Assembly: GCF_016863135.1 (NCBI RefSeq)
Contig: NZ_BOOH01000057.1
Coordinates: 1 to 64,000, forward strand
Length of the DNA: 64,000 nt
From: Planobispora longispora
GTDB taxonomy: Bacteria > Actinomycetota > Actinomycetes > Streptosporangiales > Streptosporangiaceae
Direction of reading: 5' to 3'
The notes beneath the pieces were generated by a model, which was not told the DNA's origin, searched no databases, and worked only from the letters and a program-made list of their open reading frames with translations. Made by a program: the position numbers and the translations under genes. Numbering within the stretch: the stretch's first letter is position 1; every line of letters starts with the position of its first letter. Shown one piece after another: positions 1 through 64,000 of the stretch.

Positions 1-491
<491 letters not shown>

Positions 492-602
492 CGCATCTCT
501 ACAACCTGGATAGGTCACGCAATGGTATGACTCGGGGCCTGCGGAGGTGGCCTGACGGTTGGTGGACTTGTTTGTTTTCTTGAAATTTGTGCCTTCAGTT
601 GG

Positions 603-1496
603 TCACCTACGCTCGGTATTCGTGCGCTCACGCCCCAATTGCGAGGGTTCGCGCCCGGGGTGCCCGCGCTGTGAGTCGGTGTAGCCGGGATGCTCGCGCC
701 CGGGGTGTGAGTCGGCGTGGCCGGAGTGTCCGCGCCCGAGCCGCGAGCCCGCGTAGCCGACCGCGCGCGCCCACCGGAGCGGGCCGTGCAGCTGCAGGGC
801 CGGATGGCTGTTGACCACCGGATCGAACGCCATCTCCTCCGCCTCGGGGAGCGGGGTGTGCACGCTCAAGAACGCCAGGGGCCGGTGGTGGAACCCTTCG
901 ATGCCCAGGGCGTACCGGAGCGGCGCGGCCTCGACGGCCGGGACGAGCCCGCCGGGGTCGGGGGAGACCGCCCGGCCGCGGTCCGCCGAGACGGCCAGGA
1001 AGCGCAGCCGCCCGGCCGCGTGCCGGTAGGAGACCAGGGTGGAGAAGACGCCGGAGGTGAACCCGGTGCTGGGGAAGGGCACGGACCTCGGCCACCCGGT
1101 CGTGGTCAGCAGCAGGTCGAGGCTGCCGCGGGGAGCGGAGTCGCAGGGCAGCCGGATCGCCAGGCCGAGCGCGTCGGGCAGCCGTCCCGGCAGGGACGCC
1201 CCCTTCGACAGACGCACCGGCACCTCGTGCTCACCCGGCTCGTCGAGGACGGGGATGCCGAGATAGATGTCGGGATGGTCGATGACCCGGAAGGTCGCGA
1301 GGAAGGACCGCCCGCGGGTGTGCAGGGCGCGCCCGCGGCGCAGCACCGCGACGCCGCGGGCCAGCGTGTACAGGATCCCGCCCCGGCGGGGCGCGGCGGC
1401 CCGCCCCGGTGCGGAGGGCGGCCGGGGCGAGGAGACCGGCTGCGGCGCGGGGACCGGGTGCGGTCCGGGGACCGGGTGAGGTGAGGAAGACGCCAT
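603..1496 (-). CDS. Catalase-fold-like conserved actinobacterial protein with low-complexity tail
   Basis: 297 aa, starting 53 nt after the glycine NRPS gene on the same strand, so possibly the last gene of that operon. The N-terminus is Pro/Val-rich (HPVPGPHPVPAPQPV). The core (about residues 40-250) has RGVAVLRRGRALHTRG, a VPVRLSKGASLPGRLPDALGLA stretch and a final YALGIEGFHHRPLAFLSVHTPLP region. Actinobacterial proteins of this type are often labelled 'phosphodiesterase' in databases but look like small catalase-fold proteins; this is recalled, not tested. I see no clear haem-ligand tyrosine. The last ~45 residues are a Gly/His/Arg repeat (GHSGHADSHPGREHPGYTDS) encoded by degenerate DNA repeats at about 645-750, so the true functional end is probably near residue 255. 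A tailoring role is conjecture. Confidence 0.5.
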   Translation of the reverse strand: MASSSPHPVPGPHPVPAPQPVSSPRPPSAPGRAAAPRRGGILYTLARGVAVLRRGRALHTRGRSFLATFRVIDHPDIYLGIPVLDEPGEHEVPVRLSKGASLPGRLPDALGLAIRLPCDSAPRGSLDLLLTTTGWPRSVPFPSTGFTSGVFSTLVSYRHAAGRLRFLAVSADRGRAVSPDPGGLVPAVEAAPLRYALGIEGFHHRPLAFLSVHTPLPEAEEMAFDPVVNSHPALQLHGPLRWARAVGYAGSRLGRGHSGHADSHPGREHPGYTDSQRGHPGREPSQLGRERTNTERR

Positions 1497-1547
1497 GGGA
1501 CCCGTCTACCCCCGGATCCGGGTCTCATGGCGTCCGGGACGGGCCGG

Positions 1548-4500
1548 TCAGGCACGCCCGTCGATCAGCGCCTCCACCTCCTCCTCGGGGAGCCGGTCGA
1601 TCTCGGCGGCCAGGTGTTCCTCGACGGCCGCCGCGAGCAGGCGGATCGAGCGGGTGCCGAACAGGATGTTCATCGGCAGGTCGATCCCGACCTCGGAACA
1701 GATCCGGGCGACGACCTTGGTGCCGAGCAGCGAGTGGCCGCCGACGTCGAAGAAGTCGTCGTCGATCCCCAGATCGGCCCGGCCCAGGACCTCGCACCAG
1801 ATCTCGTGCACCAGCTCCTCGCTCGCGGTGGACGGTCCGGCCGCCGGGGCCGTCTCGCCGCCCGTGTGCGGGGCGGGCAGGGCGGAGCGGTCGAGCTTGC
1901 CGTTGGGGAGCCGGGGGAAGTCGCCGACCGGCACGTACAGGCTGGGCAGCATCGTGGCGGGCAGCCGGTTCTGCAGGAACGCCCGCAGTTCCCCGGCGGG
2001 GATCACGGCGCCGCCCGTGTCGAGGTAGGCGACCAGCGCCCGGCCCCCGGGGGCGTCGTCCCGCACCGCCGCGACCGCCCGGCGCACGCCCGGATGGGCC
2101 GCCAGCGCCGCCTCCACCTCGCCCAGCTCGATCCGTACGCCCCGCACCTTGACCTGGTCGTCGACGCGGCCCAGGAACTCCAGCGCGCCGTCGGGCGTCC
2201 GCCGTACCAGGTCGCCGGTCCGGTAGAGCCGGGCGCCGTGCCCGAAGGGGTCGGCGACGAAGCGTTCGGCGGTGAGGCCGGGACGGCCGTGGTAGCCGCG
2301 GGCCACGCCGTCGCCGCCCAGGTACAGCTCGCCCGCCACCCCCGGTGGGACCGGCTCCAGCGCCGCGTCCAGGACGAGGGCGACGGTGTTGGCCACCGGC
2401 GGGCCGATGGACACGGTCCCGGCCTCCCCGGGCACCCGGCAGGCCGTCGACCAGATCGTCGTCTCCGTCGGCCCGTAGAGGTTCCACACCTCGCCGGCGA
2501 TCTCGCGGAGCCGCCCGGCCAGGTGCGCCGGGAGCGGCTCGCCGCCGCTGAAGATCCGGGGCAGCCCGGCGGGCAGGTGGCCGGCGATCTCCGTCAGGAC
2601 CGAGGGCGGCGCCTGCACCGTGGTCACCCCTGCCTCGGTGACCAGCGCGCCGAGCCCGCCCGTCCCGTACGGCGGGGCGAGCACCACGGTCCCGCCCGCC
2701 AGCAGCGGCCCGAAGATCTCCAGCGCGGCGATGTCGAAGGAGAGCGAGGTCAGCAGCAGCATCCGCTCGGCGGGGGTGAAGCCCAGGCCGGTGACCAGGT
2801 TCACCACACCCCGGTGCGGGACCATCACCCCCTTGGGCCGGCCCGTCGACCCGGAGGTGTAGATCACGTAGGCGAGGGCGTCGGGGGAGGTTTTCTCCGG
2901 GGGCAGCGGCGGGAGGTCCCCGGACAGGAGCGCGTCCAGCAGGATCGCCGGCGGATGGTCGCTCGGCAGGCGCTCCACGAGCGCCGAGCGGGTCAGCAGC
3001 AGCGCGGCGCCCGAGTCGGCGAGCATGAACCCGAGCCGCTCGGCCGGGTACTCCGGGTCCAGCGGCACATAGCAGCCCCCGGCCTTCAGCACCGCCAGCA
3101 GCGCCACGATCAGGTCGGGGTCCCGCGGCAGGCACACCGCCACCGGCGTCCGCGCGCGGACCCCGCGCTGGCGCAGCCGCCGGGCCAGGGCGTCGGCGCG
3201 CTCCTCCAGCCGGGCGTAGGTCAGCGTCACCGTCCCGGACCCGCCGCCCGCCACGACCGCGGGGGCGTCCGGCGTCCGCGCCGCCTGCTCGGCGACCAGC
3301 TCGTGCAGCGGGCGCTCCGGGTACGGCGTGGCCGGGCCGCGCCCGGCGGCCAGCGCCAGGGAGCGCTCCTCCTCCCTCATCAGGGGGAGCCGGGAGACCG
3401 GAAGATCGGGGTCGCCGAGGGCCGCCTCCAGCAGGGTCAGGAAACCGGAGACGAGGCGGCGGACGGTCTCCTCCTCGAACAGGTCGGTGCTGTACTCGAC
3501 CCAGCCGCTCATGCCGCCGTCGGGGCTCTGCACCTCCAGGGTGAGGTCCGTCTTGGCCGTCCCGGTGGCCAGCTGGCGGCCGCGCGCGTCGATCGGGAGC
3601 TGGTTGAACCCGATCTGGTAGAGCGGGGTCCGGCCGGGGTCGCGCGGCGGCCGGAGCGTCTCCACCAGCGTGGCGAACGGCACCTCCTGGTGGTCGAGGG
3701 CCTCCATCACGGTGGCGCGCACCCGCTCCAGCGCCTCGCCGAACGCCGGATCGCCGGCCAGGTCGACGCGGAGCGGCAGGATGTTGACGAACATGCCGAT
3801 CAGCGAGTTCAGCTCCGGCAGCTCGCGGCCGGCCACCGGGGAGCCCACGACGACGTCGGACCGGCCCGTCCAGCGGGCCAGCAGCGCCGAGAAGGCGGTG
3901 AGCAGGACCATGAACGGCGTGGTGCCCGTCCGCCTGGCGAGATCGGCGACCCGCCCGGCCGTGCCGTCCGGCACGGAGAAGCCGACGGTGGCGCCCGCGT
4001 AGCCGAACTCGGCCGGGCGGGGCCGGTCGGCGGGCAGCTCCACCGGGACGCTCCCGGCCAGCTTCTCCCGCCAGTAGTCCAGGTCGGCCTTGAGCGCCCC
4101 GCCGGTGAGCCGGTCGCGCTGCCAGATGGTGTAGTCGGCGTACTGGATCGCCAGCTCCGGCAGGCGCGGCGGGCGCCCCTCGCGCAGCGCCGTGCAGATC
4201 TCGGCCAGCTCCTCGCTGAGGATCTGCGCGGACCAGGCGTCGTAGATCGTGTGATGGGCGATGAAGAGCAGCCGCCACTCGTCGTCATCCGCCGCGCCGC
4301 CTCCACCCGGAGCACCCTCCCCGCCGGGAGCATCCGTCCCGCCCGGGCCCAGGTGCACCAGCCGGGCGCGCCAGAGCGGGGCCCGGTCGAGGGCGAAGGG
4401 GGCGGACGCCTCCTCGGCGGCGATCCGGTCGAACTCCGCCCGCGGGTCGGCCGCGCCCGAGACGTCGTCGCGGGCGAGGACCACCGGGGCGTCGGCGGCG

Positions 4501-4723
4501 ACCACCTGGACGACCCGCCCCTCCTGGAGGGCGAACGCGGTGCGCAGCGGCTCGTGCCGGCGCACCAGCAGGCCGAGCGCGCGTTCCAGCAGCTCGGGGT
4601 CCACCGGGCGCATCCACGGCAGGGAGGAGCAGCCCGCGATGTTGTAGATCCCGAGATCGGGATGGAGGCCGGTGAGGAACCAGATCCTCTCCTGGGCGAA
4701 CGAGGCGGGGAAGACGTCGCCGG

Positions 4724-4727
<4 letters not shown>
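1548..4727 (-). CDS. NRPS module C-A-T, predicted glycine-specific
   Basis: 1059 aa. Condensation domain about residues 1-440 with active HHTIYDAW motif near 162; adenylation domain about 450-960 with [10 protein letters not shown] near 626; carrier domain with [12 protein letters not shown], the phosphopantetheine serine near 998. There is no thioesterase, reductase or epimerase. Reading the ten Stachelhaus positions by eye gives D-I-L-Q-F-G-L-I-W-K, one change from the classical glycine code DILQLGLIWK. The start is a TTG inside a TTGA overlap with the upstream NRPS-exporter gene, supported by a strong GAAGGAGGG Shine-Dalgarno four bases away, so translation is coupled. The module sits after a TE-bearing gene, so gene order and module order cannot be colinear. 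Confidence 0.93.
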
Positions 4728-11533
<6,806 letters not shown>

Positions 11534-11767
11534 ATCCGCCCGTGCTGAGTCGAGATCGAAAGGATGTCATAAATGAATGACTTATAGATTGGGATGTCCG
11601 AAATTATGAATATTTTTCGGTCTTAATCTGTGTTGACGCTGCCTTGGACCGGTAGATATAAGGTGATTTGTCGTATGGATTAAATCCCTCTGAACCCGCT
11701 TCCCTTTCAGCCTGTCTCTCTCTGAACCGTCCGATGCAGCACGGCCCCGCAGAGGAGCGCCCGTCAG
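11534..11767. promoter_or_regulatory. Divergent promoter region of the NRPS-PKS cluster
   Basis: 234 nt separating the two divergent arms of the biosynthetic cluster, distinctly more AT-rich than its surroundings (runs such as AAATGAATGACTTATAG and AATTATGAATATTTTTC). It must carry promoters for both the leftward NRPS-exporter operon and the rightward thioesterase-NRPS-PKS operon. No pathway-specific regulator gene occurs within the cluster, so control is probably by an unlinked factor. Confidence 0.7.
11633..11662 (+). promoter_or_regulatory. Candidate sigma70-type promoter for the rightward operon
   Basis: TTGACG at 11633-11638, 18 nt, then TATAAG at 11657-11662. This would start transcription about 100 nt before the ATG at 11768. 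It was found by eye and has not been scored. Confidence 0.4.
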
Positions 11768-13078
11768 ATGGCGATCGAGCCCCTCTCGATGACGCGACCA
11801 TCCCCCTCGCCGCCCGTTCACCCCACGCTGTTCTGCCTTCCCTACGCGGGAGGAGCGGCCGGCGCCTACCACGGTCTCCGCGGCGTTTCGGACACCGTGG
11901 AAATAGTCCCCCTCCAGCTCCCCGGGAGGGAGAACCGGATCACCGAGCCACCGGAGTTCTCGGTGCCGGAGATCGTGGACGAGATCGCCCCGCGCACGGG
12001 GCGGCCGTACGCCCTCTACGGGCACAGCATGGGCGCGCGAATCGCCTTCGAGGTCGCCCGCGAGCTGCGCCGGAGAGGACTGCCCCCACCCTTGCGGCTC
12101 TACGCCGCGGCCGCCCACCCTCCGGACCGGCGGGTGCCGCTGGCCGCCGCGGCGGACCTGCCCGACGACGCGTTCGTGGACCAGCTCATCCGGCGCGCGG
12201 GCGCCCCGGCGGAGCTCAGGGACCTTCCGGAGCTGCGGGAACTGCTCCTGCCCGTGCTGCGGGCGGACTTCGCCTGGATCAAGAGCTACCGCTACGCGCC
12301 CGGGCCGCCGCTGGAGATCCCCGTGGTGGCGTTCGCGGGCCTCGACGACGGCGAGGTGCCGCCGGCCGACATGCTCGGCTGGGCCAGGCACACCCGCGCC
12401 GGATTCGGCCTGCGCACCCTGCGCGGCGGCCACTTCTTCCTCAAGGACGCGCCCGCGGACCTCGCCCGGCTGATCGCCGAGGACCTCTCCGGGCGGCCGG
12501 ACCCGGACGCGGGATCTCCGTCCATGGAGGACGACGAGATCCACCTGCGCGTGTCCCCCGGCGGGGACCGTTCCGTGGCGGCTCCCGGCGATGCGGACGG
12601 GCCCGCGGACGACTCCCGGAGGCCGCCCGGCGACGGAGCGGAACGGCTCTCCCGGTCCGCGGACCGGGCGGACGGCCTGGTGGCCGAGGCGGTCGTCCGG
12701 GACGGCGCCGTCGGGGTGGCCGTGGCGCGGCTGGAGACGCGGGCGCCGGACGACGGCGCCGGGGAGCCGTGGGAACCCCCCTCCGGAGCCGGGCTCGGGC
12801 CGGGGGAGTGGGAGCAGATAGCGGACGCGGCCGAGGAGGACCGGCCCTGGCTGGCGCTCCGCGCCGGGACGGCCCGGCGGGCGCTGCTCCAGGCGGGCGC
12901 GCGGGACCTGGCCGGGACCGGGTTCCCGGACCTGGCCGCCCCGGGTCCGTGGCACGTGGGCGACGGCTGGTGGATCACCCACCTGTCCCTGCCCACGCCG
13001 CTGGGCGAGGCGATCGCGGCGATCGCGACGCCGCGCGACCGGATGCGGCTGAGAGCCCACCTGTGGACCGGACGATGA
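11768..13078 (+). CDS. Type II thioesterase fused to a degenerate Sfp-type PPTase domain
   Basis: 436 aa. Residues 1-245 form a type II (editing) thioesterase: LFCLPYAGGAAGAY start, nucleophile S87 in GHSMG, catalytic His in GGHFFL near 221. TEIIs remove aberrant acyl groups from carrier proteins. The remaining ~185 residues, starting near MEDDEIHLRV, resemble a 4'-phosphopantetheinyl transferase whose signature residues are lost: the usual N-(V/L)-S-H-S is RLSRS, the magnesium-binding VGVDVE is VGVAVARLE, and WTRKEALLKA is RAGTARRALLQA. The PPTase half is therefore probably inactive or structural. AGGAG lies ~10 nt before the ATG. It is the first gene of the rightward operon, 27 nt before the NRPS. 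Confidence 0.8.
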   Translation: MAIEPLSMTRPSPSPPVHPTLFCLPYAGGAAGAYHGLRGVSDTVEIVPLQLPGRENRITEPPEFSVPEIVDEIAPRTGRPYALYGHSMGARIAFEVARELRRRGLPPPLRLYAAAAHPPDRRVPLAAAADLPDDAFVDQLIRRAGAPAELRDLPELRELLLPVLRADFAWIKSYRYAPGPPLEIPVVAFAGLDDGEVPPADMLGWARHTRAGFGLRTLRGGHFFLKDAPADLARLIAEDLSGRPDPDAGSPSMEDDEIHLRVSPGGDRSVAAPGDADGPADDSRRPPGDGAERLSRSADRADGLVAEAVVRDGAVGVAVARLETRAPDDGAGEPWEPPSGAGLGPGEWEQIADAAEEDRPWLALRAGTARRALLQAGARDLAGTGFPDLAAPGPWHVGDGWWITHLSLPTPLGEAIAAIATPRDRMRLRAHLWTGR

Positions 13079-13105
13079 GGGAGCGGTGAGAAAAAGGGTG
13101 GGCGG

Positions 13106-16100
13106 ATGACCTCGGGGCAGCTCCTGCACGACCTCGTCATGGAACAGAGCATCCGCACGCCGGACGCGCCGGCCGTCCGGCAGTGGGACCGGACGCTGAC
13201 CTACCGCGAGCTGACGGACGCCGCGGGCGCGCTGGCCGCCCGCCTGCGCGAGGCGGGCGTCCGCCCGGAGACCCGGGTCGGAGTCTGCGGACGCCGCACG
13301 CCCGACCTCCTCGTATCGGTGCTGGGGGTGATGATGGCGGGCGGGGCCTACGTGCCGCTGGACCCGTCGCATCCGCCCGCCAGGCTGTTGACGATCATCG
13401 AGGACGCCGGAATCGGCACGGTCGTCGCCGACGCCGCCGGACACGAGCTGCTGGCCGGGATGCGCCCGGGGCGCCCGCTGCGGCTGCTGGGAGCGCGCAC
13501 CGCCGGATCAGCCGGCACGGCCGATCCGGTCGTTCCTGGCGCGGGCGTTCCGGTTGTTCCGGACGGTCCTGGCGGCGCAGGGGGGTCGGCGGCTTCAGCC
13601 GCCTCCGGCAGTCCGGCCGGATCGCCCGGTGACCCTCCCGGGCCCCTCCCCGGGCACGCCGCCTACGTCCTGTACACCTCCGGATCCACCGGACGGCCCA
13701 AGGGCGTCGTGGTCGCCCACGCCGCCGCCGTGTCCTTCGTCCGGATGGCCGGCGAGCTGTTCGGCCTCGACTCCTCGTGCCGCAGCATCGGCTTCGCCGC
13801 GCTCGGGTTCGACGTGTCGGTGCTCGACGTCTTCGCCCCGCTGGCCAGGGGCGGCTCGGTGATGTTCGTCCCGGACGGGGACCGGGTCGATCCGGTCCGG
13901 CTCCAGCGGTTCCTGGAACGCCACGAGGTCACCTGGGGGACGATCCCGCCCGCCCTGCTCCCGCTGCTCGACCCGGACCGGCTGCCCTCGCTGCGCGACC
14001 TGCTCACCGCGGGGGAACCGGCGGGCCCCGAGCAGGTGGCCCGCTGGGCACGGCCGGGACTGCGGCGATTCCACAACTGGTACGGCCCCACCGAGACCAC
14101 GGTCTGCGTGGTCGGCGGCGAGCTGACCGGCGCCTGGGACCGGCCGCTGCCGATCGGCCGAGCGCTGCCCGGCTGCACCGCGCACATCCTCGACGACCGG
14201 CTCGCCCCCTGCCCGCCGGGCACGCCCGGGGAGCTGTGCATCGGCGGTCCCCAGCTCGCCCGGGGCTACCTCGACCGGCCCGGCCCGACGGCCGAACGGT
14301 TCGTCGCCGACCCCTACGGCCCGCCCGGCTCCCGGCTCTACCGGACCGGCGACCGCGTCGTGTTGGAGCCGGACGGGCGGATCGGATTCCTCGGACGGCT
14401 GGACCGGCAGGTCAAGGTGCAGGGCCAGCGGGTGGAGATCGGAGAGATCGAGTCGGTGCTCCGCGCCCACCCGGACGTCCGCCACGCGGTGGTGGACCTG
14501 GCCGCGGGACCCGGTGGGCTGGCCGAGCTGACCGCCTACCTGGCGCCCGAGTCCGCCCCCGGCCCCGACGGGGTCCGCGACCACTGCCTGGCCAGACTCC
14601 CGGCCTACATGGTCCCCACCCGGGTGGTCCGCCTGCCGCTGCTGCCGCTGACCGTGGCGGGCAAGGTGGACCTGGACCGCCTCCGTGCCTCGGGCGGCGG
14701 GGACGACCGCCCGGCCGCGGAGCCGGGGCCCGGGACCTCGGCCGGAGAGCTGTCCGGCCGGGGGCGGGCTCCCCTGAGCGAGATCGAGAAGGCGGTCGCC
14801 GCCGTCTGGGCGAGGACGTTCGAGGTGCGCGAACCCGGTCTCGACGACGACTTCTTCGCCGCGGGCGGTCACTCCCTGCTCGCCATGCACCTGGTCGCCG
14901 GACTCCGCGCCGCGCTGCGCCGGGAGATCGCCGTCGAGGACGTGCTGGCCGGACGCACCGTCGAGGGCATCGCCCGCCGGGCGGAGCAGGCCCCGCCGGT
15001 GGCGGCCGTCCCGGCCGGGGCCGTGCCCGAGCTCTCCGCCACCCAGCGGCGGATGTGGTTCGTGGAGCGCCTGGCCCCCGGCACCCCCGTGCACAACATC
15101 GCGATGGCCCAGCGGCTGACCGGCCCGCTCGACACCACGGCCCTGCGCGCGGCGCTGGCGGCGGTCGCCGCCCGGCACGAGGTGCTCCGCTGGCGGATCG
15201 AGGAGTCCGCGGGCGTCCCGCGCGTGGCCGTCGATCCTCCGGGCGAGGTCGCGCTGCCGATCGACGACCTGGCAGCCCTCTCCCCGGACGGTGTGACGCG
15301 TCCGGACGATGGAGTCCCGGAGACGAGGGCCGGTGCGGGGTTCGACGGTGACCCCGGGGCGGGGCCGGACGGCGGAATCCCGGGGACGAGGGCCGGTGCG
15401 GGGTTCGACGGTGACTCCGGGGTGCGGACCGGGGCAGATCTGGACGGCGACGTGCCGGACGGGGTCGCGGCGTGGCTGGAGGCGGAGGCCCGCACGTCCT
15501 TCGATCTCGCGGCGGGGCCGCTGTGGCGGGCGCGGCTGCTCCGGCTCGCGCCGGACGATCACGTGCTCACCGTCACGGCCCACCACATCGTGTTCGACGG
15601 CTGGTCGCAGGACGTGCTCTGCTCCGACCTGGCGCGCGCCTACCGCGGCGAGCCTCTGGACCCGCTCGTCACCGCCTTCGGCGACTACGCCGCCTGGCTC
15701 GCCGGGCGGGAGGACGCCGCCTCCCTCGGCTGGTGGGCGGACCGTCTCGCCGGGGCGCCCGCCGTCCTGGATCTGCCGCGCGATCTCCCGCGACCCGCCG
15801 TGCAGACCTTCGAGGGCGCGTCGGCCCGGGCCGGGGCGGACGCGGAGACCGGCGCACGGATCCGCGCGCTCGCCGCCCGGCTGGGCGCGACGCCGTACGC
15901 CGTGATGCTCGCGGCGTTCGCCCAGGTCATGCGGAGGTTGACCGGCCAGGCCGAGATGGTCGTCGGGACGCCGGTCGCCGACCGCCGGGATCCCGCCTTC
16001 GAACCGCTCATCGGCTGCCTCGTCCAGGTGCTCCCGGTACGGCTGGCGGTCACGGACGACGCGGCGTTCACCGACCACGTCACCGCCTGCCGCCGTGAGC

Positions 16101-18655
16101 TGTCGGACGTCCTCGCCCACCTGGACGTCCGCCTGGAACGCCTCGTCGACCGGCTGGGCGCCGGGCGCGACCTGTCGCGCAACCCGCTGATCCAGGTCCT
16201 GTTCAACATGTACGACCTCACCGGACCCGCCCTGGACCTGCCCGGGATCATCGCCCGCCCGCTCCCGCCCGGGCTGCCCGGCTCCCTGTTCGACCTCACG
16301 CTCTACGTCGGCGAGCGTGGCGGGGGCTACGCGTTCCAGGCCGTGTACAACCCCCGGCTGTTCCAGCCGGAGCGGATCGAGGCACTGCTGGCCGGATACG
16401 TCCGTCTGCTCGGCGAACTGGTCGCCACCCCGGAGTCGCCGGTACGGCTCGCGCCGATGCGCCCGCCGGGCATCCGTCTGCCCGGCGACGTGCCCGTCCC
16501 GTCCGCCGGCTCCGATGCCGGCGCCGCGGCCGGGTCCCCGGCCCGTCCGGCCGCCGCGGGCGTCGAGGGCGTCGTGGAACGCGTTCTGGCGAGGGCGGCC
16601 GAGCACCCGGACCGGGTCGCGGTCACCGGAGCGGGCGGCGAGCTGACCTACGGCGAGCTGGCCGCCCTGGTGACGCGGACCGCCGCCGCCACCGCCGCCG
16701 TGGCCGCCCCCGGCCAGGCCGTCGCGGTCCTGGCCGACCGCCGGTGCGAGCTGCCCGCCCTGCTGCTCGGGGTGCTGGCCGCCGGAACCCGCTGGGCCGT
16801 GCTCGATCCGGCCCTCCCTCCCGCCCGGCTGGCCGCCCAGGCGGCGGCCGTGGACGCCCGCGCGCTGCTGTGCTGCCCCGGTACGGCCCCGCCGCCCGAA
16901 CTGGCCGGACTCCCGCCGGTGCGGATCTTCCCGCCGGAAGGGACTCCGACGACGGGACCGGGCGCGGACACCGGGCGGGAGTCCGGGAAATCCGGGCCGC
17001 CCGCATCGGGTAGGGGATCCGGACCGTCACCGGGCACGGGATCCGGGCCGGCCGTCCCGGCGGGGGAGCGCGGCTACCTCGCCTTCACCTCCGGCAGCAC
17101 GGGCGATCCCAAGCCCGTGCGGGCGGCGGAGGGACCGCTCGCCGACTTCCTCCACTGGTATCCCGGCGCGTACGGCCTGACCGGACAGGACCGGTTCGCC
17201 CTGCTCGCCGGGCTCGCGCACGACCCCCTGCTCCGCGACGCCTTCACCCCGCTCGTCCTGGGCGGCCTGCTCCACGTGCCGGGCCAGGAGGACATCCGCG
17301 ACCCCGCCCGCCTGGCCACGTGGCTGCGTGACCGCGCCGTCACCGTCGCCCACCTCACCCCGCAGCTGGCCATGATCGTCGCCGCCGCCGGGATCCGGCT
17401 GCCGGACCTGCGGCTGGCCGTGTTCGGCGGGGACCGGCTCACCTGGGCGCAGGCCGCCCGGTTCCGGCGGGTCGCGCCCGGCGCGCGCCTGGCGAACGCC
17501 TACGGAACCACCGAGACGCCCCAGATCCAGGCGGTCTTCGAGATCACGGGCGACACCCGTGACGTCCGTGACGTCCACGATGTCCGTGACGTCCATGACA
17601 ACCGCGTAGGCCACGGCACCCGCCCACTCCGCAACGACCACGGAACCCCCGGCGGCTACGGCATCCCCGGCGGCTATGACATCCCCGGTGACCAGGGCGC
17701 CTCGCCCGACCACGACGGCCACGCCGATCACGGCGACCCCGTCCCGGTCGGGCACGGGGTCGGCGGCGCGGAACTGCTCGTGCTCGGCGGGAACGGCCTG
17801 CCGGCCGCCGTGGGGGAGCTGGGCGAGGTGGTGATCCGGAGCCGCCGGCTGGCCGAGGGCTACCTCGACGAGCGGCTCACCGAGGAGCGCTTCACCGTGG
17901 AGGCGGACGGGGAGACAGGCCGGTACCGGACGGGAGACCTGGGCCGGTACGACCCCGCGGGGCGGGTGGTGCTCGCCGGAAGAGGCGACGGGCAGGTCAA
18001 GATCCGCGGCTACCGCGTCGAGCTGGGTGAGATCGAGGGCGCCCTCCTGGAATACCCGGAGGTCCGGGCCGCCGCGGCGGCCGCCGCCGACCGGCCGGGC
18101 GGGCCGGTGCTGCGCGCCTACGCCGTCCCCGCCGGGCCGGGCGTGCGGGCGGCCGACCTCCGCCGCCACCTCGGTGAGCGGCTGCCCGCCCACGCCCTGC
18201 CCGCCGACGTGATCCTGCTGCCCGCGCTGCCCCTCACCCCGAACGGGAAGGTCGACCGGGCCGCGCTGCCCGAGCCCGCGCCCCGCCCGGCCGGCACGCG
18301 CGCCGACGAGCCGGCCGGCGCCGTCGAACGCCTCGTCGCCGGCGTCTGGCGGGAGGTGCTCGGGCTGCCGAGGATCTCCGCCGGAGAGAACTTCTTCGAG
18401 ATCGGCGGGCACTCGCTCGCCACCGCCGAGGTCCAGGCCCGCCTGTCCGCGCTGCTCGGCCGCGCCGTACCCATCGTGGACCTGTTCCGTTTCCCCACAG
18501 TCCGCGCTCTCGCCGCGCACCTCGACGGCGCGGAGCGCACCCAGGGCCCGGAGCGGGCCTCCCGGCGGATCGCCGCGAGGCAGGCCCGGACCCCGTCCCA
18601 CAGGGCACCATCCCGCCGGCCGTATCCGGCCGGGAGACAGGAGAATGAGGAATGA
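13106..18655 (+). CDS. NRPS A-T-C-A-T with Lys2-like second adenylation domain
   Basis: 1849 aa. It begins directly with an adenylation domain (loading module; [10 protein letters not shown] near 190), then a carrier (FFAAGGHSL, Ser near 589), a condensation domain (HHIVFDGW near 826), a second adenylation domain (TSGSTGDPK near 1327) and a carrier (FFEIGGHSL, Ser near 1768). A1 code by eye: D-V-L-T-L-A-W-V-C-K; T278/A301/V330-C331 recall Phe/Tyr-type codes but no firm call is possible. A2 has HDPLLRDAFTPL, VTVAHLTP and NAYGTTET, the hallmarks of alpha-aminoadipate reductase (Lys2) adenylation domains; code D-P-R-H-V-G-A-Q-I-K shares DPRH with Lys2. Two low-complexity insertions (C domain ~735-790; A2 ~1480-1550) are encoded by DNA repeats. 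The stop overlaps the PKS start (ATGA). Confidence 0.93.
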   Translation: MTSGQLLHDLVMEQSIRTPDAPAVRQWDRTLTYRELTDAAGALAARLREAGVRPETRVGVCGRRTPDLLVSVLGVMMAGGAYVPLDPSHPPARLLTIIEDAGIGTVVADAAGHELLAGMRPGRPLRLLGARTAGSAGTADPVVPGAGVPVVPDGPGGAGGSAASAASGSPAGSPGDPPGPLPGHAAYVLYTSGSTGRPKGVVVAHAAAVSFVRMAGELFGLDSSCRSIGFAALGFDVSVLDVFAPLARGGSVMFVPDGDRVDPVRLQRFLERHEVTWGTIPPALLPLLDPDRLPSLRDLLTAGEPAGPEQVARWARPGLRRFHNWYGPTETTVCVVGGELTGAWDRPLPIGRALPGCTAHILDDRLAPCPPGTPGELCIGGPQLARGYLDRPGPTAERFVADPYGPPGSRLYRTGDRVVLEPDGRIGFLGRLDRQVKVQGQRVEIGEIESVLRAHPDVRHAVVDLAAGPGGLAELTAYLAPESAPGPDGVRDHCLARLPAYMVPTRVVRLPLLPLTVAGKVDLDRLRASGGGDDRPAAEPGPGTSAGELSGRGRAPLSEIEKAVAAVWARTFEVREPGLDDDFFAAGGHSLLAMHLVAGLRAALRREIAVEDVLAGRTVEGIARRAEQAPPVAAVPAGAVPELSATQRRMWFVERLAPGTPVHNIAMAQRLTGPLDTTALRAALAAVAARHEVLRWRIEESAGVPRVAVDPPGEVALPIDDLAALSPDGVTRPDDGVPETRAGAGFDGDPGAGPDGGIPGTRAGAGFDGDSGVRTGADLDGDVPDGVAAWLEAEARTSFDLAAGPLWRARLLRLAPDDHVLTVTAHHIVFDGWSQDVLCSDLARAYRGEPLDPLVTAFGDYAAWLAGREDAASLGWWADRLAGAPAVLDLPRDLPRPAVQTFEGASARAGADAETGARIRALAARLGATPYAVMLAAFAQVMRRLTGQAEMVVGTPVADRRDPAFEPLIGCLVQVLPVRLAVTDDAAFTDHVTACRRELSDVLAHLDVRLERLVDRLGAGRDLSRNPLIQVLFNMYDLTGPALDLPGIIARPLPPGLPGSLFDLTLYVGERGGGYAFQAVYNPRLFQPERIEALLAGYVRLLGELVATPESPVRLAPMRPPGIRLPGDVPVPSAGSDAGAAAGSPARPAAAGVEGVVERVLARAAEHPDRVAVTGAGGELTYGELAALVTRTAAATAAVAAPGQAVAVLADRRCELPALLLGVLAAGTRWAVLDPALPPARLAAQAAAVDARALLCCPGTAPPPELAGLPPVRIFPPEGTPTTGPGADTGRESGKSGPPASGRGSGPSPGTGSGPAVPAGERGYLAFTSGSTGDPKPVRAAEGPLADFLHWYPGAYGLTGQDRFALLAGLAHDPLLRDAFTPLVLGGLLHVPGQEDIRDPARLATWLRDRAVTVAHLTPQLAMIVAAAGIRLPDLRLAVFGGDRLTWAQAARFRRVAPGARLANAYGTTETPQIQAVFEITGDTRDVRDVHDVRDVHDNRVGHGTRPLRNDHGTPGGYGIPGGYDIPGDQGASPDHDGHADHGDPVPVGHGVGGAELLVLGGNGLPAAVGELGEVVIRSRRLAEGYLDERLTEERFTVEADGETGRYRTGDLGRYDPAGRVVLAGRGDGQVKIRGYRVELGEIEGALLEYPEVRAAAAAAADRPGGPVLRAYAVPAGPGVRAADLRRHLGERLPAHALPADVILLPALPLTPNGKVDRAALPEPAPRPAGTRADEPAGAVERLVAGVWREVLGLPRISAGENFFEIGGHSLATAEVQARLSALLGRAVPIVDLFRFPTVRALAAHLDGAERTQGPERASRRIAARQARTPSHRAPSRRPYPAGRQENEE
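15322..15415 (+). repeat. In-frame direct repeat inside the NRPS condensation domain
   Basis: A 31-nt segment starting GACGAGGGCCGGTGCGGGGT at 15322-15352 recurs identically at 15385-15415, a 63-nt (21-codon) period. It encodes a Gly/Asp-rich insertion (TRAGAGFDGD twice) before the HHxxxDG motif of the C domain, most likely a surface loop. Confidence 0.9.
17552..17596 (+). repeat. Five 9-nt tandem units inside adenylation domain 2
   Basis: Five consecutive units of the form GACGTCCGT / GACGTCCAC encode D-T-R, D-V-R, D-V-H, D-V-R, D-V-H. A His/Asp/Gly-rich tract with further GGYGIP/GGYDIP repeats follows to about 17755. The insertion falls just after the YGTTET motif of A2. Confidence 0.9.
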
Positions 18656-21600
18656 CCGAGGAATATGCGGTCGAGCCGATCGCGGTCGTCGGGCTCGCCT
18701 GCAGGATGCCGGGCGCCCCGGACGTCCCGTCGTTCTGGCGCAACCTCATCGACGGCGTGGAGTCGGTCAGGTTCTACACCCGTGAGGAACAGGCCGCGCT
18801 CGGCGTGCCCGACTATCTCCTCGACGATCCGAACTTCGTGCGCGCGGCGTCCATCGCCGACGACTACGGGGCGCTGGACGCCGCCTTCTTCGGCATGTCG
18901 CCGCGTGAGGCGCAGGTGCGCGACCCGCAGCAGCGGATGTTCCTGGAGCTGTCCCACAGCGCGCTGGAGGACGCCGGCTACGACCCCGCGCGTTACCCCG
19001 GGGCGATCGGCGTCTACGGGGCGATCGGCTCCGACGAGTACCAGTGGATGTTCATCCGCAGGGACCGCAAGACGCACGCCTCCGTCGGCAACCTGGCCAT
19101 CTACACGGGCAACCACTCCGACTACCTGTCCACCTTCGTCTCCTACAAGCTCGACCTGCGCGGTCCCAGCCTGACCCTGCACACCGCCTGCTCCTCGTCC
19201 CTCGTGGCCATCCACGTGGCCTGCGAGGCGCTGCGGTCCGGCGAGTGCGACACGGCGCTCAGCGGCGGCGTGTCGATCGAGATGCCGCCCGAGTGGGGCT
19301 ACCAGTACCACCAGGACGGCATCTACGCCCCCGACGGGCACTGCCGGGCGTTCGACGCCTCCGCGGCGGGCACCATCTGGGGCGGCGGCGGAGGCGTCGC
19401 CGTACTCAAGCGGCTCTCCGACGCCCTCGCCGACGGCGACCACATCCGGGCCATCGTGGTCGGCAACGCGATCAACAATGACGGCGCCACCAAGATGGGC
19501 TTCTCCGCGCCGAGCGTCGAGGGGCAGGCCGTCGCGGTCTCCCAGGCCCTCGACCTGGCCGGCGTCGACCCCCGCACCGTCACCTACGTGGAGGCGCACG
19601 GCACCGGCACCTCCCTGGGCGACCCGATCGAGGTGGCGGCCCTGTCGAGCGTGTTCTCCAGGGACACCGACGAGACCGGCTGGTGCGGGATCGGCTCGGT
19701 CAAGACCAACATCGGGCACCTCGGCCCCGCCGCGGGCATCGCCGGGTTCATCAAGACGGTCCTGTCGATCGAGCACGGCATGATCCCGCCCAACCTCAAC
19801 TACGAGCGCCCCAACCCCCGGATCGGCTTCGGCGAGAACCCCTTCCACGTCGTGTCGGCCCTCACCAAGTGGGAGACCGGCGACCTCCCGCGCCGGGCGG
19901 GCGTCAGCTCCTTCGGCATCGGCGGCACCAACGCGCACGCCGTACTCGAACAGGCCCCGCCCGTGGACCCCGCCCCCCGGCCGGAGCGCCCGGTCCACCT
20001 GCTCCAGCTGTCGGCCCGCACCTCCTCCGCGCTGGAGGCCATGGCCGGCCGGCTCGCCGACCGGCTGGCGGGCGCGGCGGACCTGGACCTGGCCGACGTC
20101 GCCTTCACCCTGCGCACCGGGCGCAAGCAGATGAAGCACCGCGCCGCGGTGGCCGCCACCGACGTCGCCGACGCGGCCGCCGCGCTCGCCGACCCCCGCC
20201 GCCTGATCCGGGGCACGGCCGGCACGGCCCCGCGCGTGGCGTGGCTCTTCTCCGGCCAGGGCGCGCAGTACGCCGGGATGGGCGCCGGGCTCTACCGCAC
20301 CGAGCCGGTCTTCCGGGAGGCCGTGGACGAGTGCGCCGCCCTCCTCCGCGACGAGCTCGGCCTCGACCTGCGCGACCTGCTCTTCCCCGCGGACGGCGAG
20401 CGGGAGGCCGCCGACGAGCGGCTCCGGCAGACCGCCCTCACCCAGCCCGCCCTGTTCACGATCGAATACGCGCTCACCCGCCTCTGGCGCTCCTGGGGCG
20501 TCGAACCGGACGGGATGATCGGCCACAGCATCGGCGAGTACGTCGCGGCGACCGTCGCCGGGGTCTTCGACCTGCCCGGCGCGCTGCGCCTGGTCGCCGC
20601 CCGCGGCAGGCTGATGCAGAGCATGCCTCCGGGCTCGATGCTCGCCGTCCGCCTGGACGAGGCCGAGGTCCGGGGGAGCCTGCCCGGCGGGCTGTCGGTC
20701 GCCACCGTCAACGGGCCCGGGACCTGCGTCGTGGCCGGACCGACCGGCCTGGTCGAGGAGTACGCCGAACGGCTGGCGGAGCAGGGGGTGGGACGCACGA
20801 TGCTGCGCACCTCGCACGCCTTCCACTCGGCCATGATGGAGCCGATCCTCGCCGAGTTCCACCGGATCGTCGCCGCGACCCCCCGGGGCGTCCCCGCCCT
20901 GCCCTTCCTGTCCAACGTCACCGGCGCCTGGATCACCGCCGAGGAGGCCGCCGACCCCGCCTACTGGACCCGCCACCTGCGGGAGGCGGTCCGGTTCGGC
21001 GACTGCGTGGCGACCCTCCTGACGGAGGGGGAGTGGCGGCTCGTCGAGTGCGGTCCCGGCCGCCAGCTGGCCGGGCTGGCCCGCACCCAGCTGCCGCAGG
21101 GCGCGCCCGCGCCGCTGGCCAGCCTGCCCGGTCCGGCGGACCCCAAGACCGACGCCGAGGTGCTCTACGCCGCCGCGGGCGCGCTGTGGACCGCGGGGAT
21201 CCCGCTCGACACCGGCGCCCCGGACATCCCCGGGCGGCGCGTCCCGCTGCCCGGCTACCCCTTCGAGCGCTCCCACCACTGGGTGCCGATCCTGCCCGAC
21301 CCGCAGCTGGTCTACCCGCTGCCGCCGCGCACCGGCGCGCTCCCCGTGGACGAGTGGTTCAGTCTCCCCGCCTGGCGGCAGGAGCCCGTCCCGCCGGCCG
21401 CCGCGCACGGGCCGGACCGCTGCCTCCTCTTCGCCGGGCCGTCCGCCGCCCCGCTGGCGGCGGCGCTGCGCGCGGCCGGCACCGAGGTGCTGACCGTCGC
21501 CCCCGGCCGGGAGTACGGCCGCGCGGACGGCGGGTTCACGATCCGCCCCGGGGTCCGCGAGGACTACGAGGCGCTGATCGCCGAGACCGGCGCGCCGGGA

Positions 21601-24207
21601 CGGATCGTCCACGCCTGGGCGCTCGACGGCGCGCCCGCCCGCGACGCGGCCGAGACCCTGACCGCCCAGGACCTCGGCTTCTTCAGCCTGCTCACCCTGG
21701 TCCAGGCGCTGTCGGCGGCCGACCGGGAGTCCGGTGTGCACCTGGACGTGCTGACCGCCGGGACGCAGGGCGTGCTCGGCCCCGACCTGACCCGTCCCGA
21801 GCACGCGACGGTGGCCGGGATCGCCAAGGTCGTCCCGCTGGAGGCGCCCTGGTTGTCGGTCCGCCACATCGACCTGGAGGCCGGACGGCCCGGAACGGGC
21901 GACCCCGGCGACCCCGGCGGGCCCGCGGCGCCGTACGCGTTCGGCCCCGTCCTGGCCGAGCTGGCCCGCGATCCCGAACTCGACGCGCCCGAGGAGGGCA
22001 CGCCGCCCTCGCCGGTGGTGCTGCGCTCCGGGCGGCGCTGGGTCCGCGGCTACGAGCCGGTGCCGGTGACCGCCCGGCCCGACCGGGACGGCCCGCCCGC
22101 CGGGCTGCGCGAGGGCGGCGTCTACCTCGTCACCGGCGGCCTCGGCGGGATCGGCGTCACCCTGGCCGAGGACCTGGCGCGGCGCGTCCGGGCGCGGCTG
22201 GTCCTGCTCGGCAGATCGGGCCTGCCCCCGCGGCAGGAGTGGGACGCGCTCGGCGGCGGGACGGACCGGACCGCCCGGGCGGTCGCGGCGGTCCGCCGGA
22301 TGGAGGAGGCCGGGGCCGAAGTGCTCGTGCTGGCCGCCGACGTGACCGACCCGGCGGACATGCGCCGCACCCGTGAGGAGGCGCTTGCGCGGTTCGGCCG
22401 GATCGACGGCATCGTGCACGCCGCGGGCCTGCCCGGCGGCGGCATGGCCGAGGTCAAGGAGCGGGCGGAGGCCGAACGGGTGATGGCGCCCAAGCTGGCC
22501 GGCACGATCGCGCTCCGCGAGGCGTTCGGCGACCTGGACCTGGACTTCGTGGTGCTGTGCTCCTCGGTGACCGCGGTGGCGGGCGGCTTCGGCCAGGTCG
22601 ACTACTGCGCCGCCAACAACTTCCTCGACGCCTACGCGCAGACCTGGCCCGGCCGGGTCCTCTCGGTCAACTGGGGCGCCTGGCTGGAGGTCGGCATGGC
22701 CGCCGAGGTCGCCGCGCCGGTGGCCTTCCGGGCGCTGCAGCGCGGCGACCGGGTCACCCCGCTGGACCACCCCGTGCTCACCCACCGGCACGAATCCGAC
22801 GACCGGCTGCCCTGGGTGTCCGGGACGGTCTCCCCGGACACCCACTGGCTGCTGGCCGAGCACCGCGTCGCCGGGGAACCGGTGCTGCCCGGCACCGGCT
22901 ACCTGGAGACGGTCCGCCACGCCTTCGAGACGACCGTGCCCGCCCCGGGACCCGGCCACGCCGTCGAGCTGCGCGACGTCGCCTTCGTCGCGCCGCTGGC
23001 GGTCGCCGAGGGCGCCGCGGCCGAACTGCGGGTGCTGTTCTCGCCCGGCGGGGACGGTGTGGACTTCGAGGTGGTCAGCGTCGTCGGCGGGACGACCCGC
23101 TCGCACGCCAGGGGCGGCGCGGCGTGGGTCCCGTCGGACGCGCAGACCGCCGACCTGGCCGAGCTGCGCGGACGCTTCCCGTACGGCTCCCGCGACGGCG
23201 CGGCGGACCTGTTCGCCTCCGCGTCCGGCCTGGTCGCCTTCGGGCCCCGGTGGCGGAGCCTGCGCGCCGTGCACCTGGGGCGGGAAGAGGAGCTCGCCCG
23301 GCTGGAGGCGGCTCCCGAGACCGCGGCCGAGCTCGGCCGGTTCGGGCTCCACCCCGCCCTGCTCGACGAGGCGACCGCGTTCGTCAGCGCCTCCGGCGAG
23401 CACTCCTATCTGCCGCTCGGCTACGGCCGGATCACCGTGCACGCGCCCCTCGCGGAGCGGATCTGGAGTCACGCCCGGCACCGCGACACCGGGGGAGGCG
23501 AGATCCTCGCCGTCGACCTGGCGCTCTACGACGACGACGGCCGCGTGCTCGCCGAGATCTCCGACTTCGTGCTCCGCCGGGTCGACAGGGGTGCCGTCGC
23601 CGCGACGGTCGGCGAGGGCGCCAAGGAGACGTCCGAGCAGCCCGTCGTGGCCGAGGAGTCCGCCGCGGCCGGGGCGGCGGTGGACCTGGAGGGGACCCGG
23701 CGCGGGATCTCGCCCGACGCCGGGGCCGACGCCTTCCGCCGCCTGCTGGCCACGGGCTCCGGGGAGTTCGGGACGCAGGTGGTCGTCAACGCGACCGACC
23801 TGGCGGAGTTCGTGGCGGGCGTGCGCGAGCTGACCCAGGAGAGCGTCGCCGAGCAGCTCGACCTGGCGGCCGGCGACGCCGCCGGGAACGCGGACGGCTA
23901 CGTCGCGCCCCGCAACGAGACCGAGAGCATGCTCGCCGGTCTCTGGGGCGAGGTTCTCGGCGCGGGCCGGGTCGGCGTGGAGGACGACTTCTTCGAACTC
24001 GGCGGGAACTCGCTCGTCGCGGTCCAGCTCATCGCGCTGCTGCGGAAGAAGGCCGGGGTCAGGCTGCCGATGCGCACTCTGTTCCAGGTCCCCACGGTGA
24101 CGGGCATGGCGGCCCTGGTCGAGGAGATGCGCGGGAACGCCGCCGCGAAGGACGAGGCCCCGATGACGGGCATCACCCGCCAGCCCCGCACCGTCTCGAC
24201 GAACTGA
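18652..24207 (+). CDS. Type I PKS module, order KS-AT-KR-DH-ACP, malonyl-specific
   Basis: 1851 aa. Ketosynthase with catalytic C180 (TACSSS) and both histidines (EAHGTGT, KTNIGHLG). Acyltransferase with GHSIGEY (S626) and the HAFH specificity motif near 722, indicating malonyl-CoA. Ketoreductase with GGLGGIG near 1162, SSV serine and Y1318 in DYCAANN, so apparently active. Dehydratase downstream of it with H1404 in HRVAGEPVLP and a second-half LLDEA aspartate. Carrier with FFELGGNSL (S1787), peptidyl-carrier-like. Canonical modules place DH before KR; here it follows KR. The expected extension is one C2 unit reduced and dehydrated to an alpha,beta-unsaturated thioester. Translation is coupled to the NRPS by an ATGA overlap. 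No thioesterase is present, so the chain must pass to another protein, plausibly the leftward NRPS modules. Confidence 0.95.
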   Translation: MTEEYAVEPIAVVGLACRMPGAPDVPSFWRNLIDGVESVRFYTREEQAALGVPDYLLDDPNFVRAASIADDYGALDAAFFGMSPREAQVRDPQQRMFLELSHSALEDAGYDPARYPGAIGVYGAIGSDEYQWMFIRRDRKTHASVGNLAIYTGNHSDYLSTFVSYKLDLRGPSLTLHTACSSSLVAIHVACEALRSGECDTALSGGVSIEMPPEWGYQYHQDGIYAPDGHCRAFDASAAGTIWGGGGGVAVLKRLSDALADGDHIRAIVVGNAINNDGATKMGFSAPSVEGQAVAVSQALDLAGVDPRTVTYVEAHGTGTSLGDPIEVAALSSVFSRDTDETGWCGIGSVKTNIGHLGPAAGIAGFIKTVLSIEHGMIPPNLNYERPNPRIGFGENPFHVVSALTKWETGDLPRRAGVSSFGIGGTNAHAVLEQAPPVDPAPRPERPVHLLQLSARTSSALEAMAGRLADRLAGAADLDLADVAFTLRTGRKQMKHRAAVAATDVADAAAALADPRRLIRGTAGTAPRVAWLFSGQGAQYAGMGAGLYRTEPVFREAVDECAALLRDELGLDLRDLLFPADGEREAADERLRQTALTQPALFTIEYALTRLWRSWGVEPDGMIGHSIGEYVAATVAGVFDLPGALRLVAARGRLMQSMPPGSMLAVRLDEAEVRGSLPGGLSVATVNGPGTCVVAGPTGLVEEYAERLAEQGVGRTMLRTSHAFHSAMMEPILAEFHRIVAATPRGVPALPFLSNVTGAWITAEEAADPAYWTRHLREAVRFGDCVATLLTEGEWRLVECGPGRQLAGLARTQLPQGAPAPLASLPGPADPKTDAEVLYAAAGALWTAGIPLDTGAPDIPGRRVPLPGYPFERSHHWVPILPDPQLVYPLPPRTGALPVDEWFSLPAWRQEPVPPAAAHGPDRCLLFAGPSAAPLAAALRAAGTEVLTVAPGREYGRADGGFTIRPGVREDYEALIAETGAPGRIVHAWALDGAPARDAAETLTAQDLGFFSLLTLVQALSAADRESGVHLDVLTAGTQGVLGPDLTRPEHATVAGIAKVVPLEAPWLSVRHIDLEAGRPGTGDPGDPGGPAAPYAFGPVLAELARDPELDAPEEGTPPSPVVLRSGRRWVRGYEPVPVTARPDRDGPPAGLREGGVYLVTGGLGGIGVTLAEDLARRVRARLVLLGRSGLPPRQEWDALGGGTDRTARAVAAVRRMEEAGAEVLVLAADVTDPADMRRTREEALARFGRIDGIVHAAGLPGGGMAEVKERAEAERVMAPKLAGTIALREAFGDLDLDFVVLCSSVTAVAGGFGQVDYCAANNFLDAYAQTWPGRVLSVNWGAWLEVGMAAEVAAPVAFRALQRGDRVTPLDHPVLTHRHESDDRLPWVSGTVSPDTHWLLAEHRVAGEPVLPGTGYLETVRHAFETTVPAPGPGHAVELRDVAFVAPLAVAEGAAAELRVLFSPGGDGVDFEVVSVVGGTTRSHARGGAAWVPSDAQTADLAELRGRFPYGSRDGAADLFASASGLVAFGPRWRSLRAVHLGREEELARLEAAPETAAELGRFGLHPALLDEATAFVSASGEHSYLPLGYGRITVHAPLAERIWSHARHRDTGGGEILAVDLALYDDDGRVLAEISDFVLRRVDRGAVAATVGEGAKETSEQPVVAEESAAAGAAVDLEGTRRGISPDAGADAFRRLLATGSGEFGTQVVVNATDLAEFVAGVRELTQESVAEQLDLAAGDAAGNADGYVAPRNETESMLAGLWGEVLGAGRVGVEDDFFELGGNSLVAVQLIALLRKKAGVRLPMRTLFQVPTVTGMAALVEEMRGNAAAKDEAPMTGITRQPRTVSTN

Positions 24208-24303
24208 GCACGGGGAGCTGAGCCCGGCGGGTCCCGCCCCCGGGTTCGGCTCCGGCTCGGGCTCAGCTCGGGCTCAGCCCGGGCTCGGGCTCGGGTTCCG
24301 GCT

Positions 24304-24353
24304 CTTCCGGGTTCCGGGAGACGCTCTGCGCGGCGTTCCCCGGAACCCGGAAG
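24304..24353. terminator. Perfect 15-bp inverted repeat between convergent genes
   Basis: CTTCCGGGTTCCGGG at 24304-24318 pairs exactly with CCCGGAACCCGGAAG at 24339-24353 around a 20-nt loop. It lies between the convergent PKS and oxidoreductase genes, fitting a bidirectional terminator. There is no T-tract, as is common in actinomycetes. Confidence 0.75.
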
Positions 24354-24382
24354 CGGCTCGGGAGGCGGTCCCGAGGCGTGGG

Positions 24383-25420
24383 TCAGGAGGCGAGCTCCGC
24401 CAGCCAGCCGAGCTGTTCGAGGCGGTCGTCAAGGCTGGGGGCGTTCAACCCGGCGATGAGGGTCGTCGCCCCCGCCTTCCGGTAGGCGTCCAGCCGCTCG
24501 CGCACCCGGTCCGGGGTGCCGCAGAGCGTCAGCGCGTCCACCACGTCGTCGGGCAGCTCCTCCATCGCATCGCCCATCCCGCCGTCGAGGTAGGCGTCCT
24601 GGACGCGGGCCGCCGCGTCGGCGAACCCCAGGCGGTGCGCCAGCCGGTTGTAGAAGTTGACCTCCCTGCTGCCCATGCCGCCCAGGTACAGCGCCAGCAT
24701 CGGGCGGACCATGTCCCGGGCGTAGTCGGCGTCGTCGTCCACCATCGCCATCACCATCGGGGTGACGGCCACCTCGGCGGGATCGCGCCCGGCCAGGCGG
24801 GCGCCCGCGCGCAGGTGCGTCAGGGACTCCGCCACGTGCTCGGGCGGGAAGTGGATCGGCAGCCACCCGTCGGCGATCTCCCCGGCGAGCGAGATCGCCT
24901 TGGGGCCCATCGCCGCCAGGTGGATCGGGAGCGGCTGCCGTACCGGCTCGATGGCCAGGGTCAGCGCCTTGCCGCGGCTGTCCGGCAGGGGCAGCTCCAG
25001 GGTGGGCCCGGAGTGGCGCACGGGCTCCCGGGCCAGCGCGGTACGGACGACCCGCACGTAGTCGCGCAGGTGGGCCAGGGGCCGCTCGTAGCGGCGCCCG
25101 TGCCACCCCTCCGTCACCTGCGGGCCGGAGACGCCCAGGCCCAGCCGGAACCGGCCGCCGGACAGGCGGTCGATCGTCGCCGCCGCCATGGCGGTCGCCA
25201 CGGCGGTGCGGCCGGAGATCTGGATGATCCCGCTGCCCAGCTCGATGCGCCCGGTCCCGGCCGCCAGCCAGGCCAGCGTGGTCGCCGGGTCGGCGCCGTA
25301 CCCCTCGGAGGCCCAGAGCGACTCGTACCCCAGCCGCTCCGCCTCCCGGGCCAGCCTCAGCTGCTCGTCCGGCCCCGCCGCGACGGGCCCCAGGGTGCCG
25401 ATGCTGAATCCCAGACGCAC
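24383..25420 (-). CDS. LLM-class (F420-type) oxidoreductase
   Basis: 345 aa TIM-barrel protein of the luciferase-like monooxygenase superfamily. The N-terminus LGFSIGTLGPVAAGPDEQLRLA, the EAERLGYESLWASEGYG segment, the ELGSGIIQI strand and DRLSGGRFRLGLGVSG are diagnostic of F420-dependent members. GTPDRVRERLDAYRKAGATT is the usual C-terminal segment. The GTG start has AGGAGG four bases upstream. It converges with the PKS across the hairpin, so it is probably not co-transcribed with the cluster; a tailoring role cannot be excluded. Substrate unknown. Confidence 0.88.
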   Translation of the reverse strand: MRLGFSIGTLGPVAAGPDEQLRLAREAERLGYESLWASEGYGADPATTLAWLAAGTGRIELGSGIIQISGRTAVATAMAAATIDRLSGGRFRLGLGVSGPQVTEGWHGRRYERPLAHLRDYVRVVRTALAREPVRHSGPTLELPLPDSRGKALTLAIEPVRQPLPIHLAAMGPKAISLAGEIADGWLPIHFPPEHVAESLTHLRAGARLAGRDPAEVAVTPMVMAMVDDDADYARDMVRPMLALYLGGMGSREVNFYNRLAHRLGFADAAARVQDAYLDGGMGDAMEELPDDVVDALTLCGTPDRVRERLDAYRKAGATTLIAGLNAPSLDDRLEQLGWLAELAS

Positions 25421-25581
25421 GACGCCTCCTCGCTCGTTCCGATCGTGATCGCATCATCTCCGGAAGCAGGCGTCTCGCACAGGGCATATCCCAATAAAGG
25501 GTGTGTATATCGATAAGCGGGATTTATTGTGGAATAGACGTATTTTCCGAAATGTCGTATTTAGTGACGGGGTGGCACGTG

Positions 25582-27579
25582 TCACGCCGACAGCCGCCGG
25601 GCCAGTTCCTCGCCCTGCTTGCGCAGGTGCGGCGGGAGCGCCGGGTCGAGCGCGCCGAGTGCCCGTGAGACCAGCTCCGCGGCCTTGGCCTCCCGGCCGA
25701 GCAGGGCGTTGACGCGGGCGGCCCGGAGCATGACCGGCCCGCTGCCGGACTCCGCGGCGAGGGCGTCGAGCATCTCCTGCTCGGCCGCGTCGAACCGTCC
25801 CGCCAGGGCGAGCGCCAGCGCCCGCGCCGCGACCGTGCCGGGCTCCTGGTTCTCCCGCACCCGGTTCAGATCCCGCAGAGCCTCCGAGGCCATGTCCATG
25901 TCCGCGTGGATCTCTCCGCGCAGGGCGAGGGCCTCGGCCGGCGGCCGGTCCGCGAGCGCCAGGGTGCCGTTGAGGAAGGTGAGAGCGGCACGCGGCTGTC
26001 CCAGCCGCCAGAGAGCCTGTCCGAGGGCCAGCTGGGTGGGCGGGTCGTTGGGCGCCCAGCTGAGCGCCGATTTGAGCACCTCCACGGCCATGGCGTAATC
26101 ACGCTGTGCCAGCCAGAGCAGCCCGTCCGCGGTCAGCGCCCGGGCCACCCCGTCGAACTGCTGAAGCATCGAGAAGGTCTCGGCGGCTTTCCTGAACAGA
26201 TGCCGGGCGGTCACGATCTCGCCTCGCGCGGCCGCGGCCTTGCCCAGGATCTCCTGCGCCTCGGCCTGGACCCACACCTCGTCGAACTCCGCCGCGCGGA
26301 TCGCCTCGTCCGCGAGCTTGCCCGCCGTCTCCCAGTCCTGGCGCGCCAGCGCCGCCCGCGCGTCCACCAGGTAGGTGGCGGGGCGTTCCGGCTGGCGCAC
26401 CGCGGCGATCAGGCGATCGTGCTGCAGCTCGTACCAGCGGGTGCCCAGGCGGTGCTCCGCCTTGAGGAGATGGCAGTCCTCCAGCGCCCTGGCCACGGCG
26501 TTCGGCATGCCGGCCGTCTTCTGGAGCCCTTCGTTGACGATGTGACGCGTCCCGTGCTCGGTCACGAAGTTGTTGCGCAGCCAGTACTGGATCTCGGTCA
26601 CCGGAACACCCTGCTCTGCTGCGACACGGGTGAGGACGTCCTTGCAGAAACCGGTGAGGAACCGGTCGACGTCCACATGCAGGTGGACGTGCTCCTCGGT
26701 GATCTCGGTGAGCTCCGGCGGCAGGGACTCCCACAGCGAGGAGCAGACGATCTGGAGCTGTACGGGTTCGACCACGTCCAGCTCGATTTCGGTGACGCGT
26801 CCCTCGTCGTCGACGATCTCCACGGTGCGCAGATCGTCGATGAGCAGCTCGGCGGCGCCGGGCGCGAAGGAGCGGGCGGTGTACTCCAGAGGCTTGGTCG
26901 CGGCGTCGAGCGCGGCGGCGCGCTTGAGCGGACGCAGGTGGAACCGCGTCCGCGAGCCGTGGCCCAGCGGGCGCTCGTACGGCAGGACCGCGGCCACGTG
27001 CTCTTCGCGCAGGGACAGGAGCAGATGCAGCCCGTCGTGGTCCTCCACCGCCTGCGCCAGCTGTTTCAGCAGGTCCTCCCGCTCCGTCTCCCGCTGGACC
27101 GGGCCGCTGAACAGTTCCTCGGCCTGGTCGATGGCGGCCAGGATGGGGACCGGGTCACCGTACTGGTCGGCTCGCTTCGGACGGCGGTACAGGAACTCGC
27201 TGACCGTCAGCCCGACCACGGAGGACAGCGGCTCCTCCGGCGACCAGGCCGACAACAGCGCCAGGATGTAGGGATTGCCGGGAACCCGCGGCGAGAGCAC
27301 GGTGATCCCTCCTGGTGCCACCCGGGCCACCGGCAGCACGTCGGCGCGCTCGCTGTCGATGCGGGGCAGGATCCCCGCGTTCAGCAGGGAGGTCTTGCCC
27401 ACCCCCGACGCACCGTACAGCACGGTGAGACCGGTGGCCTGCCAGACGGTGGCGATGTCGCGGGACTCCTGCGCGCGTCCGAAGAACAGCGGATGCTCGC
27501 TCTGCTCGTAAGGGCGCAGCCCGACGTACGGCTGGATCGCCCTGTCTTCCCTGCGTGTCGCGGTCGCCACGGCGCTCAC
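25582..27579 (-). CDS. nSTAND1-type ATPase with C-terminal TPR-like repeats (left arm)
   Basis: 665 aa. N-terminal PYVGLRPYEQSEHPLFFGRAQE leads into a P-loop ATPase: Walker A GASGVGKT (K62) and Walker B with the IDQAEELF signature (150-156) typical of novel STAND NTPase 1. A winged-helix-like end reads WYELQHDRLI (~405-414). From about 430 to the end come helical TPR-like repeats (QDWETAGKLADEAIRAAE, RDYAMAVEVLKSALSWAP, QPRAALTFLNGTLALAD). STAND proteins act as ligand-sensing oligomerisation switches. The gene starts with GTG in a GTGA overlap with the SIR2 stop, implying a stoichiometric sensor-effector pair as in known SIR2/STAND antiphage systems. The sensing ligand is unknown; the neighbouring modified peptide is a candidate. 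Confidence 0.88.
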   Translation of the reverse strand: MSAVATATRREDRAIQPYVGLRPYEQSEHPLFFGRAQESRDIATVWQATGLTVLYGASGVGKTSLLNAGILPRIDSERADVLPVARVAPGGITVLSPRVPGNPYILALLSAWSPEEPLSSVVGLTVSEFLYRRPKRADQYGDPVPILAAIDQAEELFSGPVQRETEREDLLKQLAQAVEDHDGLHLLLSLREEHVAAVLPYERPLGHGSRTRFHLRPLKRAAALDAATKPLEYTARSFAPGAAELLIDDLRTVEIVDDEGRVTEIELDVVEPVQLQIVCSSLWESLPPELTEITEEHVHLHVDVDRFLTGFCKDVLTRVAAEQGVPVTEIQYWLRNNFVTEHGTRHIVNEGLQKTAGMPNAVARALEDCHLLKAEHRLGTRWYELQHDRLIAAVRQPERPATYLVDARAALARQDWETAGKLADEAIRAAEFDEVWVQAEAQEILGKAAAARGEIVTARHLFRKAAETFSMLQQFDGVARALTADGLLWLAQRDYAMAVEVLKSALSWAPNDPPTQLALGQALWRLGQPRAALTFLNGTLALADRPPAEALALRGEIHADMDMASEALRDLNRVRENQEPGTVAARALALALAGRFDAAEQEMLDALAAESGSGPVMLRAARVNALLGREAKAAELVSRALGALDPALPPHLRKQGEELARRLSA

Positions 27580-28490
27580 CCCATTCTGCGCCGGATTTGC
27601 TCACAGAACTCCGACGCGGTGCCGAGGAAGATCGAGATGTTCCAGCCGTTGAGATAGTGGGTCAGGTATCGCCTCGCCTTGTCGGCCGCGTCGCCCGGCG
27701 AGACGCTGACCTCCGGCATCATCTGCACGCTGACGTGCCTGCGCTGGTTGCTGCGCGGGGTGCTGCGCGCCAGGCCGTGGAAGAGCACCCGGAACGTCCA
27801 GTCCTGCAGGCTGTAGCCGATGAAGAGCAGCGGGTGGAACGTCATCGCCCGGAGGACCGGAATCGGCAGCGGGTGCTTGCCGTCGTTCGCCGCCGCGTCG
27901 ACCATGTTGACGAGGTAGGTGAGGTAGTCGGACTCGGTCAGCACCAGTGAGGAGGGCTGGTGCCAGGAGCCGTGCAGGTGATAGACGAGGGGCCGGTCCG
28001 CGGTGGGCTCCGGGAGACCGACCTCGTCGGTCGCGTCCCGGTGCCAGTGGGAGGCGGTGGTGCGCGGTTTCTTGCCGCCGGTCGTGTCCATCTGCCAGGG
28101 GGAGATGGCGCTGTGCGGCTGCTTGCCCATCGCGTTGAGGGCTTCGACGAGGAAGTCGTCGTAGTTCGTGGTGAGAAACGTCTGCAGGGGAAACTTCGCC
28201 AGCAGGGCATGAGGGTTGGCGGGATCGTGCGGGGACGGCCGCCGGTACGACTGGAGCTCGTCGCAGACCTTTCCCTTGAGGTACACCGGATCCCGGACGA
28301 CCGACTCGGTGTACTGCATGACGCGAGCGAGGTTGTGGTCGTCGGTGAACGGATAACCGTAGCGGGCCGCGAAGATCTTGCTCAGCGTGGTGCCGGTGGG
28401 AAGTGTCAGACTGGCTCCCGCACCGAGGAAGGGCGTGCACTCACCTTTGTGGAGTTGGTCGACCAACCTCCGCCAGTCCTCCTCGTCCAC
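27576..28490 (-). CDS. SIR2-like NADase candidate (left arm)
   Basis: 304 aa SIR2_2-type Rossmann protein. FLGAGAS at 21-27 is the nucleotide-binding loop; TTNYDDF has the catalytic-type asparagine N109; YHLHGS has the catalytic-type histidine H173; LLFIGYSLQDWTFRVLF is the conserved C-terminal strand and helix of this subfamily. Both catalytic residues are kept, so NAD+ hydrolysis is plausible, as shown for SIR2 domains of ThsA, DSR and Avs-like defence proteins. The GTG start has AGGGTGG just upstream. It lies 76 nt after the FxSxx precursor and overlaps the STAND gene by four bases, so the three form one operon. No TM segment or signal peptide; cytoplasmic. Confidence 0.88.
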   Translation of the reverse strand: MDEEDWRRLVDQLHKGECTPFLGAGASLTLPTGTTLSKIFAARYGYPFTDDHNLARVMQYTESVVRDPVYLKGKVCDELQSYRRPSPHDPANPHALLAKFPLQTFLTTNYDDFLVEALNAMGKQPHSAISPWQMDTTGGKKPRTTASHWHRDATDEVGLPEPTADRPLVYHLHGSWHQPSSLVLTESDYLTYLVNMVDAAANDGKHPLPIPVLRAMTFHPLLFIGYSLQDWTFRVLFHGLARSTPRSNQRRHVSVQMMPEVSVSPGDAADKARRYLTHYLNGWNISIFLGTASEFCEQIRRRMG

Positions 28491-28566
28491 CGTGCCACCC
28501 TGAGTGTCGAGAAATGGATCCCTTATAACACTCTATGTCCCACACCGGTGGCGCCGGAGTCAAGAT

Positions 28567-28743
28567 TTACAAGGCTGAGGAGAAGCCTGCCACGGGGCCG
28601 ACGTCCTGAGCGTCAAGCAATCGTGCCAATGCGACGTCAAGGCTCGACTCGGAAATGTTGTCGAGATCATCAAGAGTGTAGGCGCTTACGTCAATCAAGC
28701 CGCTCTTGTACTCGTCGGCACCGGTGCGAGACTCCTCGCTCAT
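28567..28743 (-). CDS. fxsA: FxSxx-COOH ribosomal peptide precursor (left arm)
   Basis: 58 aa, acidic leader, ending ...VAGFSSAL-stop, which fits the FxSxx-COOH family definition exactly (F-S-S-A-L at the C-terminus). The leader has L-D-D-L-D-N-I-S-x-x-x-L-x-x-A-L, which aligns with the right-arm peptide. I chose the ATG at 28743 because GGGGGAG lies 6 nt upstream; a GTG at 28758 has no ribosome site. In this family the radical SAM enzyme FxsB modifies the C-terminal F-x-S stretch, and related maturases make three-residue cyclophanes from an aromatic residue to the residue two places on. It is the first gene of the precursor-SIR2-STAND operon and diverges from FxsT. Confidence 0.9.
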   Translation of the reverse strand: MSEESRTGADEYKSGLIDVSAYTLDDLDNISESSLDVALARLLDAQDVGPVAGFSSAL

Positions 28744-29005
28744 GTGGCTCCCCCGCACTGTGGCATAGGCGTTCTAAAAGGCGCGGAGCCTTTGAATGGC
28801 GGCGCGCGCGTTATCGTACTCGCTTTCTTTCCACCGTGCCACCTCCTCCTAACTGTGGAGTTTCGTGTCTCAACCAGGAGAAGAGGAAGGGTTTGCGTGG
28901 TTTGTGGTCACGTGGAAGCCGCACGGGAATCTGGCGTCGTGACCCATGCGCTTTCGCGGCCGGGAGTTTAAGATGATCTCGAATCGAGCGAGCGGAGGCG
29001 GTCGC
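28744..29005. promoter_or_regulatory. Divergent control region, left arm
   Basis: 262 nt between the outward precursor-SIR2-STAND operon and the inward FxsT gene. It is mixed in composition, with AT-richer patches near the precursor (TTCTAAAAG) and around 28900 (GTTTGCGTGGTTTGTGGTC). No clear operator seen. The right arm has the equivalent divergent gap at 39983-40161. Confidence 0.5.
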
Positions 29006-31573
29006 ATGCCGATTTCCCCATCGTCGGACTCCTCCCGGGCACTGACGGCGCAGCCTCAGGTCTGGGGCAAGGTGCCGCAGCGGAACAGGAACTTCACCGG
29101 GAGGGAGGATCTCCTGGAGAAACTGCGCGCGGGGGTCACCTCCGACGTCACGGCGGTCGTCTCCCTGCAGGGTTCCCTGATCTCCGAAGGCATCGGGGCT
29201 CTCCAGGGGTACGGAGGAGTCGGCAAGACGCAGGTCGCCATCGAGTACGCCTACCGGTTCCAGCACGAATACGACCTGGTGTGGTGGATCCCGGCGGACC
29301 AGCCGATGCTCGTGCGTGCGGCCCTGGCGAGTCTCGCGCCGCGTCTCGGGCTGCCCTCGGCCAGCTCCGCGGGCATCGAGGACGCCGCCATGAGCGTGCT
29401 GGACGCGTTGCGCAGGGGAGAGCCCTACTCCAGATGGCTGCTCATCTTCGACAACGCCGAGCAGCCCGAGAGCCTGGAAGGCATGATTCCGCACGGCCCG
29501 GGACACGTGCTGATCACTTCCCGCAACCACGCCTGGCAGGGAGAGGTCGGCACCGTTCCCGTCGACGTCTTCACCCGGCCCGAGAGCATCGCGTTCCTGC
29601 AGAGGAGGGTCGTCAAGGGCATCAGCACCGAGGACGCGGACCGGCTGGCCGAGAAGCTGGGGGACCTGCCGCTGGCGCTCGAGCAGGCCGGGGCGCTCCA
29701 CGCCGAGACGGGCATGTCGGTGGACGAGTACCTGCGGCTCCTGGACGAGCACGCGGGCCAGCTGCTCGATGCCAGCAAACCCTCGGACTACCCGCTGTCG
29801 ATGACGGCCGCGTGGTCGTTGTCGGTGTCCCAGCTGGCGGCGAAGCTGCCCGAAGCGGTGGATCTCCTGCGCTGCTGCGCGTTCTTCGGGCCCGAGCCCA
29901 TCCCGCGAGACGTCTTCGGGACGCTCGACGAGGAGTTCATGGCCCAGTCGCGCCTCAAGGAACTGCTGGGCAACGCGCTCCAGCTGAGCAAGGCGATCAG
30001 AGAACTGGGCCGCTACGCCCTCGCCCGCATCGACTCGGGGAGCCGGACCATCCAGGTCCACCGGCTCGTCCAGGCCCTCCTGCGTGACGAGGTGGGAGAG
30101 GAGGACCGCCCGGCGTTCCGGCACGAGGTGCATCTCCTGCTGACGGCCGCGGTGGCGAAGCACCGGCCGGACGACGCCGAGAGCTGGCCCCGCTACGGGG
30201 CGCTGCTCGGTCACGTGACCCCTGCCCGGGTGAAGCGGTGCCAGGAGCCCTCCGTCCGCCGCTTCGCCCTCAACATGGTGCGCTACCTCTACTCCTCGGG
30301 CGACTACCGGTCCGCGCGCGACCTCATCCAGGAACTCCTCGGGGAGTGGGAGGTCGTCAGCGGAGCCGACGACGAGTCGGTGCTCCTGGCGCAGGGGCAG
30401 CTCGGCATCGTCCTGCGTGAACTCGGTGCCTACGCGGAGGCTTTCGAGATCAATCAGGAGACCCTGTCCCGGATGCAGACGGTCCTCGGGCCGAGACACG
30501 AGGAGACCGTCCTCCTCACCAACAGCCACGGTGCGGACTTCCGGACGCGCGGCGACTTCGCCGCGGCCCTGGAGCACGACCGGAGATCGCTGGCCCTGCA
30601 CCGGGAGAAGTTCGGAGAGGACGACGCCGGGACACTGCGTGCCATGAACAACCTCGCCGTCGACTACCTGCTGGTCGGTGACTACGCGCAAGCCTTCGAG
30701 CTCCAGAACGAGGCTTTCAGCAGATACTCCCGGAGCCGGGAGTCCAATCAGCAGGCGAAGCTCATCGCCTGGAACGGCCTGGCCCGCATCGTACGGCTGA
30801 GGGGCAACTACCTCGAGGCCTGTGACGTGGGCGAGGACGCCCACGAGTTCGGCCTGCTGGAACTGGGCGCCGACCATCCCTGGACGCTGCGGACGGCCAA
30901 GGACCTCTCCATCGCCAAACGGCGGGCCGGACTGATCGACGAGGCGTTCGAGATCGCAGAGCAGACGTTCGACCGTGAGGAGCGCCTGTTCGGTCCCGAC
31001 CACCCCGACACGCTGGCCACCGCTCTCTGCCTGGCCAACACGCTGCGCACCATGGGCCGGGTGGCCGAGGCGCTGGAGCTGCTGCGGGACACCGCTGATC
31101 GATATGAGCGGGTCTTCGGGGCGGACCATCCCTTCAAGCACGGCTGCGACATGAACCTCGCCCTGCTCCTGCGGGTCAACGGCGACGTCGAGGAGGCCCG
31201 CCGCCTCGACCAGAAGTCCCTGGACGGGTTCGACAGCGGACTCGGCCGCGACCACCACTACTCCCTGACCTGCGCCATCAATCTGGCCAGCGACTACGCC
31301 ACGCTGGGAGACAACGACGAGGCGCGGAGGCTCGGCGAGGACACCCTGGACAAACTGCGCAGCCTCCTGGGAGAGGACCATCCGCTGACGCTGGCCTCGG
31401 CCGCGAACCTGGTGGTGGACCTGCGAGCGGGCGGCGAGGTGGATCGGGCCGAAGCTCTGGAGGACGACACCATCAACCGCTACCGGGAGGTGCTGGGTGA
31501 GGACCACCCCGACGCCCGGGCGGCGCGGGCGCGCGAGCGGCTCGACTTCGACTTCGACCCGCCCGCACTCTGA
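29006..31573 (+). CDS. fxsT: FxSxx-COOH system NB-ARC/TPR protein (left arm)
   Basis: 855 aa. N-terminal WGKVPQRNRNFTGREDLL is the signature opening of the FxSxx-COOH system tetratricopeptide repeat proteins. An NB-ARC-type STAND ATPase follows: Walker A GYGGVGKT (K74), YDLVWWIPAD, Walker B RWLLIFDNAE, HVLITSRN sensor, GDLPLALEQA. From about 400 to the end there are many ~42-residue TPRs of the kinesin-light-chain type (LGPRHEETVLLTNSHG, FGEDDAGTLRAMNNLAVDY). I prefer the ATG at 29006, with GGAGG 7 nt upstream and an N-terminus matching the right-arm paralogue; in-frame ATGs at 28973 and 28946 are possible. Expected to sense or scaffold rather than modify. It converges on the modifying enzyme with a 50-nt gap. 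Confidence 0.9.
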   Translation: MPISPSSDSSRALTAQPQVWGKVPQRNRNFTGREDLLEKLRAGVTSDVTAVVSLQGSLISEGIGALQGYGGVGKTQVAIEYAYRFQHEYDLVWWIPADQPMLVRAALASLAPRLGLPSASSAGIEDAAMSVLDALRRGEPYSRWLLIFDNAEQPESLEGMIPHGPGHVLITSRNHAWQGEVGTVPVDVFTRPESIAFLQRRVVKGISTEDADRLAEKLGDLPLALEQAGALHAETGMSVDEYLRLLDEHAGQLLDASKPSDYPLSMTAAWSLSVSQLAAKLPEAVDLLRCCAFFGPEPIPRDVFGTLDEEFMAQSRLKELLGNALQLSKAIRELGRYALARIDSGSRTIQVHRLVQALLRDEVGEEDRPAFRHEVHLLLTAAVAKHRPDDAESWPRYGALLGHVTPARVKRCQEPSVRRFALNMVRYLYSSGDYRSARDLIQELLGEWEVVSGADDESVLLAQGQLGIVLRELGAYAEAFEINQETLSRMQTVLGPRHEETVLLTNSHGADFRTRGDFAAALEHDRRSLALHREKFGEDDAGTLRAMNNLAVDYLLVGDYAQAFELQNEAFSRYSRSRESNQQAKLIAWNGLARIVRLRGNYLEACDVGEDAHEFGLLELGADHPWTLRTAKDLSIAKRRAGLIDEAFEIAEQTFDREERLFGPDHPDTLATALCLANTLRTMGRVAEALELLRDTADRYERVFGADHPFKHGCDMNLALLLRVNGDVEEARRLDQKSLDGFDSGLGRDHHYSLTCAINLASDYATLGDNDEARRLGEDTLDKLRSLLGEDHPLTLASAANLVVDLRAGGEVDRAEALEDDTINRYREVLGEDHPDARAARARERLDFDFDPPAL

Positions 31574-31623
31574 ACGTCTCCGGAGGGCGTTCCGGGAGGC
31601 CGGATTCCGTCGGCCGTTCGTCG

Positions 31624-34194
31624 TCAGCCGTTCGTCTCGCGCCACCGGGTCAGATGGCGGTCGGCGCGCTCGCGGGCCAGCTCGCGGGCATCGGGCGGCA
31701 CCGTCTCGTGCGCCCAGTGGTCGAGCCGCCTGGCCATCTCGGAGGCGAAGACCATGCCCTCGTCGGTCAGCCGGCCGCTGTCGATGAGGGTGCCGGTCAC
31801 CAGCCGTGCGGCCTCACGCCACCGGGAGAATTCGGCGCCGGCCTCCACTGCGGCCTCGCCCGTCTCCAGGTGCCGCTGGCGTCTCCAGAAGTCGGTCACG
31901 CTGAGGTAGGCGTAGGCGCCCTGGAGCAGACCGGGGACCGGACGCGGATCGGGCCGCCACGGAGCGTAGTAACGGGAGCCGTCGTCGGGCTTGGCCAGCG
32001 GGACGATGTCGAGCAGGGCCGACAGCTTGGCGTGCTGTGTCTCGTGCGTCAGCGTGACCGCGAGGGTGGGAACGTCCGGCGGGGTGGACAGCGCGACGCA
32101 GCCGAACGTCTCCCGGGAGGTCGCGCTGGACTGACCCTGCGCGGGAGGCGTCAGCGGGGTGAGCACGCTGATCGCGGTGGCGACCTCCTCGGCCACCGCC
32201 TGGTGGTGCCGTACGAGCAGTTCCCAGGCCCCGTCCAGGGTCGACTGCCAGCGTTCGGCCTCCCGGGTGGTGAGCCGTTCGCCTATGTTCGGCGTCTCGG
32301 GCATGCGGTAGGGATCGAGGTCATCGATGATCAGGTGGAGCGGCGCACCGCCGCTCTCGGTGGACAGGGTCCGCAGGCCTCTCCACCCGGGTGCGTCCTG
32401 GCGCGGGTCACGGGGGACCCGGACCAGCATGCTGTCCGCCGTGACGTCCGCGCCGTCGTCGAAGCACTGCACCGTCGCCTCCGAGACGGTCGGCGCCAGG
32501 ACAGCCTGACCCAGCGACGGCAACGTCACTATGCCTTCGACCGCGGGAACGTCGATCTCGCACGTCGTGCGGGACCGGATCGCCGCAGCCGCAGCCAGAG
32601 CCGCGAGCTGGGCCGGTGCCGCGTCCTCACGGCCGGTCCTGAGCGCGGTGATCGTGTGCCGGGCCCAGGCCCCCACCGAAGGGTGACGCAGGACGGTGTC
32701 CACGGCCTCGGGGTGCCGCCGCTGAATGGCGGCGAGCAGGTCGTAGGCCCGCCGCGCGGTGGTGGCCTGTGGATGACCGGCCGTCCGCGCGGTCTCCAGC
32801 ACGCCGCGCACGAGGAGCACATGCTTGCTGCGCTGCGCGGTGGCGAGCTGGGCGACGGCGTGGGCGCCGCCTCCGCCCGAGGCCAGTTCCAGGAACACCT
32901 TCCTGGAGATACGGTGCTCACGCAGGTTCATCGACGTTCCTTGATCTGTGCCGACAGGTCGGCGCTGAGGGCGTGCTTGAGACGGGAGCCGGGTTCGACG
33001 CGCTTCGGCCCGCGCCGCCAGGTCCGCCTCGACGGTGTGTTTGATGTGGGTGATGAGACGGAGAAGGTCCCGGCAGTAGACCGAGGGATTCGCGAAACCG
33101 TTGCCCTCGCGGTAACGATGGGCGTACAGGCCGCCTCCGCAGACCGCCGAGACGGGACAGCGCCGGCAGGTCTCCGACAGGGCCAGAGGGCCGATCTGGC
33201 GAGCGGCGACCGAGGGCAGGAGCAGGGCGTCGTCGAAGGAGTCGCGCGTCACGTGCAGCCCGGTCTCGGGCGCTCCTTCATAGGCGGACTTCAAGAAATC
33301 GGACTGCTCGATGGCGCCGTCGGTCTCCACTACCACCATGCCGGCGGGAGAGAGTCCGACCTGCTCGGTCGCGGACGCGCCTCCCAGCAGGAGGTGGACG
33401 ATCTCGCTGAACATCCGGATCCGGGTGGGTGCGCGAGGCGCGCCGTACCAGCTGTCGAAGATCGGGATCAGCCAGTCGGCGTACGGCGTCGCCTCGGCGG
33501 CCGGATCCAGGCCGGGAGGGGGCGCCGACCAGTTGCCGTGGGGGAGCAGGAAGTCGATCGCGGGCGGATCGAACCCGAGGAGCGCCTCATAGGCGCCGAG
33601 AGGGTCGTTCCTGAGGTCGGCGGTGCACAGGAGGCCGGCGAAGAGGTGGCGGTAGGGAGGCGAGGTCAGCAGGTCGAGGGCCTTCACGACGGCGGAGTGG
33701 CTGCCCTGGCCGTTCGCGCGGCGGCGACTGCGGTCGTGCATCGTCCCGTCGCCGTCGAGGCTCACCCCGACCCGGACGTCCAGCTCGCTGAAGAGCTCGA
33801 GGTAGGAGCGATCGAGCAGTGTGGCGTTGGTCTGTAAGCTCACCTTGACCCGGGTGCCCCCGCCCACCGCCGCACGGGTCAGGGTGACGATGTCACGGAT
33901 CGCCTCCCGACCGGCGAGCAGTGGTTCGCCGCCATGCAGGATGATCTCGATCTCATCGAGCTCGTGGGCGCGGGCATGCTCGGCGATCCGGGCGACTGCA
34001 GCGGTCACGGTCTGCGGCGACATCCGTTTCGGGCGGGTCTGCCAGCTGGAGTCTGCCATTTCATACACGTAGCAATATGTGCAGGCCAGGTCGCAGCGGC
34101 TGTGAATCTTCAGGATGAACTGCCGGAACGGGGTCGGCTGCCACCCGCCGGCCATCAGCTCGCCGACATTGAGCGTCGACGGCCACTCGTGCAC
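31624..34194 (-). CDS. fxsB: Fused radical SAM (FxsB) - HExxH peptide hydroxylase (left arm)
   Basis: 856 aa. Residues 1-~405 are a radical SAM/SPASM maturase: CDLACTYC (C34, C38, C41 bind the SAM cluster), HGGEPLL, SLQTNATLL, GVSLDGD, and a C-terminal auxiliary-cluster motif CRRCPVSAVCGGG. Residues 422-856 match the HExxH motif protein of FxSxx loci, with HETQH at 717-721 and YYAPWRPDPRP after it. Fused radical SAM/alphaKG-HExxH proteins are known to form cyclophanes and beta-hydroxylate peptides, so both activities are plausible on FSSAL. At the junction, M422 still has AAGGAA five to six bases upstream, so a separate hydroxylase could also be made. GTG start with GGAGG six bases upstream. 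The right arm has the same two domains as separate genes. Confidence 0.93.
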   Translation of the reverse strand: MHEWPSTLNVGELMAGGWQPTPFRQFILKIHSRCDLACTYCYVYEMADSSWQTRPKRMSPQTVTAAVARIAEHARAHELDEIEIILHGGEPLLAGREAIRDIVTLTRAAVGGGTRVKVSLQTNATLLDRSYLELFSELDVRVGVSLDGDGTMHDRSRRRANGQGSHSAVVKALDLLTSPPYRHLFAGLLCTADLRNDPLGAYEALLGFDPPAIDFLLPHGNWSAPPPGLDPAAEATPYADWLIPIFDSWYGAPRAPTRIRMFSEIVHLLLGGASATEQVGLSPAGMVVVETDGAIEQSDFLKSAYEGAPETGLHVTRDSFDDALLLPSVAARQIGPLALSETCRRCPVSAVCGGGLYAHRYREGNGFANPSVYCRDLLRLITHIKHTVEADLAARAEARRTRLPSQARPQRRPVGTDQGTSMNLREHRISRKVFLELASGGGGAHAVAQLATAQRSKHVLLVRGVLETARTAGHPQATTARRAYDLLAAIQRRHPEAVDTVLRHPSVGAWARHTITALRTGREDAAPAQLAALAAAAAIRSRTTCEIDVPAVEGIVTLPSLGQAVLAPTVSEATVQCFDDGADVTADSMLVRVPRDPRQDAPGWRGLRTLSTESGGAPLHLIIDDLDPYRMPETPNIGERLTTREAERWQSTLDGAWELLVRHHQAVAEEVATAISVLTPLTPPAQGQSSATSRETFGCVALSTPPDVPTLAVTLTHETQHAKLSALLDIVPLAKPDDGSRYYAPWRPDPRPVPGLLQGAYAYLSVTDFWRRQRHLETGEAAVEAGAEFSRWREAARLVTGTLIDSGRLTDEGMVFASEMARRLDHWAHETVPPDARELARERADRHLTRWRETNG

Positions 34195-34866
34195 TATCAG
34201 CCTCCGTGTGGAACCGTGTTAATGGCACGCCCGAAAAGGGAGCACAGAAGAGGAAAAACGAGCAAGTCTACACTAATGGGTGTATCCAGCGGGTGTATCG
34301 CGCCGAGGGCACGACGAGGTAACGGCATCGGAGCCTAGCGGCTCAGGGAAACCGTGCGAATGAGAGTAGTGCATCAGGGGTAGGGGCATGCTCGTTGGAC
34401 CCCTGAGGCGAACTATGTGGCGTCCAAAAATAGCTTTATGGACATCCCTTATCTGGATGGCCTGGTGATTTTTTCAATGGTGAAGTCTTGCTTTGTATTG
34501 GTTTATCCGGAACCCTTGTGGCCGCTGCAGTCTGTCGATGGCGGTTCTCACACACTTGTGTCGTTTAATTGCGATCTTGGTGGTGGCGCCTCTGGTGATC
34601 GCGTGAGGCGATGCGGGTAGTTCGGATCGGTTGGTGGGTCTGGTGGCGATCGGCACGCCAACCTCACTGATTTCTGTCTAGCGCTCGACGTGGCCATCGC
34701 AGCATACGGATGCCAAGGGCAGTGTGTTCACGGGCCCCCTTGAGGTCGTCTACCTGCTGATCACGTTGTGTCTCCCCGATGGCCATGAAAGGGCTGAGTG
34801 GGAAACTGTCCGGCATTCCGTCCCTGATCTCAGGATGTAGGGGGAGACACTGGTCAAAGAGGGGGT
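34195..34866. other. Central spacer of the mirror island
   Basis: 672 nt between the two divergent radical SAM genes, the longest gene-free stretch of the island and clearly lower in GC than the flanks (for example 34430-34500 and 34560-34600). It must hold both radical SAM promoters. Short open frames here (for example minus 34474-34656) show no recognisable domain and no FxSxx terminus. No transposase, tRNA or long inverted repeat was recognised, though the composition suggests a scar of the event that joined the two arms. Confidence 0.6.
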
Positions 34867-36114
34867 GTGGCACCGTTGCTCGATGATCCTGAACTTGAAA
34901 ATCTGCCGCCCGGAAACGCGTTTCCGGCCACGCTTGATGTAGATGGCCTTCTTACCTCGGGATGGAGGCCTCTCTCTTTTTGCCAGTTCGTTCTGAAGAT
35001 TCACAGTAACTGCGATCTTTCCTGTGACTACTGCTACATGTACGAAATGGTCGACCAGTCCTGGAGAACGCAGCCCCGCCGCATGTCCGAGACGACCGTG
35101 GACTGTACGGCGCGGCGTATCGCCGAACACGCCGCTGTGCATGAACTGGCTGAGGTGGAAGTGATCTTGCATGGCGGGGAGCCGCTGCTGGCCGGGCCGG
35201 ACTTCATCTCCTACGCCGTACGCGTGATCAGGACCGAGGTCGCCGACGTCGGAACACGCGTCCGAGTGAGCATACAGACCAACGGGCTCCGCCTCGACGA
35301 GGCGTTCCTGCGGCTCTTCGAGCACCTGGAGATCCGGGTGGGGGTGAGTCTGGACGGTGACGAACAGGCGCAGGACCGGCATCGGAGGTTCTTCAACGGG
35401 AAGGGAAGCCACACGGCGGTCTCGGCCTCGCTCCGCCGCCTGGCCTCCGGCCCCTTCCACCACCTGTTCAGCGGGCTGCTCTGCACTATCGACATCCGCA
35501 ACGACCCGCTGGCGACCTACGAGGCGCTTCTCGCTTTCGATCCCCCGGCGATCGACTTCCTACTTCCGCACGGCAACTGGGTCACGCCCCCGCCCTTCCG
35601 AGATCCGGACTCGTCCGCCACGCCGTACGCCGACTGGCTGATTCCGATCTTCGACCGGTGGTACGGATCTCCGTCGCAGGAGACGGAGATCCGGTTCTTC
35701 ACAGAGATCATGCGCCTGCTGCTGGGGCAGGACTCCCGCACCGAGACGGTGGGGCTGTCACCGGTGAGGATGGCCGTCATCGAGACCGACGGCAGCATCG
35801 AGCAGTCGGACATCCTGAAGTCCAGCTACCCCGGGGCCGCCGCAACCCGGATGCACATCCTGCGCGACTCGTTCGACGCGGTCCTCCGGCATCCCGCGAT
35901 CGTGGCGCGGCAGATAGGGGAGCGTGCGCTCTCACCGGTGTGCCGTGGCTGCGACATCGTCTCCGTCTGCGGCGGGGGCCTGTACGCCCATCGTTACAGC
36001 ACCACCGGGGGCTTCCTGGGACCGTCGGTCTACTGCCCCGACCTCCACCGGCTCATCACGCACATCCGCGCGAGAGTACTCCGCGACATCAGCCGTCTGA
36101 AGGGGAGCCGATGA
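34867..36114 (+). CDS. fxsB: Radical SAM/SPASM peptide maturase FxsB (right arm)
   Basis: 415 aa, paralogous to residues 1-~405 of the left-arm fusion. SAM-cluster cysteines C49, C53, C56 in CDLSCDYC; HGGEPLLAG; SIQTNGLRL; GVSLDGD; C-terminal CRGCDIVSVCGGGLYAHRY; SVYCPDLHRLITHI end. The GTG start lies right behind AAAGAGGGGG; the protein begins ~15 residues earlier than its left-arm counterpart, so a later start is possible. The stop overlaps the ATG of the HExxH gene (ATGA) after AGGGGAG. Expected to act on the F-S-S-S-F tail of the right-arm precursor, encoded about 4 kb away. Confidence 0.92.
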   Translation: MAPLLDDPELENLPPGNAFPATLDVDGLLTSGWRPLSFCQFVLKIHSNCDLSCDYCYMYEMVDQSWRTQPRRMSETTVDCTARRIAEHAAVHELAEVEVILHGGEPLLAGPDFISYAVRVIRTEVADVGTRVRVSIQTNGLRLDEAFLRLFEHLEIRVGVSLDGDEQAQDRHRRFFNGKGSHTAVSASLRRLASGPFHHLFSGLLCTIDIRNDPLATYEALLAFDPPAIDFLLPHGNWVTPPPFRDPDSSATPYADWLIPIFDRWYGSPSQETEIRFFTEIMRLLLGQDSRTETVGLSPVRMAVIETDGSIEQSDILKSSYPGAAATRMHILRDSFDAVLRHPAIVARQIGERALSPVCRGCDIVSVCGGGLYAHRYSTTGGFLGPSVYCPDLHRLITHIRARVLRDISRLKGSR

Positions 36115-37472
36115 AGCTCATACCGCGCCAGGTCTCCGACAAGACGTTCACCGAGCTGGCAGCGGGCGGGGGAGGGGCCGAGGCGGTCGAAGAACTGCGA
36201 GCCTGGCAGCGGATCAAGACCATGATGCTGGTGCGCGGCGTCGTCGAGGAGTCGAGAGAGACCGATCACCCCCACGCCGAGCTGGCAGCTCGTACCTACC
36301 GCCTTCTGGTGGAACTGGAACCCCCGGCGGTCGACGACGTGCTGAGACATCCCGCCGCGGGGGCGTGGGCGTGGCGTGCCTACCGGTCGCTGCGCGGGGG
36401 AACGCCCGCGGAGGAGGACCCGGGGCGGCTGGGCACCCTGGCCGTGGCGGCCGCGATCAGGGCACAGAAGGCCTGCGAAGTGCGCATACCGGTCAGGGGG
36501 AGGACGCTCATGCTGCCATCACTGGGAGAGGTGACTCTCCCCTCCGGCCTCGACGGTGCCGCCGATGTCGCCGTCCGGCCGGACGGGGCCGGAGCCGTCC
36601 TCGGCATCGGCGGATCCGTGGTCCGGGTGGACCCGTCCGGAGATGGGACCGGCTGGCGGGCTCTGCACGGGCTCCCGGTGGTCCCGGGCTTCACCTTGGT
36701 CGTCGACGACCTCGACCCCTACCGGTGGCCGAATGGCGGTGAGGTGGAAACACGGATGACACTCCAGCAGCGCCGTACCTGGCAGTCACGTCTGAACGGC
36801 GCCTGGCGCATCCTGGCAGACAACCACTGGACCGTCGCGGAGGAGGTCACCGCGGCGATCCGCGTACTCACCCCGATCAAGCAACCGATCTTCGGCCAGA
36901 AGAGCGCGAGTGCGAGTGAGACGTTCGGGACGATCGCGCTCTCCGCACCCCGGCACAGCCTCGGCTTCGCGGCCACATTCGCGCATGAGATCCAGCACGC
37001 GAAGCTCAGGGCGCTGACCGACATGGTGGCCCTGACCCGGCCGGACGACGGGCGGCGTTATTACGCCCCGTGGAGACCCGACCCCCGTCCCGCCTACGGG
37101 CTGTTGCAGGGGGTGTACGCGTTCCTGGGCGTGGCGGATTTCTGGCGTCGCCAGATCGGTGCCGAGCGGGGGGCCGCGGCGTTCCGGGGACAGGTCGAAC
37201 TGGTCCGGTGGCGTGAGGGGGCTCACCTGGTCACCGGCACGCTCCTGGAGAGCGGGAGCCTGACGGAGCGGGGCCGGGAGTTCGTCACCGGAGTGAGGTG
37301 CGCGCTGGAGTCCCTGTTCCAGGAACCGGTGGACCTCGCGGCGGCCGGGCAGGCTCACCGGGAGGCCGCCTGGCACCGGGAGGAGTGGCTCCGCCACAGC
37401 GCTCATGCTGGGGCTGTACGGGGTCAGATCGGCGGCGGATCGAAGTCGCAGTCGACGCGCCGCCCCTCGTAG
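36111..37472 (+). CDS. HExxH-type peptide beta-hydroxylase candidate (right arm)
   Basis: 453 aa, equivalent to the C-terminal half of the left-arm fusion (MKLIPRQVSDKTFTELAAGGGG against MNLREHRISRKVFLELASGGGG). The metal motif is HEIQH at 292-296 inside FAHEIQHAKLRALTDM, followed by RRYYAPWRPDPRP. Members are called HEXXH-motif or alphaKG-HExxH peptide modification proteins and pair with radical SAM enzymes at FxSxx loci. Translation is coupled to the radical SAM gene by ATGA. The 3' end overlaps the convergent FxsT gene by 49 nt. Confidence 0.9.
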   Translation: MKLIPRQVSDKTFTELAAGGGGAEAVEELRAWQRIKTMMLVRGVVEESRETDHPHAELAARTYRLLVELEPPAVDDVLRHPAAGAWAWRAYRSLRGGTPAEEDPGRLGTLAVAAAIRAQKACEVRIPVRGRTLMLPSLGEVTLPSGLDGAADVAVRPDGAGAVLGIGGSVVRVDPSGDGTGWRALHGLPVVPGFTLVVDDLDPYRWPNGGEVETRMTLQQRRTWQSRLNGAWRILADNHWTVAEEVTAAIRVLTPIKQPIFGQKSASASETFGTIALSAPRHSLGFAATFAHEIQHAKLRALTDMVALTRPDDGRRYYAPWRPDPRPAYGLLQGVYAFLGVADFWRRQIGAERGAAAFRGQVELVRWREGAHLVTGTLLESGSLTERGREFVTGVRCALESLFQEPVDLAAAGQAHREAAWHREEWLRHSAHAGAVRGQIGGGSKSQSTRRPS

Positions 37473-39982
37473 ACCGCGACGAGGTCGGGGGGATCCGTCG
37501 CGGATCCCCCGGGCGGGTCGAAACGGCGCCTCGTGTCGGAGTGGAGCAGGTCGGCCTCCTCATCGGCGCCCACTGCCCTCAGGTCGAGGATGAGATTGGA
37601 GGTGCAGATGAGCGTCAGATGATGGTCAGGACCGAAGACCTTGCGGAGCCTCTCCAGAGTTTCCTCACCGATTTCCCGCGCCCGGGCCGGTTCTCCCAGC
37701 GTGGCGAGATCCGTGGCGAGGTTGACGGCACAGGTCAGCGAGTAGTGGTGTCTCCGGCTCAGTTGGGCTGCCAGGCGTTCCAAGGCCGCCTCATCGATGG
37801 TCCGGGCACGGTCGGCGTCCCCTCGCAGCCGGTACAGGATCGCCAGGTTGATCCGGCAGGCATGGGTGAAGGGGTGCTCCTCGCCGAACACCTCGGGATA
37901 GCGGCGTACGGTCCCCTCCGCGATCATGAATGCCTCGTCGGTCTCCCCAGCGGTGCGCAGGGTGTTGGAGACGTTGATCGCGGCGGCCATCGTGTCGGGG
38001 TGGCCGTCCCCCAGGATCCGCTTGAGCCGGACGTGGGTCTCGCGGGCGAGTTCCAGGGCCTCGGCGAGGTTGCCCGCCCTGCGTCGCGCGATAGACAGGT
38101 CCCGGGCAGCGTGCAGGGTGGTGGGGTGGTCGGGGGACAACCGCTGAAGGCCGTACTCGTAAGCCTCGTCTCCCAGGTCACAGGCTTCTTTGTAGTCACC
38201 GGAGAGCCGTACGGACCTGGCCAGTCCGTTCAACGACAGCAGGAACGCGTTCTCACTGACGCCCTCCCGCACGTTGCTCTGCCCCCGGTACGCGTCTCGG
38301 TGCAGGTCCCGCGAGCGCGCGTAGTCACTGGTGAGGGCGTAATCAAGGGCGAAATTGTGCAGGGCGCGCAGGGTCATCGGGTTCTCCCGCCCGAAAAGCC
38401 GCTCATGAGCCGCCAGGGTTTCCTCATCCAGTTCCCGGGCGGGGAGGAACTCACCGCGGGCACGCAGGGAGCCCCCGTAGCCGGCGGCCGCCCACAGGGT
38501 CTCGGGGTGCTCGGGCCCGAGGGCGTCCCGCATTTCCCGCAAGGTCTTGCCGGTGCTCTCGTAGTCCTCGGTGTACCGGCCGAGCCCCCGCAGGATGTTG
38601 CCACGATGCACCCGCGCCACCAGGACATCCTTGTGCCTTGGCCCGTCGGCCGCCGTCCACCTGCCGATGAACTCGTCCACGAAGCCGAGGGCGGGCTGGT
38701 AACTCCCCGCCTGGTAGAGGTAGCGGACGCTGTTCAGAGCGAACTCGCGGACTCTCGGATCGGTGCACTCCGCCAGCCCGGAAGGGATGATGTGCGCCAC
38801 CAGTTCGTTGAACTCACTCCACTTGCCGGTGGTCTCGGGAGAGGCCGGGGCGGCGCCCGCCAGCAGCAGATGAACCTCGTGGCGGGCCTTGGCCCGCTCC
38901 TCCTCGGGCAGATCGTCGCGGAGCAGTGCCTGGACGAGGCGGTGGACTTGGATCGTCCGGGTCTCGGGGTCGATCCGGGCCAGGGCGAAGCGCCGCAGTT
39001 CGCCCAGTGTCTTGCTCAGCATGATGGGATCGGACAGAACCGCGGCGAGCTGGGAGGCGCCGGGGCCGTCCTCCCGGAGCAGGACTTGGTTGCCTCTGCG
39101 GAACACGTCTCTGGGGATCGGCTCGGGACCGAAGAAGGCACAGCACCGCAGCACCTTGATCGCTTCGGGTAGGCGATCCTCCAGCAGCGAGACCGACACC
39201 CTCCAGGCGGCGGTCATCGACATCGGATATCCCGGCGCCCGGTTCGCACTCAACAGGTTGCGTGTCTGCCTGTCGAGCTGCTCGATGTACTCGTCGATCG
39301 CCATGCCGGTCTCGTACTGCAGCGCGCCGGCCTGTTCCAGTGCGAGCGGAAGATCTCCCAGCCTGTCGGCGAGGACGGAGGAGTCCTTCGCCGGGATATC
39401 ACGGTGCAGGCGTTTCCTGAGGAACTCCAGGCTCTCCTCCCGGTCGAACACGTCGACCTGGAGGGTCTCGAAGTGGTTCTCCCAGTGGGGGTTACGCGAG
39501 GTGATCAGGACGTGGCCGGGGCCCCGGGGGATGAACTCCTCGATCTGGCCGGGCTCCTCGGCGTTGTCGAAGATCAGCAACCACTTGCGGTACGGCTCGC
39601 CGCTCTCCAACGCCCTGCGTACCGCGTCGGCCGCCTCCTCCACACCCGTAGCGGAGGCCGGGGGCAGCCCGAGGTGAGGCGCCATCGCCGCGAGTGCCGA
39701 CGGGACCAGAACACGCTGGTCGGAGGGGATCCACCAGACGAGATCGTAGTGCGACCGGTAACGCCAGGCGTACTCGACGGCGAGATGGGTCTTGCCGACA
39801 CCGCCCAGGCCTTGGAGCGCCTGGGGCTGCGGGACGACGGCTGTCACCGTATTGGCTTTGTGACGTAGCCTGCCGAGAAGCTCCTCACGGCCGGTGAAGT
39901 TCCGGTTACGCGGTGGGACTTTCTCCCACACCTCTGGCTGCCGGTCCCGCATCGAATGCGTCGCTTGTGAAGGCTCCGTCAC
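37424..39982 (-). CDS. fxsT: FxSxx-COOH system NB-ARC/TPR protein (right arm)
   Basis: 852 aa paralogue of the left-arm protein at 29006. EVWEKVPPRNRNFTGREELL opening; Walker A GLGGVGKT (K64); YDLVWWIPSD; KWLLIFDNAE; HVLITSRN; GDLPLALEQA; then TPRs with repeated LGPEHPETLWAAAGYG / FGRENPMTLRALHNFALDY type units. GTG start with GGAGGT five bases upstream. Transcribed toward the centre and against the HExxH gene, with overlapping 3' ends; divergent from the precursor operon. Likely role as for the left copy: regulated NTPase sensor or scaffold in the cytoplasm. Confidence 0.9.
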   Translation of the reverse strand: MTEPSQATHSMRDRQPEVWEKVPPRNRNFTGREELLGRLRHKANTVTAVVPQPQALQGLGGVGKTHLAVEYAWRYRSHYDLVWWIPSDQRVLVPSALAAMAPHLGLPPASATGVEEAADAVRRALESGEPYRKWLLIFDNAEEPGQIEEFIPRGPGHVLITSRNPHWENHFETLQVDVFDREESLEFLRKRLHRDIPAKDSSVLADRLGDLPLALEQAGALQYETGMAIDEYIEQLDRQTRNLLSANRAPGYPMSMTAAWRVSVSLLEDRLPEAIKVLRCCAFFGPEPIPRDVFRRGNQVLLREDGPGASQLAAVLSDPIMLSKTLGELRRFALARIDPETRTIQVHRLVQALLRDDLPEEERAKARHEVHLLLAGAAPASPETTGKWSEFNELVAHIIPSGLAECTDPRVREFALNSVRYLYQAGSYQPALGFVDEFIGRWTAADGPRHKDVLVARVHRGNILRGLGRYTEDYESTGKTLREMRDALGPEHPETLWAAAGYGGSLRARGEFLPARELDEETLAAHERLFGRENPMTLRALHNFALDYALTSDYARSRDLHRDAYRGQSNVREGVSENAFLLSLNGLARSVRLSGDYKEACDLGDEAYEYGLQRLSPDHPTTLHAARDLSIARRRAGNLAEALELARETHVRLKRILGDGHPDTMAAAINVSNTLRTAGETDEAFMIAEGTVRRYPEVFGEEHPFTHACRINLAILYRLRGDADRARTIDEAALERLAAQLSRRHHYSLTCAVNLATDLATLGEPARAREIGEETLERLRKVFGPDHHLTLICTSNLILDLRAVGADEEADLLHSDTRRRFDPPGGSATDPPDLVAVYEGRRVDCDFDPPPI

Positions 39983-40161
39983 TGTGACCTCCGCCGGGCG
40001 GTGCCGAAAACCCCTGCTATCACATTAGATGTTGATTCGACGGTCCGGATGATAGAAAATCGCGGAGCGCGTGGACATGAGTGGATTCCTGCAGGGGTGG
40101 TTGCTTTGCTGCCTTTTTGGATGACCGAAAGGGCCGACAGGTTGTGACTCAGGGGGCTCAA

Positions 40162-40308
40162 GTGAATTCTGCGGTCGAGCGACATGATCCGTCACTGAAA
40201 GACCTCGAAGGAATTGACAGTGCGCAGCTGCGCAAGGTGCTGGAAGAGCTGATTCACCAGTCGGAGGCGCACCAGATTCCGAGTGCGGGATTCTCGAGTT
40301 CTTTCTGA
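40162..40308 (+). CDS. fxsA: FxSxx-COOH ribosomal peptide precursor (right arm)
   Basis: 48 aa ending ...PSAGFSSSF-stop, matching FxSxx-COOH (F-S-S-S-F). Leader residues LKDLEGIDSAQLRKVLEELI align with LDDLDNISESSLDVALARLL of the left-arm peptide, and both share the AGFSS core. The GTG at 40162 has AGGGGG five bases upstream; GTG at 40144 is an alternative. First gene of the right-arm precursor-SIR2-STAND operon (185 nt before SIR2). The differing last two residues (SF against AL) suggest related but distinct products, the second carrying an extra aromatic residue. Confidence 0.88.
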   Translation: MNSAVERHDPSLKDLEGIDSAQLRKVLEELIHQSEAHQIPSAGFSSSF

Positions 40309-40493
40309 GGATTGATCCTCCTCTCAGAAGGGTCGCCGAATCGGAAAAGCGCGGATGCGATGCCCGCTCGGGCCTATCGCGTCGATGGGCTGGGCGAGGC
40401 ATCGCCTCCAAGCGAGGCTGGCCTCGTCACCGGGTGTGTACGGCATCCAGTTCATGATCTTCTGGACCCTCGGCTGGTGAGGTGGTGCCGTGC

Positions 40494-41390
40494 ATGCATG
40501 ACATGGTGGACGCCGACTGGGAGAGGTTGCTCCACCAGTTGGAGAGCGGAGACTGCACGCCTTTTCTCGGACCCGGCGCATGCACGGGTACCCTCCCCGC
40601 TGGAAGTGCACTCAGCCGGCGGCTGGCGAAGAAATGGGGTTACCCCTACGGCGACGACCACGAGCTTCCCCGGGTGGCGCAATTCGCGTTGATAAAATAC
40701 GGCGACGCCGTGTACGTCAAGAACATGATCTGCAGCGAGCTGGGTGCTTCGGGCCTGCCGGACTTCCAGGATCTCCTGGAGCCGCACGGCCTGCTCGCGA
40801 ATTTTCCGCTCCCCGTCTACCTGACCACGAACTACGACGATTTCATCGTTCAATCACTGAAGGCCGTGGGAAAACGCCCGAACCCGGCGCTCTGCCCCTG
40901 GAACGCGGACGTGCCCTATGCCGGGGACCTCTTCAGCCGGGAGGACGGCTGGAATCCACAGGCGGACCGGCCTCTTGTCTATCACCTGCACGGCAGCCTT
41001 CGTGATCCGGTGTCGATCGTGGTCGCCGAGGATGACTATCTGGAGTTCCTCACCAACCTCGCACTTGACAGCGCTGGCCGCAAGCAGATGTTGCCTCCTT
41101 CCATCCTGGCGGCGCTGACCAAGCGATCCCTGTTGTTCGTCGGCTACAGCCTGAAGGATTGGACTTTCCGCGTCCTGTTCCGGGGATTGCTGAGAGCGGT
41201 ACCGGGAATCAACCGGCGCAGGCACGTGAGCATCCAGCTCGAGCCCACGCCCGATCCCAGGAAAGCGAACCTTCGCGAGGTGAAGCATCACCTGGCGAGG
41301 TATTACGAGGGTTGGCAGATCTCCGTCTTCTGGGGGTCTTCCGAGCAGTTCTGCGGGGAACTGCGACGACGGATGGGGTCGGTTCAGTGA
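40494..41390 (+). CDS. SIR2-like NADase candidate (right arm)
   Basis: 298 aa, paralogue of the left-arm SIR2 protein. TTNYDDF and YHLHGS are intact, as is LLFVGYSLKDWTFRVLF. The nucleotide loop is FLGPGAC instead of FLGAGAS, so the usual small residue and the serine are both changed. The start is uncertain: ATG 40494 with TGAGG ~11 nt upstream is taken, GTGs at 40482/40485 and ATG 40503 are possible. Its TGA overlaps the STAND GTG (GTGA) exactly as in the left arm. Expected effector of the right-arm operon. Confidence 0.87.
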   Translation: MHDMVDADWERLLHQLESGDCTPFLGPGACTGTLPAGSALSRRLAKKWGYPYGDDHELPRVAQFALIKYGDAVYVKNMICSELGASGLPDFQDLLEPHGLLANFPLPVYLTTNYDDFIVQSLKAVGKRPNPALCPWNADVPYAGDLFSREDGWNPQADRPLVYHLHGSLRDPVSIVVAEDDYLEFLTNLALDSAGRKQMLPPSILAALTKRSLLFVGYSLKDWTFRVLFRGLLRAVPGINRRRHVSIQLEPTPDPRKANLREVKHHLARYYEGWQISVFWGSSEQFCGELRRRMGSVQ

Positions 41391-43393
41391 ATCCGGACAA
41401 TGTTTACGTGGGGACGGCTCAGCCGTATGTGGGGCTGAGGGCGTTCCGCCGGGAGGACGCCTCCCGATTCTTCGGACGGGCCAGGGAGTCCCACGAGGTC
41501 TGCGATCTGTGGCACGCCAACCGGCTGACCGTTCTCTACGGGCCGTCCGGGGTGGGGAAGACGTCGCTCATTCAGGCGGGTGTGCTGCCGCTGCTCGACC
41601 CCACCCGGGTGGACATTCTGCCGATCGGCCGGGTCTCCCACGGCTCACCGTTCCCGACTGCTGCGCTGTCCGACCACAATCCGCACGTGTTCGCCCTGCT
41701 GTCGTCCTGGTCCCCGGAGGAGATCCCCACCCGGCTGGCGGGTCTGACGCTCCGCGAGTTTCTGCGGAGAAGGCCGCGGCGTGAGGATCCGTACGGTGAC
41801 CCGGTGCTCACCATGGCCGCGATCGACCAGGCGGAGGAATTGTTCGGTGGCTTCGCGCACCGCCACTCGTACCGCGAGTGGTTCATCAGCCAACTGGTCG
41901 AGGCATTGGACGGCGACCCGCACCTCAGGCTTCTCGTGTCGATCCGGGAAGATTACCTGGCCGCGATTCTCCCGCACGAGCCCAAGCTGGCGGGAATAGC
42001 TCGAGGAAGATTCCCGCTGGCTCCCCTGGAAACACCTGCGGCGGTGCTGGCGACCAAGGGGCCGATCGACGGCAGCGGGCGGGTGTTCGCCGAGGGCGCA
42101 GCGGAGAAGCTGGTGGAGGGCCTGCGCGTGATCAAGTTAGGCGGAGTGCTCGGTCAGGAGGTTTTCGCGGACACCAAGATGGTCGAACCCGTGCAGCTCC
42201 AGGTCGTCTGTTCCACCATGTGGCGATCCCTGCCCTCCGATGTGCGGATCATCACGTCCGAGCACGTCCTCCAGTTTGCGAACGCGGACCGTTCTCTCAC
42301 CGACTTCGTCGAACATATGATCGCGGAGGTGGCCCGTGATTGCCTGGGCGGTGATACCGAGCGACTGAGAGAATGGTTGCGCCGGAACTTCATCACGGAG
42401 TTCGGCACGTGTGAGACCGTCTATCAAGGTGAGACGCTGACGGCGGGCGAACAGAACTACGTGATTCGCGCCCTTGTGGAACGCCACATCCTCCGCGAAG
42501 AGGTCAAAGCAGGCACTCGATGGTGTGAACTGTCCCACGAGCGGCTCATCGCGCCGATCCTCCAGAAAGAGCAAGCTGTCGAGCAGGCCGAGAACCGGAT
42601 AGCCCCGAGCGAGCACCTGCGCGCCGCCGAACTCGCGCTCCGTGACGGGGAATTCGTGCTGGCGGAGAAACAAGCCGAGGAAGCGCTGGCACGATGTGGT
42701 GACAACACCTGGCTCCACGCGGAGATCCAGTCTTTCCTCGGAAATGTCGCACACCGGCGTGAGAATTTCGACAAGGCGATAACCCACTACCGTGACGCCG
42801 CGGTCCTGTTCGAGACGCTGGGAGCCACCTCGGCCGTCGGCCGGTTACTCGCCGGGATCGGCCGCCTCCGCCTGGCCCAGGGAAAACCTTCGGTGGCGGT
42901 CCGGGAACTGGTCTCCGCGATCAGCCACCTCTCTGATGACATGAATATCCAGATCGAGCTCGCCTGGGCGCTGTGGTACGACGGACACCCCGACGCGGCC
43001 CAGGATGTTCTCAACGACGTGCTGGGCAAGGAGGGGAACGCGCTGGAGGCGCTGAGGGCACGGGCTGAAATTCTGACCCATCTCGGTCAGGCCGACGCCG
43101 CGTTGCGTGACTTCGCGCGGGTCCGGCCGCTGCAACGGCCCTCAACCCGGGCGGCGTACGCTCTCGCGCTGGCTTCCCTGGGACGTTTCCCCGAAGCGAA
43201 ACGGGAGATCGCGGGAGTGCTGGCCGAGGCGGGAGATCACGGTCCGGTGCTGCTCTACGCCGCCCGGATCAGAGCACTGGATGGTGACCCGGAAGGGGCC
43301 GCCAAGCTGGCTGGACAGGCGAAGACGGCGATGGCGCCGACGCTTCCCGCTCATCTGGCGGCGGAGGCGAACCGTCTGATCCGACCGTCATGA
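41387..43393 (+). CDS. nSTAND1-type ATPase with C-terminal TPR-like repeats (right arm)
   Basis: 668 aa, paralogue of the left-arm STAND protein. PYVGLRAFRREDASRFFGRARE opening, Walker A GPSGVGKT (K58), Walker B IDQAEELFGG, winged-helix end WCELSHERLI, then TPR-like repeats to the C-terminus. The start is the GTG of the GTGA overlap; an upstream open frame runs inside SIR2 but lacks homology. The conservation of the overlap in both diverged arms argues that balanced SIR2:STAND synthesis matters. Confidence 0.87.
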   Translation: MNPDNVYVGTAQPYVGLRAFRREDASRFFGRARESHEVCDLWHANRLTVLYGPSGVGKTSLIQAGVLPLLDPTRVDILPIGRVSHGSPFPTAALSDHNPHVFALLSSWSPEEIPTRLAGLTLREFLRRRPRREDPYGDPVLTMAAIDQAEELFGGFAHRHSYREWFISQLVEALDGDPHLRLLVSIREDYLAAILPHEPKLAGIARGRFPLAPLETPAAVLATKGPIDGSGRVFAEGAAEKLVEGLRVIKLGGVLGQEVFADTKMVEPVQLQVVCSTMWRSLPSDVRIITSEHVLQFANADRSLTDFVEHMIAEVARDCLGGDTERLREWLRRNFITEFGTCETVYQGETLTAGEQNYVIRALVERHILREEVKAGTRWCELSHERLIAPILQKEQAVEQAENRIAPSEHLRAAELALRDGEFVLAEKQAEEALARCGDNTWLHAEIQSFLGNVAHRRENFDKAITHYRDAAVLFETLGATSAVGRLLAGIGRLRLAQGKPSVAVRELVSAISHLSDDMNIQIELAWALWYDGHPDAAQDVLNDVLGKEGNALEALRARAEILTHLGQADAALRDFARVRPLQRPSTRAAYALALASLGRFPEAKREIAGVLAEAGDHGPVLLYAARIRALDGDPEGAAKLAGQAKTAMAPTLPAHLAAEANRLIRPS

Positions 43394-43790
43394 TCACGCG
43401 ATCTCCTGAGCGTAGTCGGCCTCGCCGCCGGCTGGCCTGCAGATGGGAGGATATGCTATTTGAACGGATCCGTTCGAGTGGCTGTGGTCTGGGCCGCTGA
43501 GCGGGGCATCCCCGAGTGATCCGCCGTAGCCGAGTACTGATCTGCCCACCGGATTATCGCCTCGTTCATCGGTGGCTGGTCCTCTCATAGACGTACCGCC
43601 GCAGCATGTTCGGGATCCGCTGGGTCACTTCTGCTCCTCTCAATGAACGAAAGCGAGATCAGAGAGGCGGAGGGTCGTCGCGCTATGTTTGTCGTTTACC
43701 CAGTCCGGGACGGCTTATGATCAGCTCTCAGACTCGTCGGGGAGTATCCGAAGGGGCGGCGCAGGTTCAGACAAGTCGGTGGTTGTCCGA
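43394..43790. other. Gene-free stretch at the right edge of the island
   Basis: 397 nt between the convergent STAND and FAD-oxidoreductase genes. Apart from a 14-bp palindrome at 43462-43475, I see only short open frames without recognisable domains, so decayed coding sequence is possible but unproven. Confidence 0.5.
43462..43475. promoter_or_regulatory. 14-bp perfect palindrome
   Basis: GAACGGATCCGTTC reads the same on both strands. It lies between convergent genes, so it may be an orphan operator or part of a decayed element rather than an active promoter site. Confidence 0.35.
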
Positions 43791-45203
43791 TCACAGCCCG
43801 TAGGTCTCCAGCAGGCGGAGCCAGACCTCGCTGACCGTCGGGAACGACGGGACCGCGTGCCAGAGCCGCTCCAGCGGCACCTCGGCGGTGACCGCGATCG
43901 TCGCCGCGTGCAGCAGCTCCGCCGCGCCCGGACCGGCGAAGGTCACCCCCAGCAGCACCTTGCGGTCCTCGTCCACCACGGCCTTGGCCCGGCCCCGGTA
44001 GCCGTCACCGAGAAGGTAGGCGCCGGTCACCGAGCCCAGGTCGTATTCGACCGCGCGCACGTTGAAGCCCTCCGACCGGGCCTGGGCCTCGGTGCGGCCG
44101 ACCGCGCACACCTGCGGGTCGGTGAAGACCACCTGCGGCGCGCCGTACCCGCCGGCCACGTCGCGCAGCCCGGGGCGGTCGTCCTTCTCGCCCCGGGCCC
44201 GCGCCGCGATGACGTCCCCGCACACCCGCGCCTGGTACTTGCCCATGTGGGTGATCAGGTCGCGGCCGTTGACGTCACCCACGGCGTACAGCCAGCCGTC
44301 CTCGACGCCGGTCGCGCGCATGCTGTCGTCGACCTGCACGGGCTTGCCGACGGGCAGTCCGACCGACTCCAGCCCGACGCCGGCGGTGGCGGGGCGGCGG
44401 CCGGTGGCCACCAGCAGCTCGTCGGCCTCGACCGGCGGGCCCTCGGACAGGTGGACGGTGACCGGACCGCCACGCTCGGGGCGCTCCACCCGGACGACCT
44501 CCACCCCGGTGCGCACGGTGATGCCCGAGGCGGCGAACGACTCGGCCACCAGCTGCCCGGCGAACGGCTCCATCCGCTCCAGCAGTCCCCCGCCGCGCAC
44601 CAGGACCGTGGTCTCGGCCGCGCCGAGCCCGTGCATGGCCTGGGCCATCTCGCAGGCCACCACGCCGCCGCCGATCACCGCCAGCCGTCCGGGCACGGCC
44701 TTGGCGGCGGTCACCTCGCGGCTGGTCCACGGCTCGGCCTCGGCCAGGCCGGGGACCGGCGGGACGACCGCGCGGCTCCCGGTGGCCAGGACGACGGCGT
44801 GCCGGGCCGTCAGCAGCCGCTCGGAGCCGTCCGGCAGGGACACCCGGACCCGCTTGGGACCGTCCAGCCGCCCGCGTCCCCGGACGAACTCCGCGGGCAG
44901 CCCGGTGATCCACTCGACCTGGCCGGCGTCGTCCATGTGGGAGACGGCCTCGTCGCGCCGGGCCAGCACCGCGGCGGCGTCGATCGGGCCGAGGCTCATC
45001 CCGGGCACCCGTCCGACCTCGCCGGCCAGGTCGACCGGGCGCAGCAGCGCCTTGCTGGGCACGCACGCCCAGTAGGAGCACTCGCCGCCCGCCAGGTTCT
45101 CCTCCACGACGGCGGCGCTGAGCCCACCCCGTACGGCCCGGCCCGCGACGTTCTCCCCGGCGGGTCCGGCACCGATCACGATCACGTCGAACTCGTCCGA
45201 CAC
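43791..45203 (-). CDS. FAD-dependent pyridine nucleotide-disulfide oxidoreductase
   Basis: 470 aa of the class I lipoamide-dehydrogenase/mercuric-reductase family. FAD-binding VIVIGAGPAGE at 7-17; redox motif ECSYWACVPSK with C42 and C47 (CX4C; the common family form is C-x-N-x-G-C); NAD(P) motif AVIGGGVVACEMAQ; FAD contact YAVGDVNG; dimerisation domain at the C-terminus with HAVPSFPTVSEVW. The histidine-glutamate pair of the catalytic base is present as H-A-V-P-S-F-P-T. I start it at GTG 45203 with GGGAGG five bases upstream, not at the ATG 45236. The disulfide substrate is unknown. Confidence 0.85.
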   Translation of the reverse strand: MSDEFDVIVIGAGPAGENVAGRAVRGGLSAAVVEENLAGGECSYWACVPSKALLRPVDLAGEVGRVPGMSLGPIDAAAVLARRDEAVSHMDDAGQVEWITGLPAEFVRGRGRLDGPKRVRVSLPDGSERLLTARHAVVLATGSRAVVPPVPGLAEAEPWTSREVTAAKAVPGRLAVIGGGVVACEMAQAMHGLGAAETTVLVRGGGLLERMEPFAGQLVAESFAASGITVRTGVEVVRVERPERGGPVTVHLSEGPPVEADELLVATGRRPATAGVGLESVGLPVGKPVQVDDSMRATGVEDGWLYAVGDVNGRDLITHMGKYQARVCGDVIAARARGEKDDRPGLRDVAGGYGAPQVVFTDPQVCAVGRTEAQARSEGFNVRAVEYDLGSVTGAYLLGDGYRGRAKAVVDEDRKVLLGVTFAGPGAAELLHAATIAVTAEVPLERLWHAVPSFPTVSEVWLRLLETYGL

Positions 45204-45371
45204 CACTGCCTCCCGGAGAAAGACCCGTTTGCTCATCGAAGATCCTGAAACCGCAGGATTCGATCCTGCCGCTCTGGGCACCCTGTCGCAACGCGGCGCG
45301 ATGGGGAGTGGCGGGGGAGGGACGGGATAATTCGGTGTGAGCCGAAGGGCGCCGCCTCTAGGGTGCCGCTC

Positions 45372-46256
45372 ATGGACCAGAACACTTTGGTGGAATCCCG
45401 TACCGACCGTCGCGCGCTCGCCGCCGCGGGGGTCACGGTGGTGCTGTGGGCGTCGGCCTTCGTCTCCATCCGCGCCGCCGTGCCGCACTTCTCTCCCGGC
45501 GCGCTGGCCCTGGGGCGGTTGCTGGCGGGCTCGGCCGTACTCGGCGCGATCCTGCTGGTACGGCGGGAGGGGTGGCCGCCGCGGGCGGCGTGGCCGGGGA
45601 TCGCCGGGGCGGGGGTGCTCTGGTTCGGCCTCTACATGGTCGTCCTGAACTGGGGCGAGCGGGAGGTGGACGCGGGGACCGCGGCGATGGTCGTGAACGT
45701 CGGGCCGGTGCTGATCGCGCTCCTGGGCGGCTGGCTGCTGAAGGAGGGGTTCCCGCGCAACCTGATGACCGGGATGGCGGTGTCGTTCGCGGGCGCCGTC
45801 GTGGTGGGGATCTCCATGTCCGACGGCGGCCGGTCGTCGATCCTGGGCGTGCTGCTGTGCCTGGCGGCGGCCGTGTCGTACGCCGCGGGCGTCATCTGCC
45901 AGAAGCCCGCGCTCCGGCACGCCTCGGCGCTGCAGGTCACCGCCTTCAGCTGCCTCATCGGTACGGCGGCCTGCCTGCCGTTCGCCGGGCAACTGGTCCA
46001 GGAGGCGGCCGCCGCCCCGCTGCCCGCGCTGCTGAACGTCGCCTACCTGGGCGTCTTCCCCACCGCCCTGGCCTTCACCACCTGGGCCTACGCGCTCGCT
46101 CGCACGACCGCCGGGAAGATGGGCGCGACCACCTACATCGTCCCGGCCCTGGTGGTGCTGATGTCCTGGGTGGTGCTGGGCGAGGTCCCCGGCTGGCTGA
46201 CCTTCGCCGGCGGCCTGCTCTGCCTGGCCGGGGTGGCCGTCTCCCGCCGGAAGTGA
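45372..46256 (+). CDS. EamA/DMT-superfamily transporter
   Basis: 294 aa with about ten hydrophobic segments arranged as two EamA repeats (AAAGVTVVLWASAFVSIRAA...; SILGVLLCLAAAVSYAAGVI...). The motif VVLMSWVVLGEVPGWLTFAGG near the end is the classic EamA close. Likely an inner-membrane efflux carrier for metabolites or amino acids. Divergent from the FAD oxidoreductase. ATG 45372 is preferred; GTG 45363 is in frame. Confidence 0.88.
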   Translation: MDQNTLVESRTDRRALAAAGVTVVLWASAFVSIRAAVPHFSPGALALGRLLAGSAVLGAILLVRREGWPPRAAWPGIAGAGVLWFGLYMVVLNWGEREVDAGTAAMVVNVGPVLIALLGGWLLKEGFPRNLMTGMAVSFAGAVVVGISMSDGGRSSILGVLLCLAAAVSYAAGVICQKPALRHASALQVTAFSCLIGTAACLPFAGQLVQEAAAAPLPALLNVAYLGVFPTALAFTTWAYALARTTAGKMGATTYIVPALVVLMSWVVLGEVPGWLTFAGGLLCLAGVAVSRRK

Positions 46257-46438
46257 GCACCGCCGCTCTGACCGGGGCGGCCCGCCGTCCGGCGGGCGGA
46301 TCCGCCCTCATCGCCGCCGGATCGCGGTTGTGGGTGAGGTTCGCGCTCGCGGAGGATCGGGTCACCGGACGGCGGCCCGACGACGGCGCCCCGCCGGAGC
46401 CCCCCGAAGATCGTGCAAGACCCCGGAAGGCGGACGGA

Positions 46439-47410
46439 ATGGCGCTGCATCCCAACATCGATCCCGAGCTCGGCGCGGTCGCCGCGCACCTCGGTCCCGC
46501 GCTGGCCGACTTCGCCGCCGTCCGGCCGGAGGACGTGCCGGACATCCGCGCCCAGATGGCGGCCGTGCGCGCCGCCATCGCCCCGTCCGTGCCGGACGAC
46601 CGGGTCGCGGTCGAGGACCGGACGGTTCCGGGGCCCGAGGGAGCCCCCGACGTCCGGCTGCGGATCTACCGTCCGGCCGGGCTGGAGGAAGGTGCGCCGG
46701 GCCTGTACTGGATCCACGGCGGCGGCATGATCATCGGCACCGTCGAGGACGACGACGCCAGGGCGTGCGTCTACGCCCTGGAGGTCGGATGCGTGGTCGT
46801 CTCCGTGGAGTACCGCCTGGCGCCGGAGCACCCCGATCCCGCCCCGGTCGAGGACTGCTACGCCGGGCTGGTGTGGACCGCGAAGAACGCCGCCGAGCTC
46901 GGGATCGACCCGGACCGCATCGCGGTGGGCGGGATCAGCGCCGGGGGCGGGCTGGCCGCGGGCACCGTCCTGCTGGCCCGCGACCGGGGCGGCCCCGCGG
47001 TCGCCTTCCAGCTCCTGATCTGCCCGATGCTGGACGACCGCAACACCACGCCGTCCAGCCACGAGTTCACCGACGCGGTGGTCTGGAAGCGGGCCGCCAA
47101 CCTGTTCGGCTGGGGCTGCCTGCTGGGCGAGCGGATGGGCGCCGACGACGTCTCGCCGTACGCGGCCCCCGCCCGCGCGACCGACCTGTCCGGCCTCCCG
47201 CCGGCCTACGTCGACGTCGGCGAGCTGGAGGTCTTCAGGGACGAGTGCGTGGAGTACGCCCTGCGGCTGGCCCGGGCGGGCGTGTCGACCGAGTTCCACC
47301 TCTTCCCGGGCGCCTTCCACGGCTTCGACGTCATGGTGCCCGACGCCGCGATCAGCCGCCGGGCCGCCGCCGAGCGGATCGCCGTCCTGCGCCGGGCGCT
47401 GCTGCGCTGA
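46439..47410 (+). CDS. Alpha/beta hydrolase, HSL-type esterase
   Basis: 323 aa. Oxyanion motif HGGG at 93-96, nucleophile S167 in GISAGG, acid residue in YVDVGELEVFRDE, and catalytic histidine in GAFHGFD mark the hormone-sensitive-lipase family. YRLAPEHPDPAPVEDCYAGLVW is also family-typical. Start ATG with GGAAGG about 9 nt upstream. It acts on short acyl esters or lactones; no pathway context. The 3' end overlaps the antisense pseudogene by about 59 nt. Confidence 0.88.
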   Translation: MALHPNIDPELGAVAAHLGPALADFAAVRPEDVPDIRAQMAAVRAAIAPSVPDDRVAVEDRTVPGPEGAPDVRLRIYRPAGLEEGAPGLYWIHGGGMIIGTVEDDDARACVYALEVGCVVVSVEYRLAPEHPDPAPVEDCYAGLVWTAKNAAELGIDPDRIAVGGISAGGGLAAGTVLLARDRGGPAVAFQLLICPMLDDRNTTPSSHEFTDAVVWKRAANLFGWGCLLGERMGADDVSPYAAPARATDLSGLPPAYVDVGELEVFRDECVEYALRLARAGVSTEFHLFPGAFHGFDVMVPDAAISRRAAAERIAVLRRALLR

Positions 47411-48594
47411 CCCCCGTCCCCGCCCCGGGCCAGGAGGCGGAGGCGGTCCCGGGCGCCGCGCGGACGGGGGACCGCAGCAGCGCCAGCCGCAGCGCCAGGT
47501 GAGCGCGGAGCCGGCCCGCGGGGTCGGCCAGGGAGAAGCCGAGGACCGCCTCGGCCCGGGCGACGCGCCCGGCCAGCGAGCTGTGGTGCAGGTGGACGGC
47601 GGCGGCCGCCCGGCGGGATCGAGCCCTCCGCGCACAGGGCCCGCACCGCCTCCAGCGCCTCCGCCCCGTACGGCAGGCGGGCGAGCTCCTCGACGGCCCG
47701 CACGTCCGGGAGTGCGGCGATCGCCTCGTCCGGGACGTGCTCGGCGAACAGCGCGAGGGCACCGAGACCGGCCCAGTCCACCACCCGGTCGGCCGGGCCC
47801 GGGCCGGTGAAGCGGAGCGCGGTCCGCGCCCGGGCCCAGGAGTCCGCCGCGTCCGCGCCGGCCACCGCGGGTCCCACCCCGGCCCGCTGTCCGGCGGGCA
47901 GGCCGGGCAGGTCCGGGGGCGCGATCACGATCGCGGTCGTGTCACCCAGCCTGGCCGCCTGGACGTGGTGGCCCGCGGCGCGCAGGAGGGCGACGAGTCC
48001 CTCCGCGCCGTCGCCCCCGGTCGCGCCGTTGCCTCCGGTCGCGCCGTCGTGCCCGGCCGCGTCCCCGCCTCCGGCCGCGCCGCGCTCCCCGTCCGGTACG
48101 GCCAGCACCCGCAGCCGGATCGCGGGCCCGAAGCCGAGCAGCCGCAGGGCCCGGCTCCGCTCGGCCTCCCCGGCGGCCGCCGACAGGGCCAGCTCGACCA
48201 GGGCGGGGTCGTCTCCCGGCCCGGACCGGGCGGCGGCCCGCTCCAGAACGACCTCCGCCGCCTGGGCGAAGCGGTCCAGCAGGATCTCCCCGAGGCCACC
48301 GGTCTGATCGAAGTGCTCCACCCAGGCCGTGCCGAGGTCCGAGCCGAGCGTCCGCCGGGGCGCCGCGGGCGGAGGGGCGGAGCGGTCCACGGCACCGGTG
48401 GGCGACACACTCAGGTGCGTCCCGGTCGCCGCGTCGGACAGGCCCGCCCGGCAGCGGGCCAGCCGCGCCGTCGCCCGCAGCAGCCCGGGGACGCTCACCC
48501 GGTCCCGCACCAGCGAGTCGAAGTAGGCGATGACGCGGACGGCCCCCTCGGCGTCGGCGTCCAGGGCCGACAGGCGCAGCAACAGTTCCTGCAT
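47352..48594 (-). pseudogene. PucR/CdaR-type regulator with a frameshift before the HTH
   Basis: The reading frame from ATG 48594 encodes an N-terminal regulator (ALDADAEGAVRVIAYFDSLV, ALRLLGFGPAIRLRVLAV) up to LCAEGSI, then turns into an Arg/Pro-rich nonsense sequence. In the next frame the natural continuation is seen: RRAAAAVHLHHSSLAGRVARAE then LGFSLADPAGRLRAHLALRL, a PucR-type C-terminal helix-turn-helix. Removing one base in the G run at about 47611-47618 restores a continuous protein of about 413 aa. Either a true inactivating mutation or an assembly error. Confidence 0.75.
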
Positions 48595-48674
48595 CGCTCC
48601 ACGATAGGAAGCCCGCGCGACGGGTGAAGCCCGCGTGGCATCCCGGCACCGGCCGATACGGGAAACTTGAGCGC

Positions 48675-49166
48675 ATGAGCTACCGGGTGACCTTTGTATG
48701 CACGGGGAACATCTGCCGATCGCCGATGGCGGAGCACATCCTCCGGCGGCACGTCGACGAGGAGGGGCTGGACGTCGAGGTGGACAGCTCGGGAACCGGC
48801 GGGTGGCACATCGGCGACGCGGCCGACCATCGCACGGTCGCGACCCTGCGCCGCTACGGCTACACCTCCGCGCACGCCGCCCAGCAGTTCCAGGCGCTGT
48901 GGTTCGACCGTTACGACCTGATCATCGCCCTCGACCGGGGCCACTACCGGGACCTGCGCGGGATGGCGCCCGACGGGGAGGCCAGGGAGAAGGTCCGCCT
49001 GCTCCGCGAGTTCGACCCGGACGCCGAGGCCGACGATCTGGACGTGCCCGATCCGTACTACGGCGGCAAGGCCGACTTCGAGCACGTCCGCGACCTGGTC
49101 GAGGCCGCCGTCCCCGGCCTGCTGGCGGAGATCCGCAAGAACCTGGCGGCGCCGGGAACGCCTTGA
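48675..49166 (+). CDS. Low-molecular-weight protein-tyrosine phosphatase
   Basis: 163 aa, normal family length. P-loop C9-TGNIC-R15-S, then SSGTGGWHIGDAAD and the general-acid motif DPYYGG near 134. Start ATG 48675; an upstream in-frame ATG at 48624 only adds a non-homologous tail. Cytoplasmic; dephosphorylates Tyr-P proteins. Divergent from the broken PucR-type gene. Confidence 0.93.
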   Translation: MSYRVTFVCTGNICRSPMAEHILRRHVDEEGLDVEVDSSGTGGWHIGDAADHRTVATLRRYGYTSAHAAQQFQALWFDRYDLIIALDRGHYRDLRGMAPDGEAREKVRLLREFDPDAEADDLDVPDPYYGGKADFEHVRDLVEAAVPGLLAEIRKNLAAPGTP

Positions 49167-49249
49167 GGATCCTGACGGGACGACCTCGGCCGCGGCGCCG
49201 GGAGCATCCGGTGAAGGGGCCCCGGCCGTCGCTCTGCCAGAATGCAGCG

Positions 49250-49717
49250 ATGATCAAGCCGAGGGAAACGGGTTCTCGTCCGCTGCTGCGCCGCCCCGAG
49301 GACGGCGAGCTGATCGATGTCGCGGGAGTGGAGCACTTCTTCCGGCTGACCGGTGAGCACACCGGCGGCCGGTTCGCGTTCGAGGAGTTCACCCTGGCCC
49401 CGGGCGTCGTCGGGGCCCGGCCGCATGTCCACCGCGGGCACGATGAGTACTTCTACGTCCTGGAAGGCGAACTGACCCTGCACGACGGCGACGGGGAGGT
49501 GACCGCGGGGCCGGGGCACCTGCTGTCTGCGGTGCGCGGCACACCGCACGGGTTCCGCAACGCGAGCGCGGGTACGGTACGCGGCCTGTGCCTGTACACC
49601 CCCGCGGGATACGAGGGGTATTTCCGTGAGGTGCACGCCGCCGTGGCCGCGGGCGCGGAGGTGACCGACGAGCTGCTGGCCGAGTTCCGCGCCCGCTATC
49701 GCACCACGTCGTACTGA
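49250..49717 (+). CDS. Cupin-domain protein
   Basis: 155 aa single beta-barrel. Metal-ligand motif HVHRGHDEYFYVLEGE (two His, one Glu region) and second motif GTPHGFRN are typical of small metal-binding cupins. ATG 49250, 83 nt after the phosphatase. Function unknown; could be an isomerase or dioxygenase. Confidence 0.85.
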   Translation: MIKPRETGSRPLLRRPEDGELIDVAGVEHFFRLTGEHTGGRFAFEEFTLAPGVVGARPHVHRGHDEYFYVLEGELTLHDGDGEVTAGPGHLLSAVRGTPHGFRNASAGTVRGLCLYTPAGYEGYFREVHAAVAAGAEVTDELLAEFRARYRTTSY

Positions 49718-49722
49718 TCTTC

Positions 49723-51204
49723 CTAGCGCCTGATCGGGCGGCCGGGGAACGCGCCGAGGACCGGCTCGCCGTCCCTGACCACGTGCTCGCCGCCGACCAG
49801 GACGTGGACGTAGCCGGTCGAGGGCCGGGTGCTGGCGGCGTAGGTCGCCTGGTCGCTGACCGCGTCCGGGTCGAAGACCACCAGATCCGCGTCGCAGCCC
49901 GGCCGGACACGGCCCTTGCGGCGCATCGCGGGCACCGCGTCCTGGAGCACCAGCGCGGGGGCCAGGCTGCACCGCCGTACGGCCTCCAGCAGGGTCAGCG
50001 CCCCGGTCTCCCGCACGTACCGGCGCAGGACCTTGGAGAAGGCGCCCGCCGTGCGCGGGTGGGTGACGACCCCGGGCGGCAGCGGCCAGGCCGTCTCGTC
50101 GGGGCGTCCGCCCGTCCAGGTCAACGGCATCGCGTCGGATCCGACGACCGTCTCCGGGGCCAGCAGCGCCCGGTCGACGAAGGCCATGTCGCCGGGGTCG
50201 TCCTCGTCGAAGAAGTGCACGATCGCCAGTCCGCCGGGGTCGGCGGCCCGCAGCTCGCGCAGGCGCGCGGCGTCCGCCACCCGCTCCCCGGTCGGCGCGT
50301 AGACGATCGAGCGGGGCTCCAGCCCCCGGGCGGGCAGCCGTTCGGGGGCGAGGAAGGAGGCGCCGATGCCGGTCATTCCCGCGCCGTACGGGTAGGCCTC
50401 GGTCGAGACCCGGGCGCCCTCGGCGCGGACCGCGTCCACGAGCCCGAGCACCCGGTCCAGCCGGCGCAGGGACGTGCTGTTGACGTGGCAGTAGTGCATG
50501 TGGGCGCCGGTGGCGGAGGCGGCCCGGACCAGCTCCTCGGCCCCGTCGATCGGGATGTCCGGCGTCTGCTCGACGAGGTCGCGGGCGTGGGTGTAGACCG
50601 GGACCCCGGCCTCCGCGGCCATCGCGGCCACGGCGAGATACTCCTCGGGCGCGACGCGCGGGGCGTAGCCGGCCAGCACGCCGATGCCGAGCGCGCCGTC
50701 CGCGAGCTCCCGCCGGAGGAGGTCGAACAGCGCGCCGAGCTCGCGCGCGGACGCCTCGCGCTGCCAGGCCGGGTTTCCCAGGTTGCGCAGCGCGACGGCG
50801 ATGCCGCCGCCGAGGGGGAGGCCGCCGACGGCCGTCATCCTGGTCTGGCCCCAGGAGGCGGAGAAGCCGTAGTTGAGGGGACGGCCTTCGGCTGCGGCGA
50901 CTGCGTACGCCTCGGCGACCGGGGCGGCCCCGGCCTCCAGTTCCAGCGCCGTGGTCACGCCGTCGAGCGCCTGCAGGCGGTGGCCCGCGACGCCGCCCGC
51001 GTGACTGTGCAGGTCGATCCAGCCCGGAGCGAGCGCGAGCCCGCTCACGTCGGCGGTGCGCCGCCCCGTCAGCGGGCCGGTGCTCACCGCGGCGATGACG
51101 CCGCCCGTGACGCCGACGTTCGCGACCGCGTCCAGGCCCGTCTCCGGGTCGAGCACCCGGGCGCCGGCGAACACCAGATCGTGCGTCTGCGGGGTTTCCT
51201 CCAC
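49723..51204 (-). CDS. N-acyl-D-amino-acid deacylase (amidohydrolase)
   Basis: 493 aa. Amidohydrolase superfamily: PGWIDLHSHAG metal-binding start, GVTTALELEAG, HYCHVNST, YPYGAGMTGIGA, catalytic aspartate in GSDAMP, and the usual C-terminal KGRVRPGCDADLVVFDPD. Matches D-aminoacylases that free D-amino acids from N-acyl forms. It follows TspO by 4 nt on the same strand. It could feed the racemase operon near 59-62 kb, but that is inference. Confidence 0.87.
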   Translation of the reverse strand: MEETPQTHDLVFAGARVLDPETGLDAVANVGVTGGVIAAVSTGPLTGRRTADVSGLALAPGWIDLHSHAGGVAGHRLQALDGVTTALELEAGAAPVAEAYAVAAAEGRPLNYGFSASWGQTRMTAVGGLPLGGGIAVALRNLGNPAWQREASARELGALFDLLRRELADGALGIGVLAGYAPRVAPEEYLAVAAMAAEAGVPVYTHARDLVEQTPDIPIDGAEELVRAASATGAHMHYCHVNSTSLRRLDRVLGLVDAVRAEGARVSTEAYPYGAGMTGIGASFLAPERLPARGLEPRSIVYAPTGERVADAARLRELRAADPGGLAIVHFFDEDDPGDMAFVDRALLAPETVVGSDAMPLTWTGGRPDETAWPLPPGVVTHPRTAGAFSKVLRRYVRETGALTLLEAVRRCSLAPALVLQDAVPAMRRKGRVRPGCDADLVVFDPDAVSDQATYAASTRPSTGYVHVLVGGEHVVRDGEPVLGAFPGRPIRR

Positions 51205-51208
51205 GGGG

Positions 51209-51757
51209 TCAGCCGCCGGCGGGGTTGCGGCGGACGATCGCGGTGTTGAGGGCGGTGGCGAACAGCGTCCACGCGCCGTAGGGCAGCAGGATCGCCCCGG
51301 CGGTCCTGTCGGTGCGCCACGCCTGCCGGATCAGCGCCGCGTTCGAGGCGTTGAGCAGGAAGATCTCGCCGAGCGCCAGCCGGGGGGAGCGGGCCCCGAA
51401 GAAGGCCAGGCTCCATCCGGCGTTGAGGACGAGATTGGCCGCGAACCGGCCGGCGAACGCCGTGCGGGCGGCGCCCTCCCGGCGGTCCAGGGCGCGGGCC
51501 GCACCCACGGCGATCAGGCCGTACAGCGGGGTCCACACGAGGCCGAACACCGGGGAAGGCGGCTGCCAGGACGGCTTGCGCAGCCTCCGGTACCACAGGG
51601 AGGAGACGCTCCTGGTCGCCAGGCTCCCGGTGACGGCGGTCGCGGTCACGGCGAGCAGCGTCGTGGCGAGGGTCTTGGGGCGGGTCTTCCGGCGGGGATT
51701 CTCCGCGGTCTCCGTGCGGGCGTCCCCGTGGGGGACGGCCGGGGTCGTGGTCTCCAT
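51209..51757 (-). CDS. TspO/MBR-family membrane protein
   Basis: 182 aa, five predicted TM helices. WYRRLRKPSWQPPSPVFGLVW is the TspO signature, followed by NLVLNAGWSLAFFGARS and GAWTLFATALNTAI. These proteins bind porphyrins and help limit their toxicity. It has a longer hydrophilic N-terminus (~28 aa) than usual. Operonic with the deacylase. Confidence 0.9.
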   Translation of the reverse strand: METTTPAVPHGDARTETAENPRRKTRPKTLATTLLAVTATAVTGSLATRSVSSLWYRRLRKPSWQPPSPVFGLVWTPLYGLIAVGAARALDRREGAARTAFAGRFAANLVLNAGWSLAFFGARSPRLALGEIFLLNASNAALIRQAWRTDRTAGAILLPYGAWTLFATALNTAIVRRNPAGG

Positions 51758-51868
51758 GGCTCGCCCCTACCCCGGAAAACGGCGGGTTCCCTTCCTCCCC
51801 GTCCCAATGGATGATCGTTCTCATAGCCGGGTCCAAGGGGAGATCGGACCGGAGGAGAGGAGTCCCGC

Positions 51869-53218
51869 GTGGCCGGAACGACCGCTGGAAAGGGAACCGG
51901 AGCGGCTGACCCCGCCCGTTGGCAGGCCAGGCTCGCCGAGTTGATCACCGAGTTCGAGATCCCGGGTGCGAACCTCGCCTTCCTGCACGGGGGACAGGTC
52001 CACGAGTTCGCCGCCGGGGTGCTCAGCACCGCGACAGGGGTCGAGGCCACCACGGACTCGCTGTTCCAGATCGGGTCGATCACCAAGGTGTGGACCGCGA
52101 CCCAGATCATGCTCCTGGTGGAGCAGGGCAGGCTCACCCTGGACACTCTGGTGGCCGAGATCCTGCCGGAGTTCCGGGTCGCCGACGCCGAACTGACCCG
52201 GCAGGTCACGCTCCGGCACCTGCTGTCGCACACCTCCGGGATCGACGGCGACCTGTTCCTCGACACCGGCCGCGGCGACGACTGCGTGGAGAAGTACGTC
52301 GCGGCCTGCGCGGACCTCACCCGCAACCACCCGCTCGGCGTCACCCAGTCGTACGGCAACTCCGGGTTCGTCATCGCCGGCCGCGTCATCGAGCGCCTGA
52401 CCGGGAAGGTGTGGGACGCCGCGCTGCGCGAGCAGATCATCGAACCGCTCGGCCTGACCCACACCTGGACCCTGCCGGAGGACGTGATCCGCTTCCGCGC
52501 CGCCACCGGCCACTTCGACGGCGAGCCCACCTCGATGTGGGGGCTGATGCGCTCCGTCGGCCCGGCCGGGCTGATCTGCTCGAGCCCCGCCGACGTCGTC
52601 GCCTTCGCCCGCGCCCACCTCGGCACGGCGCTGCTCGCCGACCCGAAGGCGATGTGGGAGCCGCAGGTGGACGTCCCCAACCCGTACACCGTGGGCAGGC
52701 AGTGGGGGATCGGATGGATCCTGGACGAGTGGGGCGGCCGCCGGATCCTCTCCCACGGCGGCAACACCATCGGCCAGGCCGCCATGCTCTGGATGGTGCC
52801 GGACGCCGAGACCGTCGTGTGCGTGCTGGCCAACGGGGGGCACACCGCGGCCTTCCAGCAGGCCCTGGCCGCCGAGCTCTTCGCCGAGCTGCTCGGCCTG
52901 GAGGTCCCGGCGCCGCTGGGCCCGCCCGGCACGTCCGTCGAGGTGGACGTCGCGCGGTACGCCGGCGTCTACGAGCGCACCGGGAACCGGCTGACGCTGA
53001 CGGTCCGCGAGGGCCGGCTCCACCTGCACAGCGAGGCCACGGGGGCGCTCGCCGGGCTCCGCCCGCCGATGGAGTTCGAGCTCGTCCCGGTGGACGAGAC
53101 GACGTTCGTGGGCCGTCCCGAGGACGAGCCGAGCTGGATCCCGGTGGTCTTCTACGAGCTGGCCGACGGCTCACCGTACGTCCACTTCGGCGTCCGGGCC
53201 ACACCCAAGGTCGCATGA
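51869..53218 (+). CDS. Class C beta-lactamase-fold serine hydrolase
   Basis: 449 aa. S70-ITK73 nucleophile motif, Y162-G-N164 motif and late HGGN motif follow the class-C beta-lactamase/esterase order. A C-terminal lipocalin-like beta domain (~360-449; YAGVYERTGNRLTLTV) is appended. No signal peptide, so likely cytoplasmic and an esterase or peptidase rather than a lactamase. GTG start with GGAGGAGAGG upstream. Confidence 0.88.
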   Translation: MAGTTAGKGTGAADPARWQARLAELITEFEIPGANLAFLHGGQVHEFAAGVLSTATGVEATTDSLFQIGSITKVWTATQIMLLVEQGRLTLDTLVAEILPEFRVADAELTRQVTLRHLLSHTSGIDGDLFLDTGRGDDCVEKYVAACADLTRNHPLGVTQSYGNSGFVIAGRVIERLTGKVWDAALREQIIEPLGLTHTWTLPEDVIRFRAATGHFDGEPTSMWGLMRSVGPAGLICSSPADVVAFARAHLGTALLADPKAMWEPQVDVPNPYTVGRQWGIGWILDEWGGRRILSHGGNTIGQAAMLWMVPDAETVVCVLANGGHTAAFQQALAAELFAELLGLEVPAPLGPPGTSVEVDVARYAGVYERTGNRLTLTVREGRLHLHSEATGALAGLRPPMEFELVPVDETTFVGRPEDEPSWIPVVFYELADGSPYVHFGVRATPKVA

Positions 53219-53664
53219 TCGGCAGACCTCCGGCGCACCCCGGTCGGAGCGTGATCAGGCCGGGGTCAGCTTGACGGCGTCGCCGGGCCGGACCGCGAAC
53301 CGCCGCCCGGCCGCGAGGCGCCCCGTCCGCGCGAGCCGATCGAAGCCTGCTGACGCCGGATCTCCAGCAGGCGCTGAAGCGTCCGTCTGACCTGACGTCG
53401 AACCGTCACAGCCCTGTAGCGCGCCTGTCCGCTCTGTCGGATGAGGTCGTGGCAGCGCTGCCGCATCACCCGCACGTCCGCCACGAGCCGGCGGGCATGG
53501 GCGCTCGGGCCGTCGACGGAGTCGTCGCGTGTCTCCTCGCCCGCCCACGAGCGACCGTGCTGTTTCGACTCCTGACAGAGTTGTGATGGGCGGATCACGG
53601 CTGATTCGCCGATCGACCTCGGGTACAGCGCTCCCGGCCGGTGAAGGGACGTGCGGGCGGGGAT
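53219..53664. other. Intergenic stretch without a confident gene
   Basis: 446 nt. A minus-strand open frame (listed next) is the only hint of coding. The last ~60 nt before 53665 must carry the AraC-type gene promoter. Confidence 0.5.
53266..53484 (-). CDS. Possible small basic helical protein
   Basis: 72 aa from GTG 53484: Arg/Gln-rich, with MRQRCHDLIRQSGQARYRAV and VRRQVRRTLQRLLEIRRQQ that could form a coiled coil, then a Gly/Arg tail. The frame stays open further upstream without an ATG. No ribosome site and no family recognised. May be spurious. Confidence 0.2.
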   Translation of the reverse strand: MADVRVMRQRCHDLIRQSGQARYRAVTVRRQVRRTLQRLLEIRRQQASIGSRGRGASRPGGGSRSGPATPSS

Positions 53665-54519
53665 ATGCTCGCGGGCATGCGAGCGGACACCGTGCCGACG
53701 ACCCGGGGCCACGGCGCCTGGGAGGTGGCGGTCCCCGCCGGGGGGCGCGCGATCCCGGGCGTCACGATGGCCGGCTTCCGCGATCGCTCCGGCGGGACGT
53801 TCGAGGAGCGCGTTCCCCCGGGTCCGGCGATCGCGATCGTGATCGACTGCGCCCCGGGCAGCCTCGAACCCCTCGGGAGCGGCGCCATCGAGGGCGGCAT
53901 CGTCTCCGGCATCTCCCCGGCGGCCACCCGGATGGCCGGGCGCGCCGTCGACTGCGTCGAACTGCAGGTGGATCCGCTGGCGGCGCCGGGTCTTCTCGGC
54001 GTGCCGCCGGCGGAGCTCAACGGCGCGCCGCTGGACCTGGCCGAGGTCTGGGGACGCGACGCCGGCCGGCTGCGCGCGCGGCTGATCGAGGCGCGGTCCT
54101 GGGACGACCGGTTCGCGCTGGTCCGCGAGGCGTTCACCCGGCACCGCCGTTCCTCGTTCCGCATCGACCCCGAGGTGGCCGACGCGTGGCGGCGGATCGT
54201 GGCCGGCCACGGGCGGGTGCCCATCGGCGATCTGCCCGGCCGGTACGGCTGGAGCCGCACGACGTTCTGGAACCGGTTCAAGTCGCAGATCGGCGTCACG
54301 CCGAAGCGGGCGGCGACGATCGTCAGGTTCGACCGGGCGCTCCGGCGGCTCGGCACGGCCGCCAGCGTCGCCGAGGTCGCCGCGGAGATCGGCTATTCCG
54401 ACCAGTCCCACCTCCACCGCGAGGTGCTCAAGTTCACCGGCCGGACCCCGGGCGCGATCGCCTCCGACCCGCTGTGGACGGTCGACAGCATGGCCTGGAC
54501 GCCCGCGCGCACCGCCTGA
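53665..54519 (+). CDS. AraC-family transcriptional regulator
   Basis: 284 aa. The C-terminal ~100 residues are a double helix-turn-helix: IGDLPGRYGWSRTTFWNRFKSQ and SVAEVAAEIGYSDQSHLHREVLKFTGRTP. The N-terminal half is an unassigned beta-rich sensing domain. It precedes a DrrAB-like exporter by 45 nt in the same direction and probably controls it. ATG 53665 follows GGCGGGG; ATG 53677 is an alternative. Confidence 0.88.
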   Translation: MLAGMRADTVPTTRGHGAWEVAVPAGGRAIPGVTMAGFRDRSGGTFEERVPPGPAIAIVIDCAPGSLEPLGSGAIEGGIVSGISPAATRMAGRAVDCVELQVDPLAAPGLLGVPPAELNGAPLDLAEVWGRDAGRLRARLIEARSWDDRFALVREAFTRHRRSSFRIDPEVADAWRRIVAGHGRVPIGDLPGRYGWSRTTFWNRFKSQIGVTPKRAATIVRFDRALRRLGTAASVAEVAAEIGYSDQSHLHREVLKFTGRTPGAIASDPLWTVDSMAWTPARTA

Positions 54520-54564
54520 ACATTCGTCCAAGACGGCGGCTCCGGTCTCGGACACGCTGCCCTC

Positions 54565-55599
54565 ATGACATCGCTGACCGAAAGACCGGCGCACCGGCCG
54601 GGGCGCACCCCGCCGGGCACGGGCCACGAGATATGGGCGATCGAAACCCGCGGCCTGGTCAAGGCGTTCGGCGCCGACCGGGCGGTCGACGGCGTCGATC
54701 TCACGGTGCCCGCGGGATGCGTCTATTCCGTGCTCGGGCCCAACGGGGCGGGGAAGACGACCCTGATCCGGATGATCGCCACGCTGATCCGTCCCGACGG
54801 CGGCACCGCCCGCGTGCTGGGCCACGACGTCGTCGCCGAGGCGGCCCGGGTCAGGGCGCGTCTCGCGCTGACCGGGCAGTTCGCCTCCCTCGACGAGGAC
54901 CTGACGGGGTTGGAGAACCTCACCCTGCTCGCCCGCCTGCGCGGACACCGGGGCAGGGCGGCCGGGAAGCGCGCCGCCGACCTGCTGGAGGCCTTCGACC
55001 TGACCGCGGCCGCCAGGCGGGAGGTGAAGACCTACTCCGGCGGCATGCGGCGCCGGCTCGACATCGCCGGCTCCCTCGTCGTCCGTCCCGACCTGCTGAT
55101 GCTCGACGAGCCGACGACCGGCCTGGATCCGCGCAGCCGGGGCCAGGTGTGGGAGAGCGTGCGAGCGCTCGTCGGCGCCGGCACGACCGTTCTGCTGACC
55201 ACCCAGTACCTCGAGGAGGCCGACCAGCTCGCCGACCGCATCGCCGTCGTCAATCACGGCCGCGTCATCGCCGAGGGCACGAGCGGCCGGCTCAAGGCCC
55301 TGGTCGGTGCGAGCGCGCTGCGCGTGCGGGTCGCCGATCGCGCCGACCGCCCGGAGGTCGCCCGGCTCCTGGCGGCGATGCTCGGCGCCGTCCCCGTCCT
55401 GGAGCCGGATCCCGTCGCGCTCTCCCTGCGGGTGGACGAGCTGGCCGCGGTCGCGGGCGCGCTCGCGGCCGTCACCGAACGCGGGCTCGGCATCGGCGAG
55501 TACGCGCTGGCCCAGCCGAGTCTCGACGAGGTGTTCCTGGCCCTGACCGGGAAACCGGCCGACGGCCCCGCGCCGGGCCGCGAGGAGGTGCCGGCGTGA
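54565..55599 (+). CDS. DrrA-like ABC transporter ATPase
   Basis: 344 aa. Walker [10 protein letters not shown] at 58-66, Q-loop TGQFAS, signature [12 protein letters not shown], Walker [15 protein letters not shown]-loop in TTQYLEEAD. The C-terminal ~90 residues are the DrrA-type extension. Powers export of a drug or lipid with the coupled permease. Stop overlaps the permease start (GTGA). Confidence 0.93.
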
Positions 55600-56444
55600 G
55601 CGTCCACCAGGCCGCCGAAGGTCCGGCGTTCGAGCTCGACCCCAGACTGATCTCCGCCGTCGCCGGCGCGCCGCCGCCGGCGACGGGCGCGGGCGCGCTC
55701 CGCGCGACGCTGACCTTCGCGTGGCGCGCCCTGCTGAAGATCAGGCACGTCCCCGAGCAACTCCTCGACGCCACGCTGTTCCCGATCATGTTCACGCTGA
55801 TGTTCACGTACGTGTTCGGCGGGGCCATGATCGGATCGCCGGAGGCGTATCTGCGCTACGCGCTGCCGGGGATCCTCGCCCAGACGGTCGTCTTCATGAC
55901 GATGTACACAGCCGTGACCCTCAACACCGACATCGAGCGGGGCTCCTTCGACCGTTTCCGCTCGCAGCCGATCTGGCGTCCGGCGCCGCTCGCCGGCGCG
56001 CTGCTGGGCGACACGTTGCGCTACGGCCTCGCCTCCGCGCTCGTGCTCGGCATCGCGACGCTGATCGGATACCGGGCGCCGGGAGGCCCCGGGGGCGTCG
56101 CCGGGGCCGTCGCGCTGCTGCTGGTCTTCTGCTCCGCGCTGAGCTGGCTCTGGCTGATCATCGGTCTCACCGCGCGGACCCCGGCCGCCGTCATGGGGGT
56201 GTCCACCATGATCCTCTTCCCGCTGACCTTCGTGAGCCCGGCGTTCGCGCCGCCGGAGACCATGCCGGCCCTGGTGCGGGAGTTCGTGGCGGTCAACCCG
56301 GTGACGCTTCTCGTCGAGGCGGCGCGCGGTCTCCTCGACGGCGTGCCCGACGCCGGGGACGTCGCGCTCGTCCTCGCGCTCTCAGGGGGCATGACGCTCG
56401 TGTTCGCCCCGATCGCGCTCCGGCTCTACAACCGCAGGGCCTGA
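55596..56444 (+). CDS. DrrB-like ABC-2 permease
   Basis: 282 aa, six TM segments ([22 protein letters not shown]-type helix, [58 protein letters not shown]). ABC2_membrane signature [18 protein letters not shown] start after GAGGAGG. Forms the exporter with the preceding ATPase. 3' end overlaps the convergent hydrolase by 63 nt. Confidence 0.9.
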
Positions 56445-57236
56445 GCGGTCCCGGGGGGCCGCGGCGGCCGCCACGACCCGGGCCACCCGGCCGGGGGAGC
56501 GCATGTGGCCGCCGTGGCCCTCCCGGGGGAGGGTCACCCGCTCGGCCGCCGGCAGCACCCGGGCCAGCGCGTCGAGCCGTTCGCCCAGGTGCGCGGGGCT
56601 GGTCTCCCCGCCCAGCAGCACGGTGGGGATCCCGACGGCCCGGTAGGCGTCCAGGCGTTCGCCCAGCTGGTCGATGGCCTGCAGGTCGTCGATCTGGCGG
56701 GGCACGAAGGCCCGCAGCTCCGGATGGACGCAGGTGACCGCTCCGACGAGCCACGCCTGCCAGGGCGGCAGCCGCACGACGTCCCGGATGAAGATCTCCA
56801 GTGCCTTGCCCCGGCGCCCGCGCGCCAGAGCGGCCCTGGCCGCCGCGGTCGCCGCGCCGCCCAGGGACGATCCCACCACGACGGGCGGCTCGTAGAGGAC
56901 CAGCCCGGTGAAGGCCCCGGGCAGGGCGAGCGCGGCCTCGAGGGCGACCACGCCGCCGGAGGAGTGTCCGACGAGCAGCACCGGCCCGCCGCCGAGGGCG
57001 GCCACGACGGTCCGCACGTCCTCGACCTCCTGGGCGATCGTGCTCGACGGCGTCAGGTCCAGCCGGTACTGACGGCGGTGGATGCGCACGACCCGCAGCC
57101 GGGGCGTGAGCCGTCCGGCGACCTTCCTCCACTGCGAGCCGTCGTCGAGCCCTCCGTGCAGCACCACGACGGCCGGCCCTTGGCCCTCGTCCGCCGCCCG
57201 GACCTGCACGCCGTCCGCGGACGTTGCGACGATCAT
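56382..57236 (-). CDS. Alpha/beta hydrolase
   Basis: 284 aa. VVVLHGGLDDGSQW oxyanion region, nucleophile S92 in GHSSGG, catalytic histidine in REGHGGHMRSP. Single-domain cytoplasmic hydrolase, substrate unknown. Divergent from the TetR gene with a shared operator, so it is the probable target of that repressor. The last ~20 residues overlap the permease 3' end. Confidence 0.85.
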   Translation of the reverse strand: MIVATSADGVQVRAADEGQGPAVVVLHGGLDDGSQWRKVAGRLTPRLRVVRIHRRQYRLDLTPSSTIAQEVEDVRTVVAALGGGPVLLVGHSSGGVVALEAALALPGAFTGLVLYEPPVVVGSSLGGAATAAARAALARGRRGKALEIFIRDVVRLPPWQAWLVGAVTCVHPELRAFVPRQIDDLQAIDQLGERLDAYRAVGIPTVLLGGETSPAHLGERLDALARVLPAAERVTLPREGHGGHMRSPGRVARVVAAAAAPRDRSGPAVVEPERDRGEHERHAP

Positions 57237-57244
57237 GCTTCCTC

Positions 57245-57279
57245 CTTAGCAGTGCTAAATGGAATTTATCACTGCTAAG
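57245..57279. promoter_or_regulatory. TetR-type operator, near-perfect inverted repeat
   Basis: CTTAGCAGTGCTAAAT (57245-57260) and ATTTATCACTGCTAAG (57264-57279) are inverted copies with one mismatch and a 3-nt centre. It fills the 54-nt gap between the divergent hydrolase and TetR genes, as expected of an autoregulated repressor site. Confidence 0.8.
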
Positions 57280-57290
57280 TTGGTGAGTCG

Positions 57291-57929
57291 ATGGGTGAGA
57301 ACAGGCGACCGGGGCTGACCCGGCAGATCATCGTCGACGCGGCGCTCCGCCTGCTGGACGAGGCCGGATTGGAAGGGCTGACGGTCCGACGCCTGGCCGC
57401 GGAACTGGGCGTGCAGTCACCCGCCCTGTACTGGCATTTCCGTACCAAGCAGGAGCTTTTGAACGGCATGGCGGGTGTCATCGTGCTGTCGGCAGGGATG
57501 GGCCCCCCGCGTGAAGGCGAATCCTGGCAGGACTGGCTGGACCGCCGGGCCCGCTCCTACCGGCGGGCGCTCCTGGCCCACCGCGACGGCGCCCGGCTCG
57601 TCGCCACCGCCACCGACCTGGGCCCCGAGGTGGTCAGGAGCCTCGACGCGGAGATGGCGGCGATGCTCACCCGCGGTTTCACGCCCGTGCTGGCGCTGCG
57701 CACGATCACCACGCTGAGCCACTACGTCCTCGGCTTCGTCCTGCAGGAACAGGCCGCGGCCCCGGCGGGCGGCTCCTCCCTCGGCCCGCTGATCTCGATC
57801 CTGGACGACGGCGCCGAGGCGCCGCTGGTCGCGGCGCTGGAACACGGCTCGTCCGAGCGCTGGGGCGCGAACTTCGACCATGGGATCCGGACCATCATCG
57901 CCGGCACCTCCCCGCCCGGCCCGCCCTGA
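57291..57929 (+). CDS. TetR-family repressor (TetR_C subtype)
   Basis: 212 aa. N-terminal HTH: IIVDAALRLLDEAGLEGLTVRRLAAELGVQSPALYWHFRTKQELL, the pattern of the classical TetR subgroup. C-terminal ligand domain with LSHYVLGFVLQEQAA. Probably represses itself and the divergent hydrolase through the operator at 57245-57279. Confidence 0.92.
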   Translation: MGENRRPGLTRQIIVDAALRLLDEAGLEGLTVRRLAAELGVQSPALYWHFRTKQELLNGMAGVIVLSAGMGPPREGESWQDWLDRRARSYRRALLAHRDGARLVATATDLGPEVVRSLDAEMAAMLTRGFTPVLALRTITTLSHYVLGFVLQEQAAAPAGGSSLGPLISILDDGAEAPLVAALEHGSSERWGANFDHGIRTIIAGTSPPGPP

Positions 57930-57981
57930 GCGTCCGGTCGCACGGTGGCCCGTAGACAAATGTTCTGGTACGTATGCGTTC

Positions 57982-58869
57982 ATGGATTTGCTGCGGACTC
58001 CCGACGAGCGCTTCGCCGATCTGCCCGACTTCCCCTACCCGCCGCGCTACGCCGACCTGCCCGGCGGCCCGCGCATGGCCTACGTCGACGAGGGCGAGGG
58101 TCCCGTCGTCCTGCTGCTGCACGGTGAGCCGTCGTGGTCGTTCCTGTACCGGCACGTCATCCGGGTGCTGGTGGACGGCGGCTGCCGCGCGGTGGCCCCC
58201 GACCTGATCGGCTTCGGCCGCTCCGACAAGCCGGCCGCGATCGCCGACCACACCTACGCCCGCCACATCGCCTGGACGGCGGCGTTCGTCGACGCTCTCG
58301 GCCTCAAGGACGTCACGCTCGTCGGCCAGGACTGGGGCGGCCTGATCGGCCTGCGCCTGGCCGTGGCCGACCCCGGCCGCTACGCGCGGATCGTGGCCGC
58401 CAACACCGGCCTGCCGACCGGAGACTTCCCGATGCCGGAGACCTGGCTGCGCTTCCGCCAGGCCGTGCGCGGCGCGGGCGCGCACTTCGACGTGCCGCGC
58501 GGCATCCAGGCGGGCTGCACGGGCACGCTGCCGCCCGAGGTGCTGGCCGCCTACGACGCGCCCTTCCCCGACGAGACCTACAAGGCGGGCCCGCGCGCCA
58601 TGCCGGGCCTGGTGCCCGCCGAACCGGACGACGTCGAGGCCCAGCCGAACCGCGACGCCTGGGAGGTCCTGCGCGCCTGGAACGGGCCCTTCCTGGTCGC
58701 CTTCAGCGACCGCGACCCGATCACCGGCCCCATGGCGGGGCTGTTCCGGAGCCTCGTCCCGGGCGCGCGGGGGATCGACCATCCGGTGCTGGAGGGCGCC
58801 GGGCACTTCCTGCAGGAGGACGCCGGCGAGCGCCTCGGCCGCGAGATCCTGCGCTTCGTCCGCGCCTGA
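57982..58869 (+). CDS. Haloalkane dehalogenase
   Basis: 295 aa, normal family length. HGEPSWSFLYRHVI, nucleophile D117 in VGQDWGG, GFGRSDKP, and catalytic histidine in GAGHFLQED. The aspartate nucleophile separates dehalogenases from serine hydrolases. ATG 57982 has no Shine-Dalgarno, so translation may be leaderless or use a short leader. Confidence 0.88.
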   Translation: MDLLRTPDERFADLPDFPYPPRYADLPGGPRMAYVDEGEGPVVLLLHGEPSWSFLYRHVIRVLVDGGCRAVAPDLIGFGRSDKPAAIADHTYARHIAWTAAFVDALGLKDVTLVGQDWGGLIGLRLAVADPGRYARIVAANTGLPTGDFPMPETWLRFRQAVRGAGAHFDVPRGIQAGCTGTLPPEVLAAYDAPFPDETYKAGPRAMPGLVPAEPDDVEAQPNRDAWEVLRAWNGPFLVAFSDRDPITGPMAGLFRSLVPGARGIDHPVLEGAGHFLQEDAGERLGREILRFVRA

Positions 58870-58980
58870 GGGCCGGGGGCGGGCGCACGGCGCGGTAGGC
58901 GGCGTAGACGTAGCGGTAGGCGAACTCGTCATGGGTGTCGTGGAGCCGGTCGGGCCGCGCGCCGACCTCGTCGCCGCGCG

Positions 58981-60108
58981 TCAGAGGGCGATCCACTCGG
59001 TGGCGACGGTGACCTCGTCCAGGATCTCCGGGACGGGGCTCACCCCGAGGCCGGGGCCCGTGGGGACGGCCAGGTGGCCGTCGTCCAGGACGAACGGGGG
59101 CGTGATGTCGGTCGCGTAGTAGCGGCCGGAGCCGGAGGTGTCGCCGGGCAGGGTGAAGCCGGGCAGGGCGGCCAGGGCGACGTTGGCGGCCCGGCCGAGC
59201 CCGGTCTCCAGCATGCCGCCGCACCAGACGGCGACGCCGTGGGCCCGGCACAGGTCGTGGATGCGGCGGGCCTCCAGGTAGCCGCCGACCCGGCCGGGCT
59301 TGACGTTGACGATGGAGCAGGAGCCCAAGGAGATCGCGGCGGCGGCGTGCGCCGCGGACTCGATCGACTCGTCCAGGCAGATCGGGGTGCGCAGCAGCTT
59401 CGCCAGCCGGGCGTGCTGGACCAGGTCGTCGTCCGCCAGGGGCTGCTCGACGAGCAGCAGGCCGAAGGCGTCCAGCCGGGCCAGGTGGTGGGCGTCGGCG
59501 AGGCTGTAGGCGGCGTTGGCGTCGACCTGGAGCGGCAGGTCGTCGCCGAAGCGCTCGCGCACGGCCCGGACCGGGGCGACGTCCCAGCCCGGTTCGATCT
59601 TCAGCTTGATCCGGACGTAGCCCTCCTCGACGTAGCCGGCGACGGCGTCGAGGAGCCGGGGGACGGAGTCCATGATGCCGACCGAGACGCCGCAGGGCAC
59701 GCGGTCCCGCGCGGCGCCGAGGAAGGAGCCGAAGGACTCGCCGCGCGCGCGGAGCCGGGCGTCCAGGACGGCGGTCTCCAGGGCGGCCTTGGCCATCCGG
59801 TGGCCCTTGAACGGCTCCATCGCCCGGCCCGCGGCGTGGGCATCGAGCTCCGCGAGCTCCGCGAGCCCCGCGGCGTACCGGGACAGGGCCGGGATGAGGA
59901 AGCGGCGCAGCGCGTCGGCGGCGCCGTCGGCGTACTCGGAGGAGTAGCGGGGCTCGGCCATGGCCACGCACTCGCCCCAGCCCTCGGCGTCCGGGGTGAC
60001 GACCCGGACCAGGAGCACGTCGCGGGTCGTCTCGGTCCCGAACGAGGTGCGGAACGGCGTGACCAGCGGCATCGCGATCCGCCGCAGCTCGACCCCGGTG
60101 ATCTCCAT
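58981..60108 (-). CDS. N-succinylamino acid racemase / OSBS-type enolase-superfamily enzyme
   Basis: 375 aa. Enolase superfamily with capping domain and (beta/alpha)7 barrel: KLKIEPGWD lysine pair, metal ligands in LQVDANAAY, VEQPL and ICLDES, and the NVKPGRVGG lysine. This is the o-succinylbenzoate synthase / N-succinylamino acid racemase family. Its operon with a GNAT transferase and an M20 hydrolase, and the lack of menaquinone genes, favours the racemase role. ATG 60108 with AGGAG; an ATG at 60168 is in frame. Confidence 0.88.
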   Translation of the reverse strand: MEITGVELRRIAMPLVTPFRTSFGTETTRDVLLVRVVTPDAEGWGECVAMAEPRYSSEYADGAADALRRFLIPALSRYAAGLAELAELDAHAAGRAMEPFKGHRMAKAALETAVLDARLRARGESFGSFLGAARDRVPCGVSVGIMDSVPRLLDAVAGYVEEGYVRIKLKIEPGWDVAPVRAVRERFGDDLPLQVDANAAYSLADAHHLARLDAFGLLLVEQPLADDDLVQHARLAKLLRTPICLDESIESAAHAAAAISLGSCSIVNVKPGRVGGYLEARRIHDLCRAHGVAVWCGGMLETGLGRAANVALAALPGFTLPGDTSGSGRYYATDITPPFVLDDGHLAVPTGPGLGVSPVPEILDEVTVATEWIAL

Positions 60109-60124
60109 AGGCTCTCCTCGGTGC

Positions 60125-60988
60125 TCATCGGTTCTCAGACGCCGCTCGATCGTGTCGTTCCACGACATAACACGATTTCTGGTGAAAACCGGTGACCTGA
60201 GCACCCTCGTTCATGAGCCCGCCCAGCACGTCCCGCACGGCGTGCCGCCACGCCTTGGCCGCCCCCGGATCCCGCCGCCGCAGCGTCTCGATGTCGTCCG
60301 GCACCGCCACCAGCACCACCCGGGCGTCGGTCCGGCCGGGGACCGGATGCCCGTCCCGCTCTCCCAGCCCGGCCACCGCGTCCGGCGGGACCCCGGGCGG
60401 GAGCGGCTCGCCCCGTACGGCGGCCGTCACGCGCGGCTCCGCCAGCCGCCAGACCGCGAGGATCCGGTCCGACTCGTCCCCGGCGTTGATCGCGTCTCCC
60501 ATGGCCCCGTAGAACGACGGCAGGTACTCCTCGGGCAGGGCGCCGAGCTTGACCAGGTTGAAGTGGGCGTTGCGCCGTACCAGGGGGTCGTAGGTCCAGG
60601 TGATCCGCTCCAGGCCGCGGGCGAGCGCCCACTCCCGCTGGTGGATCTTGAGCGCGAGCCCGGCCCCCCGCCCGGCCAGCGCCCCGGTGACGTGGGAGTG
60701 CAGGGCCTCGCCGACGGGGGCCGCCAGGAACCCGGCCGACGCGCCGATCAGCCGCCCGTCCTCCCCGTAGGCCCCGGCCACGTAGTTGCCCGCATGCGAC
60801 AACGCCCGCATCAGCTCGACCGTGACCGGCTCGCCGCCCGGGACGGGCCGCCAGATGCCGTCGAACAACCGGGCGACCTCCTCGAACTCTCCCAGGGAGT
60901 GGAGCTCGCGCACCGTGACACCGCCCGCCGTGACACCGCGCACCGTGACACCGCCCGCAGTGACACCGCCCGCCGCGGCCCCGCTCAC
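60125..60988 (-). CDS. GNAT-family N-acyl (succinyl) transferase
   Basis: 287 aa. The N-terminal ~25 residues are a GGVTVR-type repeat; the catalytic domain starts near ELHSLGEFEEVARLF, with VTGALAGRGAGLALKIHQREWAL as the CoA-binding loop and ITWTYDPLVRRNAHFNLVKLGA after it. In known NSAR operons the GNAT succinylates D-amino acids. GTG start in a GTGA overlap with the M20 stop. A start after the repeat (GTG ~60913) is possible. Confidence 0.8.
   Translation of the reverse strand: MSGAAAGGVTAGGVTVRGVTAGGVTVRELHSLGEFEEVARLFDGIWRPVPGGEPVTVELMRALSHAGNYVAGAYGEDGRLIGASAGFLAAPVGEALHSHVTGALAGRGAGLALKIHQREWALARGLERITWTYDPLVRRNAHFNLVKLGALPEEYLPSFYGAMGDAINAGDESDRILAVWRLAEPRVTAAVRGEPLPPGVPPDAVAGLGERDGHPVPGRTDARVVLVAVPDDIETLRRRDPGAAKAWRHAVRDVLGGLMNEGAQVTGFHQKSCYVVERHDRAASENR
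60911..60970 (-). repeat. Two 30-nt tandem units at the GNAT 5' end
   Basis: CACCGTGACACCGCCCGCCG begins a 30-nt unit at 60911-60940 that recurs with two changes at 60941-60970; each unit is itself two 15-nt halves. It encodes the GGVTAGGVTVR stretch. Confidence 0.88.
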
Positions 60989-62313
60989 CGCGGTCCTGTC
61001 CCGTCCACGCCCCCGTCCACGCCCCCGTCTACGCCCCCGGAGCCGGTCCCGGAGCCGGTCCCCTTCCGGCCCCGCGGCCCGTCCCCGGCCAGCACCGCTC
61101 TGATCAGTCCGGCCAGCAGCGCCGTACGGCCCGGCAGCTCGGCCACCACCACATGCTCGTCCTCGGCGTGGGCCCCGCCGCCGACCGCGCCCAGCCCGTC
61201 GAGAGTGGGGCAGCCCACCCCGGCGGTGAAGTTCCCGTCGGACCCCCCGCCCACGCCGATCCCGGTGAGCGGATCCAGGCCGAGATCGGCGGCGACGCGC
61301 TGGGCCAGCGCGAACAGCCCGGCGGAGGAGGACGCCTCCATCGGAGGCCGGTTCGGGCCGCCGAGGACCTCCAGCCGGGTCCCGGCGAGCCGGGGGGGAA
61401 GCGCCCGGATCAGCGCGTCCACCCGCCGCTGCGCGGCGAGGGTCGGCGAGCGGACGTCCACGGCCACGCGGGCCAGGGCGGGCACGGTGTTGGCGGTGGT
61501 CCCGGCGCTCAGGACCGTCGGGGTGACGGTGGTCCCGGCGCCCGTGACCGCGGGCACGCCGGCGGTCCCGGGCGCGGTCGCGGTCGCGGGAGTCCGCGCG
61601 CCGTCCGCGCCCGCCGGCGCGGCCGTGCCGTCCCCGTTCACCAGGGCGGCGACGCCCTCGATCGCGAGGACCTGGTGGGCCAGCTCGATCGCGGCGTTCG
61701 CGCCCTTCTCGGGGTTGAGCCCGGCGTGCGCCGCCCGGCCGTGCACCACCATCTCGTAGTTCGAGGTGCCCTTGCGGGCCGTCTTGAGGGCTCCGCCGTC
61801 GGCGGCCGCCTCCAGCACGAACGCGGCCGAGCACCGGCGGGCCGCCCCCTCCACCAGGTCGCGCGAGGTCGTCGAGCCGACCTCCTCGTCCCCGGTGACC
61901 AGCAGGCACACCCCGTCCGGGGAGGGCAGCGAGGTCAGCGCGTGGAAGGCCTGGACCAGCCCGGCCTTCATGTCGAACACCCCCGGCCCCCGGGCGATCC
62001 CGCCGGTCACCGACCAGGGGCGGGTCCGCAGGGAGCCGATCGGCCAGACCGTGTCGTGGTGGCCGAGGACGAGCACACGGGGGGTCCCGAACGTCCAGCG
62101 CAGGTGGGTGACGCCGTCGATCACGATCGTCTCGGGCGGGACGCCGAGCAGGCGCGTCCCCTGTGCGGCGACGACCCCGGCGCTGCGGGCGACCGCGTCG
62201 AGGTCGGCGGAGAACGACTCGCAGACGACGAGCTCCTCCAGATCTCCCAGCATGGCGTCCAGGAGGGCGGCGCGGTCGCGGGAGAGGGGGGAACCGGCGG
62301 GGGCAGCGGACAC
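60985..62313 (-). CDS. M20-family amidohydrolase (N-acylamino acid hydrolase)
   Basis: 442 aa. Metal and catalytic motifs GHHDTVWP, FDMKAG, DEEVGS, LEAAADGG, and late GGGAHAEDEH. The lid domain is interrupted by an Ala/Thr/Gly-rich insertion (~235-275). The C-terminus ends in GGVDGGVDGGVDG repeats from a 12-nt DNA repeat at about 61001-61036. It is first of three coupled genes; the known pathway order is GNAT N-succinylation, racemase, then this hydrolase releasing the L-amino acid. Confidence 0.87.
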   Translation of the reverse strand: MSAAPAGSPLSRDRAALLDAMLGDLEELVVCESFSADLDAVARSAGVVAAQGTRLLGVPPETIVIDGVTHLRWTFGTPRVLVLGHHDTVWPIGSLRTRPWSVTGGIARGPGVFDMKAGLVQAFHALTSLPSPDGVCLLVTGDEEVGSTTSRDLVEGAARRCSAAFVLEAAADGGALKTARKGTSNYEMVVHGRAAHAGLNPEKGANAAIELAHQVLAIEGVAALVNGDGTAAPAGADGARTPATATAPGTAGVPAVTGAGTTVTPTVLSAGTTANTVPALARVAVDVRSPTLAAQRRVDALIRALPPRLAGTRLEVLGGPNRPPMEASSSAGLFALAQRVAADLGLDPLTGIGVGGGSDGNFTAGVGCPTLDGLGAVGGGAHAEDEHVVVAELPGRTALLAGLIRAVLAGDGPRGRKGTGSGTGSGGVDGGVDGGVDGTGPR

Positions 62314-62497
62314 GGACCGGCCTTTCTGTCGGCGTTACCGTGACCGTACGGCAGGCGCGCGCCCGGCGCATTCATCGGGATCTCCCGGGAGCGGCCTCCC
62401 GGTTCGCCCGTCAGGCCGAATCGGGAGGCCGGGGGCGGATTCCCCGCCGTCGTCCGATGCGCGCGGTCGTGCCCCCGGCGCGTGCCGCCCGTGCCCC

Positions 62498-63058
62498 TCA
62501 GTGCGCGCAGCCCGCGTACTCGTCGAGCCGCCGGAACATGGCGGCCAGCATGAGCGGGAACATCGCCACGTGCGAGACGACCATCAGCGTGCCGCCGTCG
62601 ATGACGCCCAGCCACAGCAGCGGGAAGAGCGGCACGGCGGGGATGAACATCGTGGCGCACATCTCCAGGGTGCTCACCCAGCCGTGACCGCGGAAGCGCA
62701 TCACGACGGCCATGCCGACGGACATGTCGAACGCCATCACCAGGTAGGCGAGATCGGGGTGCCGCTCGTGGGAGAGGCCGAGCCCGACGGCGCTCAGGAG
62801 CATGCCGAGGACGGCCATCCCGACGAACATGGCGATGATCATCTCGATGTAGTGCCAGGTGAACCGGGCCCATCGCCGCCGGGGCCGCGCGGCCCGGGGC
62901 GCCGCCTCCGGCGCGGCCGGGGCCACCGCCCCGGGAACGGCCGGGGCCGTCGTCCGAGCCGCCGGTTCGGACGCGGCCGGGGACTCCGGCCGGGGGTCGG
63001 CGGGGAGCGCGGTGGAGGACGTCGTCTGGACGGTTTCCGGGGTGCGGGTCGCAGTCAT
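62498..63058 (-). CDS. Conserved four-TM membrane protein
   Basis: 186 aa. An Ala/Pro-rich cytoplasmic N-terminus (~80 aa), then RRRWARFTWHYIEMIIAMFVGM and three more TM stretches with several methionines (MAFDMSVGMAVVMRF, EMCATMFIP, VVSHVAMFPLMLAAMF). Similar actinobacterial proteins are sometimes mislabelled FliP. Function unknown. Divergent from the regulator at 63171. Confidence 0.75.
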   Translation of the reverse strand: MTATRTPETVQTTSSTALPADPRPESPAASEPAARTTAPAVPGAVAPAAPEAAPRAARPRRRWARFTWHYIEMIIAMFVGMAVLGMLLSAVGLGLSHERHPDLAYLVMAFDMSVGMAVVMRFRGHGWVSTLEMCATMFIPAVPLFPLLWLGVIDGGTLMVVSHVAMFPLMLAAMFRRLDEYAGCAH

Positions 63059-63170
63059 GGCGCAAACGTTGCCGTCCCGCCGCCCGGGAGCCAACGGACA
63101 CCGGCGGAGAGGTCCGAAAACTTGGCATCCCTGTCTTTCCGACATGGAGTCGTCCGCTTAGAGTCGGTTC

Positions 63171-64000
63171 ATGAGAGAACGGCGCGTCACCGTCGTCGGA
63201 TACGAGGGAGCCGAGCTCCTCGACATCGCCTGTGTGACCTCGACCCTGGAGATGGCGAACGGGCTGGGCGCCGCGCCGCCGTACCGGGTGCGCCTGGCCG
63301 GTCCGGGAGGCCGTCCCATCACCTGCGGCAGCGGCCTGACGCTGCACGTCCAGGAGACGCTGGAGCGGGTCGCCGGGCCGCTCGACACGTTGATCGTGTC
63401 GGGCGGGATCGGGCACGAGGACGCGGCCGGCGACCGGCTGCTCGTCGCGCACGTCCGCCGCCTGGCGCGGGAGAGCCGCCGCGTCGCGTCGGTGTGCACG
63501 GGCGCCGGGATCCTGGCCGCCGCCGGTCTCCTCGACGGCCGGCGCGCCACCACCCACTGGCGGTGGGCGCGCGACATGGCGGTCCGGCACCCGGAGGTCG
63601 CCGTCGACCCCGCCCCGATCTTCATCCGCGACGGGAACGTCGCCACGTCGGCCGGGGTCACCAGCGCCCTGGACCTCACCCTCGCCTTCATCGAGGAGGA
63701 CCACGGCACCGAGCTGGCGCGGCGGGTGTCCCGGTACCTGGTGACCTACCTGCAGCGGCCCGGCAACCAGGCGCAGATGAGCATGTTCACCGCCGCCCCG
63801 CCGCCCGAGGACGCCCTGGTCAAACGGGTGGTCGACCGCATCGCCGGCGACCTGGCCGGCGATCTGGCCACGGCCGCGCTGGCGGCCGGCGCGGGGGTGA
63901 GCGAGCGGCATCTGACCCGGCTGTTCCTCAAGCACCTCGGGCGGACGCCCGGCCGGTTCGTCCGGCGGGCCCGCACCGAGGCCGCCGCGCACCTGCTGGC
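63171..64000 (+). CDS. GlxA-type AraC regulator, C-terminus beyond the window
   Basis: First 276 residues. N-terminal DJ-1/PfpI-like domain: VTVVGYEGAELLDIACVTSTLE, LIVSGGIGHED, ASVCTGAGILAAAGLLDG (nucleophile-elbow cysteine), RATTHWRWARDM. The AraC helix-turn-helix starts at VVDRIAGDLAGDLATAALAAGAGVSERHLTRLF and runs off the edge at RARTEAAAHLL. Possible regulator of the divergent membrane protein or of genes to the right. Confidence 0.88.
   Translation, partial: MRERRVTVVGYEGAELLDIACVTSTLEMANGLGAAPPYRVRLAGPGGRPITCGSGLTLHVQETLERVAGPLDTLIVSGGIGHEDAAGDRLLVAHVRRLARESRRVASVCTGAGILAAAGLLDGRRATTHWRWARDMAVRHPEVAVDPAPIFIRDGNVATSAGVTSALDLTLAFIEEDHGTELARRVSRYLVTYLQRPGNQAQMSMFTAAPPPEDALVKRVVDRIAGDLAGDLATAALAAGAGVSERHLTRLFLKHLGRTPGRFVRRARTEAAAHLL

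What the first reader, a model, noticed from the sequence alone, without database searches (positions are those of the whole stretch)
25582..43393. Mirror-image pair of FxSxx-COOH / SIR2-STAND gene sets
Two diverged copies of the same gene set face each other with identical order and orientation in both arms (radical SAM + HExxH, FxsT, precursor, SIR2, nSTAND1). FxSxx-COOH loci are known as RiPP-like systems; a perfect inverted pair with SIR2-STAND genes built into each arm is not something I can recall. It looks like one system kept as a heterodimeric or two-specificity pair.
Basis: partly seen in the sequence, partly recalled or inferred. Interest (0 to 1): 0.93.

Follow-up and report, generated by a model that had tools for sequence, protein, structure and literature searches.

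The report
Paired mirror-image RiPP and SIR2 cassettes
Two old, related gene cassettes, each predicted to make a small cross-linked peptide together with immune-receptor-like proteins and an NAD-destroying enzyme, sit head to head in this soil actinomycete and in relatives, which suggests a bacterial cell-defence system built around a modified peptide.

Summary
Window 25582-43393 carries two arms facing away from a shared centre: radical SAM FxsB, aKG-HExxH hydroxylase, antiparallel FxsT (NB-ARC-TPR), FxSxx-COOH precursor, SIR2, nSTAND1-TPR. FxsB and HExxH are fused on the left, split on the right. Arms share 44-61% protein identity, so this is no recent duplication or assembly artefact. Nor is it chance adjacency: 82 of 107 SIR2 matches in the order lie within 12 kb of FxsB, and SIR2 and nSTAND1 overlap by exactly 4 bases in 33 of 42 arms. 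Trees of five families share one alpha/beta split. The mirror pair recurs in six genomes of three genera; alpha comes and goes at one site, so the arms are not obligate partners. The usual TIR-like FxsC is missing; a SIR2 resembling the NADases ThsA, KomC and DSR2 is there. SIR2-nSTAND1 also occurs without Fxs genes, and FxsT-type NB-ARC-SIR2 fusions exist in relatives. Best reading: a peptide-controlled, NLR-like NAD-depletion defence in which SIR2 replaces TIR, kept as two paralogous cassettes. NAD loss, peptide chemistry and phage defence are inferred. New variant of a known kind.

The parts
25582..27579 (-). alpha arm nSTAND1-TPR protein, 665 aa
   Evidence: PF20703 E=4.9e-30 and TPR_19; Walker A GASGVGKTS, Walker B AIDQAEELF; GTGA overlap with SIR2 stop
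27576..28490 (-). alpha arm SIR2_2 protein, 304 aa, predicted NADase
   Evidence: PF13289 E=2e-27; PADLOC ThsA model 4.2e-18; AF2 model pLDDT 84 matches ThsA, KomC, DSR2; Asn109 and His173 invariant in 42 of 42 rows
28567..28743 (-). alpha FxSxx-COOH precursor, 58 aa, ends GPVAGFSSAL
   Evidence: TIGR04268 E=2.4e-6, 27.7 bits versus cut-off 28; motif scan
28973..31573 (+). alpha FxsT, NB-ARC-TPR receptor-like protein (start 28973 or 29006), tail DFDPPAL
   Evidence: NF040586 1036.7 bits (on 28946-31573); NB-ARC and TPR; AF2 model of 29006-31573 pLDDT 90
31624..34194 (-). alpha FxsB radical SAM/SPASM fused to aKG-HExxH hydroxylase, 856 aa
   Evidence: TIGR04269 477 bits, TIGR04267 174 bits; CxxxCxxC and HETQH present; PDB ChlB 9gm3
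34195..34866 (.). shared centre between divergent FxsB genes; about 430 bp longer than in four relatives
   Evidence: coordinates and alignment
34867..36114 (+). beta FxsB radical SAM/SPASM, 415 aa
   Evidence: TIGR04269 470.9 bits
36111..37472 (+). beta aKG-HExxH hydroxylase, 453 aa, separate gene overlapping FxsB by 4 bp
   Evidence: TIGR04267 165 bits (on 36096-37472); HEIQH; start
37424..39982 (-). beta FxsT, NB-ARC-TPR (start 39982 or 39952), tail DFDPPPI
   Evidence: NF040586 1030.6 bits
40162..40308 (+). beta FxSxx-COOH precursor, 48 aa, ends IPSAGFSSSF; start inferred from relatives
   Evidence: motif scan; starts and relatives
40503..41390 (+). beta SIR2_2 protein, 295 aa (start could be 40482)
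   Evidence: PF13289 7.6e-27 (on 40482-41390); 49% aligned identity to alpha SIR2
41387..43393 (+). beta nSTAND1-TPR protein, 668 aa
   Evidence: PF20703 1.4e-33 (on 41234-43393); start GTG 41387 overlapping SIR2 stop

Best explanation
The window holds two ancient paralogous copies (alpha, left; beta, right) of one cassette, arranged head to head. In each, FxsB and HExxH modify the C-terminal FxSxx of a small precursor (predicted Phe-x-Ser cyclophane plus beta-hydroxylation). The finished peptide stays in the cell and is read by the TPR domain of FxsT, an NB-ARC switch, and perhaps by nSTAND1-TPR. When infection or stress disturbs that peptide-receptor state, the STAND proteins switch on and release the SIR2, which destroys NAD+ and stops the infected cell. 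SIR2-nSTAND1 replaces the TIR effectors of the usual Fxs system. The two arms are self-sufficient cassettes, kept together probably because they respond to different triggers or back each other up. Shown: gene content, co-inheritance, intact motifs, SIR2 in place of TIR. Inferred: chemistry, peptide sensing, NAD depletion, defence role, direction of the replacement.
For: Family hits. 82 of 107 SIR2 matches within 12 kb of FxsB, 51 of them with FxsB 5.15-5.65 kb upstream on the same strand; of 71 actinobacterial loci, 69 have FxsB or FxsT within 9.5 kb and 65 nSTAND directly downstream; 9 of 11 SIR2 matches in 9 genomes outside the family have FxsB within 8 kb (coordinates, read by hand). SIR2-nSTAND1 overlap of exactly 4 bp in 33 of 42. 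SIR2 Asn and His 42 of 42, HExxH 44 of 44; model matches ThsA, KomC, DSR2. SIR2 fused to an N-terminal half scoring as FxsT. A canonical Fxs locus of a congener has TIR in FxsC and in FxsT; arm proteins have none. SIR2 beside nSTAND1 without Fxs genes. FxsT model matches STAND-TPR 6mfv, Apaf-1 and TPRs solved with C-terminal peptides, APPBP2-degron and KLC1. Same alpha/beta split in five families. Precursor in 12 of 12 arms of six mirror pairs. I saw no further gene conserved inside the arms, so no dedicated exporter.
Against: No experiment. Loci with FxsB, HExxH, FxsT and nSTAND1 but no SIR2 exist (most of L069-L083, fetched for that reason; L125), so SIR2 is not universal and what those arms do is unclear. 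Gene order is not rigid: SIR2 lies upstream of FxsB in L121, FxsB-HExxH lie downstream of nSTAND in loci such as L113-L115 (12 of 82), and FxsA lies beside FxsB in Frankia-type loci. PADLOC models match SIR2 (ThsA and others) and weakly FxsB (viperin), nothing else strongly. SIR2 could be a deacetylase-like enzyme. An exporter or protease could be encoded elsewhere. FxSxx peptides have been proposed as toxins or signals (PMC7159879, section 24 read). No phage trigger is known. Distance correlations partly reflect species history. Many sampled arms gave no recognisable FxSxx precursor in my scan.
Confidence: 0.5

Rival explanations
1. The FxSxx peptide is a secreted or diffusible signal or bacteriocin. 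FxsT is its receptor-regulator, and SIR2-nSTAND1 is a self-protection or kin-recognition module, as in TPR peptide sensors.
For: Kaur 2020 (PMC7159879, section 24 read) proposes a peptide toxin or signal; short C-terminal pentapeptide and TPR sensor are reminiscent of Rap-Phr (recalled). Beta FxsT matches the regulator AfsR far below its cut-off.
Against: No transporter or leader peptidase was seen to be conserved within the arms. SIR2 resembles intracellular defence NADases.
Confidence: 0.22
2. The two arms form one obligate hetero-system in which alpha and beta STAND or SIR2 subunits must assemble together.
For: Mirror pair conserved in six genomes of three genera; alpha-beta pairs also occur in tandem in L117, and in reduced form in L124; in G312 the alpha FxsB has decayed to a remnant of about 120 aa while the rest of the arm stays, so it may use beta FxsB.
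Against: Both types occur alone elsewhere; at the same site Planomonospora sp. ID67723 keeps only beta.
Confidence: 0.12
3. SIR2-nSTAND1 is an independent defence module that merely travels next to Fxs genes, as in a defence island, without mechanistic coupling.
For: SIR2-nSTAND1 occurs without Fxs genes (L195, L200, L204, L205), and Fxs arms occur without SIR2.
Against: The order FxsT, FxsA, SIR2, nSTAND1 recurs across genera with few exceptions; common spacing; correlated distances; SIR2 fused to a protein half that scores as FxsT; across genera the flanking genes vary while the arm does not.
Confidence: 0.14

Closest known systems
Canonical FxSxx-COOH (Fxs) system, as in L126/L127 (relatives) and this genome's own contig C28
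   Same: FxsA precursor, FxsB radical SAM with HExxH-type domain, FxsT with NB-ARC and TPR
   Different: L126 has TIR-like FxsC and an FxsT of 1297 aa with MinD-like and TIR domains (FxsC of C28 was not checked); here no FxsC, a short FxsT lying antiparallel, and added SIR2 and nSTAND1
FxSxx peptide-processing modules of VMAP ternary conflict systems (Kaur 2020, PMC7159879; section 24 and passages read)
   Same: FxSxx peptide, HExxH protein, radical SAM-SPASM, AP-ATPase with TPR
   Different: No vWA/VMAP/MoxR gene among the arm genes; effector is SIR2 with nSTAND1. The main text does not contain the word SIR2
Avs5 (SIR2-nSTAND3-repeats, PMC12931631, passages read)
   Same: SIR2 NADase governed by a STAND NTPase with TPR-like repeats
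   Different: There one polypeptide and nSTAND3; here separate SIR2 and nSTAND1 genes, plus a RiPP pathway and FxsT
Thoeris ThsA, KomC, DSR2
   Same: SIR2 domain is nearest by sequence and fold
   Different: SIR2 protein of 304 aa with SIR2_2 only; SLOG, ThsB, Kom partners and the DSR2 C-terminal region (all recalled) not found in the arm proteins
ChlBH fused rSAM-HExxH (Morishita 2024, paper not held; seen as a reference and in passages of PMC12636437)
   Same: Fusion of cyclophane-forming radical SAM and aKG hydroxylase, as in the alpha arm
   Different: Different context; the product here is unknown
Plant head-to-head paired NLRs such as RRS1-RPS4 (recalled)
   Same: Two divergent STAND receptor sets around a shared promoter region
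   Different: Each arm here is a whole cassette and can occur alone; no sensor/executor split shown

Membership tests
FxSxx-COOH (Fxs) system | precursor ending in FxSxx-COOH | tested here: met
   GFSSAL and GFSSSF at C-termini; TIGR04268 27.7 bits, just under the cut-off of 28, alpha only; beta not run
FxSxx-COOH (Fxs) system | FxsB radical SAM/SPASM | tested here: met
   TIGR04269 over cut-off in both arms
FxSxx-COOH (Fxs) system | FxsT tetratricopeptide protein | tested here: met
   NF040586 over cut-off in both arms
FxSxx-COOH (Fxs) system | TIR-like FxsC | tested here: not met
   no NF040588/TIGR04276 match among the ten arm proteins scanned (listings of the two FxsB were capped at 25 families); present in canonical L126. 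FxsC may not be obligatory, so this marks a variant
FxSxx-COOH (Fxs) system | peptide cross-linked by FxsB | not testable with these tools
   needs mass spectrometry
Avs5 | SIR2 fused to STAND NTPase in one protein | tested here: not met
   separate genes overlapping by 4 bp
Avs5 | nSTAND3 NTPase | tested here: not met
   nSTAND1 PF20703 instead; nSTAND3 not listed
Thoeris | ThsA with SIR2 plus SLOG and a TIR ThsB partner (definition recalled) | tested here: not met
   SIR2 proteins give SIR2_2 only; no TIR among the ten arm proteins
VMAP ternary conflict system | vWA, VMAP and MoxR AAA genes | tested here: not met
   none among the ten arm proteins scanned; the rest of the window was only partly scanned
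NAD-depleting abortive infection | NADase activity on infection | not testable with these tools
   catalytic Asn and His conserved 42 of 42; fold match

The most novel reading that the evidence does not exclude
A bacterial NLR-type immune system licensed by an intracellular cross-linked peptide: modified FxSxx-COOH occupies the FxsT TPR groove in competition with FxsT's own nearly invariant C-terminal tail (D-F-D-P-P-x-I/L-COOH), and loss or alteration of the peptide by a phage frees the STAND-SIR2 executioner. The head-to-head alpha/beta arms are the bacterial counterpart of plant paired NLRs, each guarding a different trigger.
Probability: 0.17. Interest if true: 0.93.

Novelty: new variant of a known kind. 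Interest (0 to 1): 0.72.

Why it matters
To my knowledge FxSxx-COOH systems have no demonstrated function. Finding SIR2-nSTAND1 where TIR stands in the canonical system points to NAD+ depletion as the common output, and so turns an unexplained RiPP family into a testable immune hypothesis: a post-translationally cross-linked peptide as ligand of an NLR-like receptor. The conserved head-to-head pair, with natural beta-only relatives at the same site, is a ready-made natural experiment on why receptors are kept in pairs. No paper linking SIR2 with Fxs turned up in the word searches of the open library; most subscription papers were not searchable.

Tried and rejected
Rejected: recent duplication or assembly artefact (arms 44-61% identical; pair present in five other assemblies). 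Rejected: chance adjacency. Apparent loss of HExxH in L091, L131 and L095 was a gene-caller miss (tblastn finds it); in L083 and in the first arm of L103 tblastn finds none, and the G312 alpha FxsB is truly decayed. An apparent a/b conflict in the nSTAND and HExxH trees (2 changes) comes from two FxsT of L124 being assigned the same neighbour gene. Core peptides do not separate alpha from beta, so 'two peptide specificities' could not be supported from the core. Promoter: before beta FxsB a full -35/-10 pattern matched 1 of 11 sequences and the string AACTTGACTA 3 of 11, too weak to claim shared regulation. Plasmid and phage collections: the SIR2 query hit 2 plasmid-collection records (an 11.85 Mb Nonomuraea record and an Ensifer plasmid at 33%) and 1 phage record (23% over 61%); their surroundings were not read. 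The FxsT query hit 13 plasmid-collection records; two were read and showed no SIR2 annotation. Rows set aside: one partial FxsB match; FxsT under 500 aa and under 700 aa; SIR2 under 200 aa and nSTAND under 400 aa; SIR2 under 225 aa; FxsB and HExxH of 300 aa or less; the L112 fusion in SIR2 sets; arms labelled neither a nor b when counting a/b changes; L124 rows. In one search at most six candidates per genome were scored, so the 107 matches are a lower bound. My gene caller is a simple GC-pattern script tuned to high GC; it misses genes, above all in the non-actinomycete loci.
Full report
1. What is there. The two arms hold eleven genes; ten of the eleven proteins were scanned against NCBIfam, Pfam and PADLOC, the beta precursor was not. 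Left (alpha) arm, minus strand: nSTAND1-TPR 25582-27579, SIR2_2 27576-28490, FxSxx-COOH precursor 28567-28743, and fused FxsB-HExxH 31624-34194, with FxsT on the plus strand between precursor and HExxH (28973-31573). Right (beta) arm, plus strand: FxsB 34867-36114, HExxH 36111-37472, precursor 40162-40308, SIR2 40503-41390, nSTAND1 41387-43393, with FxsT on minus (37424-39982). BLASTP identity left to right is 61% (FxsB), 50% (FxsT), 47% (HExxH), 46% (SIR2) and 44% (nSTAND1). The region is lower in GC (62-71% per 2 kb) than the rest of the window (71-78%).

2. It is not chance. A two-row SIR2 profile matched in 65 of 345 genomes of the order; FxsB (TIGR04269) in 241 of 345. All 65 SIR2 genomes have FxsB. 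Of 107 SIR2 matches, 82 have an FxsB within 12 kb (one partial FxsB dropped): 51 have it 5.15-5.65 kb upstream on the same strand, 62 upstream on the same strand at any distance up to 12 kb, and 12 only downstream within 3 kb. Of the 25 without, four that I fetched lie near contig ends with FxsT beside SIR2 (L084, L085, L086, L088); L087 and L109 still have FxsT; L111 has no Fxs gene; L112 is a fusion (below); the rest were not fetched. In a separate collection (best 78 loci of a capped list), 71 are titled as actinobacteria of the family or near it: FxsT near in 67, FxsB near in 56, either in 69, nSTAND directly downstream in 65. A class-wide search (394 genomes, 19 with a match) gave 11 matches in 9 genomes outside the family; 9 have FxsB within 8 kb on the same contig (my reading of coordinates). 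Eight of these loci were fetched: SIR2, nSTAND and FxsT in 8 of 8, HExxH in 7 of 8, FxsB inside the stretch in 6 of 8, with a different gene order in L220 and L223. One contig has the length of a Frankia gtarii record.

3. The arm as a unit. In 63 arms (55 loci) defined around a short FxsT, FxsB was found in 48 (45 opposite in strand to FxsT), SIR2 in 45 (45 opposite; one is the L112 fusion), nSTAND1 in 58 (58 opposite). SIR2 and nSTAND1 overlap by exactly 4 bp in 33 of 42 arms. The sample was partly chosen: 15 loci (L069-L083) because they had FxsB and nSTAND but no SIR2 match, many others because of SIR2. Of the 18 arms without SIR2 in the usual place, 14 are from those 15 loci; the others are L121 (SIR2 lies upstream), L124 (two) and L125. 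Order varies in some: FxsB-HExxH downstream of nSTAND (L113-L115), FxsA beside FxsB (Frankia-type L219, L222, L225). Trees were built for FxsT (61 rows), SIR2 (42) and nSTAND (58), FxsB (45) and HExxH (42), all 'quick' with SH-aLRT. The FxsT tree defines an alpha half (27 rows, support 84) and a beta half (27 rows, support 100), 7 rows in neither. On the other trees the a/b label needs 1 (SIR2), 1 (FxsB), 2 (nSTAND) and 2 (HExxH) changes; the second change in the last two comes from one gene of L124 counted under both labels. Pairwise distances among the five families correlate within each half (20 comparisons, r 0.70-0.96, 0 of 999 shuffles each); shared species history contributes to this. 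So whole cassettes are inherited together, and the split is older than the genera.

4. The mirror pair. It is present in six genomes: the window, Planobispora rosea (L089/L129/L153), Planomonospora parontospora (L131/L148), Streptosporangium amethystogenes (L090/L130/L185), and two genomes of the same genus code as the last (L091, L092). In all six the alpha arm is the fused one, except L092, where the alpha radical SAM part has decayed to a remnant of about 120 residues. All 12 arms have a precursor: nine end exactly in FxSxx; P. rosea alpha ends FSATV, and G313 alpha and P. parontospora beta carry C-terminal extensions. Planomonospora sp. ID67723 (L096/L156) has the same left flank (PKS and F420-dependent monooxygenase, 85-90% identical) and right flank (oxidoreductase, 89-90%) as the window but only the beta arm. 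P. parontospora (both arms) and Planomonospora sp. ID82291 (beta only) give a second such contrast on a different shared left flank; S. amethystogenes and S. saharense a possible third, on right-flank genes of similar size that I did not align. Alpha is thus a discrete cassette that is present or absent. Direct tandem alpha-beta pairs occur in L117 and, reduced, in L124. An obligate heteromer is therefore unlikely; facultative pairing is well supported.

5. The effector. The SIR2 model (pLDDT 84) matches ThsA, KomC and DSR2 with Foldseek probability 1.00 (TM-score about 0.6-0.7 on the query); sequence search gives ThsA and KomC entries first. The NAD-site Asn and the catalytic His are 42 of 42. 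PADLOC scores both SIR2 proteins on ThsA models. Canonical Fxs in a congener (L126) has TIR-like FxsC and an FxsT with MinD-like, TIR, NB-ARC and TPR domains. The scanned arm proteins have neither FxsC nor TIR. Relatives carry proteins whose N-terminal half scores as FxsT and whose C-terminal part is SIR2_2 (L112 and L116; L157, L160, L161; L168 is the same contig as L116). SIR2 with nSTAND downstream and no Fxs gene is seen in L195 (Acrocarpospora, same family), in L200 (Acidimicrobiia), L204 (Planctomycetota) and L205 (Anaerolineales) (nSTAND1 confirmed by Pfam for the last three). Of the 7 loci outside the class, 3 have nSTAND directly downstream and none shows an Fxs gene, but only some have long flanks (L204 20.9 kb) and my caller is weak there. 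Together this says that a SIR2-nSTAND1 module was joined to the Fxs chassis in place of TIR. That direction is inferred.

6. The receptor. The FxsT model (pLDDT 90) matches the STAND-TPR protein 6mfv first, then APPBP2 solved with its C-degron, Apaf-1, and KLC1, including KLC1 with JIP1 and torsinA C-terminal peptides (TM-scores on the query are low, 0.2-0.45, since only parts align). This suggests, and does not show, that FxsT reads the FxSxx C-terminus. FxsT itself ends in a fixed tail: D at -7 in 60 of 60, F at -6 in 59, D at -5 in 58, P at -4 in 59. Of 37 further FxsT called loci (some may be the same genes with another start) 34 fit the pattern; 12 long canonical FxsT end R-D/E-L-E-P-Q-P plus one residue. 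In the model the end is non-helical with pLDDT 93 (841-850) and 84 (851-855), so probably ordered; I had no coordinates. KLC autoinhibition by a cis acidic motif is recalled. Alpha and beta differ more in the TPR half than in the NTPase half (FxsT 48.5% against 60.2%, nSTAND 41.5% against 49.5%), but the same holds within alpha and within beta, so this is weak evidence for different triggers.

7. Mechanism and rivals. I favour an intracellular peptide-controlled, NLR-like switch with NAD+ depletion as output. The chemistry rests on family knowledge (FxsB cyclophane by NCBIfam's name; HExxH as an aKG hydroxylase acting on a preinstalled cyclophane, passages of PMC12636437). Rivals are a secreted signal or bacteriocin, an obligate two-arm complex, and uncoupled neighbours; each has a test above. 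Kaur 2020 (section 24 read) already proposed FxSxx peptide-processing with AP-ATPases as part of conflict systems, so the kind is known; SIR2-nSTAND1 in the cassette, the antiparallel FxsT and the conserved mirror pair are what I add.

Noticed in passing
window 28973-31573 and 37424-39982, C-termini of FxsT: FxsT ends in an almost invariant tail D-F-D-P-P-x-I/L-COOH fixed to the stop codon, with a hydrophobic end like the FxSxx precursor; modelled as ordered in the alpha protein.
   Followed up: partly
L112 5780-8383 and L116 5357-7864: Proteins whose N-terminal half scores as FxsT, with a C-terminal SIR2 domain in place of TPRs.
   Followed up: partly
L092 10043-10381: Alpha FxsB decayed to a remnant while HExxH, FxsT, SIR2 and nSTAND1 of the arm remain.
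   Followed up: partly
window 34195-34866: Centre between the two FxsB genes is about 430 bp longer than in four relatives; origin of the extra DNA unknown.
   Followed up: no
window 1548-24207: NRPS and PKS genes of a biosynthetic cluster close to the alpha arm, with one F420-dependent monooxygenase gene between.
   Followed up: partly
L227 (Streptomyces sp. NBC_01724 plasmid) 5153-12895: FxsT next to an HEXXH protein and a caspase family protein: perhaps another cell-death effector with the same receptor type. The record also carries a predicted qacH label on the HEXXH gene, which looks like a misannotation.
   Followed up: no
L069-L083: Most of these 15 loci keep FxsB, HExxH, FxsT and nSTAND1 but have no SIR2; their effector is unknown.
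   Followed up: partly
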